Source: Candidatus Pseudothioglobus aerophilus
GTDB lineage: Bacteria; Pseudomonadota; Gammaproteobacteria; PS1; Pseudothioglobaceae
Length of the DNA stretch: 41,312 bases
Direction of reading: 5' to 3'
Assembly: GCA_014384565.1 (NCBI GenBank)
Contig: JACNFO010000016.1
Span: forward strand, 1-41,312
Position numbers and translations under genes: made by a program. The notes beneath the pieces were generated by a model. That model saw only the letters and a program-made list of their open reading frames with translations. It was not told where the DNA came from and did no database searches. This document shows, in pieces, positions 1-41,312 of the stretch (position 1 is the stretch's first letter; every line of letters begins with the position of its first letter).

Positions 1-902
1 CGATACATATCTATAACCCTCATATCTCCAGGTTTTTCCGAAGCAGGCATTCCCATAAAACCACCTGTAGGAGTGAGTGTGAGATTAGGCCATCCAAAAA
101 AACCTCCAAAATGACCTTCCGCAAGTTTACAAAGATGGCCATTAGAGATACGATCCTTAAAACCAGCCCTAAATGGGCCAGAGTGCTGCTCAGCATACCT
201 TTCAATTGTATAACTTGAGCCAATACCAGCAGGACCCCACCAAATCATATCTTCGTTCCAGCTAGCTCTAAGTTCATCAACTAATGATATTTTTCCTGTG
301 TGCTTCCAACCTTTAATATCTTCAATCATAAAGTTTATTGAAGCTAGTGTCTTTTCACCTTCTTCCATATTTTGCTCTTCGTACAACAAGCCCTCATGAG
401 TCATCGGTCCTGGCTGAACAAGATGGGCACCTGTTTGAGGTGGAAAGGGGTTTAATCCAACCTGCAGCATGACATGTGGAATATCAAAAAACATTGCAGT
501 TTCAGTAATTTTTCCATTTTCAACTTTATTAAACTCACAGTAACGAAGGAAGGCCATTTTTCTTGAGGGCTGAATTCCAAGCCATTCATTATCAAAGAGT
601 CCCATAAGATGGCCCATAGAAACTACCCAGACGGATTCAAATCCGTCAATTTGATTTTTTCCTGCAATAAAAATATCCATACGTCTTTGAATATTTTTAA
701 ATGCATGACGAAATGGCTGCCAGAAAATTTCTGAAACTTCCTTAGAATCTGAGATCTCATTAAAAGGATGAAATCCTCTCCAAATATAATCCTCACTAAT
801 ATAATTTTGTAAAACTTTTGTAATATCATTACCTTTCGAAGAATCTAGTGCTTTGTAATAATCACGAATTAAGTTTTTTTCGTTTTGAAAATTTGTAGTC
901 AT
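1..902 (-). CDS. SnoaL-like (NTF2-fold) tandem-domain protein, partial
   Basis: Reading back from an ATG at 902 gives 300 codons with no stop, so the C-terminus lies outside the window. The protein has two NTF2/SnoaL-like halves. Each carries a motif shared with paralogues elsewhere in the window: WWGPAGIGSS near residue 217, and MGMPASEKP near 280, where paralogues have MG(I/V)xPTNK. The N-terminal half has a matching GIQPSRK segment followed by a short acidic strand. SnoaL-like proteins include cyclases, isomerases, hydrolases and non-enzymatic binders, so no reaction is assigned. It starts 2 nt after the GMC oxidoreductase stop and is presumably the last visible gene of that transport operon. 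The family call is confident; the function is unknown. Confidence 0.8.
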   Translation of the reverse strand, partial: MTTNFQNEKNLIRDYYKALDSSKGNDITKVLQNYISEDYIWRGFHPFNEISDSKEVSEIFWQPFRHAFKNIQRRMDIFIAGKNQIDGFESVWVVSMGHLMGLFDNEWLGIQPSRKMAFLRYCEFNKVENGKITETAMFFDIPHVMLQVGLNPFPPQTGAHLVQPGPMTHEGLLYEEQNMEEGEKTLASINFMIEDIKGWKHTGKISLVDELRASWNEDMIWWGPAGIGSSYTIERYAEQHSGPFRAGFKDRISNGHLCKLAEGHFGGFFGWPNLTLTPTGGFMGMPASEKPGDMRVIDMY

Positions 903-904
903 AT

Positions 905-2509
905 TTATTCCTTTTCTAATATCATTGTTGCGCCAACTTCCGCAATCATCATCGTTGGTGCAGAAGTATTTCCACTCACGATGCTTGGCATGATTGAGGC
1001 ATCTATAACCCGGAGATTACTCAACCCTTTAACCTTTAAATTATCTGGTGAAACGACTGATAGATCGTCAGTACCCATTTTGCAGGTCCCTACAGGATGA
1101 TAGACGGTAACTGCAGTCTTACGAATATATGCCAATAGATCCTCATCAGACTGGATAGATTTTCCTGGAGCCATCTCCTCTCCTCGAACCTCGTCAAACT
1201 CTTCAGATGATAAAACTTCTCTTGCTTTTTTAATTGCCTCAACAATGGTTGCCTCATCGATGGTATTAGATAAAAAATTGTGGTCAATCAGCGCCTTGTG
1301 CATGTCCCCATCTTTCTTAATTTTTACAGATCCTCTACTGTGGGGCCTTAATAAACATGTAAAGAGGGAGTATCCATGCCCAAACTCAAACTTTCTACCT
1401 CGATGACTCCGGTATATAGGCGTGAAGTGAAACTGAACGTCGGGATAATCAGGTTGGCCAAGTTTTGTGTTTGCAAAACCTCCAACTTCAACATAATTAC
1501 TCGTCCACCAACCCATTCTCCTCAGAAGAAAATTGAATGGAGAGGTAATGACTTTTGGCAACAGAGACCTCCAAGAAATACCAATTGACTCTGCTTTGTT
1601 TGATCGAACTGTGACCATAGTGTCGAGGTGGTCTTGAAGATTTTCACCAACCCCTGGAACATTGTGTTGACATCTAATTCCTTCGGCTTCAAGCTCTTCC
1701 TTATTCCCGATCCCTGAGGATAAAAGTATCCTTGGTGACTCAATGGCACCAGCACATAGCACAATCTCTTTATTGCAATGTAATTCTTTATCAACACCAT
1801 TCACTTGAAGCTTTAAAGATTTAGCAATATCGCCTTCAATCTCAATTGATTGGACTCTGGCATGTGTCATTATGGTTAGATTAGTCCTCGAAACAATAGG
1901 CTTAATAAAGGCCCTATACGAGTTCACTCGAGTGCCTTTATCCTGAGTAACCTTATAATCACCCAGACCTAACTGAGAGGCGCCATTAAAGTCTGTGTTA
2001 TATGCAAGTCCTATATGATTTGCCGCACGGATAAAGCGTTGGGCCGTTTTATTGATCTCTTGTTGAATAACGACTGGCCACTCTCCATCCGTCGAATGGT
2101 AAGTAGGGTCTCCCCCTGTTTGGTCGTTCTCAAGTTTTTTAAAGATTGGCAAAACATCATTATAAGACCAGCCCTTGCATCCTAGTCTTTCCCAATTATC
2201 ATAATCATTCTTATTACCACGGATATAGATCATGCCATTAATGGAGCTCGATCCTCCAAGACACCTGCCTCGATTGACCTTTATTAATCGGTCATTCAAA
2301 TGTTTTTGGGGAGCGGTCTTATAGTTATAATCAAGTTTTTTATGGTCAATGGCCATAGAAAGACCGGCTGGGATTTTGACCCATGGACTCTTGTCATTGC
2401 CACCGCCCTCAATAAGACAAACAGTATTATCTGGATTTTCACTCAGACGATTGGCTAATACGCACCCAGCGGAACCTGCACCAATGATAATATAATCAAA
2501 GGAGGACAA
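905..2509 (-). CDS. GMC-family FAD-dependent alcohol dehydrogenase (choline dehydrogenase-like)
   Basis: A 534-residue GMC oxidoreductase of usual length. The FAD-binding GAGSAG is at residues 10-15. GMC signature 1 (GRCLGGSSSING) is near residue 80 and signature 2 (GAIESPRILLSSGIG) near 254. The catalytic pair appears intact: His471 in YHPVGTCKMG and Asn514 in NTSAPTMM. The family oxidises primary alcohols to aldehydes using FAD, and the closest named relatives are BetA/AlkJ-type dehydrogenases. Choline specificity cannot be read from sequence, and no betaine-aldehyde dehydrogenase is adjacent. The gene begins 3 nt after the second permease, which suggests that its substrate is what the transporter imports or a derivative of it. 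Confidence 0.9.
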   Translation of the reverse strand: MSSFDYIIIGAGSAGCVLANRLSENPDNTVCLIEGGGNDKSPWVKIPAGLSMAIDHKKLDYNYKTAPQKHLNDRLIKVNRGRCLGGSSSINGMIYIRGNKNDYDNWERLGCKGWSYNDVLPIFKKLENDQTGGDPTYHSTDGEWPVVIQQEINKTAQRFIRAANHIGLAYNTDFNGASQLGLGDYKVTQDKGTRVNSYRAFIKPIVSRTNLTIMTHARVQSIEIEGDIAKSLKLQVNGVDKELHCNKEIVLCAGAIESPRILLSSGIGNKEELEAEGIRCQHNVPGVGENLQDHLDTMVTVRSNKAESIGISWRSLLPKVITSPFNFLLRRMGWWTSNYVEVGGFANTKLGQPDYPDVQFHFTPIYRSHRGRKFEFGHGYSLFTCLLRPHSRGSVKIKKDGDMHKALIDHNFLSNTIDEATIVEAIKKAREVLSSEEFDEVRGEEMAPGKSIQSDEDLLAYIRKTAVTVYHPVGTCKMGTDDLSVVSPDNLKVKGLSNLRVIDASIMPSIVSGNTSAPTMMIAEVGATMILEKE

Positions 2510-2512
2510 TGA

Positions 2513-3394
2513 CTAGCCCTTGACTGCGCCAGCTGTTAATCCACTAACAAGCTGCCTTTGAAAAAACATTACCAGAATAAACAATGGAATTATGGAGGAT
2601 ACCACTGCTGCGACTGCAAACATAATGTTCCCTTCTGTTTGAGTAGTGCCCATAAAGCTGGCAATTTTAGGGACCATAGTTTGGTTTTCCTGAGACAACA
2701 GTAGAGCTGTAACAGCAAAATCATTATATGCCAAAAGGAATGAGAAGAGTCCAGCAGTAATAACTCCTGGCCACATTACTGGAATAATTACATGTCGAAA
2801 TGCTTGGAACTGAGTGCACCCATCTACCTTTGCACTCTCATCAAGCTCTTTCGGAATTGTTTGAAAAAATGAGTGCAGCATCCACAATGTAAATGGCTGG
2901 TTTATAGCCACTAAAACAATAATAGTAGTCGGCAATGTTCCCCAAACATTCCAGTCATAGAAGGGTTGTAAATAGCCAGAAACAAGAGTGATTGGAGGCA
3001 GCGCACGAAAAACAAGTGCAATTATTAGTAGCCAAAATGAATAACGAAAACCAGACCTTGAAAGCGCATAACCACCTAAAGTTGCAAGAGTTAATGATAT
3101 GACTACTGTAGAAACACAAACTATCGCTGTATTTAGAAAAGCGCGCCAAAACTCTTCTTGGATCCATGCGCCCTCATAACCTGCGCCTGTAAAAGATTTT
3201 CCATATACTACTTGCGTTCTTACCCCAGAAAAAACATTAGTCCAATCTCCCTTAGAGAAAAAATCCAGCTCTACTTTGAATGAGCCCCACATAGTCCAAA
3301 TAAATGGAAAGGCTGCCAGAATAAACCAGAACAATACAAAGCCATATATTAATAGTTGGAGTCCTAATGGTCTTTTTATTTGATTTGAAGTCAT
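2513..3394 (-). CDS. ABC transporter permease, MalG/UgpE type
   Basis: Inner-membrane permease of a carbohydrate-type ABC importer (293 residues from the chosen start, about six membrane segments). The cytoplasmic EAA loop that docks the ATPase is visible as ELDESAKVDGCTQFQAF..IIP. An upstream GTG at 3418 would overlap the first permease by 23 nt. I prefer ATG 3394, which directly follows that gene's stop (TAATATG) and gives the usual short cytoplasmic N-terminus MTSNQIKRPLG before the first membrane helix. It works with the permease at 3396-4421, the binding protein at 4520-5749 and probably the ATPase at 16885-17937. The substrate is unknown. Confidence 0.9.
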   Translation of the reverse strand: MTSNQIKRPLGLQLLIYGFVLFWFILAAFPFIWTMWGSFKVELDFFSKGDWTNVFSGVRTQVVYGKSFTGAGYEGAWIQEEFWRAFLNTAIVCVSTVVISLTLATLGGYALSRSGFRYSFWLLIIALVFRALPPITLVSGYLQPFYDWNVWGTLPTTIIVLVAINQPFTLWMLHSFFQTIPKELDESAKVDGCTQFQAFRHVIIPVMWPGVITAGLFSFLLAYNDFAVTALLLSQENQTMVPKIASFMGTTQTEGNIMFAVAAVVSSIIPLFILVMFFQRQLVSGLTAGAVKG

Positions 3395-3395
3395 A

Positions 3396-4421
3396 TTATT
3401 TCTCAGGATTGAATTCACGCCATGTTCTAATCAAAACTGGCATTAGAAGTATGATGACACCAATTATTGTCAACACTGATGTTGTGGCAGCGGATGACAT
3501 AAGTCTGATTTCTTGACCAATATCATTCCATATAATCCATGAAAGAGAGGTCGCATGTGCCGAAGCACTAAAACCAACTATTGGCTCAAATACTCGGAAA
3601 TTATCCATCAGCTGAATTAAAGCCACAAATGCAACTAGTGGAGATAAATGAGGCACAATGACATGAATAGTTTGCTGAAAGCGTGTGGCCCCATCAATCA
3701 TTGCTGCTTCTATAGTTTCTTGTGGAACAGTCTGCAGTCCAGCATAAAAAACAATGAAGGCGAAGGGGGCAGAATGCCAAACGCCGTATACAATGAGTGT
3801 TATCCAAGTTAGGCCAGTTGATGCCTTTAGTGACAGATTAGGATCTGCAAATAATTCTTGGAGTCCTGAACCAATAATACCTCTTGAATCAATCATCCAA
3901 AACAGAATCAACGAACCAACCAAAGGGGTTACAATCATCGGTAGCAATGAAAAGAAAACCATAAGCCCTTTAAGATGTCGATGCAGCGAGTTGACTGCCA
4001 GTGCAATTATCAATCCAAATAATATAACTAATGGTGTTACCACTATGACATAAGTTAACGTGAATCCCATTGCTTTATAAAATGGAAGATTGTTAAGACT
4101 TGACACAAAATCAAAAAAGTTTGTCTTATTCTCCCAAAGCTCACCGACCTCCTTAAAGGCTAGATGGTTTCTATCAGTATAGATTTGAAATCCGACCCAC
4201 TTGCCTTTTGGCTCCTCTTCTTTGATTTGTTTACTCGCCTCATGATCAATAGTTGTTTCAGATTTACAACCAAATGGATCACACGATTCGACAACAACCA
4301 AGACCTGATCATGGGGTGTATGAAGTGACTGACTAACAATCGAAGTTAAGGGCAAGGCAATGAACAAAAACATTGCTAGGGCTGTAGGTAAAAAGAACCA
4401 AAAAAAAGTCTTATGCTTCAT
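3396..4421 (-). CDS. ABC transporter permease, MalF/UgpA type
   Basis: First membrane subunit of the importer (341 residues). A membrane helix at about residues 8-28 is followed by a periplasmic segment of roughly 80 residues, containing the cysteine pair CDPFGC and a charged lysine/glutamate-rich stretch, before the core helices resume near residue 115. The EAA loop is visible as ETIEAAMIDGATRFQQ..VPHLSP near residue 235. A long loop after the first helix is known from MalF-type subunits, but the cysteine pair is distinctive and could form a periplasmic disulfide. A hairpin terminator separates this gene from the binding-protein gene upstream, so permease expression is probably set below that of the binding protein. 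Confidence 0.9.
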   Translation of the reverse strand: MKHKTFFWFFLPTALAMFLFIALPLTSIVSQSLHTPHDQVLVVVESCDPFGCKSETTIDHEASKQIKEEEPKGKWVGFQIYTDRNHLAFKEVGELWENKTNFFDFVSSLNNLPFYKAMGFTLTYVIVVTPLVILFGLIIALAVNSLHRHLKGLMVFFSLLPMIVTPLVGSLILFWMIDSRGIIGSGLQELFADPNLSLKASTGLTWITLIVYGVWHSAPFAFIVFYAGLQTVPQETIEAAMIDGATRFQQTIHVIVPHLSPLVAFVALIQLMDNFRVFEPIVGFSASAHATSLSWIIWNDIGQEIRLMSSAATTSVLTIIGVIILLMPVLIRTWREFNPEK

Positions 4422-4456
4422 ATCAAAATAATAAGATTATAGCAACTCAATTATAC

Positions 4457-4489
4457 AAAAAAGAAAAGGGCATGTGAAACACACGCCCT
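4457..4489 (-). terminator. Intrinsic terminator/attenuator between binding-protein and permease genes
   Basis: Read on the minus strand, this is a 10-bp stem with one G-U pair (AGGGCGTGTG / CACATGCCCT) and a TTT loop, followed by TTTTCTTTTTT. It lies 30 to 63 nt past the binding-protein stop and ahead of the permease start. Partial read-through at this point is a common way of making much more binding protein than membrane subunit. Confidence 0.8.
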
Positions 4490-4519
4490 AATCTTAGGAG
4501 ACAAACAACTTATAAAAGC

Positions 4520-5749
4520 TTATAAATAGCCTTTTTCTGTCGCAGCAGTTGTGTATGCCGCTTCTAAACCAGCTAAAGCTTGTTCAGCAGTTTCTTTACC
4601 TTGCATGAAGTCTACTATTTCAACTCCTGCAGCTGAATGCATTAGACCTGCATATGGCAACATTGGATACGGCTTAGTTCCCATTGCAGCAGCAGCAAAT
4701 ACACCTGCAGCAGCTGGAGTAGGCACATAACCATCAATTAGCCAAACAGCTTGTGGTGAAGTCGTTTCGTTTAACATTTCTGGACGAATTGCATGCATCA
4801 AAGCTATAAAAGTAGCCTCTGCATCTGCATCTGAAATGTTCTTAGCTATAGTAAATCCATCCCACCATAGTGTTGAAGCTGCAGTTGTACCACCGCCAAC
4901 TGTCATTGGGCCAGCAGTAGCTGTAGCAGCTACTACAGCTGCATCAACCTCGTCACCTCTAAGAGCACCGATACGTGATCCCCACATATTCATCAGGGCA
5001 ACATTGCCAGCTTTCCATTCAGCACTCGTAGCATTTGAGTCATGCGTTAGGAAGTCAGGGTTCATATATTCAGACAAAGCTTTCATCATATTAAGCGCAT
5101 CAATACCATGCTGATTGTTTACAGCAATCTCAGCTGTGCCAGGCTTAAAGAACTCACCACCATGGCCAATGTACATATTGACGAATTCTTCAGCTAAGTT
5201 CCAACCAGCTGCATAAGCGCCGCCAAGTGGGTACTGCATCAAATTATAGTTCGCAATTTTTTTAGCAGCCGCTAACATTTCTTCATAAGTAGATGGAACC
5301 GCAATTCCTAAATCTTTCAAGACATCCGATCTATAAGTAAGATGTTGAGCATTCGCCATAAAGGCAATACCCATAATATTTCCATCAATTGTAACTAACT
5401 GGCTTTTCTGAAGACCTTGTCCATGTTTTTCAACAAGATCATTCAAAGGTCTAATCACATCATTGTTCATAAGTGCAACAATTGATGAGTTAGCAACAAT
5501 AGCTGATGTAAATTCAGCTGGATTACCAGTCATACCTGGAAGATTAATTTTTTGATGATCAGCAGTTAAGTTTGTTTCAACTGTAACGCCATCACCAGCA
5601 CACTCCATTGCGCCTGCTCCGATTGTTTGAATCGCTGGAAACTCATTACCAACAATACTAACTCTGCCTTCAGAGATGCCGCAACCTGCCCATGCACTTG
5701 AAGCTAGAGTAGTAAGCGCTACAACTGTAGCGATTTTTCTTAAAAACAT
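4520..5749 (-). CDS. ABC transporter substrate-binding protein, family 1 (MalE-like)
   Basis: Periplasmic solute-binding protein of 409 residues. ATG 5749 was chosen over an upstream in-frame start at 5800 because it has a strong AGGAG 7 nt upstream and begins directly with a signal peptide (MFLRKIATVVAL..SSAWA, cleavage near residue 21). The mature protein has the family-1 extracellular solute-binding layout, ending in a helical lobe rich in alanine. It is first in the operon with two permeases, behind a promoter overlapped by a LacI-type operator (5816-5845). The family mostly binds sugars, polyols and glycerophosphodiesters, but the neighbours here (carnitine cleavage, GMC, HpsN-like dehydrogenase) leave the ligand open. 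Confidence 0.9.
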   Translation of the reverse strand: MFLRKIATVVALTTLASSAWAGCGISEGRVSIVGNEFPAIQTIGAGAMECAGDGVTVETNLTADHQKINLPGMTGNPAEFTSAIVANSSIVALMNNDVIRPLNDLVEKHGQGLQKSQLVTIDGNIMGIAFMANAQHLTYRSDVLKDLGIAVPSTYEEMLAAAKKIANYNLMQYPLGGAYAAGWNLAEEFVNMYIGHGGEFFKPGTAEIAVNNQHGIDALNMMKALSEYMNPDFLTHDSNATSAEWKAGNVALMNMWGSRIGALRGDEVDAAVVAATATAGPMTVGGGTTAASTLWWDGFTIAKNISDADAEATFIALMHAIRPEMLNETTSPQAVWLIDGYVPTPAAAGVFAAAAMGTKPYPMLPYAGLMHSAAGVEIVDFMQGKETAEQALAGLEAAYTTAATEKGYL

Positions 5750-5815
5750 AATATCACTCCTTTTTTCAATTAAATACAAATTAATAATACATCGTAACAA
5801 ATATTAAAAAATATA

Positions 5816-5845
5816 TTGCATACGATTGCAAAAGATTATATCACA
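5816..5845 (-). promoter_or_regulatory. Extended -10 promoter overlapped by LacI-type operator (transport operon)
   Basis: The minus strand reads TGATATAAT (5835-5843), a perfect extended -10. Three bases later comes the palindrome-like TTGCATACGATTGCAA (5816-5831, plus-strand reading), with arms TTGCA/TGCAA around a central CG, typical of LacI-family operators. The operator covers the expected transcription start near 5828, so repression by occlusion is likely. No good -35 hexamer was seen. A near-identical copy lies at 17985-18014. Confidence 0.75.
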
Positions 5846-5995
5846 GAGTTTTAATCTCTATATAACTTTTTATACAGCATATTCTATTCTTAAAGAAATT
5901 TAACACAGTATATTACCCTTAGATAAAATCTTGAATTTTTATTCAGAAAAAGCATATATTTATTTTCAATCGCAACACTAAATAGGATTATGAAG

Positions 5996-7018
5996 ATGCC
6001 TGCTAGAGGACCCAGACCTGCAATGGGGATTGCTACAAAAATATCCCATACAAATAAACGCATTTTTGCTTCTTACGCTCAGTCATTTAATTCATCGCAA
6101 AATGGCGATATTGAACAGGCAATAAAATTAATTTTTAGTTCTGATGCAAAAATTGATGCCTTCCATCCTGTCAATGAAACAAAGGGGGCAATTGGTTATT
6201 TTAGGGACATCATTAGCCCAATCCTACAATCGTTTAGAGGCTTTCAAAGACGTGATAATATTATTATTGGGGGAGAATATCTAGGTGGCGAATGGATTGC
6301 TACTACTGGCTATTTTTTGGGTCATTTTGAACACACATGGCTTGGTATCCCACCAAGCAATAAACTTGAACATATTCGCTTTGGTGAGTTTCATAGAATG
6401 ATTGATGGAGAGATTGTTGAATCACAAATTTTTTTAGGTGTTGCAGAGCTATTAATTGACCTTGGCATCTGGCCACTTGAACTCATGGGTGGATATGAGG
6501 GAGTTACTCCTGGCCCATTAACACAAGACGGCATTATTATTACTGAAAATGAACCAGTCAAGTCTAGAGCTACAGCTGATTTAGTTGAAGGTATGCTTAT
6601 GGAGCTAACCTCACCAGATGCAGATTGGATTCCTTACTGGGATGAACGAATGATATGGTATGGCCCCGGTGGTTTTGGCTCATATGTAACGATTGAAGCC
6701 TTTGCAGCGTTCCAAGTACCATTTGAGAATACATTTGAAGGCTGGGGTGACGGAGTTCCTCAAGGAATTTTAGGGGTTGGTTCTCAGTGCAAATCAGGCG
6801 ATGGCGACTATGCGTTTCTTAGTGGTTGGCCACAAGTTACAGGCGTTCATGTCAAGACCTTTATGGGCATTCAGCCAACAAATAAACGTATTTATATGCG
6901 AGATTGTGACTGGTGGAGGTGTAAAGATGGAAAGATTATTGAAAATTGGTGTATGGTCGATACACTTCATTTAGTGCATCAGTTAGGACGAGACATACTA
7001 TCTGAAATTTCTCAATAA
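5996..7018 (+). CDS. SnoaL-like (NTF2-fold) tandem-domain protein
   Basis: 340 residues from ATG 5996. The alternative ATG at 5990 leaves only 2 nt after the AGGA at 5984, whereas 5996 leaves 8 nt. There are two SnoaL-like halves. The first contains LGIPPSNKLEHIRFGEF and the second contains IWYGPGGFGS near residue 220 and MGIQPTNKRIYMRDCDWW near 288. These motifs align with the paralogues at 1-902, 14003-15058 and 16380-16865. It stands alone on the plus strand between the two minus-strand operons. Its promoter region is shared with the operator at 5816-5845, so it is probably in the same regulon. The reaction, if any, is unknown. Confidence 0.8.
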   Translation: MPARGPRPAMGIATKISHTNKRIFASYAQSFNSSQNGDIEQAIKLIFSSDAKIDAFHPVNETKGAIGYFRDIISPILQSFRGFQRRDNIIIGGEYLGGEWIATTGYFLGHFEHTWLGIPPSNKLEHIRFGEFHRMIDGEIVESQIFLGVAELLIDLGIWPLELMGGYEGVTPGPLTQDGIIITENEPVKSRATADLVEGMLMELTSPDADWIPYWDERMIWYGPGGFGSYVTIEAFAAFQVPFENTFEGWGDGVPQGILGVGSQCKSGDGDYAFLSGWPQVTGVHVKTFMGIQPTNKRIYMRDCDWWRCKDGKIIENWCMVDTLHLVHQLGRDILSEISQ

Positions 7019-7040
7019 CTCTACTAAAAACTCAAAAAAT

Positions 7041-7748
7041 TTATGTTCTTGATTTTTCAAAATCTTCCCATGCACTTTTAAAGCTATCAAAATTGAAATC
7101 TTTCTTTTCAGCAGGACCAAGAATCAACTGCTCTGAAGCAAATAACTTATGGATAGCGTCCTTTAAACCATTAATAACCTCTTTAGGGATTACAACTGCG
7201 CCGTGAAGGTCGGCATGAATTAAATCATTTGGCGAAACACTCATACCAAGAACACTAATTTTTGTATCAATTTCTCGTACGTGAACAAATCCGTGACTTG
7301 GACCGATAGAGCCTGCAATGACTGGAAAATCTTCTGCAAGATCACCAAGATCTCTCATAACTCCGTTAGTCAGCGCACCAGAAAGACCAAACCCTTTGTG
7401 AACTTTCGTATTAACCTCACCCCAATAAGCTCCAATACAATTTGGATAATCAACATCCTCTATAACTGCAACGGCAGGGCCAGTAATTTCTGACATATAG
7501 CGGTAATAATTCATCCTCCGCTCTTTAATTATCTCTTGATCTTCTGTTGGCGGACTCAGTGCAGCAATTTTTGCAGTTTTGGCAAAACCAACCATTGCTC
7601 CACCTTTTGGTGCCGAGCAAATCATGGTTCCACGAGTAAATTCTGAAAAACCCCTCTTGCCTTGTGCTACTTCAATTGCGTTACATACAGTAGGTGTATC
7701 TACTGATTGAAGAAGGGTAAATAATTCTTGATCTAGTTCATAAGCCAT
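7041..7748 (-). CDS. RraA/HMG-aldolase-like family protein
   Basis: 235 residues of the RraA-like fold. It retains the Arg-Asp pair in GALTNGVMRDLGDL (Arg132, Asp133) and the upstream GEV segment expected of the metal-dependent 4-hydroxy-4-methyl-2-oxoglutarate (HMG/CHA) aldolases. The true RraA RNase E regulator keeps the fold but is about 160 residues, so the extended length and catabolic setting favour an aldolase or related lyase that releases pyruvate or a similar oxo-acid. It is the last gene of the twelve-gene minus-strand operon, and its ATG lies 16 nt inside the end of the hydrolase gene. The substrate is unknown. Confidence 0.75.
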   Translation of the reverse strand: MAYELDQELFTLLQSVDTPTVCNAIEVAQGKRGFSEFTRGTMICSAPKGGAMVGFAKTAKIAALSPPTEDQEIIKERRMNYYRYMSEITGPAVAVIEDVDYPNCIGAYWGEVNTKVHKGFGLSGALTNGVMRDLGDLAEDFPVIAGSIGPSHGFVHVREIDTKISVLGMSVSPNDLIHADLHGAVVIPKEVINGLKDAIHKLFASEQLILGPAEKKDFNFDSFKSAWEDFEKSRT

Positions 7749-8425
7749 GTTTTTAATATCTCCGTAGTTTTCTCTGGTTGTTCTAAAGTTGGCAAATGAC
7801 CGGCATTTTCAATTACCTCTAAAGTTGAGTTACTAATTATATTATGCATCAATTCATGCTTCTCTAAAGGGCATAATTTATCTTCCAAGCCGCACATTAT
7901 CAACACGGGAATATTAAGTGAGTTAAGGGCCTCCTCTTGATCAATTCTTCCTTGGAGAGCTCTTGACTGGTTAACAAAAACTTTAGGACCTAAAGAAAGG
8001 GCCATATCCATGCAGATATTTAAAATAATATCTGGATTATCGCTATCCGCTAAATATTTAGGTTTCATCTCATCACGAATAACATTTATTAATTTTCCTG
8101 ATAAAGCATCACTAATTTGAGGCTCACGCTTAGCCTTCACTTCCTCTAATTCAGATTTAGGATTGGTATCAATTAACACCAATTTTTCAACTCTTTCTGG
8201 TGCCTGTGAGCAAATTTCCATTGCTACAATACCGCCCATAGAGTGGCCAGCAAGGCTGAATTTTGGTGGCGCATGACTTAAAACATCGGCCGCCAAGTCG
8301 ATAATATTGTCATGTTTAGAAATATCTGCAATATGCACTGATACCTCATCGAGAAGTGCCTCTATTTGTGGCGCAAAAATGCGCTCATCACACATCATTC
8401 CAGGAATCATTACGAGGGGTGTCAT
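7733..8425 (-). CDS. Alpha/beta-fold hydrolase
   Basis: 230 residues with a complete catalytic triad: Ser62 in GHSMGG, Asp182 in GLEDKLCP and His210 in AGHLPTLEQP. The overall pattern resembles the small esterase, lactonase and 3-oxoadipate enol-lactonase-like hydrolases. It is translationally coupled to the MetE-like gene by an ATGA overlap (8422-8425) and overlaps the RraA-like gene downstream. In this operon it may open a lactone or cleave an ester. No substrate can be named. Confidence 0.85.
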   Translation of the reverse strand: MTPLVMIPGMMCDERIFAPQIEALLDEVSVHIADISKHDNIIDLAADVLSHAPPKFSLAGHSMGGIVAMEICSQAPERVEKLVLIDTNPKSELEEVKAKREPQISDALSGKLINVIRDEMKPKYLADSDNPDIILNICMDMALSLGPKVFVNQSRALQGRIDQEEALNSLNIPVLIMCGLEDKLCPLEKHELMHNIISNSTLEVIENAGHLPTLEQPEKTTEILKTWLMN

Positions 8426-9555
8426 AATCTATTACTTACAAGCGCAGCACCCTCAGATAAAGACTTTAATTTAGCAAAAGCAATTTCTGGATCGACTGCT
8501 CCAAACCCTGCAAATGTTCCAAAACCACAGTCTGATCCTGCAATTACTCTTTCACTCCCTACTATATTAACAAATTTTTCGATTCGCTCTGCAACTAGCT
8601 CAGGATGCTCAATGAAGTTAGTGGTTGTATCAACAACCCCAGGTACAAGTATTTTCGTATCTGGTATTTCGCTTTTACGATCTCTAAAAACTGTCCATTC
8701 ATGAGCATGGCGTGGGTTTGAAGTTTCAAATAAAGTATATCGAGCTTTTGCCTTCATAAGAGTTCCAAAAACCTTATTCATATCTATATCGCAACAGTGG
8801 GGACCTTCATAATTCCCCCAACAAATATGAATTCTAACCTTCTCTTCTGGGACATTCTTCAGCGCATGATTTAAGGCTTCAACGTGTGACTCAATAATCT
8901 TTATAAACTCTGAGTCAGACAAGTCACTAAATAGCATATGCCTAGAAAGTGCTAGATCAGGACAATCTAACTGTAAGTCTAAGCCTGACCCTACGATAGT
9001 TTCATACTCATCTCTCATAGCATCGGCCAAGGCGGCCAGGTAAGAATCCCTTGAAGGGTAGTGGTCATTTTGTAAAAATAGTGAAATAACACCAGGCGAA
9101 GCAGCATTCATAAAACCTCTATCAATGCTATTTTTAGCCATTGCAGATTTCAAATTAGATATATCCTTTTGAAGCTCTCCTTGACCTTTTGACTTTACTT
9201 CACTTGTGCACATTGGTCTTGAATATTGAGGAGTTCCACCATCATCGGATAGCCTTTTAAGAAAGCCTGGAAACATCTTTAAGTCTTCTGGCGCATTTCG
9301 AGCACTGTCACCTGAAAAACCTGTATATCTATCTTTCACATAGGTTGCGTATGATATTTTTGATGTCTCCCCATCACTAACAATATCGATACCTGCATTT
9401 TTTTGCCTCTCAACAGTCTTTAAAACATTCTCTTCCATGCACTCATCAAAACTCTTCTCATTATATTTTTGACTATTTTCTCTTGCAAAAATATAGTCAA
9501 CAACTTCTTGAGTTCTTGGAAGTGAGCCTACGTGACTAGTTAATATTCTACTCAT
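8422..9555 (-). CDS. MetE-like zinc-dependent methyl/alkyl-thiol transferase family protein
   Basis: 377 residues of the cobalamin-independent methionine synthase C-terminal (UROD/MetE-like) barrel, beginning SHVGSLPRT as the family does. The MetE zinc ligands (His-x-Cys, Glu, Cys) appear present as His243, Cys245, probably Glu277, and Cys343 in SDCGFGT. The N-terminal folate-duplicate domain of full MetE is absent. Candidate roles are a core-MetE-type methyl transfer to homocysteine, or an alkyl-thiol chemistry like the epoxyalkane:coenzyme M transferases, which share this fold and length. A strong AAGGAG precedes ATG 9555. Its place in a catabolic operon argues against a plain methionine-synthesis role. 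Confidence 0.75.
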   Translation of the reverse strand: MSRILTSHVGSLPRTQEVVDYIFARENSQKYNEKSFDECMEENVLKTVERQKNAGIDIVSDGETSKISYATYVKDRYTGFSGDSARNAPEDLKMFPGFLKRLSDDGGTPQYSRPMCTSEVKSKGQGELQKDISNLKSAMAKNSIDRGFMNAASPGVISLFLQNDHYPSRDSYLAALADAMRDEYETIVGSGLDLQLDCPDLALSRHMLFSDLSDSEFIKIIESHVEALNHALKNVPEEKVRIHICWGNYEGPHCCDIDMNKVFGTLMKAKARYTLFETSNPRHAHEWTVFRDRKSEIPDTKILVPGVVDTTTNFIEHPELVAERIEKFVNIVGSERVIAGSDCGFGTFAGFGAVDPEIAFAKLKSLSEGAALVSNRL

Positions 9556-9593
9556 TCATTACTCCTTAATAATATATAAAAAAGGTCATTCCC

Positions 9594-10256
9594 TTATAGC
9601 TTTGTTAGGTCATTGGCAGACAAATGATCCGTTACAAACTCAGCACCACTAAAATCATTACCTTGTGTATTCGCTCCCGGGAATCCAATACACTTGATAC
9701 CTGCTTCTAAAGCAGACTGCATACTAATTTCAGAGTCCTCAATGGCAATGCAATCTTTTGCATCTAGATGCAGTTCAGACAGAGCTTTTAGGTATATATC
9801 TGGACTTGGCTTTGGATTAGATACCATTTTATCGTTACCAATGAAACTGAAATCATTGCGCTTTATCTGATCTCCTAATGCATAAAAGACAGCATCAATA
9901 TTGACTTTTGAAGTATTTGTCACGAATGCTAGTAGTAAACCACTATCCAGTGAATGACTAATAAGGCTTGCTACACCAGGGCGGAGTAGGATGGATTCTT
10001 TGGCCATCAAACTATCAAAGATTTTAGTTTTTTGTCTATGCAGATGCATTGCATCTATATCATCGCCGCGTTGAATCGCATAGTTTTTGATCCTCTCACA
10101 GCCTCCAGACTTTGCCAATAGCTTCTGGTACTCATCAGGACTCCAATTCCAGTCAAGTTCAGCCTCAGAAAATGCCTGGTTGAATGAGCGACGTTGAAGC
10201 TCAGAGGTTTCAACAAGTGTCCCAATCGATCCAAAAAGAATTGCTTTGTGATTCAT
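9594..10256 (-). CDS. HAD-superfamily (CbbY/beta-PGM-like) protein with altered motif I
   Basis: 220 residues from ATG 10256, which has AAGGA at good spacing; an in-frame ATG at 10286 exists but overlaps the cupin gene. The sequence follows the HAD subfamily I layout: cap region after residue 20, motif II VTNTS, motif III NPKPSPDIY with Lys, and motif IV AIEDSEISMQSALEAG. Motif I, normally F-D-x-D-G-T, reads F8-G-S-I-G-T13, so both catalytic aspartates are replaced by Gly9 and Ile11. I recall similar FGSIG-type members in alphaproteobacteria, so this may be a conserved subfamily and not a decayed copy. Ordinary phosphatase activity through an aspartyl-phosphate is not expected. Confidence 0.75.
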   Translation of the reverse strand: MNHKAILFGSIGTLVETSELQRRSFNQAFSEAELDWNWSPDEYQKLLAKSGGCERIKNYAIQRGDDIDAMHLHRQKTKIFDSLMAKESILLRPGVASLISHSLDSGLLLAFVTNTSKVNIDAVFYALGDQIKRNDFSFIGNDKMVSNPKPSPDIYLKALSELHLDAKDCIAIEDSEISMQSALEAGIKCIGFPGANTQGNDFSGAEFVTDHLSANDLTKL

Positions 10257-10273
10257 TATCATGTCCTTAAAAG

Positions 10274-11239
10274 TTAGCTTCTCCATGTTGGGCCTGCTTG
10301 ATCATCAGTCTTTGTTACCCTGAAAAGACTTGCACTTCTCAAATCTTTAGGGACAATCTTATGCAGCATTTCAGGGCGTATCAAACATGTATCCCCAGGA
10401 GAAAGAGTTGCAACATTGTCATCCCACTCTAGAGACCATTCACCACTCATTATCATATTAACCTCGTATTGACTTGCAGAGTATTGCTCTGCAGTAAAAG
10501 TGTCGGATGTAATGTAGTCAACTTCAAAACCAGGCCGATCTTTTAAAATCCCATCGACCCCAATAACATTTAGGGGTAAATTCTGTGACTTTTGCTTTAA
10601 CTCTGATGAGCTGACAAAAAAATTATTAATAAACTCTTCAGTTGTAATTTCAGAAAAATTTCTAAGATTAGTTTCATTTAATAATGGCATTGGGTTGACA
10701 TTTTTTGGCAGAATCTCCCCTTTTTTAGTATCATATAATAATCCATTTTCACCCAAAATCAGACCAAAGTCCTTGGCATCATTAATAACCTCAGGTGCCC
10801 ATGTAACGCCTCCCCCTGCATCATCACCCCCAAGTATTGCCATCAACATTCCATAATCTTCGCCAATATTTTCAAATGCGCGAAACATGCCTGTAGGAAT
10901 ATTAACCATATCGCCTTCTTCTGCAACTACCTCTCCAGAATCACCATAGCGTCCCCAGAAAAAACGCCATCGACCCTTGAATACATAGAATACTTCAGCA
11001 GTTGTGTGCGAGTGTAATGAATTTGTGCAGCCTGGAGGTTGGCCCGCAGCGCCAATATTAAAGCCTGGTGATTGATCAATATGAACATACTGATCAGGAC
11101 TCTCTGATACCCCAGAACCAATAATTGTAAAGTTATCTTTCTGATTTGATCCAGGCGTATGTGCGTCAATAAATGCAGTTTTGCAAGGCTTTAAATCAGC
11201 ATATCGAACAATACACTTTTCCATTTCTTCTAAAGTCAT
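10274..11239 (-). CDS. Bicupin-domain protein
   Basis: 321 residues from ATG 11239 (ATG 11245 and 11272 are also in frame; the latter overlaps the upstream gene by 31 nt). Two cupin barrels are visible. The first has HSHTTAEVFYVFKGRWRFFWG near residue 80, with the His-x-His and Glu metal ligands, but its second cupin motif (IPTGMFRAFEN) lacks the usual histidine. The second barrel (YEVNMIMSGEWSLEW..LSPGDTCLIRPEMLHK) lacks the HxH pair. The arrangement resembles gentisate-dioxygenase-like bicupins with incomplete metal sites. It may be an isomerase, a dioxygenase relative or a ligand-binding protein. It is coupled to the SnoaL-like gene upstream. Confidence 0.75.
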   Translation of the reverse strand: MTLEEMEKCIVRYADLKPCKTAFIDAHTPGSNQKDNFTIIGSGVSESPDQYVHIDQSPGFNIGAAGQPPGCTNSLHSHTTAEVFYVFKGRWRFFWGRYGDSGEVVAEEGDMVNIPTGMFRAFENIGEDYGMLMAILGGDDAGGGVTWAPEVINDAKDFGLILGENGLLYDTKKGEILPKNVNPMPLLNETNLRNFSEITTEEFINNFFVSSSELKQKSQNLPLNVIGVDGILKDRPGFEVDYITSDTFTAEQYSASQYEVNMIMSGEWSLEWDDNVATLSPGDTCLIRPEMLHKIVPKDLRSASLFRVTKTDDQAGPTWRS

Positions 11240-11241
11240 TA

Positions 11242-12210
11242 TCATCCAGTCTTCAGGATTATTTGCTTCCACATAGAAGTCTCATCAAATAATGTGTACT
11301 CTCTTCTTAAGCCCCATGGACCAAATTCAGCATGAGAAACTCCCATCACATATAAATCAGCACCTGTAGGTTCACCAAAAACTCCCCAACCATCATGCTT
11401 ACCTTTTAGAGACCATCGAACAGCTGCGCGGGGAGACATATATGGATCTTCTCTTCCAATTTGATGCTCTATATTAAATTTTGCACTCGGCATTGAAGAT
11501 CGAAGGCCCATCCAGAACTCATCTGCATCGGAGTAAGAGTGGCCTGAAACACCGCCGGGATATTCTAAATCACAACCACGGTCATACTCATCATTAATCA
11601 CTGATTGATCAGAGTCCATAATCCGTTTTAATATATCAACATACTTTTCGCCCCACTCATTAGTGTTGCCCTTTCCTGTATATGGCCCAGGTTGATTCAT
11701 AGAATCTTTAAAAGGGTGTAGGCATTTATCCATACCACCCTCTGAAACTATCTGCTTTCTAGCAAAGTCTTTTGGATGAACGCCCAGCTGTCTTGCCATA
11801 GCGCCTACATCACGAATTAGCCATTCATCATTAACTTGATTATTAATAGCATGGCAATCTGCTATCGTTCTAAAAACGATTTTTGTACCCGTTGCTTTAC
11901 CAAACTGCCCGTCGCCCATGTGAGATGCCGTTGATATAATTCTATGGGATGACAACATTCCTGTCTCAGGAGTGCCAGACCAGATTACATCTTCACCTAA
12001 GAGTTGACGATCTGGAAATTCAGATAAGGTTGCTTTGGTCGCATCTATAACTGGCTTATTGCCAACTATCAGGGAGTGGGGAGATCTTAATATAATATCA
12101 TCCGAATAAAGATAAAGCAGTTTATCAATTCCTCGATCTTCCCAAATTTCATGAGTAATGCCATTTATCCAATCTGGAAAATTAGCATATTTTGAATCAA
12201 AACCTTTCAT
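11242..12210 (-). CDS. SnoaL-like (NTF2-fold) tandem-domain protein, divergent member
   Basis: 322 residues with two NTF2-like halves. The first runs from YSDDIILRSP through GKATGTKIVFRTIADCHAI to DEWLIRDVGAMARQLG. The second contains VRWSLKGKHDG, VMGVSHAEFG and REYTLFDETSMWKQ. It lacks the YGPxGxGS and MGxxPTNK motifs of the other four SnoaL-like proteins in the window, so it represents a separate branch. ATG 12210 follows a GGAGT site and the LacI gene stop by 3 nt. The role is unknown; it may be an isomerase, dehydratase or binding protein for a pathway intermediate. Confidence 0.7.
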   Translation of the reverse strand: MKGFDSKYANFPDWINGITHEIWEDRGIDKLLYLYSDDIILRSPHSLIVGNKPVIDATKATLSEFPDRQLLGEDVIWSGTPETGMLSSHRIISTASHMGDGQFGKATGTKIVFRTIADCHAINNQVNDEWLIRDVGAMARQLGVHPKDFARKQIVSEGGMDKCLHPFKDSMNQPGPYTGKGNTNEWGEKYVDILKRIMDSDQSVINDEYDRGCDLEYPGGVSGHSYSDADEFWMGLRSSMPSAKFNIEHQIGREDPYMSPRAAVRWSLKGKHDGWGVFGEPTGADLYVMGVSHAEFGPWGLRREYTLFDETSMWKQIILKTG

Positions 12211-12213
12211 AAA

Positions 12214-13236
12214 TTAAACTCCATAGTTATCTAAAATTTTTGCAGACCCTCTCAGTATTAGAGGACCATCAATTTTTATACGTCTTGACTTAGTTGAGTT
12301 ATTTTCAATACTGTCAATTAATATAGTAACTGTTTCGTCCACCATGCGATTTGCACGCTGCCTTACAGTTGTTAGACTATAAGCTCGCCATTTGGCAACC
12401 GGGACATCGTCATAACCAACAACTGAAACCTGGTCAGGTATTTTTAGTCCAAGCTCAAAGCGCATTACGTCCATTACTGCAAATGCCATATGGTCATTTG
12501 CCACAAAAACTGCATCTGGTATTTCACTTGCTGTGAACATTGATCGAGCTGCTTGACGAGCCTCGTCTAAATTAAAGTTACCAACTTCTCGAGCAAAAAG
12601 ACCCTGTCCATTCTTTTTAAGTTCGTCAGTAAATCCTTTCTCTCGATCTCTTTGAGTAGATGCACCTTCCCAACCGGCTATATAACCGATTCGTGTATGG
12701 CCATTATCACAGAGAAATTTTGCAATTTTTTGCCCCCCAAGTTCATTATCAGAGGTAACTGCTGACAGTCTTTCGTCATTCTGAGTACGATTAAATAAAA
12801 CAACTGGGATACCAGCATCAGCACATCTTGATGCTAAATTAGTAGACATTCCAACAGATGCTGCAATGATTCCATCCACCTGATAGTCTAAAATCTCTTC
12901 CACTACGTTATCAATATTTCCTGAAGTATTTGTGGCCATAAAGATCAATACGTGATAGCCATTCTTTTGAAGGGCCGCTGATAGAAGCTCTAACGCTTCA
13001 GGATAAAAGTAATTATCTAAGTAGGCAACAACAAGGCCTACAATTTTTGTCTTTCCAGTAATGAGTGATCGCGCTAATATATTAGGTCTATATCCAAGCT
13101 TCAAAGCAGCCTTTCGAACTAGCTCATTAGTTTTTTTAGAGGATGAAGCTCCAGGTGTAAATACGCGAGATACTGCAGACTGGCTAACGCCAGCTAATTT
13201 TGCTACTTCTAATGACGTGACTTTTTTATTTAGCAT
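12214..13236 (-). CDS. LacI-family transcriptional regulator
   Basis: 340 residues, usual length. The N-terminal helix-turn-helix and hinge (TSLEVAKLAGVSQSAVSRVF, residues 7-26) is followed by a periplasmic-binding-protein-like effector domain with FVANDHMAFAVMDVMR and QVSVVGYDDVP near the C-terminus. Its ATG overlaps the SDR stop (TAATG), so it is made as part of the operon it probably controls. The CG-centred palindromes at 5816-5831 and 17985-18000 are the obvious candidate operators. It probably acts as a repressor released by a pathway intermediate or the imported substrate. The effector is unknown. Confidence 0.93.
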   Translation of the reverse strand: MLNKKVTSLEVAKLAGVSQSAVSRVFTPGASSSKKTNELVRKAALKLGYRPNILARSLITGKTKIVGLVVAYLDNYFYPEALELLSAALQKNGYHVLIFMATNTSGNIDNVVEEILDYQVDGIIAASVGMSTNLASRCADAGIPVVLFNRTQNDERLSAVTSDNELGGQKIAKFLCDNGHTRIGYIAGWEGASTQRDREKGFTDELKKNGQGLFAREVGNFNLDEARQAARSMFTASEIPDAVFVANDHMAFAVMDVMRFELGLKIPDQVSVVGYDDVPVAKWRAYSLTTVRQRANRMVDETVTILIDSIENNSTKSRRIKIDGPLILRGSAKILDNYGV

Positions 13237-14000
13237 TAGTCAGCAGTCCAACCTCCATCCACCATAAGTGCAGAGCCAGTAACCATTGATGAGCCAGCGG
13301 AAGCTAAAAATACTACAGCCCCCATGATATCTTCAACCTCTCCAATTCGGCCAATTTTAATCTTACTTTCAATCCACTCTTTACGATCAGGATTATCAAA
13401 AGTTGATTGAGTAAGCGGTGTACGTATAAATGTTGGACAGATTGTATTAACTCTAATTTGATGGGAGCCCCACTCAATGGCCATAGCTTTTGTAAATCCC
13501 TCTACCGCATGCTTTGATGCTGAATAAACTGCTCTATCAATCCCGCCTACATGACCCATCTGGGAAGAAATGTTGATTAATGAGCCAGGTTTTTTTGCTT
13601 TTATTAATCCATTCGCTACTGCTTGAGTTACAAAGTATGCGCCGCGAAGATTAACATTCATTACCGCATCAAAATCTTCTAATGATGTATCTTTAGAAGG
13701 TGCGTGCCTACCTAAACCAGCGCTATTAACTAAAATATCGAATGGTCCTTTATTATCAATAGTTTCTTTAATTGCATTTGTATCAGCAACATCCATCACC
13801 ATTGCTTCAGCACTTAACCCTTTCGCTTTCATTGCATCAACAACAGAATGAAGTTTATCAATACGTCGGGCTGATACAACAACGTGTGCGCCTGCTTCAG
13901 CCAGGGCTACTGCACAACCAAGACCAATACCAGATGAGGCTCCTGTAATTAAAGCAGTCTTGTCATCTAGTCTAAACGATGGTGTAGTTGGAAGCTTCAC
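13236..14000 (-). CDS. Short-chain dehydrogenase/reductase (classical SDR)
   Basis: 254 residues from GTG 14000, which has AAGGA 7 nt upstream; a TTG at 14006 is also in frame but too close to that site. Classical SDR features are intact: TGASSGIG cofactor motif near residue 20, NSAG, the catalytic serine in INISSQMG and the YSASK catalytic pair. It oxidises or reduces a hydroxyl/keto group with NAD(P). Next to an HpsN-like dehydrogenase, a second alcohol-oxidising step is plausible; in dihydroxypropanesulfonate pathways a dehydrogenase of the 2-hydroxyl accompanies HpsN. No substrate can be fixed. Confidence 0.9.
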   Translation of the reverse strand: MKLPTTPSFRLDDKTALITGASSGIGLGCAVALAEAGAHVVVSARRIDKLHSVVDAMKAKGLSAEAMVMDVADTNAIKETIDNKGPFDILVNSAGLGRHAPSKDTSLEDFDAVMNVNLRGAYFVTQAVANGLIKAKKPGSLINISSQMGHVGGIDRAVYSASKHAVEGFTKAMAIEWGSHQIRVNTICPTFIRTPLTQSTFDNPDRKEWIESKIKIGRIGEVEDIMGAVVFLASAGSSMVTGSALMVDGGWTAD

Positions 14001-14002
14001 AC

Positions 14003-15058
14003 TCAATATCCTTTTGTATTTCTCGCTTTGTTAAACTCTCTCAATCTTCCGAGTACGTCGACACCCATTTGATCATAAATATCAAGGATATCAAGCATCA
14101 CCCAGTTTTCTCTTATTTTTCCTTCCTCGAGCCTCCAGAAATCTAGAGAGCGAAGAAAAACTTCTTTGTTAGTTGGAGCTACGCCCATCCAACCATCATG
14201 GGTAAGAGTTTGTTTCATATTTGGCCAGCCAGTTACGGCTACATAATCTCCATCGCCAAAAAAGTGGTAGCCTACTTTATCTCCCCAGCCATCTCTCTTA
14301 CTATAAGTTGTATCCTTTCCTCTATCAGGCATAGCATTCAAAAATGGAATTTGATGCCAATTTCTAAAACCTTCAACTCCTCTTCCACTTCCTATAGCAG
14401 ATGGTCCATACCAATTCATTTTTGGATGCCAATAGTAATCCATTTTCATAATCTCAGGGCCGCCCTCAGAAGGGTGTTTTTTCATAGCATCCGCCATTCC
14501 TAAAATATGCTCCATTGAAGTGTTACTTTTTTCTAGATCATAAGGCTTATCTGAAATTCCATCCATCGTAGCTGGACCTGGAACACACCATTCTCTTCCA
14601 AGTGATGGGGCCATTGGCCAAGAGCCTGACTGCATCATTAGTTCTGGGATGTCCCATAAAGCCTGAACTTCTATTATTTTGTCATCCCGAAAGCAATAAA
14701 ATTCATGAAATCGCATGTGGGCTATATGTCCAGTCGGCGGAATATCTAAAAAAGGTTTCAAGAATGTACCATTATAAAAACCAGCACACCCTATCCACTC
14801 TAAATCCTTTTCTGTTTTTCCGCCGATAACAATATAATCGCGTCTTTCTAAATCTGGCATTGATTCAAACAAGGGTTTAAGCGCCTGGTTATAAAAATTA
14901 GTTGGTCCTGAAATATCTCCAAAAGGATGAGAAAGATGAATAGTAGCTTCCTCATAAAACAAGGAGTTAAGATTTTTTCGAACCTCATCTTCCGTAAAAC
15001 TATACATACTCAATCTTAGGGGCTTTATTAGCTCCTTAAGATAATTAATTCTATGCAC
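14003..15058 (-). CDS. SnoaL-like (NTF2-fold) tandem-domain protein
   Basis: 351 residues beginning with GTG 15058, which overlaps the upstream stop (TAGTG). The N-terminal half has LDIPPTGHIAHMRFHEFY. The C-terminal half has NWYGPSAIGSGRG near residue 214 and MGVAPTNKEVFLRSLDFW near 289. These are the same paired motifs as in the genes at 5996-7018 and 1-902, so the three are true paralogues with the same two-domain plan. It lies between the HDH-like dehydrogenase and the SDR, which suggests it handles an oxidised intermediate, for example by tautomerisation or hydration. That role is inference. Confidence 0.8.
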   Translation of the reverse strand: MHRINYLKELIKPLRLSMYSFTEDEVRKNLNSLFYEEATIHLSHPFGDISGPTNFYNQALKPLFESMPDLERRDYIVIGGKTEKDLEWIGCAGFYNGTFLKPFLDIPPTGHIAHMRFHEFYCFRDDKIIEVQALWDIPELMMQSGSWPMAPSLGREWCVPGPATMDGISDKPYDLEKSNTSMEHILGMADAMKKHPSEGGPEIMKMDYYWHPKMNWYGPSAIGSGRGVEGFRNWHQIPFLNAMPDRGKDTTYSKRDGWGDKVGYHFFGDGDYVAVTGWPNMKQTLTHDGWMGVAPTNKEVFLRSLDFWRLEEGKIRENWVMLDILDIYDQMGVDVLGRLREFNKARNTKGY

Positions 15059-16368
15059 TACTGCGCTGCCTTGCCATAAGGGACATCCTCTCCACCATAT
15101 CGCCTTACTCGAATATTAGCTTGTTCTGCATGGCCAACAAACGACTCAAGCATACATAGTCTTGAGCAGTATCTACCAATCTTTACAGCTGCCTCATCCG
15201 TTGTAATTTTTTGGTAGCTATGCGTTTTAAGATACTTACCAACCCAAAGACCACCAGTATAACGTCCAGCTTTTTTTGTTGGTAAAGTGTGATTGGTTCC
15301 AATTACTTTGTCACCATTAGAAACATTTGTTCTTGGTCCTAAAAATAGCGCTCCGTAGGAATGCATATTTTCTAAAAACCAATCATCGCGATCTGTCATT
15401 ACCTGAACATGCTCAGATGCAATTTCATTAGCAACATCTAACATCTCATCATAGCTATCACAAAGAATTATTTCACCATACTCTTTCCAGCTCACGGAAG
15501 CAGTTTCTGCTGTTGGAAGAATCTTTAAAATTCTATCTATCTCAGAGATTGTTTCTTCTGCTAGATTTTTATTATTAGTTACCAGGACAGCTGGTGAGTT
15601 ATATCCATGCTCAGCCTGACCTAACAAATCTGTTGCACATAATTCAGCATCTACCGTTTCATCCGCTATCACCATAGTCTCTGTTGGTCCAGCAAACAAG
15701 TCAATTCCAACCTTTCCAAATAATTGCCTTTTAGCTTCAGCAACAAATGCATTTCCAGGGCCAACAAGCATATCAACTGGGTCTATTGTTTCAGTTCCAA
15801 GAGCCATTGCCCCAACAGCCTGAATGCCTCCTATGACATATATGTCATGAGCACCGCCAAGATGCATTGCAGCGATAACTGCGGGATTTGGAGAGCCTTT
15901 ATAGGGAGGCGTGCAAGCAATAATTCTTGGAACTTTTGCAACACTAGCAGTTACAACAGACATGTGTGCTGAAGCAACCATTGGAAACTTACCTGCTGGG
16001 ATATAACACCCAACCGATTGAACTGGGATGTTCTTATGTCCTAATATAACGCCAGGCATAGTCTCTACCTCTATATCCTTCATAGAATCTCTCTGGGCTT
16101 GCGCAAAGTTTCTAACTTGTTCCTGAGCAAACTTAATGTCCTCAAGATCCTGGGTCGAAACTTGTTTTATTAAATTGTCAATCTCTGTCTGGGTTAATTT
16201 GAAGGATTTTGGAGTGTAGTTATCAAACTTTTCTGCAAACTCTCTAACTGCCTCATCGCCTCTATCCTCGATGGATCTTAAAGTATTTTTTACAATCTCA
16301 CTAACCTCAGCATCATCGATAGCCTTAGCAGCATCTGTCTTACCTTTTTTTAAATATGTTATCGCCAT
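15058..16368 (-). CDS. Histidinol-dehydrogenase-like NAD-dependent alcohol dehydrogenase (HpsN-like)
   Basis: 436 residues of the HisD fold. All residues of the HisD zinc and catalytic set are at the expected spacing: Gln251 and His254 (GQAEHG), Glu319-His320 (SEHVQV), Asp353 and His413. The protein should therefore carry out a zinc- and NAD-dependent four-electron oxidation of a primary alcohol to an acid. It is in a catabolic operon with no other his genes, as for HpsN, which oxidises 2,3-dihydroxypropane-1-sulfonate to sulfolactate. Sulfolactate lyase genes (suyAB) are not in the window, so sulfopropanediol is only one candidate substrate. A GGAG site precedes ATG 16368. Confidence 0.85.
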
Positions 16369-16379
16369 AATATCTCCAA

Positions 16380-16865
16380 TTAGCTTGGCTTTGCAGGGGC
16401 AATCTCGCCTCGATCATAAGCCTCCCAGCCTTGACCATTAAAAACATCCACGTCAAGTTGTGACAAAATACTTGGAAAGTCAACAGTTACCCAGTTGTCT
16501 ATTATGAGCCCATCCTTAACTTCCCAAAAATCTGTATAGTGAATTTTTACGCGCTTATTAGTTGGCGCTATGCCCATGAATTCTCCACTATGAATAGCAT
16601 CAATATGGCCAAAGCAAGACGCCCACTCACCATCTACTAAAAATTTATCAGTATTATAAATTCGGTCTGAAAAAGCAGCTCTCAGAGGGAGCTGCCAATT
16701 ATTACGAAACTCTTCAAGACTTTTCTTGGTACCACATCCATTATTACCCATCCAACGAAAATCTTTATGAAAATGCTTTTCCATATTATTAGAATTAGTA
16801 CTTAAGGCCTCTTCCATAGCCTTAACAACAGCAAGTGTCATTTTGGATTGCTCGTTATGGTCCAT
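16380..16865 (-). CDS. SnoaL-like (NTF2-fold) single-domain protein
   Basis: 161 residues, equal to the C-terminal half of the two-domain SnoaL-like paralogues. It carries [16 protein letters not shown] near residue 37 (the YGPxGxGS position) and [20 protein letters not shown] near 94, then [19 protein letters not shown]. It is preceded by GGAG and is the second gene of the operon, directly after the ABC ATPase and before the HDH-like dehydrogenase. As the only single-domain member it may be the ancestral form, or may act as a dimer mimicking the fused ones. The catalytic role is unknown. Confidence 0.82.
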
Positions 16866-16884
16866 TTTTTAAATCTCCAATTTT

Positions 16885-17937
16885 TTAATTTTTAAGCAGT
16901 TTTCCAGTTTTAGAACTGAAAAGTAGGCATAAATTTGCTGGCACACTTGCCATAACGGTTGAACCAATCTTGGCATAATAATTTTTATCAGACTTTATGG
17001 AAATTAAATCACCACCAGCCTTTACTGAAACCATGGTCATATCTCCCAATAACTCCATTGAAAATGCTGCTGCTTTAATCGCTCCCTTACTTTTCACAAT
17101 GGATGCATCTTCCGCTCTAAATCCGAGGGTTATATCGCCAGAATGCTTTTTATTCAGGCCTTCAATTTTTACATTATCACAAGAGAAGACTCCATCTGTT
17201 ATTGTTCCTTTCATCAAGTTCATGGCAGGCGAACCAATAAAGCTTGCAACAAAACTATTGGCAGGAGTATTGTATATTTCTTGAGGCGTTCCAACCTGTT
17301 GGACGAGTCCATTGTTCATAACAACAACACGATCTGCAAGTGTCATTGCCTCAACCTGATCATGTGTTACATAGATTGTTGTTACGCGTAATTTGTGTTG
17401 GAGGTTTTTAATTTGCGCTCGGGTAGAGACGCGTAATTTAGCATCAAGGTTTGAAAGTGGTTCATCCATTAAAAATACTGTCGGCTCTCTAACAATTGCT
17501 CTTGCCAAAGCTACTCTTTGTCTTTGACCCCCAGAAAGCTCTGATGGTTTGCGATGTAAGAAATCATCGAGCTCAACCATTGCAGAAGCCCTCATAACTT
17601 TTTCTTTATGAAGCTCTTTGTCAATATTTCTTACTTTTAATGGGAAGCGAATGTTTTCATATACCGTCATATTTGGATAGAGGGCATATGACTGAAAGAC
17701 CATTGCAACATCACGATCCTTTGGCTCAAGATTATTTACAATCTCACCATTAATCAGCACCTCTCCACTAGTGACAGTTTCAAGTCCAGCAATCATTCGC
17801 ATTGTAGTAGTTTTTCCACAGCCTGATGGCCCAAGTAATACCAAAAACTCTTCGTCAGGAATAGTAAGGTTAAAGTTATCTACACCAACGAAATCACCCC
17901 AACGCTTCGTAATGTTTTTTAGTTCAATTTTAGCCAT
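16885..17937 (-). CDS. ABC transporter ATP-binding protein, UgpC/MalK type
   Basis: 350 residues with Walker A GPSGCGKTT (about 36-44), signature LSGGQRQRVALARA (about 134-147), Walker B VFLMDEPLSNLDA with the D-loop, and the switch His in VTHDQVEAM. It ends in the TOBE domain of the MalK/UgpC group. It should energise the importer formed by the binding protein and permeases at 2513-5749, which lack an ATPase of their own. It is the first gene of a twelve-gene operon under the same promoter/operator as the transport operon. No Shine-Dalgarno sequence is evident before ATG 17937. Confidence 0.93.
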   Translation of the reverse strand: MAKIELKNITKRWGDFVGVDNFNLTIPDEEFLVLLGPSGCGKTTTMRMIAGLETVTSGEVLINGEIVNNLEPKDRDVAMVFQSYALYPNMTVYENIRFPLKVRNIDKELHKEKVMRASAMVELDDFLHRKPSELSGGQRQRVALARAIVREPTVFLMDEPLSNLDAKLRVSTRAQIKNLQHKLRVTTIYVTHDQVEAMTLADRVVVMNNGLVQQVGTPQEIYNTPANSFVASFIGSPAMNLMKGTITDGVFSCDNVKIEGLNKKHSGDITLGFRAEDASIVKSKGAIKAAAFSMELLGDMTMVSVKAGGDLISIKSDKNYYAKIGSTVMASVPANLCLLFSSKTGKLLKN

Positions 17938-17984
17938 ATTTTTTTATGTATACTGTTTTAAGAAAATTGCATAGAAAGGTCGTA

Positions 17985-18014
17985 ATGCATACGATTGCAA
18001 AATATTATATCACA
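17985..18014 (-). promoter_or_regulatory. Extended -10 promoter overlapped by LacI-type operator (catabolic operon)
   Basis: This is the second copy of the element at 5816-5845. Positions 17986-18014 match 5817-5845 at 28 of 29 bases. On the minus strand TGATATAAT (18004-18012) is followed by the CG-centred dyad ATGCATACGATTGCAA (17985-18000, plus reading). It drives the ATPase operon, and its position between divergent genes could also affect BKACE. Confidence 0.75.
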
Positions 18015-18039
18015 TGCTATTTTTTTTTGATAGTGATGT

Positions 18040-18079
18040 TGAAATCGTATTTAAATTTCTACTATTAGAAATCGATTTC
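18040..18079. promoter_or_regulatory. Possible auxiliary operator sites upstream of BKACE
   Basis: Two further CG-centred sites lie between the main operator and the BKACE start. One is TGAAATCGTATTTA (18040-18053), matching TGCAATCGTATGCA at 11 of 14 positions. The other is a perfect 12-bp palindrome GAAATCGATTTC (18068-18079). Their spacing from the main dyad (about 53 bp and then 27 bp) would allow looping or control of the divergent plus-strand promoter. Binding is inferred only. Confidence 0.4.
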
Positions 18080-18125
18080 AGTAATATATAGATTAATATA
18101 ATAAACATAAATTTGGAGAAATCAT

Positions 18126-19037
18126 ATGACTAACCTTCAACCATCTCGAGAAGTTTTTATTACTTGCGCCGTTACAGGGTCCGGAGATACTACGGGAAAA
18201 TCTGATAAAGTTCCTATTACGCCTCAACAAATAGCTGATTCATGTATCGGGGCAGCTCAAGCTGGCGCCGCCATTGTTCATATTCATGTTCGCAACCCAA
18301 AAACAGGAGTTCCCGCTCGAGACCCAAAGCTCTATGCTGAAGTTGTAAGCATTATTCGTGAGTCAAAGGTTGATATGGTGCTCAATCTAACAGCAGGAAT
18401 GGGTGGAGATTTAGTATTTGGCTCTGCTGAAAAGCCTTTGCCATTAAATAATGAAGGCACCGATATGGTAGGCGCAACTGAAAGGCTTGACCATGTTAGA
18501 CAAATACTTCCTGAGATCTGCACTATTGATTGCGGAACAATGAATTTTGGCGAAGGCGGTTATGTTATGACCAATACTCCAGCAGTCCTTAAGGAAATGG
18601 CAAGACAAGTTCAAGAACTTGGGGTTAGGCCTGAAATAGAAGTCTTTGATACTGGTCATTTACAGCTTGCCATATGGCTAAAGGAGCAGGGCTTAATTGA
18701 TGATCCTGTTATGATTCAGTTATGTATGGGTATTCCATGGGGCGCTCCTGATGACTTAAACACCTTCCTTGCAATGACATCAAATATTCCAAAAGATTGG
18801 ACATTTTCTGCCTTCTCAATTGGTAGAAATCAGTTGCCTTATGTGGCTATGGCCATCCTAGCAGGGGGTAATATTCGTGTTGGGCTTGAAGACAATCTTT
18901 ATCTAAAACGTGGCGTTTTTGCTACCAATGCAGACCTTGTAAAGAAGGCTGTTCAGACAGCAGAGGGCATGGGCTGCACTATTATAGGGCCAGATCAAGT
19001 CCGAGATAATATGAAACTCGAAAAGCGCTGGGGCTAG
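18126..19037 (+). CDS. BKACE-family beta-keto acid cleavage enzyme (probable 3-dehydrocarnitine cleavage enzyme)
   Basis: 303 residues of the DUF849/BKACE zinc family. The zinc ligands are recognisable as His52 and His54 (HIHVRNP) and Glu255 (GLEDNLYL). BKACE enzymes condense a beta-keto acid with acetyl-CoA and cleave it to acetoacetate plus a new CoA ester. Because the next gene is a carnitine 3-dehydrogenase fused to a thioesterase, the expected reaction is 3-dehydrocarnitine plus acetyl-CoA to betainyl-CoA plus acetoacetate. GGAGA precedes the ATG. The family call is firm; the substrate is inferred from the neighbour. Confidence 0.9.
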   Translation: MTNLQPSREVFITCAVTGSGDTTGKSDKVPITPQQIADSCIGAAQAGAAIVHIHVRNPKTGVPARDPKLYAEVVSIIRESKVDMVLNLTAGMGGDLVFGSAEKPLPLNNEGTDMVGATERLDHVRQILPEICTIDCGTMNFGEGGYVMTNTPAVLKEMARQVQELGVRPEIEVFDTGHLQLAIWLKEQGLIDDPVMIQLCMGIPWGAPDDLNTFLAMTSNIPKDWTFSAFSIGRNQLPYVAMAILAGGNIRVGLEDNLYLKRGVFATNADLVKKAVQTAEGMGCTIIGPDQVRDNMKLEKRWG

Positions 19038-19039
19038 AT

Positions 19040-20518
19040 ATGAAAAGTATCAAGGCGGCAGGAGTTATTGGTGCAGGCGTTATTGGAAGTGGATGGATAG
19101 CTAGATTATTACTCAACGGGATTGACGTTTTTGTCTATGACCCCTCCAAAGAAGCACCAAAATATGTCAATAAAGTTATTGATAATGCCGAGCGAGCATA
19201 TAAAAAATTGCTCACCTCCAATCTACCTAAAAAGGGCAAGCTATTATTTTCTGCCTCAATTTCAGAAGTTGCAAAGTCTTGTGAGTTAATTATTGAAGCT
19301 GTTCCAGAAAGGCTTTCAATTAAGCAATCGGCCTATGAGGAAATTGAGTCAAGCGCAGACAAAAATCTAGTCATAGCATCGTCAACTTCTGGCATTCTTC
19401 CTTCAGATTTACAAGCAAAAATGAAACACCCTGAAAGGCTTCTAGTTGCCCATCCATTTAACCCAGTCTACCTCTTGCCATTAGTTGAAATTGTTGGCGG
19501 TTCTAAAACATCCAAAAATGTCATCGAGGAAACTAGTAAAATTTTTACCAATATTGGTATGTTCCCACTTCATATCAAAAAAGAAATTCCTGCTTTTATT
19601 GCAGATAGACTTCTTGAGTCAGTATGGCGAGAAGCCTTATGGCTCGTAAATGATGACATAGCAACAACTGAAGAAATTGATGATGCAATTCGCTATGGCT
19701 TTGGCCTTCGATGGGCACAAATGGGATTATTTGAAACCTATAGATTAGCAGGTGGTGAAGCTGGCATGCGTCACTTCATATCACAGTTTGGGCCTTGCCT
19801 TGAATGGCCCTGGACTCACCTAATGGATGTTCCTGAATTTACTGATGAATTAATAGAAAAGGTATCCAGTCAATCTGACCACCAATCGGGGCAATTTAGC
19901 ATTGACCAGCTAATGGAAAAACGTGATGATAACTTGGTCGATTTTTTAAAAGTTTTAAAAGACAATCAGTGGGGTGCTGGAAACTCTCTCAAAGAATTTG
20001 ATGCAAGCTTGTCAGGTTCAATTAATAAACTAGAATTTTCAGAACTAAATTTATCAAGCCCCTTACCCACCTATGTCACCAAAGTACCAAAAGAGTGGGC
20101 TGACTATAACGGTCATATGACAGAAGCACGTTATCTTGAATGCTTTTCAGAGGCAACCACAGAGATGATGTCTATTATCGGCGCAGACGAAGAATACATT
20201 TTAAACATAGGATCTTATTTTACAGTTGAGACTCATATTCGCCACTTGGATGAGGTTCAAATTGGAGAAAGTATAAAAGCCAAAACTCAGGTTATCTTTG
20301 GAGAAAATAAAAAACTTCACTTATTTCATTGGCTCAATCATGAGGACGGCAGACTATTAGCAACTGCTGAGCATATGCTCATTCATGTCGATCTTAAAAC
20401 ACGGGGTGCAAGCATGCCAAATGATTTGGTCTTGAAGCGAATGGGATTAGTTTATGAAGCACACAAAAAACTACCAAGACCAGAAGGCATAAACCGCGCA
20501 GTTGGAGATAAATTTTAA
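19040..20518 (+). CDS. lcdH: L-carnitine 3-dehydrogenase fused to betainyl-CoA thioesterase
   Basis: 492 residues. Residues 1 to about 325 match L-carnitine dehydrogenase as I recall it: GAGVIGSG (11-18) for NAD, HPFNPVYLLPLVEIVGG, FIADRLLESVWREAL, and AGGEAGMRHFISQFGP. Residues from about 345 form a hotdog-fold thioesterase (WADYNGHMTEARYLE.. then the ETHIRHLDEV strand). Known free-standing LcdH is about 320 residues, so this is the bifunctional form. With BKACE it should convert carnitine to glycine betaine, oxidising the 3-hydroxyl and later hydrolysing betainyl-CoA. It starts 2 nt after BKACE. No betaine demethylation genes follow in the window. Confidence 0.92.
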   Translation: MKSIKAAGVIGAGVIGSGWIARLLLNGIDVFVYDPSKEAPKYVNKVIDNAERAYKKLLTSNLPKKGKLLFSASISEVAKSCELIIEAVPERLSIKQSAYEEIESSADKNLVIASSTSGILPSDLQAKMKHPERLLVAHPFNPVYLLPLVEIVGGSKTSKNVIEETSKIFTNIGMFPLHIKKEIPAFIADRLLESVWREALWLVNDDIATTEEIDDAIRYGFGLRWAQMGLFETYRLAGGEAGMRHFISQFGPCLEWPWTHLMDVPEFTDELIEKVSSQSDHQSGQFSIDQLMEKRDDNLVDFLKVLKDNQWGAGNSLKEFDASLSGSINKLEFSELNLSSPLPTYVTKVPKEWADYNGHMTEARYLECFSEATTEMMSIIGADEEYILNIGSYFTVETHIRHLDEVQIGESIKAKTQVIFGENKKLHLFHWLNHEDGRLLATAEHMLIHVDLKTRGASMPNDLVLKRMGLVYEAHKKLPRPEGINRAVGDKF

Positions 20519-20537
20519 TACTACTTTTCAGATGAAC

Positions 20538-21149
20538 CTAAAGTGCTCTGGTTAAGCTCATTACTTGGCCAGTAATTGGTGCTGAGATAGTTCGGCGATA
20601 CGCATGAATAATGCTTTCATTCGAAGTTGGCTCAAAGCCATCAAAAAGCATTCCATAGTGGTCAACTGAATTTTCAATAATAGATGGTGAGACTACATTT
20701 ATTCTTAATTTTCCAGCATACTCGGCTGCCAATGTTGAAACGCACATATTAAGGGCACCATTAGCTGCAGCGGCGCATGAACCGGCAATAATTGGCTCAT
20801 CACCAATAATTCCGCTTGTCAGGGTGATGGATCCATTTTCACTGAGAAAAGGTATGGCTGCTTTTGCTAAATTTAATTGACTAAAGCATTTGGTAGAAAG
20901 GCCAGCAGCAAAGTCATCCATTGTAAGCTCTTCAAAAGTCTTAAAAGGAGTGCCTCCAATACAAGATACCAATCCGTCAAATGGACCAACAGAAGCTAAA
21001 ACATCACTAACACTTTCAAAATCAAAAGCGTCAATCTTTAATTCTGGTCCAGACCTTCCAGCTCTTATAACTTCATAGTCTTTCTGTAAACCTTTAACTA
21101 CTACTCTACCAAGTTTTCCAGTTGCGCCAACTACTATAATTTTTTTCAT
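20538..21149 (-). CDS. Atypical short SDR-family protein
   Basis: 203 residues with an N-terminal Rossmann motif VGATGKLGR and the serine-containing LTSGIIGDEP strand. The position of the usual YxxxK catalytic motif reads AAAAN (in SCAAAANGALN), so Tyr and Lys are both missing. A family of about 200-residue SDR-like proteins with the same TSGI.DEP and NGAL pattern exists, so this is a family trait and not decay. It may bind NAD(P) without classical catalysis, or use other residues. It is convergent with lcdH and 47 nt downstream of the acyltransferase gene, on the same strand as that gene. Confidence 0.8.
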   Translation of the reverse strand: MKKIIVVGATGKLGRVVVKGLQKDYEVIRAGRSGPELKIDAFDFESVSDVLASVGPFDGLVSCIGGTPFKTFEELTMDDFAAGLSTKCFSQLNLAKAAIPFLSENGSITLTSGIIGDEPIIAGSCAAAANGALNMCVSTLAAEYAGKLRINVVSPSIIENSVDHYGMLFDGFEPTSNESIIHAYRRTISAPITGQVMSLTRAL

Positions 21150-21196
21150 TTAAAGCCTTTTAATATTTAGTTGAAATAATAAATAGAATCTTATCA

Positions 21197-21778
21197 TTAA
21201 AAAAGCAACTTGCCAATAGATGACTTTACTGCATTTCTGTTTGTTTCAGAAGTGAGGGGCTTTCCAATAGTGACATTGACACTCCTTCGTAAGTTAAATT
21301 TCTTTTTCTTTTTAATTGATTTTGGAGCTTTTGAAAAGAAACTACCCCACATATTATTTATTGCAAAAGGAACCACAACTGCATTATCTTTGCATTCAGC
21401 TAATATTTTTTCAAAGCCCCTTTTCAAATCACTCAATTCCCCTGTGGTGGAAATATGACCTTCAGGAAATATTCCAACAACGCAATCATCATTTAGCAAG
21501 TTGATAATATTTTGCATTGCATTACGACTATTTTCAGGTCTTATTGATACCGCACCAACCCCCCTTAGAATCCAATTAAATATTGGCTTACGATAGTAAT
21601 CATCATGCACAACAAATCGAATCGTTCTTGGTATTGCCCACTGAATTAAAGCAAAATCTATCCAACTAATGTGATTACCTAAAAGAAGAACAGGTCCATT
21701 TTTAGGTAAATTATCTAAACCAGTTACCTTTAGTCGATATCGCCACCCAAACAATAAGATGCCTACAATTTGCCTCAT
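21197..21778 (-). CDS. PlsC-type 1-acylglycerol-3-phosphate acyltransferase family protein
   Basis: 193 residues. The acyltransferase HxxxxD motif is His36-Asp41 (NHISWID), and FPEGHISTTG supplies the second conserved block. One N-terminal hydrophobic segment suggests membrane attachment. It starts 2 nt after the stop of the LplT-like MFS gene, so the two are translationally linked. In E. coli, LplT flips lysophospholipid inward and Aas (acyltransferase fused to an acyl-ACP synthetase) reacylates it. Here an acyltransferase-only partner is present. Lysophospholipid repair is the likely role; phosphatidate synthesis is an alternative. Confidence 0.87.
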   Translation of the reverse strand: MRQIVGILLFGWRYRLKVTGLDNLPKNGPVLLLGNHISWIDFALIQWAIPRTIRFVVHDDYYRKPIFNWILRGVGAVSIRPENSRNAMQNIINLLNDDCVVGIFPEGHISTTGELSDLKRGFEKILAECKDNAVVVPFAINNMWGSFFSKAPKSIKKKKKFNLRRSVNVTIGKPLTSETNRNAVKSSIGKLLF

Positions 21779-21780
21779 GA

Positions 21781-23079
21781 CTAAAGAATAGTTTTCAGTT
21801 TTTTAAGAACAACACTAAATCCTGCTACCGCAATAAATGCGTTAAAGTAAAGTATAAACTCACTTCCAAAATTTAGGTTTGCAAGAATCATTGTAAAAAT
21901 CAAAAGGGTAATCATAGCAATATTTTGAAGCCAGTTTTTACCAGCTAGCATGCTTCCAAGCGAGTCTTCAGGAGAGTTCGCTTGCATCAGTGCATTGAGA
22001 GGGATAATCATCATTCCTGCGCCAACACCAAACATAAGAATGACGGCAGTTACTAAAATTAAGGCAGTAGAATCTGGAATAAAACTTAGGCTCGAAATTA
22101 CGGGGATTAGAATTGAACAAACTGTAATCATTATGGAGCCGGTATAGATATTATTAATACGTATGAAATTGAGACTTTTTCTGCCAGATAAAAAAGCGCC
22201 AATCATAATTCCAAATACAGAGGAGGCTAACATCGCATTCACAATAAGAGGGCTTTCGACGCCAAAATTAACTTTTGCATGAGCTGGTATAACAGCCACT
22301 AAGTTTTGTGACATGCCCCAAAAGATCGCTGTCCCTAAAATAGAATACCAAACAATTTCATTACTCCTCATGGCATTAAAGTTAGTCATTAAGTAATGAA
22401 AAGAAACAAATTTCTTTATAGAAAATTTAGCCTGGCTTAACTTTGTTGGATAGAGGCGTGTTCCAAGTGTTGCTAAAAACTCAACCAATGAAAGCCCAAC
22501 AAGAACCCAGCCTACTGGCGCTATTTTCATTAATATTTCTTCAGGGGTAGTTGCTTGCATTGTTCCCAGATAAGCTTCGAATAAGTATGAGAAAAAAACC
22601 GTGCCCATCAAAATTGCTATTAATACCACTGAAGAGTGAAAGGCATTACCCCTACTAAGGCCTGCCTTGCTAAGGCACTCTTTAATGTAGCCCATTTTTG
22701 CGGGAGAATAAATTGCACTCTGAGTCGCAAGAAGCAAGGTAAAGCCAAATGCAACTTGATATAAACCGTTGTAATAACAATAGGTAATTGCTAAGGTAAT
22801 TAAGACAGCAGAAAATGCGCTATAGCGCATGATACTTGTCTTTGCAAATTTATCAGAAAGGTAGCCTGACAATGTAAATAACATGATAAATGGCACTAAA
22901 ATCATTGCGTTTACAACAGCAGTTAAAATAATTTGCTGCTGCTCGCCATATATCATAAAGATTGTATTTTGAATTATGATCTTATGGCCTAGGTCGACAA
23001 ATGCATTGAGAAAAACTGCAACTAGGTAAACGGAAAATATGACTGAACGCCCTTTATCGATCTGTTGATTTTCTTGCAT
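21781..23079 (-). CDS. MFS transporter, LplT-like (lysophospholipid transporter family)
   Basis: 432 residues with about 12 membrane helices. Conserved MFS loop features include SGYLSDKFAKTSIMRYS between helices 2 and 3. The stretch IYSPAKMGYIKECL and the following helix are typical of the LplT and MFS/acyltransferase fusion group. It precedes the PlsC-like gene by 2 nt, which supports a lysophospholipid flipping and reacylation pair. A GGTGG site precedes ATG 23079. An 80-bp gap separates it from trpB, so it may have its own promoter there; a TATACT hexamer is visible but no clear -35. Confidence 0.82.
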   Translation of the reverse strand: MQENQQIDKGRSVIFSVYLVAVFLNAFVDLGHKIIIQNTIFMIYGEQQQIILTAVVNAMILVPFIMLFTLSGYLSDKFAKTSIMRYSAFSAVLITLAITYCYYNGLYQVAFGFTLLLATQSAIYSPAKMGYIKECLSKAGLSRGNAFHSSVVLIAILMGTVFFSYLFEAYLGTMQATTPEEILMKIAPVGWVLVGLSLVEFLATLGTRLYPTKLSQAKFSIKKFVSFHYLMTNFNAMRSNEIVWYSILGTAIFWGMSQNLVAVIPAHAKVNFGVESPLIVNAMLASSVFGIMIGAFLSGRKSLNFIRINNIYTGSIMITVCSILIPVISSLSFIPDSTALILVTAVILMFGVGAGMMIIPLNALMQANSPEDSLGSMLAGKNWLQNIAMITLLIFTMILANLNFGSEFILYFNAFIAVAGFSVVLKKLKTIL

Positions 23080-23159
23080 AATCCACCAAACTATAATTTA
23101 TATAATCAATAGTATAAGAGAATTTTTAGAGAATTAGGGCTTAATACTTTAACTCGTTC

Positions 23160-24362
23160 TTAGAACTCAAGCCCCTCAACCTCAGCAATGGTCTGCATGT
23201 CTTTATCACCTCTACCTGAGAGGTTAATAATAATAGTTTTATCACTAGACCATTGTTTTGCAAGTTTAACCGCATACGCTATAGCATGAGATGGCTCAAG
23301 CGCTGGAATAATGCCTTCAACCTCTGTAAGAAGATGGAAGGCTTCTAAAGCTTCTTTGTCTGTTATTGCAACATACTCTGCTCTTCCAATATCTTTCAGA
23401 TAGGCATGCTCTGGACCAACACCAGGATAATCAAGTCCAGCTGAAATGGAGTGACCCTCTATAATTTGGCCATCTTCATTTTCCATCAAATATGTTCTAT
23501 TACCATGCAGCACACCGACACTTCCAGCAGTAAGCGGAGCTGCATGAGCATCTGGACCTAAGTCAATTCCACGTCCGCCCGCCTCAACACCAATAATTTT
23601 TACTGATGTATCTTCAATAAATGGATAAAAAAGCCCAATTGCATTTGAGCCTCCTCCAACACATGCAATTATTGCATCTGGTAAACCACCCACTTGCTCA
23701 TTAAATTGCTCTTTCGCCTCTTTACCAATAACACTTTGAAAGTCTCTCACCATCATAGGGTAGGGATGAGGGCCAGCGACTGTTCCAATAATATAATAAG
23801 TATTATCAATATTAGTTACCCAATCACGCATTGCCTCATTCAGGGCGTCTTTCAGTGTTTTAGAGCCTGAAGAAACTGGCACAACCGTTGCCCCAAGTAA
23901 CTTCATACGGTAAACATTCTGCGCCTGCCTAACAACATCAACTTCGCCCATATACACAACACATTCAAGGCCAAGTCTTGCAGCAATAGTTGCCGATGCA
24001 ACACCATGCTGTCCAGCTCCTGTTTCAGCAATAATTCTTGTTTTGCCCATTCTCTGAGCGAGTAACGCTTGCCCTATAGTGTTGTTAATCTTATGAGCAC
24101 CTGTGTGATTTAAGTCTTCGCGTTTCAAATAAATTTGAGCACCACCAAGCTTCTTGGATAGGTTTTTTGCATGATAAAGTGGAGTTTCACGTCCCACATA
24201 ATGCTTTAGATCATCCTCAAACTCTTTTAAAAAGTCAGGATCATCTTTATATTTATCATAAGCATCTTTTAGCTCAGTGACAGCAGTCATTAGGGTCTCT
24301 GCTACAAAGACTCCTCCATATTGATCAAAATGACCTTTATCATCTGGTAGGTTATAGCTCAT
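23160..24362 (-). CDS. trpB: Tryptophan synthase beta subunit
   Basis: 400 residues, usual length. The PLP lysine is in [14 protein letters not shown], the phosphate-binding loop is GGGSNAIG, and the C-terminal [10 protein letters not shown] and NLSGRGDKD segments are typical. It condenses indole with serine to make tryptophan. The ATG overlaps the trpF stop (ATGA). The alpha subunit gene trpA, usually next to trpB, does not follow; an LplT-like transporter does. trpA must be elsewhere if the synthase is complete. Confidence 0.97.
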
Positions 24363-24970
24363 GAATGAACACTTCGGATAAAAGCTAATATTTTATCAAT
24401 ATCTTTAACCCCTGGTGAACTTTCCACTCCACTTGAGGCATCAACTGCATATGGATTTACTTGACTAATTGCATCTGAGACATTTTCTGAATTAAGACCA
24501 CCAGCAAGAATAATTGGTAAATCTATATTGACTCGCGCCAGCATCCAGTCAAAAACCTCTCCAGTGCCTCCATAACTATTAGGGTTATGTGAATCCAGAA
24601 GAAGTGCGCTTGCTTCTGAAAAATTATCAGCTAATTGAACTACATTGGTCTTGGGCGTTACTCTCAAGGACTTTATAAAAGGCATTTGATATTGAGTACA
24701 ATCCCCCACTACCTCGTCTCCATGAAATTGCAAAGTGTCCAGAGGGACCTCACATAAAACCTCATCAATGAAGCTTGGATTTGCATTAACAAAAAGTCCC
24801 ACTCGATTTACAAACGGTGGGAGAGCTGCGACTATTTCTCGTGCTCTTTGAATATCAACATTACGCGGAGACTTATCATAAAAGACCAAACCAATTGCAT
24901 CAACACCAGCTAAAGCCGCGTCTCTTGCATTTTCAGCATTGGTGAACCCACAAATCTTAACTCTAGTCAT
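24359..24970 (-). CDS. trpF: Phosphoribosylanthranilate isomerase
   Basis: 203 residues from ATG 24970, giving the family-typical start [11 protein letters not shown]; an in-frame start at 25000 would add ten residues with no counterpart. Catalytic residues are present: Cys in KICGFT and Asp in the C-terminal AVDASSGVE segment. It isomerises N-(5-phosphoribosyl)anthranilate in tryptophan synthesis. It overlaps trpB by 4 nt, an operon pairing that suggests coupled expression. The gene lies 85 nt downstream of topA on the same strand. Confidence 0.95.
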
Positions 24971-25055
24971 CGGAATTACCATTAGCTTTATCAAGTGCAA
25001 ATTTTTTCATAGCGTTACCTAGTATTTAATACAAATAGCTAAGAAAGCTTGAGAT

Positions 25056-27407
25056 TTAGCTTGAGGCTTTTTTCTTAGCAGTAGTCTTCTTTTTAGCTTT
25101 TTTTGCCTTTGCTTTGGCTTTAATTTTTCCATCTATTGCTTTTTTACACTCTTCTAGAGTTAGGTCAATAGGAGCCTTATCACCAAACACTTTTTGAACT
25201 GTAACATTTTTTTGACCTTTGCCGCGCTTTTTACCATTCCAAACATACGGCCCAAAGCGTCCATTTAAAACTTGAATATCAGAATCTTCAAAGACCTTAA
25301 TAATTCGTTCAGCATCAAGCTTTTCCTTAACAATAATTAGCTCAAGAGCTTCTTCTAAAGTTACCTCCTCTGGTGAGATTTCCTTTAAAGAAACATATTT
25401 TTTACCGTATTGAATGTATGGGCCAAAACGCCCATAATTTGCCTTAATTGTTTCACCCTCAATTGTCTCGCCCACTGTTCTTGGCATTTTAAAAAGCTCA
25501 ATGGCTTCAGCAAGCGTAATATTCTCTATATCTTGGCCAGTTCTTAATGACGAGAAAGTTGGTTTTTCTTCATCGTCTTGATGTCCAATCTGAGCAAAAG
25601 CCCCATAGCGTCCAAAACGAACACTGACAGGCTTTCCAGATACAGGATCCTCACCAAGATCTCTCTTACCGTGAGTCTCATCTCGCGAAATATCTTTCGC
25701 AAGCTCAATCTGGGCATGAAAAGGCTCATAAAAATCTCGAATAACCCCCGCCCAAGGCTTTGATTCCTCAGCAATTAAATCAAAATCACTTTCAAGGTTG
25801 GCAGTAAATTCATATCCAATAATGTTCTTAAAATTTTTGACTAGAAAGTCAACCAAAAGGTAGGCAACATTTGTTGGGAATAATTTATTTTTTTCAGCGC
25901 CAGTAGTTTCAGTTTGGATAGACTCTGAAATAACGCCATCTTTAATTTCTATCAACTGATAATCACGCTGAACTCCTTCTCTGGTTTCTTTCACAACATA
26001 GTTTCTATCTTGAACAGTTGTGATCATTGTTGCAAATGTAGAAGGCCTTCCTATTCCCATCTGCTCAATTTCTTTAACCAATGAAGCTTCTGTATATCTT
26101 GGCTTTGCTCTTGAAAAAGACTCCTTAGAAGCTAAGTCGACTAGGGTTAGCAAATCCTCTTTACTAATTTCAGGAAGAAGCTTATCTTCAGCCGCCATAT
26201 AGTCATAAACCTCGAGGAATCCAGCAAAAGATAAAACTTCTCCATCAGCGATAAAATGCTCACTACGGTTTGAAATATTGATATTAATTTTAGTTTTTTG
26301 AAGTTGTGCATCGCTCATCTGAGAAGCCAAGGTTCTCTTATAAATTAACGAATACAGCTTAGTAGATTGATCATCTAAACCTAATATAGATGGCTTAGTA
26401 AGATCGGTAGGCCTTATGGCTTCATGCGCCTCCTGAGCTCCCGAAGAATTTGTCTTATATCTTCTTGCTTGATGGAACTTAGATCCAAACTTTGAAACAA
26501 TCTCCTCTTGAGCAGCTACTATAGCTAATTCAGACAAATTGAGTGAATCTGTTCTCATATAAGTAATAGCACCTTCTCGATATAAATTTTGAGCAATCGA
26601 CATGGTCTGTTTGACAGAAAAACCTAGTTTTTGAGAGGCTTCTTGCTGAAGCGTAGAGGTAATAAATGGAGCCTTAGGTGACCTTTTAGAGGGCTTAGTC
26701 TCAACTGAATTTACTTTTAGTTCAGCCAATAAAACACTCTCAGAAAAAGAAAGTGCCTCTTCTTTAGATTTAAAGTCTACGCTAAGCTTAACCTCTAGAG
26801 ACTGGTTAGAACTATTAGCTAAATTAGCTTTAACTTTGTGCGAACTTGTAGGACTATGAGCAGAAATTTCCCGCTCTCTTTCAACAACTATTCTTACAAC
26901 TGGTGATTGAACCCTGCCAGCTGAGCGTGCTCCTGAAATCTTACGCCACAATACTGGAGAAATTTCAAAACCTACTAGCCTATCAATAATGCGCCTAGCT
27001 TGTTGCGCATTTACAAGATCAGTGTCAATGGTTCTTGGGTTATTAATAGCATCCGTAATGGCGCCTTTAGTTATCTCATGAAAGACTATCCTTGGCGTAT
27101 CTTCTGCAAGCGATAGCGCTTGTTGTAAATGCCAAGCAATGGCTTCACCCTCCCGATCTTCATCAGTCGCAAGAAAGATTTTCGTTGCGGTCTTAACTGA
27201 TTTTTTAAGGTCAGCAACAACTTTCTTTTTATCTGCACTGATAGCATATGTTGGTTGAAAGTTATTCTCAATGTCAACACCCATATCTTTCTTAGGCATA
27301 TCCCTGATGTGGCCTATACTCGACTTTACAACATAATCTGGCCCCAAAAACTTTTCAATAGTTTTTGCTTTCGCCGGAGATTCGACAATAACAAGATTCT
27401 TAGACAT
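25056..27407 (-). CDS. topA: DNA topoisomerase I (type IA)
   Basis: 783 residues. The N-terminal Toprim domain has IVESPAKAKTIEKFLG and the DxDxxE motif in TDEDREGEAIAWHL. The active-site Tyr is in AITYMRTDS. Instead of the C4 zinc fingers of E. coli TopA, the C-terminus has three glycine/aromatic repeats (FGRYGAFAQIG, YGRFGPYIQYG, NGRFGPYVWNG) and a lysine/alanine-rich tail of about 30 residues. Zinc-free repeats of this type are known in other bacteria. It relaxes negative supercoils. It is 8 nt downstream of smg, with which it presumably forms an operon. Confidence 0.97.
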   Translation of the reverse strand: MSKNLVIVESPAKAKTIEKFLGPDYVVKSSIGHIRDMPKKDMGVDIENNFQPTYAISADKKKVVADLKKSVKTATKIFLATDEDREGEAIAWHLQQALSLAEDTPRIVFHEITKGAITDAINNPRTIDTDLVNAQQARRIIDRLVGFEISPVLWRKISGARSAGRVQSPVVRIVVEREREISAHSPTSSHKVKANLANSSNQSLEVKLSVDFKSKEEALSFSESVLLAELKVNSVETKPSKRSPKAPFITSTLQQEASQKLGFSVKQTMSIAQNLYREGAITYMRTDSLNLSELAIVAAQEEIVSKFGSKFHQARRYKTNSSGAQEAHEAIRPTDLTKPSILGLDDQSTKLYSLIYKRTLASQMSDAQLQKTKININISNRSEHFIADGEVLSFAGFLEVYDYMAAEDKLLPEISKEDLLTLVDLASKESFSRAKPRYTEASLVKEIEQMGIGRPSTFATMITTVQDRNYVVKETREGVQRDYQLIEIKDGVISESIQTETTGAEKNKLFPTNVAYLLVDFLVKNFKNIIGYEFTANLESDFDLIAEESKPWAGVIRDFYEPFHAQIELAKDISRDETHGKRDLGEDPVSGKPVSVRFGRYGAFAQIGHQDDEEKPTFSSLRTGQDIENITLAEAIELFKMPRTVGETIEGETIKANYGRFGPYIQYGKKYVSLKEISPEEVTLEEALELIIVKEKLDAERIIKVFEDSDIQVLNGRFGPYVWNGKKRGKGQKNVTVQKVFGDKAPIDLTLEECKKAIDGKIKAKAKAKKAKKKTTAKKKASS

Positions 27408-27415
27408 AAAGATTC

Positions 27416-27904
27416 CTACTGCAGAGTAGGGTTATCATCATAAAACACAATAGACTCAATCCATTGCGATGGTACAGATGATTCAGTGCTATTTCCGATG
27501 ACCATCATAACTACCCATTTCAAATCATCAATACTCAATTTTGAGTCTTCTAGAGACATAACCTGATCAATTACTATTTCACGCTGACTGGCATTAAGCT
27601 GACCCATATTTTCCATAAACATTATGAAGCCTCTGGCCCTAGAATCTAATTTGGTTTTTTCATGCTCGCTATAAATTCGCATAGAATTATGCAAAGTATC
27701 AAAACTTGCTATCTTTCCATCTTGAAGTGCTGCAATATTTTCCAGCCAAACTAAGGCTTTCTCAATCCGGTCAGCATCAAAACCAGCCTCTGAAAGATGC
27801 GTCTTTAAAAGATCATCATCCAGCTCTTGAGAAGAGTCTTGCTCAGCAGACTCAAATAGGAAATCAAACATAAAGGTGAGTACATCAAGAATATTATTAG
27901 TCAT
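27416..27904 (-). CDS. smg: Smg family protein (DUF494)
   Basis: 162 residues matching the Smg/DUF494 pattern: MxxILDVLTFMFDFLFE start, an acidic helical middle, a central Arg-rich region (FIMFMENMGQLNASQREIVIDQVMSL) and an AVPSQWIESIVF-like ending (VPSQWIESIVFYDD). The family often sits near dprA, topA or def; its molecular role is not established. It is the first gene of the smg-topA unit, divergent from rpmH. Confidence 0.9.
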   Translation of the reverse strand: MTNNILDVLTFMFDFLFESAEQDSSQELDDDLLKTHLSEAGFDADRIEKALVWLENIAALQDGKIASFDTLHNSMRIYSEHEKTKLDSRARGFIMFMENMGQLNASQREIVIDQVMSLEDSKLSIDDLKWVVMMVIGNSTESSVPSQWIESIVFYDDNPTLQ

Positions 27905-28073
27905 AAAGCCTCATCAAATTAATACATGTATTTCAAGCTAACTATTACGAGGTTCTTACAAATATCAAAAGAACCTATATTGCTTATTACTTGTGGGCAA
28001 AAAACACTTTTTCAACCATACATTGAGTTATATAGTGATTTGCTTGAAAAGTAAATTCTTAATTTAACCCTTA

Positions 28074-28082
28074 TTATCCACA
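28074..28082 (+). promoter_or_regulatory. Perfect DnaA box
   Basis: TTATCCACA, the highest-affinity DnaA box consensus, in an AT-rich gap next to rpmH. The rpmH-rnpA-yidC block flanks dnaA and the origin in many gammaproteobacteria, but dnaA is not adjacent here. A single box could arise by chance in AT-rich DNA. Confidence 0.5.
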
Positions 28083-28163
28083 TCTTGATCGAGATTGGGC
28101 TTTATTAAAGCAGTAATGTCATATAAACTCTCGTTTAACATGCATACCGAACTAATTCAAGTA

Positions 28164-28172
28164 TGGTAAAAT
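28164..28172 (+). promoter_or_regulatory. Candidate extended -10 promoter for rpmH operon
   Basis: TGGTAAAAT fits an extended -10 (TGn plus TAAAAT) and would start transcription about 20 nt before the rpmH ATG at 28201. No convincing -35 hexamer was seen, which is tolerable for extended -10 promoters. Confidence 0.5.
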
Positions 28173-28200
28173 TGCAAACTTTTTTATTGGTAGATACATT

Positions 28201-28335
28201 ATGAAAAGAACTTTTCAACCAAGCGTACTGAAACGTAAACGTAATCATGGCTTTAGAGCTAGAATGAAAACTCGTTCTGGTCGTGCTATCTTGAGTGCTC
28301 GCAGGAAAAAAGGGCGTAAACGTTTAGCTGCTTAA
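28201..28335 (+). CDS. rpmH: 50S ribosomal protein L34
   Basis: 44 residues, the usual L34 length. It begins [20 protein letters not shown] and ends GRKRLAA, with the conserved ARMKTRSGR block and a strongly basic composition. It leads the rpmH-rnpA-yidD-yidC cluster and is 4 nt before rnpA. GGTAG lies 10 nt upstream of the ATG as a weak ribosome-binding site. Confidence 0.97.
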
Positions 28336-28339
28336 ACTC

Positions 28340-28693
28340 ATGACCAGCTCGCTCGCTCACGGTGCGCGTATTACAGATTCCAAAGATTACGCTCACGTTT
28401 TCAAAAAAGGCTTTCATACTCAAAGTAGATTTTGGAAGGTCATAGCTAGTGATTCTGGTAAATCATTTTCAAGGCTTGGTCTTGCGATTTCCAAAAAGCA
28501 ATATAAAAGGGCAGTAGACCGAAACCTTTTTAAGCGCTTAGCACGCGAAACTTTTAGAAACAATCAGGACGATCTAGAGTCTATTGACTTTGTCATAATG
28601 GTAAAAAAATCAGCTTGCACTGATAATATTAAAATTACTAAAGACCTCCTTTCACTTATGAAAAATGTAAAGAGCCAGGTGCAATCAAAATGA
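28340..28693 (+). CDS. rnpA: Ribonuclease P protein component
   Basis: 117 residues. The RNA-binding signature is LGLAISKKQYKRAVDRNLFKRLARE, the conserved basic helix, and FVIMVKKSA is the final strand. It binds the RNase P catalytic RNA for tRNA 5' processing. The ATG is 4 nt after the rpmH stop and the end overlaps yidD (ATGA at 28690), so the cluster is tightly coupled. The start is the first in-frame ATG; the short polar N-terminus is normal for the family. Confidence 0.95.
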   Translation: MTSSLAHGARITDSKDYAHVFKKGFHTQSRFWKVIASDSGKSFSRLGLAISKKQYKRAVDRNLFKRLARETFRNNQDDLESIDFVIMVKKSACTDNIKITKDLLSLMKNVKSQVQSK

Positions 28694-28914
28694 AATTTCT
28701 ACTTTTACCTCTAATTAAATTATACCAGTGGATTGTTAGCCCTCTTTTAGGAAACAACTGCCGCCACATTCCAACCTGCTCAGAGTATACATTCGATGCC
28801 ATCAAATATCATGGCGCTGTCAAAGGAGTTACACTCGGTGCAAAAAGAATTAGTAAGTGCCATCCATGGTCAGAGGCAAGTTATGACCCTGTACCAAAAA
28901 AATCACTCAATTAA
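28690..28914 (+). CDS. yidD: Membrane protein insertion efficiency factor
   Basis: 74 residues with the YidD pattern: an N-terminal amphipathic/hydrophobic helix ending LYQWIVSPLLG, then the three conserved cysteines in NCRHIPTCSEYT and ISKCHPW. The protein is peripheral at the inner membrane and assists YidC-dependent insertion. It overlaps rnpA by 4 nt and precedes yidC by 13 nt. Confidence 0.95.
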   Translation: MKFLLLPLIKLYQWIVSPLLGNNCRHIPTCSEYTFDAIKYHGAVKGVTLGAKRISKCHPWSEASYDPVPKKSLN

Positions 28915-28927
28915 CAATTAAAAATTT

Positions 28928-30571
28928 ATGAACACTCAGAAAATATTTCTTTTTATTGCAATCTTTTTGACAATTTTCCTTCTTTGGGATAAATGGGAAA
29001 TCACGCAATCAACCGATGTAAATGGAAATATAGTAACGCAAAGTGCGATAGTAGGAACTGATTCGCCTTCTGCAGAAAACGACGTCCCATTAGCTGCTGA
29101 GGTTCCAGTGGTAGAAAACACATTTACAGAAGTTTCAACTCCCGTTATAGAGGAATCCAACATAAGGGGTGCATACATAACGGTGGTAACAGATCTTTTA
29201 ACAGTGCAAATTTCAAATAAGGGCGGAACAATAATTAGTGCGTTTCTGAATGACTACCCAACAGAATTAAACTCAGATCAAACATTTGAACTACTTAGCA
29301 ATTCTCCAGAGAGTATTTTTCACGCTCAAAGTGGTTTAATCCCTGCAGATCAAATGCCAACGCACCAATCTGAATTTACTTCGGAAAGACAAGAATACTT
29401 TCTACAAAACAATAGTGAGCTAATTGTGCCACTTACTTGGAGCGGAGATAATGGCATTGAAGTTACTAAATACTTCTACTTTAAGCCTGATAGTTATATC
29501 ATCGAAGTAGATTACCAGATTCGCAATAACAGCTTGACTGATCAAAATGTTAGCAGTTATACGCAGTTAGCCCATGGCTCAATAATTGAGTCTAGCGGCA
29601 TGGCAATGGGTATGCAAAACTTTAGTGGCGGCGCAACTTATAATGATGAAGAGGTCTTTGAAAAAATCGATTTTGAAGATTTTGACTCTACGCCAAAAAC
29701 TTCATCTATTGGTGGTTGGGCCGCAATGATTCAGCACTACTTCTTTACTGCGTGGATACCAAATGATAGTCAAAAGCATACTTACTCAACTAAATCTAGT
29801 AGGGGTAACTACCTGCTAACCACAGTGAATCCAACAGTAAGGGTTGCAGCTGGAACAACAACTAATCTTGAAAAAAACCAACTATATGTTGGTCCTAAAG
29901 AGCATGTGCGCCTTGAAAAGCTTGCTCCTGGCCTAGACAAAACTGTAGACTATGGCTTCCTTTTTATTGTTGCCAAACCTTTGTCAATATTTCTTCATTG
30001 GATTTATAGTTTTGTTGGCGACTGGGCAATTTCTATTGTTCTTCTAACGCTATCAATTAAGCTGGCTTTTTATAAGCTTTCTGAAAAATCATTCCGCTCA
30101 ATGGCTGGAATGAAAAAATTAGCCCCAAGGCTTCAAAAAATTAAAGAAACCTATGAGGGTGATAAGCAAAAAATTGGTAAGAAAACGATGGAGCTTTATA
30201 GGACTGAAAAAATAAATCCTGCTGCAGGCTGTCTTCCTATCTTAGTTCAGATTCCAGTTTTTATTTCTGTTTATTGGGTTCTTATAGAAATGGTTGAATT
30301 AAGAATGACCCCATTCTTGTACTTACCTGACCTTGCGATGAAAGATCCTTATTTCATCTTGCCATTAATTATGGGCGCATCTATGTGGTTTCAGCAGAGA
30401 CTTAATCCGCCTCCAGCGGACCCAATACAAGCAAAAATAATGATGATGCTGCCGGTTGTATTTACAGTTTTCTTCCTCTGGTTCCCTTCAGGCTTAGTAT
30501 TGTACTGGGTAACCAATAACGTACTTTCAATTGCTCAACAAGTGTACATCAATAAAAAAATTAATGGTTAA
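28928..30571 (+). CDS. yidC: Membrane protein insertase
   Basis: 547 residues, usual gammaproteobacterial length. An N-terminal membrane anchor (residues about 5-22) is followed by a large periplasmic P1 domain to about residue 340, then the five conserved C-terminal helices. The characteristic Arg/Lys cytoplasmic hairpin after helix 2 is LAPRLQKIKETYEGDKQKI, and NPAAGCLPILVQIPVFISVYW marks helix 3. It inserts and folds inner-membrane proteins, including the F0 c subunit encoded further along. It is followed 8 nt later by kdsC. Confidence 0.97.
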   Translation: MNTQKIFLFIAIFLTIFLLWDKWEITQSTDVNGNIVTQSAIVGTDSPSAENDVPLAAEVPVVENTFTEVSTPVIEESNIRGAYITVVTDLLTVQISNKGGTIISAFLNDYPTELNSDQTFELLSNSPESIFHAQSGLIPADQMPTHQSEFTSERQEYFLQNNSELIVPLTWSGDNGIEVTKYFYFKPDSYIIEVDYQIRNNSLTDQNVSSYTQLAHGSIIESSGMAMGMQNFSGGATYNDEEVFEKIDFEDFDSTPKTSSIGGWAAMIQHYFFTAWIPNDSQKHTYSTKSSRGNYLLTTVNPTVRVAAGTTTNLEKNQLYVGPKEHVRLEKLAPGLDKTVDYGFLFIVAKPLSIFLHWIYSFVGDWAISIVLLTLSIKLAFYKLSEKSFRSMAGMKKLAPRLQKIKETYEGDKQKIGKKTMELYRTEKINPAAGCLPILVQIPVFISVYWVLIEMVELRMTPFLYLPDLAMKDPYFILPLIMGASMWFQQRLNPPPADPIQAKIMMMLPVVFTVFFLWFPSGLVLYWVTNNVLSIAQQVYINKKING

Positions 30572-30579
30572 ATAAGCCC

Positions 30580-31113
30580 ATGCACTCAAATGAAAAAGTA
30601 AGTGGGATAGCTAAAAAAATTAAACTCTTAATTTTAGATGTTGATGGTGTTCTCACTGATGGTGGGATATATTTTGACGACAACGGTGTTGAGCAGAAAA
30701 AATTTGACTCACAAGATGGTCTTGGTATTAAATTATTGCAATTATCAGGAATTGAAGTTGCAGTCATCACAGCAAGAAGCACAAAATCTGTTGCTCATAG
30801 ACTTAAAGGACTTGGAGTTGAACATTATTATCATGGCATACTTGATAAAAGTAGTGCTCTGGAAAAACTAATAAAGAAACTTTCAATCGATCCTAGTGAG
30901 TCAGCTTATGTTGGTGATGACGTCATTGACTTACCTGTCATGACCAGGGTCGCTCTTCCAATTGCAGTAGCAAATGCTCAAGAATCTGTAAAAGATCACG
31001 CACTTATGGTTACTGAGAAGAGTGGTGGTAATGGAGCAGTTCGTGAGGTATGTAATTTCTTGTTAAAGTCACAAGATAAATATGATGCTTTAGTAAAATC
31101 TTTTCTAAAATGA
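30580..31113 (+). CDS. kdsC: 3-deoxy-D-manno-octulosonate-8-phosphate phosphatase
   Basis: 177 residues of HAD subfamily III. Motif I is LDVDGVLTDG, motif II ITARSTKSV, and motif III/IV is in AYVGDDVIDLPVM. It removes phosphate from KDO-8-P for lipopolysaccharide core synthesis. The length suits the homotetrameric KdsC without a cap domain. It lies in the yidC operon and its stop overlaps the next ATG (ATGA at 31110). No other KDO gene is adjacent. Confidence 0.92.
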   Translation: MHSNEKVSGIAKKIKLLILDVDGVLTDGGIYFDDNGVEQKKFDSQDGLGIKLLQLSGIEVAVITARSTKSVAHRLKGLGVEHYYHGILDKSSALEKLIKKLSIDPSESAYVGDDVIDLPVMTRVALPIAVANAQESVKDHALMVTEKSGGNGAVREVCNFLLKSQDKYDALVKSFLK

Positions 31114-31415
31114 CATCCTTTCAATCAGAATGTTATGAAGCTTTAAAAAAAATTCCTGCGGGTAATGTAATTTCATATGGAGGTCTTGCGGAAATGATTG
31201 GAAGGCCCAATGCACATCGAGCAGTTGGCAGTGCAATGAATAAAAACCCATTTGCACCAACGGTACCATGCCATCGAGTTGTTAAATCAAATGGCGAATT
31301 AGGTGGCTTTGCGGATGATATCAGCATCAAAATAAAACGCCTTCAAAAAGAAGGCGTTCATGTATCAAACAATAAGATTGTTAATTTTCAGTCTGTACTC
31401 TTTAAATCAAACTAG
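31110..31415 (+). CDS. Short MGMT-family (methylated-DNA-cysteine methyltransferase type) protein
   Basis: 101 residues covering only the C-terminal catalytic domain of the MGMT/Ogt family. It has the helix-turn-helix ISYGGLAEMIGRPNAHRAVGSAMNKNP and the active-site VPCHRVV. Alkyltransferase-like proteins of similar size usually carry Trp in place of this Cys, so this one retains a potentially reactive cysteine. It may repair or flag O6-alkylguanine. The stop codon TAG (31413-31415) interlocks with the atpC stop on the other strand, and its 3' end contains the atp operon terminator. Confidence 0.88.
   Translation: MTSFQSECYEALKKIPAGNVISYGGLAEMIGRPNAHRAVGSAMNKNPFAPTVPCHRVVKSNGELGGFADDISIKIKRLQKEGVHVSNNKIVNFQSVLFKSN
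31329..31358 (-). terminator. Intrinsic terminator of the atp operon, inside a convergent gene
   Basis: The minus strand has a perfect 9-bp stem AACGCCTTC/GAAGGCGTT with a 5-nt loop, followed by TTATTTTG. It lies about 54 to 83 nt past the atpC stop and within codons for KRLQKEGV of the MGMT-type gene. On the plus strand no T-run follows, so it should act on atp transcripts only. Confidence 0.82.
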
Positions 31416-31828
31416 CGCTTCTTCCCTCTCATCTTAGAGATCATTTGAAGCTGCATCATGGACTCAGCAAGTGCTGCTTGAGTAGTAGAAATATCCTGTT
31501 CTGTCTGAGAGCTAGACATAGCCTCTTCAGCACGCTTTTTCGCTTCGAGGGCTTTTGACTCGTCTAAATCACCCGCACGAATAGCTGTATCAGAAAATAT
31601 TGTAACTGTGTCAGGCTGAACCTCAATGATGCCACCAGAGACAAAAATAGATTCAACACCATTTTCAGTTTCAACCCTGACTTCACCAGGTTTCAGTGTA
31701 CTTATTAAAGGAACATGCATGGGGTAAACACCAATCTCACCCATTGTAGCTGGAGCAAACACACACTTTGCCTCACCTGAATATATCTCCTCAGTTGCGC
31801 AAACTACATCAACATGTATTACTGCCAT
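31412..31828 (-). CDS. atpC: ATP synthase F1 epsilon subunit
   Basis: 138 residues. An N-terminal beta-sandwich (VDVVCATEEIYSGEAKCVFAPATMGEIGVYPMH, PGEVRVE, FVSGGIIEVQPDTVTIFSD) is followed by the two-helix C-terminal domain rich in Ala/Glu/Lys. It is part of the rotor stalk and inhibits ATP hydrolysis. It is the last gene of the operon; its stop shares the CTAG at 31412-31415 with the convergent gene. Confidence 0.97.
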   Translation of the reverse strand: MAVIHVDVVCATEEIYSGEAKCVFAPATMGEIGVYPMHVPLISTLKPGEVRVETENGVESIFVSGGIIEVQPDTVTIFSDTAIRAGDLDESKALEAKKRAEEAMSSSQTEQDISTTQAALAESMMQLQMISKMRGKKR

Positions 31829-33223
<1,395 letters not shown>

Positions 33224-33231
33224 TTAAATCT

Positions 33232-34095
33232 TTAAACAGCAGCAGCACCTGCTACAATCTCAGAAATTTCCTGAGTAATAGCCGCCTGCCTTGCCTTGTT
33301 ATAAATTAATTCTAGCTCGTCAATCATATCACCTGCATTTTCTGTAGCACTATGCATCGCAATCATTCTAGAAGACTGCTCACAAGCAATGTTTTCTACA
33401 ATTCCTTGATAGACTATTGCCTCGATATACCTTACTAGTAGAGCACTTAGTGCACTCTCTGCATCTGGCTCATATATATAATCCCAGTGGTGGTCTTTGC
33501 TTTCTTCAACAGTGACCTCCATTGGAACAATTTGCTTAACAGTTGGCACCTGGGTCATCGTACCTCCGAACTTGTTATAAGCAATCCTGATTTGATCAAT
33601 CTCGCCTGCATCATAACGGTCCAGCATTACTTTAATAGTTCCTAAGAGATCATCAAACTGAGGCTTGTCTCCAATGTCAGTCAGTACAGCGTTAATCTTA
33701 AGCCCTGTATTTTTAAAAAATGAAGTAGATTTTTTTCCAATCGTACAAAGCTCAACTTCAACTTTATCTGATTGCCATACTGCAATATCTTTTAAAAGAC
33801 TTCTAAATAAATTAGTGTTTAATCCTCCACAGAGACCTCTATCACTTGATATAACTATAATTCCAACACGTGTATTGTCAGATGAAGCAGTCATATATGG
33901 ATGCTTAAACTCTGAATTCGCATGAGTCAGATGCCCAATAACATTAAGAATTTTTTCAGCATACGGGCGTGAAGCAAGCATTCTGTCTTGTGCTTTTTTC
34001 ATCTTAGAAGCGGCAACCATTTCCATGGCCGACGTAATCTTTTGAGTATTTTTAATACTCGCGATTTGTGTTCTAATTTCCTTGCCTACTGCCAT
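33232..34095 (-). CDS. atpG: ATP synthase F1 gamma subunit
   Basis: 287 residues. The N-terminal helix has [30 protein letters not shown], the conserved [14 protein letters not shown] block follows, and the C-terminal helix has [28 protein letters not shown]. It forms the central rotating shaft. It lies between atpA and atpD in the standard order. Confidence 0.98.
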
Positions 34096-34101
34096 ATCTT
34101 T

Positions 34102-35643
34102 CTACCAGGTATTATTAGCTTTAAAATCATTAATAGCAGCTTGAAGTTTTGCTGATATATCATCATTGTAATCACCAGATTCATTTATAGAAGCCATCAA
34201 TTCAACCTTATTAGCATTCAAATACGCTAGAAGCGCGCCTTCAAATGCAACTACTTTATTCGCTTCAACATCATCCAGTGCGCCAGAGTTAGCAGCAAAA
34301 AGTGATACCGCAGTTTCGGCTACATTAAGAGGCGAATATTGTGCCTGCTTCATTAGCTCAGTTACGCGTACTCCTCGATCAATTTGCGCTTTAGTTTCAG
34401 CATCTAGATCTGATGCAAACTGAGCAAAAGCCGCTAATTCACGATACTGCGCTAAATCAAGACGAATACTACCACCAAGCTTCTTAACAATTTTAGTTTG
34501 TGCTGCACCACCAACTCTAGAAACTGAAAGGCCTGCATTAATTGCTGGTCGAATACCAGAGTTAAATAGGTCTGTCTCTAAGAAAATTTGACCATCCGTA
34601 ATTGAGATTACATTTGTTGGAACAAATGCTGATACGTCTCCAGCTTGAGTTTCAATAATAGGAAGCGCAGTCAAAGAACCTGTCTTACCTTTTACTTCAC
34701 CATTGGTTGCCTTTTCAACATACTCAGCATTAACTCTTGATGCCCTTTCTAATAGACGAGAGTGAAGATAAAATACATCACCTGGATATGCTTCACGTCC
34801 TGGTGGGCGTTTTAAAAGAAGCGATACTTGACGATATGCCCAAGCTTGCTTAGTCAAATCATCATAAACGATTAGTGCATCTTCGCCACGGTCTCTAAAA
34901 TATTCGCCCATTGCGCATCCAGCGTAAGGAGCAATATACTGGAGGGCTGCAGAATCAGAAGCTGACGCAGCAACAATAATTGTATGCTCTAATGCACCAT
35001 GCTCTTCTAGCTTACGAACAACAGTAGCTATAGAAGATGCTTTTTGTCCAATCGCAACATAAATACATTTAACACCAGTACCTTTCTGATTAATAATCGC
35101 GTCAATTGCAACAGCAGTTTTTCCGGTCTGACGATCACCAATAATTAGCTCTCGCTGGCCACGTCCAATTGGAACCATGGCATCAATTGCCTTAATTCCA
35201 GTTTGAATTGGCTGGTCAACTGATTGTCTTTCAATAACGCCAGGAGCAACTACTTCAATTGGGCGAGTAACAGATGTTTTAATCTCACCCTTGCCTTCAA
35301 GATCAACTCCAAGAGGATTAACAACACGACCAAGAAGCTCATTACCAACTGGGACTTCCATAATTCGATTTGTACACTTCACCGTGTCGCCTTCTGAAAT
35401 ATGAAGGTAGTCACCTAATACAACTGCACCAACAGAATCTTGCTCAAGGTTAAGTGCCAGTCCAAAAGTATTTCCTGGAAACTCTAGCATCTCACCAAAC
35501 TGAGCATCTGCTAAGCCATGAATACGAACGATTCCATCACTTACACTAATTACTGTGCCTTCTGTCCGTGCTTCAGCTGAAAAGTCAAAGCCCTCTATTT
35601 CTTTTTTAATTAAATCACTGATTTCAGAAGCGTTTAATTGCAT
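34102..35643 (-). CDS. atpA: ATP synthase F1 alpha subunit
   Basis: 513 residues. The P-loop is [13 protein letters not shown] near residue 170, with [23 protein letters not shown] and the Arg-finger region [34 protein letters not shown]. It carries non-catalytic nucleotide sites and supplies the arginine finger. Its length equals the E. coli subunit. Confidence 0.98.
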
Positions 35644-35664
35644 AACTAACCTCTCTTTATAAAA

Positions 35665-36213
35665 TTAATTTACAGACAAGGAGACGCCTAGAGCATCTAC
35701 TTTTGCCTTAATTGATGTATCAATTACTTTATCACCCTCTTTAATAATGACGCCACCTTTTAGGGTCGCATCAATCTCAGTTTCAACTGATACAGTAGTT
35801 TTATGTTTACTTGTTAAATCTTCAACGATTGCTTTTTGCTCAGCCTCACTAAGCTCAAATGCACTAATAACTTTGAAGTTCTTACTCTTATTAGCATTAG
35901 AAACTTCGGAATCAAAAGCATACGCTATACTGCTAATTGCACTCGAACGATCATTATTCAAAATAAGATTTATAAAAGCAGACTCTTGTTTACTAAGTTC
36001 TTTTGAAGTCATCCTTAAAATTAAAGCAGAAATCAAATCAAATTTTTGATCTTTACTTTTGCTTGGAGATGCAATGAAAGTCTTTGTATTTTTATCAGCC
36101 ATAATCGACGAAGCTGACGCTAAAAAGTCACTCCATCCTGAGACAGAATTGCTTTGTTGAGCAATTTCAAAAATCGCTTGGGCGTATGGCTTTGCAATTG
36201 TTGATAATTCCAT
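35665..36213 (-). CDS. atpH: ATP synthase F1 delta subunit
   Basis: 182 residues. N-terminal helical domain (TIAKPYAQAIFEIAQ) and C-terminal segment with LKGGVIIKEGDKVIDTSIKAKVDAL. It connects the peripheral stalk b subunits to the alpha3beta3 head. It is between atpF and atpA as expected. Confidence 0.96.
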   Translation of the reverse strand: MELSTIAKPYAQAIFEIAQQSNSVSGWSDFLASASSIMADKNTKTFIASPSKSKDQKFDLISALILRMTSKELSKQESAFINLILNNDRSSAISSIAYAFDSEVSNANKSKNFKVISAFELSEAEQKAIVEDLTSKHKTTVSVETEIDATLKGGVIIKEGDKVIDTSIKAKVDALGVSLSVN

Positions 36214-36222
36214 CGTCTTAGC

Positions 36223-36693
36223 CTATAGTGATTGAGACAGTTTAGAAAGCATATCTTTATGTGCTTTAGAATCAACTTCTTTCTCCAAAACTGAGTTGAC
36301 TCCCTGCATAACCAAAGTTGAAACTTGATTTTTAAGCTCGTTACGTGCTTTCACAACTTCTTGGTCAAGTTCAGACTTAGCGTGCGCTTTAATCTTATCA
36401 GCCTCTTCAGAAGCCGTGCCTTTAGCTTTATCAATCATTACATTAGCTTGTTTATCCGCGTTTGCAATAATTTCAGCAGCTTGAGTTTTAGTACTTTCTA
36501 TAAGATCTTCAGCATTTTTCTGTGCTAAAGCATGCTCTTCTTTTCCTAGTTCAGCAGCCTTTAATCCATCTTCAATAGCTTTTTTGCGTGCGGCCATTGC
36601 CTCAACGAGTGGAGGCCAAACAAACTTCATGCAGAACAGCACAAACATGGCAAACATAATTGTTTGTCCAATGAGCGTAAGGTTAATGTTCAT
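36223..36693 (-). CDS. atpF: ATP synthase F0 b subunit
   Basis: 156 residues, the E. coli length. An N-terminal membrane helix ([33 protein letters not shown]) is followed by a long charged coiled-coil helix rich in Ala, Lys and Glu that forms the peripheral stalk dimer. Confidence 0.97.
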
Positions 36694-36727
36694 AGCTTAA
36701 TACCCTTAATTATTAAAAGAATACAAA

Positions 36728-36964
<237 letters not shown>

Positions 36965-36996
36965 TTACTCCTACTTATAAAAACTATTAAAAAAAA

Positions 36997-38162
<1,166 letters not shown>

Positions 38163-38199
38163 TTTTTCGATATCCACCCTGACTATGCACAAACGCAAT

Positions 38200-38227
38200 A
38201 TTATACAATTTAATGTTTAATAGTCAA
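38200..38227 (-). promoter_or_regulatory. Sigma-70-type promoter of the atp operon
   Basis: On the minus strand TTGACT (38222-38227) and TATAAT (38200-38205) are separated by 16 bp, a near-consensus housekeeping promoter. The predicted start is near 38193, between recN and atpI. Confidence 0.85.
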
Positions 38228-38311
38228 GTCTTACAAGGACAATTTATTTACTGTGGAGTAAAATAAATTTAAGTAATTTATTATAGCTTATTTTCAAAAA
38301 GTTTAAGTTGA

Positions 38312-39979
38312 TTAAGAGCTTGAATTTATCATCTCTTCAGCTGCTATTCGGGTTTTGTCACTTATCTTAATCCCGCCTAAGATTCTAGCAACTTCATCCG
38401 TTCGTTCTTTTGGACTAAGGCTTGCAACTTGCGTAAAAGTTGAGCCATTTTTTTGCGTTTTTACAACCTTCATATGATCTTGTCCCTGCGCTGCAACCTG
38501 AGCAAGATGGGTTACACAAATAATTTGGTAACGATTTGATAATTTTTTTAACATTTGGCCAACAATTTCAGCAACTGATCCACTGATACCAACGTCGACT
38601 TCATCAAACACAACGGATGGGGTGAGTTCAGTTTTACTTGTGATAACTGAAAGTGCTAGAGATATTCTTGATAACTCTCCACCAGAGGCTACTTTACCTA
38701 GTGGCTTAAAATCCTGCCCAGCGTTAGTTTTTGTAAGAATGATAATTTCCTCCATACCATTAAGTCTTACAGACCCTTCAGAAGAGTTAATGCTAAAAGT
38801 AATTTCACTTCCCGGCATTCCAAGTTTTTGCATCAAGCTTGTAACCTCTTTTGAAAGAGATTTGCTAGCAATTACCCTTTCAGCGCTCAATAACTTTGAC
38901 TTAGCATAATACTCTTTCTCAAGTTTACTTTGCGCGAGTAATAACTCATCCATCTTATCGCTCGATGAGCCTAACCTATTTAGATTTTCTTGCAAAGCTG
39001 ATTGCACCTCAAGTAGCCCTTGAATTTGACAATTGTGCTTGCGACCAAGGTCATGAAGCTCATTAATTCTAGAGCTAAGTTCAACTGAATTATCTTCTTG
39101 ACTGCTAATTTTACCGAGGTAATCTGTCAAGTCATAAATTCCTTCTTGGACCTGAAGCTGGGCACTTTCCAGTAATGAATGTATTGTGTCTAAGCGTGAA
39201 TCAAGCTCTTTCGACTGATTAATAATGTTTTCACTTTCAATTAACACATTATTAACGCCTGATTCATTGTCAAGACAGTCTATTATCTTAGAAATTTTTT
39301 CAACAAGTTCGTTTGCGTTTGTGGAGATTTTATAGTCATCCTCAATATTATCTAGCTCATCTTGAGTCATTTCAGCCTGAATAAGTTCATTCAGTTGATG
39401 GGACATTAAATCTTTCTGTGCTGCAAGGAGAGAGTTGTTATTTTGTGAGTCTTCAACCTCATTCTTGACCGCTTGATAATTATTGACAATATTATTAACT
39501 TCTTCACACTGCTTTTGAGTACCTGCATAATCATCAAGTAGCAGGCGATGATGGTTCGCTCGAAGTAACAATTGATGTTCATTTTGGCCATGCATATCAA
39601 TCAAAAAACTGCCGATGTCTTTTAGTGTTGATAAAGGCACATTAGAGCCATTTACATATGAACGGGACCTACCATCTGAAGCAATAACTCTTCTTAAGAT
39701 ACACTCACTCTCACTCTCATTTTCTAAATCCAAGCCCTCCAAAAAAGTTTGAAGCTCAGTTCCTAAATTCAAACGAAATGTAGCCACAATTTCAGCTTTA
39801 CTTGCACCTTTCCTAACAAGTGATGAATCAGAGCGCCCTCCAGCAACTAAACTTAATGCCTGAATTAAGATTGATTTACCTGCGCCTGTCTCACCAGTCA
39901 CAACAGTCATGCCAGACTTAAATTCAACACTTAAGTCTTCGACAACAACTAAATTTTTTACATGTAAGTGCTCAAGCAT
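38312..39979 (-). CDS. recN: DNA repair protein RecN
   Basis: 555 residues of the SMC-like ATPase family. Walker A is GETGAGKSILIQAL near residue 30, a long coiled coil occupies about 150-370, and the C-terminal ABC signature ASGGELSRISLAL and Walker B VVFDEVDVGISG complete the ATPase. It acts in double-strand break repair. It starts 12 nt downstream of nadK, the usual pairing in gammaproteobacteria. Confidence 0.97.
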   Translation of the reverse strand: MLEHLHVKNLVVVEDLSVEFKSGMTVVTGETGAGKSILIQALSLVAGGRSDSSLVRKGASKAEIVATFRLNLGTELQTFLEGLDLENESESECILRRVIASDGRSRSYVNGSNVPLSTLKDIGSFLIDMHGQNEHQLLLRANHHRLLLDDYAGTQKQCEEVNNIVNNYQAVKNEVEDSQNNNSLLAAQKDLMSHQLNELIQAEMTQDELDNIEDDYKISTNANELVEKISKIIDCLDNESGVNNVLIESENIINQSKELDSRLDTIHSLLESAQLQVQEGIYDLTDYLGKISSQEDNSVELSSRINELHDLGRKHNCQIQGLLEVQSALQENLNRLGSSSDKMDELLLAQSKLEKEYYAKSKLLSAERVIASKSLSKEVTSLMQKLGMPGSEITFSINSSEGSVRLNGMEEIIILTKTNAGQDFKPLGKVASGGELSRISLALSVITSKTELTPSVVFDEVDVGISGSVAEIVGQMLKKLSNRYQIICVTHLAQVAAQGQDHMKVVKTQKNGSTFTQVASLSPKERTDEVARILGGIKISDKTRIAAEEMINSSS

Positions 39980-39991
39980 ATCTTTAATTTA

Positions 39992-40810
39992 TTAAACTTT
40001 TTGGCCCCAATGAAGCTTTGACCTGATAATTTCAAAATAGTCGTAACCTTTTGGATGAATTAGATGGACAAAATTTTCATGTTGCTTCACTCTTAGAGCA
40101 ACGCCTTCAGATGCATGAACTGAGGACTGAGCATCAAAGCTAATTGTTGCGCTATCTTCGCAATCTAAAAGAGTAATCAATACCTCACTTTCGCCATCAA
40201 GAATGAACGGCCTATGGCTCATTGTATGAGGGCTGATTGATACTAGGCAAATCGCATTTGTACTCGGGTGCATAATTGGACCACCACTAGAAAGCGCATA
40301 AGCAGTAGATCCAGTAGGGGTAGTAACTATAATTCCATCTGCCCTCTGATTGTTCACAAAGTCACCATCAACATTCAGCTCAAACTCTATCATTCTTGGA
40401 GTTTCATTCCTATGAATCACCACCTCATTAAATGCCAAATGTTTTGACAATACTTTACCATTTTGTTCAATTTGACAGCTTAAAAGTGATCTTTTCTCTT
40501 TAATAAACTCACCGTTTAGAACCGCACTAACAACTGGCGCCATCGAGTCAACTGAAACGTCGGCTAGAAAACCAAGGCGTCCTAAATTAACTCCAAGTAT
40601 AGGAATATTGAAATCTACATAAGTTCTTGCGGTATTCAATATGGTACCGTCACCACCGACAACAATAATTAGATCAGCATTTTTCTCAAAGTCTTTTTGA
40701 TCCTCCAACAAAACGACCCCAAGATCTTTAAGGAGAACACCAAGCTCCAGGGCAGTTTTTTGACTGGTAAAATCGTTTGGTTTACAGATAACGCCAATAG
40801 AATTAAACAT
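39992..40810 (-). CDS. nadK: NAD kinase
   Basis: 272 residues. The kinase motif GGDGTILNTAR is near residue 52, with the NAD-binding NNQRADGIIVTTPTGSTAYALSSGGP block. It phosphorylates NAD to NADP using ATP. It is divergent from grpE and followed by recN, the conserved gammaproteobacterial order. Confidence 0.97.
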   Translation of the reverse strand: MFNSIGVICKPNDFTSQKTALELGVLLKDLGVVLLEDQKDFEKNADLIIVVGGDGTILNTARTYVDFNIPILGVNLGRLGFLADVSVDSMAPVVSAVLNGEFIKEKRSLLSCQIEQNGKVLSKHLAFNEVVIHRNETPRMIEFELNVDGDFVNNQRADGIIVTTPTGSTAYALSSGGPIMHPSTNAICLVSISPHTMSHRPFILDGESEVLITLLDCEDSATISFDAQSSVHASEGVALRVKQHENFVHLIHPKGYDYFEIIRSKLHWGQKV

Positions 40811-40814
40811 AGGC

Positions 40815-40844
40815 CTTGAAATATACTAAAAAGTAACTACATAA
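40815..40844 (+). promoter_or_regulatory. Possible sigma-32-like heat-shock promoter for grpE
   Basis: CTTGAAA (40815-40821) matches the sigma-32 -35 element exactly. About 15 bp further is CTACATA (40837-40843), a partial match to the CCCCATnT -10 element. It lies 33 nt before grpE. The match is suggestive only. Confidence 0.4.
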
Positions 40845-40875
40845 CATGTTAAATATACATTAGTTTGGTTAAAAA

Positions 40876-41312
40876 ATGACAAAAAAGAAAGAACAAAAAA
40901 CTCAAGATGAAACCTCTAATGAGGCTAAAGAAGATGTACTTGATGATAACAAAAATGAAGATTTAGCGACTCAGCTTTTAGAGGCACAGCAATCTGTAAA
41001 AGATAATTGGGATAAGCTTTTACGCTCCCAAGCTGAGATGGAAAATCTTAAAAGACGTACATCAAAAGATCTTGAGAATGCCCATAAATATGCGCTTGAT
41101 GGTTTCGTTAAAGCCCTATTAGAGGTCAACGATTCTCTTTCAATGGGGCTTAAGCTAGCAATGGATGAAAATGCAACTCTAGCAAATACAATTGAAGGAA
41201 TTGAGCTTACAAATAAAGTTTTTATGTCCACTCTTGAAAAATTTGGAGTTGAGGCCATAAATCCTGTTGATGAAAAATTTAACCCAGAACTTCATGAGGC
41301 AGTAACTATGGC
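40876..41312 (+). CDS. grpE: Nucleotide exchange factor GrpE, partial
   Basis: 145 codons visible from ATG 40876, cut by the right edge. A charged disordered N-terminus is followed by the long dimerisation helix ([23 protein letters not shown]), and the segment [21 protein letters not shown] begins the beta domain. It releases ADP from DnaK. The C-terminal beta domain is outside the window. An upstream heat-shock-like promoter is possible. Confidence 0.95.

Follow-up and report, generated by a model that had tools for sequence, protein, structure and literature searches.

What does a bacterium gain from five SnoaL-type genes placed among oxidoreductases, an aldolase family protein and a complete ABC importer? 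The SnoaL fold is best known from antibiotic synthesis, and the setting of these genes in Candidatus Pseudothioglobus aerophilus is a catabolic one. We analyzed a window of 41,312 nucleotides, the whole stretch of contig JACNFO010000016.1 considered here, together with related loci in other genomes. The answer that we tentatively favor is that the cassette would degrade a sugar- or polyol-like compound by a non-phosphorylating route, with the SnoaL proteins carrying out dehydration or isomerization. Marine bacteria share this compact, jointly switched gene set, which combines an importer with a probable breakdown by several SnoaL-related proteins. We found no description of such a system in the literature searched, and the SnoaL-rich gene content hints at a breakdown route that was not previously described.

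Gene content of the cassette

Gene families in the window were called by a Pfam profile scan of 20 genes (Table 1). The five SnoaL genes listed in an earlier note on this DNA, the enzymes that it named among them and the full ABC importer are all present by Pfam, with 5/5 SnoaL genes above the Pfam SnoaL cut-off of 28.4 bits. The set consists of four tandem doublets and one single-domain protein. The truncated sno1 has 300 aa in the window; its full length is 337 aa in locus L115, a relative with 95% identity. The HAD-family gene was missing from the earlier note. A promoter scan gave 42 matches for a shuffle mean of 43.4, i.e., no excess, and was not used.

Table 1. Features of the SnoaL cassette in the window (loci are those of the comparison described in the text)
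Feature	Position	Strand	Evidence and remarks
sno1, tandem SnoaL doublet, truncated by contig edge	3..902	-	PF07366, 35.5 bits
GMC oxidoreductase, choline-dehydrogenase-like, accessory	905..2509	-	below NCBIfam cut-off; family in 3/90 loci
perB, ABC importer permease B	2513..3418	-	PF00528
perA, ABC importer permease A	3396..4421	-	PF00528
SBP, ABC importer solute-binding protein	4520..5749	-	PF01547; start is an internal ATG of ORF 4520-5800
LacI-type operator TTGCATACGATTGCAA	5816..5831	no strand	sequence pattern
sno2, tandem SnoaL doublet	5990..7018	+	PF07366, 61.5 bits
RraA-type aldolase family protein	7041..7748	-	PF03737
Alpha/beta hydrolase	7733..8425	-	PF00561
MetE-like protein, C-terminal catalytic domain type	8422..9555	-	PF01717
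HAD-family hydrolase, accessory	9594..10286	-	PF13419; in 5/90 loci
Bicupin	10274..11272	-	PF07883
sno3, tandem SnoaL doublet	11242..12210	-	PF07366, 39.7 bits; two NTF2 domains in predicted model
LacI-family regulator	12214..13236	-	PF00356, PF13377
SDR dehydrogenase	13236..14006	-	PF13561
sno4, tandem SnoaL doublet	14003..15058	-	PF07366, 66.2 bits; structure model made
HisD-like dehydrogenase, subfamily with motif GKFPM	15058..16368	-	PF00815
sno5, single SnoaL domain	16380..16865	-	PF07366, 62.4 bits
ABC importer ATPase, MalK type	16885..17937	-	PF00005, PF17912
Second LacI-type operator, upstream of ATPase gene	17985..18000	no strand	sequence pattern, one mismatch

Conservation in distant relatives

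The cassette is syntenic in loci of SUP05-type bacteria, SAR116, Rhodobacterales and Rhizobiales. Dozens of genomes from distant lineages have its genes in the same order, which is more than chance would produce. A paralogue set within one regulon, as put forward in the earlier note, and within one conserved cluster is supported, and the absence of synteny that the note had named as the contrary outcome did not occur. The window's SUP05-type genus probably gained the cassette by horizontal transfer, a direction that we infer. The comparison loci (the best 80 of 310) were all chosen via sno4 and taken with 10-kb flanks, and the counts for other families depend on both. The 90 loci were divided into 57 full and 33 reduced ones, a split with errors in three loci (L042 and L044, marked reduced, do hold HisD, and the HisD of L085 is a 30% homologue), and L033 and L034 are seemingly one contig in two bins. 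The 40 full loci in which the importer can be seen have 2 to 5 SnoaL genes each, and 29 loci marked reduced, including the two that are actually full, have 1 to 4.

These distributions bear on an explanation that we regard as improbable, in which several short unrelated pathways share the importer and the regulator and each SnoaL protein has its own substrate. It would account for the reduced loci where sno4 or sno3 alone accompanies the importer, for the variable presence of sno2, GMC and HAD genes, and for the swapping of importer types. However, sno1, sno3, sno4 and sno5 recur with the HisD, SDR and cupin genes in a common order, under a common operator, in distant genomes.

Importer linkage and predicted LacI regulon

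All parts of a CUT1-type importer are present in the window, i.e., an SBP_bac_1 protein, two BPD permeases and a MalK-type ATPase. The solved chains nearest to the solute-binding protein are sugar-binding proteins, with a weak match. Among orthologues of one of the permeases, a SnoaL gene is adjoining in 37 of 39 places. CUT1-type importers and LacI regulators usually serve sugars.

A LacI-type operator precedes both transcription units of the window and was found in 37 of the 48 loci that have both LacI and the importer. Over the 90 loci, 51 of 54 operator sites (hand count) lie before an ATPase, SBP or SnoaL gene, while three control palindromes gave 0 in the same count; the pattern was derived from the loci in which it was then counted, and the controls are these three palindromes only. 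That the genes form one LacI regulon had been a guess, which is now backed by the LacI gene together with palindromic operators that precede the target units and are also found in relatives. The cassette as a predicted LacI regulon is thus supported.

A tentative breakdown route

In the route that we favor, the importer would take up a sugar- or polyol-like metabolite that is small and probably neutral. Its hydroxyl groups would be oxidized in the cytoplasm by the SDR and the HisD-like enzyme, joined in some lineages by the GMC enzyme; the HisD-like enzyme would probably turn a terminal CH2OH into a carboxylate. Acid-base steps (enolization, isomerization, loss or addition of water) by the SnoaL-fold proteins would follow, and the RraA-type aldolase would split the product into pyruvate-level pieces. 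The hydrolase, the cupin and the MetE-like protein may act on a side group or branch, and LacI would repress both transcription units until an inducer binds. The substrate class, the individual reactions and their order are those that we infer as the best fit to the genes.

Known non-phosphorylating sugar-acid pathways, of the L-fucose, L-rhamnose and Weimberg/Dahms type, use IlvD- or enolase-type dehydratases, for which the SnoaL-fold proteins would here stand in. The cassette has in common with them a sugar-type importer with LacI, an SDR and the lack of a kinase among the scanned genes, and perhaps also a lactonase-like protein (in relatives) and a 2-oxo-acid aldolase type. It differs in having SnoaL, HisD-like, MetE-like and cupin proteins. 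Since no IlvD- or enolase-type dehydratase was found by Pfam among the 20 window genes, we propose that it works like such a pathway, not that it is one.

The sugar or polyol model draws on the synteny, the operators, the linkage of importer and SnoaL genes, the association of CUT1 and LacI, the lack of a classical dehydratase among the 20 window genes, the lactonase-like and aldolase-type neighbors and the occurrence of dehydratases and isomerases among NTF2-fold enzymes (PMC3924330). An amidohydrolase, not in the window, adjoins sno1 in 15/90 loci and has L-fucono-1,5-lactonase as its sole NCBIfam match. In Ruegeria SCSIO 43209, a protein annotated as SMP-30/gluconolactonase and a GarL-like aldolase lie beside sno1, and no RraA was found in this locus. 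Against the model, the scores of the lactonase (111.9 for a curated cut-off of 400) and of the aldolase (136 for 406.75) are far too low, and the SMP-30 protein matched no NCBIfam model at 1e-10. Moreover, reduced loci hold only the importer and one or two SnoaL genes, and a sugar pathway offers no evident role for the MetE-like and cupin proteins. The former, which falls short of NCBIfam cut-offs, retains the zinc site of MetE-type methyltransferases (His, Cys, Glu and Cys), with its HIC, E and C positions conserved in 97% or more of 41 sequences. As for the cupin, a role as gentisate dioxygenase was rejected, as the last usual metal His is Arg in 51/51 sequences.

An alternative that we judge unlikely is the breakdown of a phytoplankton metabolite that is cyclic, O-methylated and amino-substituted, for example a mycosporine-like amino acid. 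Its chemistry would involve CH2OH oxidation by the HisD-like enzyme, amino-acid release and aromatization driven by SnoaL proteins, and demethylation by the MetE-like protein, followed by a gallate-type lower route with the amidohydrolase and the RraA aldolase. In three SAR116 loci (L018, L019 and L021), a GST-type gene and a hydroxylase gene of the 3-hydroxybenzoate 6-monooxygenase type, which in L018 scores above its cut-off, adjoin the cassette; such neighbors would fit an aromatic intermediate and speak for readings other than the sugar or polyol model. In Novosphingobium pentaromativorans, a 47%-identical MetE-like protein adjoins an NTF2 gene in a neighborhood of the demethylation type (aminomethyltransferase, metF, purU and ligA). 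Glycine-cleavage, threonine-aldolase, sarcosine-oxidase or aminomethyltransferase genes are also close to some loci. Yet the co-location with GCV_T is not clearly over background, with about 2.6 expected within 12 kb and at least 5 placed (409 domains in 30 genomes and about 113 Mb by hand sums, one place per genome), and this also weakened a methylated, C1-linked substrate, promising at first. In addition, the amidohydrolase resembles a sugar lactonase, and nothing linking these genes to mycosporines or homarine was found in the literature searched.

The SnoaL-related proteins

Judged from a tree whose bootstrap had not settled, the SnoaL proteins are old, separate families rather than recent copies. 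The earlier note had credited four of them with the motifs MGxxPTNK and (Y/W)GPxGxGS or its variant, which is correct in part. The former is exact in sno2, sno4 and sno5, but sno1 has MGMPASEK; the latter is exact in sno1 and sno2, and sno4 and sno5 carry variants of it. Neither occurs in sno3.

The catalytic acid-base pair of SnoaL is His107/Asp121. In sno5, the sole SnoaL protein compared, a profile alignment puts Asp112 and Val126 at these positions; the pair is not kept, which counts against the sugar or polyol model. One Asp position is conserved in 8/9 SnoaL domains (42 of 44 rows counted for the C-terminal domain of sno1). It aligns with SnoaL Asp124 and not with the catalytic Asp121, and a claim of SnoaL-like catalysis was dropped.

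The SnoaL proteins could instead be non-enzymatic, binding, shielding or sensing intermediates as a scaffold or ligand-binding set. We consider this improbable, although several-SnoaL sets do occur with little besides the importer and, according to an excerpt of PMC3924330, some NTF2-like domains are non-catalytic binders. The same excerpt describes the enzymatic NTF2 forms as mostly intracellular, and by eye only we saw no signal peptide in the SnoaL proteins. Both domains of sno3 and sno4 have many invariant polar residues, and the Asp of the 8/9 domains is a further conserved residue. The earlier note had suggested either successive isomerization or hydration steps or a scaffold of intermediates; from these sequence features, the proteins would seem to fit enzymes better than a scaffold.

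With the SnoaL-type polyketide cyclases (SnoaL, AknH, IdmH, ChaU and AclR), the window proteins share a Pfam family and fold, and differ from them by their tandem doublets, catabolic context and importer linkage. The top Foldseek matches of the sno4 model include Lsd19 and MonBI/MonBII, polyether epoxide hydrolases that are also two-domain NTF2 proteins and, unlike the cassette, have a biosynthetic role. Identity to sno4 is 9-13%, and the rmsd of 16-18 A over both domains indicates a different domain arrangement. The cassette SnoaL genes are currently annotated as 'ester cyclase' or 'nuclear transport factor 2 family protein'.

If the SnoaL proteins do the chemistry, a fold known chiefly from biosynthesis would gain a catabolic role. 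It is conceivable, if doubtful, that tandem SnoaL proteins, tied to a single subfamily of CUT1 importers, make up a catabolic toolkit that has taken the place of classical dehydratases and isomerases where marine bacteria and, through an expansion of its own, a haloarchaeon break down sugars or polyols oxidatively. The substrate would then be a common metabolite in the sea, degraded by a route not yet described. The occurrence of the cassette in SUP05-type, SAR116 and Roseobacter-type genomes suggests that its substrate may be common in marine carbon flow, which the current annotation does not show. Given the operator and the link between importer and SnoaL genes, the question can be put to the test in Ruegeria, which is culturable.

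Sulfonates and the neighboring carnitine module

The earlier note had also pointed to sulfonates, from an HpsN-like dehydrogenase. The HisD-like protein shares PF00815 with HpsN and HisD dehydrogenases, and its nearest solved chains are HpsN and another DHPS dehydrogenase, HpsN being the nearest. The hallmark motif of HpsN is GRY[A/S]H, with a sulfonate-binding His, as given in an excerpt of PMC11382572. That the cassette serves sulfonates such as DHPS is very improbable, since GK[FY]PM replaces GRY[A/S]H (or GSAPL) in 50/50 orthologues (GKFPM in 49, GKYPM in 1) and neither a sulfolactate lyase nor another sulfonate gene is present in the 20 scanned window genes.

The island as first drawn extended to position 20518 and included two further genes, which encode a BKACE protein (18126-19037) and a dehydrogenase/thioesterase fusion (19040-20518). 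Carnitine 3-dehydrogenase is recognized in this pair by NCBIfam (705.7 bits for a cut-off of 592). The pair is a separate module, found with the cassette in only 3/90 loci, and carnitine was set aside as part of the pathway despite the adjacency of module and cassette in members of the window's genus. In some of these members, an AraC-type regulator gene lies between the two.

Organisation of the locus

The genome under study spans 1.47 Mb in 62 contigs, with the window on C57. Among named genomes, the window best matches a bin labelled 'SUP05 cluster', which has a 99% identical sno4. Five window genes, sno1 to sno5, exceed the Pfam SnoaL cut-off and lie in a tightly packed cassette with catabolic and importer genes (see the table). 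A hairpin in the gap between the solute-binding protein (SBP) and permease A would perhaps lead to more SBP than permease being made. Two other contigs of the same genome, C61 and C59 (loci L113 and L114), both seemingly end in the part of sno1 missing from the window, adjoining a 506-aa ORF, which looks like an assembly fork. In the relative L117, sno1 is followed by an MTTB-family methyltransferase and then a DAO/GCV_T protein.

Features of the window and of three further loci
Feature	Source	Positions	Strand	Details
Cassette	window	3-17937		two minus-strand runs and sno2
Minus run 1	window		minus	ATPase, sno5, HisD-like, sno4, SDR, LacI, sno3, cupin, HAD, MetE-like, alpha/beta hydrolase, RraA; gaps -31 to 38 bases
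Minus run 2	window		minus	SBP, two permeases, GMC, sno1; gaps -23 to 98 bases
sno2	window		plus	between both minus runs
Hairpin	window	4467-4489		terminator-like, with T tract
Inverted repeat TTGCATACGATTGCAA	window	5816-5831		SBP/sno2 gap
TTGCATACGATTGCAA, one mismatch	window	17985-18000		47 bases upstream of ATPase gene
Carnitine module	window	18126-20518		divergent to cassette; BKACE and carnitine 3-dehydrogenase/thioesterase (705.7 bits, cut-off 592)
SnoaL doublet (L112)	own genome	G000:C28:1-3435		342 aa; adjoins aldo/keto reductase and EamA transporter
SnoaL gene row (L098)	Halobellus limi plasmid	11590-17983		four doublets, one single SnoaL, MetE-like gene
Additional importer locus (L142)	Ruegeria conchae TW15	9662-17310		four SnoaL-type genes and LacI gene

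Conservation and spread

A scan with sno4 returned 310 related stretches, and we compared 90 loci, the best 80 of these 310 plus ten plasmid loci. Among them, sno4 is found in 89, sno3 in 70, the two permeases in 68 each, the SBP in 67, the ATPase and LacI in 57 each, the HisD-like gene in 56, the cupin in 51, sno5 in 48, the SDR in 42, the MetE-like gene in 40, RraA in 35, sno1 in 34 and the hydrolase in 31. HAD and GMC, present in 5 and 3 loci respectively, look accessory. The gene order is seen again in bins labelled SUP05, SAR116, Rhodobacteraceae, Rhizobiaceae and Oceanospirillaceae.

At an E-value limit of 1e-60, which lets in sno2- and sno1-type genes as well, sno4-type matches were present in 22 of 398 genomes of the phylum, including our own. 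A sno4 search of 58 genomes gave matches in 25 of the 29 of the genus (own counted; nine at 84% identity or more), in none of 8 from other genera of the family and in none of 21 from elsewhere in the class. In the tree, the sno4 of the window groups with SAR116- and Rhodobacteraceae-named rows (L018-L021; support 100/94). This placement and this distribution both fit a horizontal gain of the cassette by the genus. Several of the genus copies examined are without sno4; in one (L128) the importer is of a different type, with the rest unchanged. The Ruegeria conchae locus indicates that a wider family of importer/SnoaL loci exists.

Linkage to the importer and regulation

Permease B, searched at E 1e-70 or better in 30 genomes that all carry sno4, gave 39 matches from 29 of them. 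A SnoaL gene lies within about 4 kb in 37 of the 39 places (exceptions L180 and L182); one of these 37 (L181) depends on a weak 28% match. The importer types vary while the catabolic genes stay the same; the SBP is 39-69% identical to that of the window, and 97% in one SUP05 relative. In the 40 full loci that show an importer, and as far as the flanks reach, there are two (1 locus), three (7), four (25) or five (7) SnoaL genes.

Within the window alone, near-matches to the inverted repeat, a putative LacI-type operator, are not rare: there are 3 with up to 3 mismatches, against 0.83 expected, and 6 of 100 shuffles had as many. Across the whole genome, the degenerate operator with one mismatch allowed retrieved both window sites and one at C51, and the reversed control pattern retrieved none. 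In the 1.69 Mb of the 90 loci (best 80 of 310 plus ten plasmid loci), TTGCANNCGNNTGCAA occurs 54 times and none of three control palindromes occurs at all; by our count 51 of the 54 sites precede an ATPase, SBP or SnoaL gene. Of the 48 loci that combine LacI and importer, 37 carry a site; sites are absent from all 9 with LacI alone and present in 5 of 33 with no LacI gene in view, and these five may be members of this regulon in trans. Eleven loci (L022, L023, L024, L028, L032, L044, L058, L066, L073, L083 and L092) carry two copies upstream of importer/sno1 genes, spaced by 54 or 55 bases, which might permit looping or control of two promoters.

The SnoaL proteins

Pairwise identities among the window proteins are 25-31% in the longer BLAST matches, and sno3 gave no BLAST match to the others. 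The tree, built from 139 C-terminal domains, places sno2, sno3 and sno5 each in a single, highly supported clade; the sno1 and sno4 labels, assigned by best hit, require 2 and 5 changes. This indicates that the families diverged before spreading. All four doublets from Halobellus limi, a haloarchaeon, cluster together (93/95) and are probably a separate expansion.

Predicted models of sno4 (pLDDT 84.9) and sno3 (92.7) each contain two consecutive NTF2 domains. Their top fold matches are IdmH, ChaU and AclR; for sno4 the list extends to two-domain enzymes, Lsd19 and MonBI/MonBII, whose superposition on the model is poor overall. Invariant polar residues are numerous, and one Asp position is conserved in 8 of 9 SnoaL domains. 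In the profile alignment of sno5 with SnoaL, this position falls on Asp124 of SnoaL, and the catalytic residues of SnoaL, His107 and Asp121, stand opposite Asp112 and Val126. Some form of catalysis is likely; the rival view is that the SnoaL proteins act as a scaffold.

Partner enzymes and possible pathway

Taken together, the genes for the importer, LacI, the SDR and the lactonase-like and aldolase-type proteins look like those of a non-phosphorylating sugar pathway. The dehydratase usual in such a pathway has no counterpart among the 20 window genes scanned, and the SnoaL proteins would be the natural candidates for this step. An amidohydrolase adjoins sno1 in 15 of the 90 loci (best 80 of 310 plus ten plasmid loci); its nearest NCBIfam is L-fucono-1,5-lactonase (111.9 bits, cut-off 400) and its nearest PDB entries are 4dlf/6uvz. 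In Ruegeria SCSIO 43209, sno1 lies beside a protein annotated as SMP-30/gluconolactonase and a GarL-like aldolase (136 bits, cut-off 406.75), and tblastn did not find RraA.

Against the sugar-pathway reading stand these scores below curated cut-offs, the reduced loci with mainly the importer and few SnoaL genes, the MetE-like protein, which retains its zinc-site positions, and the cupin, which lacks its last usual His. To these is added a 3-hydroxybenzoate 6-monooxygenase-type gene (572.1 bits in L018, cut-off 459) with a GST-type gene adjoining three SAR116 loci. The other rivals are mixed pathways, mycosporine-type breakdown and sulfonate breakdown. The nearest solved chain to the HisD-like protein is HpsN; PMC11382572 gives GRY[A/S]H as the mark of HpsN and GSAPL as that of HisD, whereas 50 of 50 HisD-like sequences carry GK[FY]PM. 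We recognised no description of a multi-SnoaL catabolic locus in the literature searched by title and abstract opening, with preprints and most subscription journals outside this scope.

In three members of the genus (L122, L125 and L131), a gene for an AraC-type regulator separates the carnitine module from the cassette. A Boseongicola bin (L183) has an importer locus, SnoaL-type genes and a BKACE 61% identical to that of the window, all within 19 kb.
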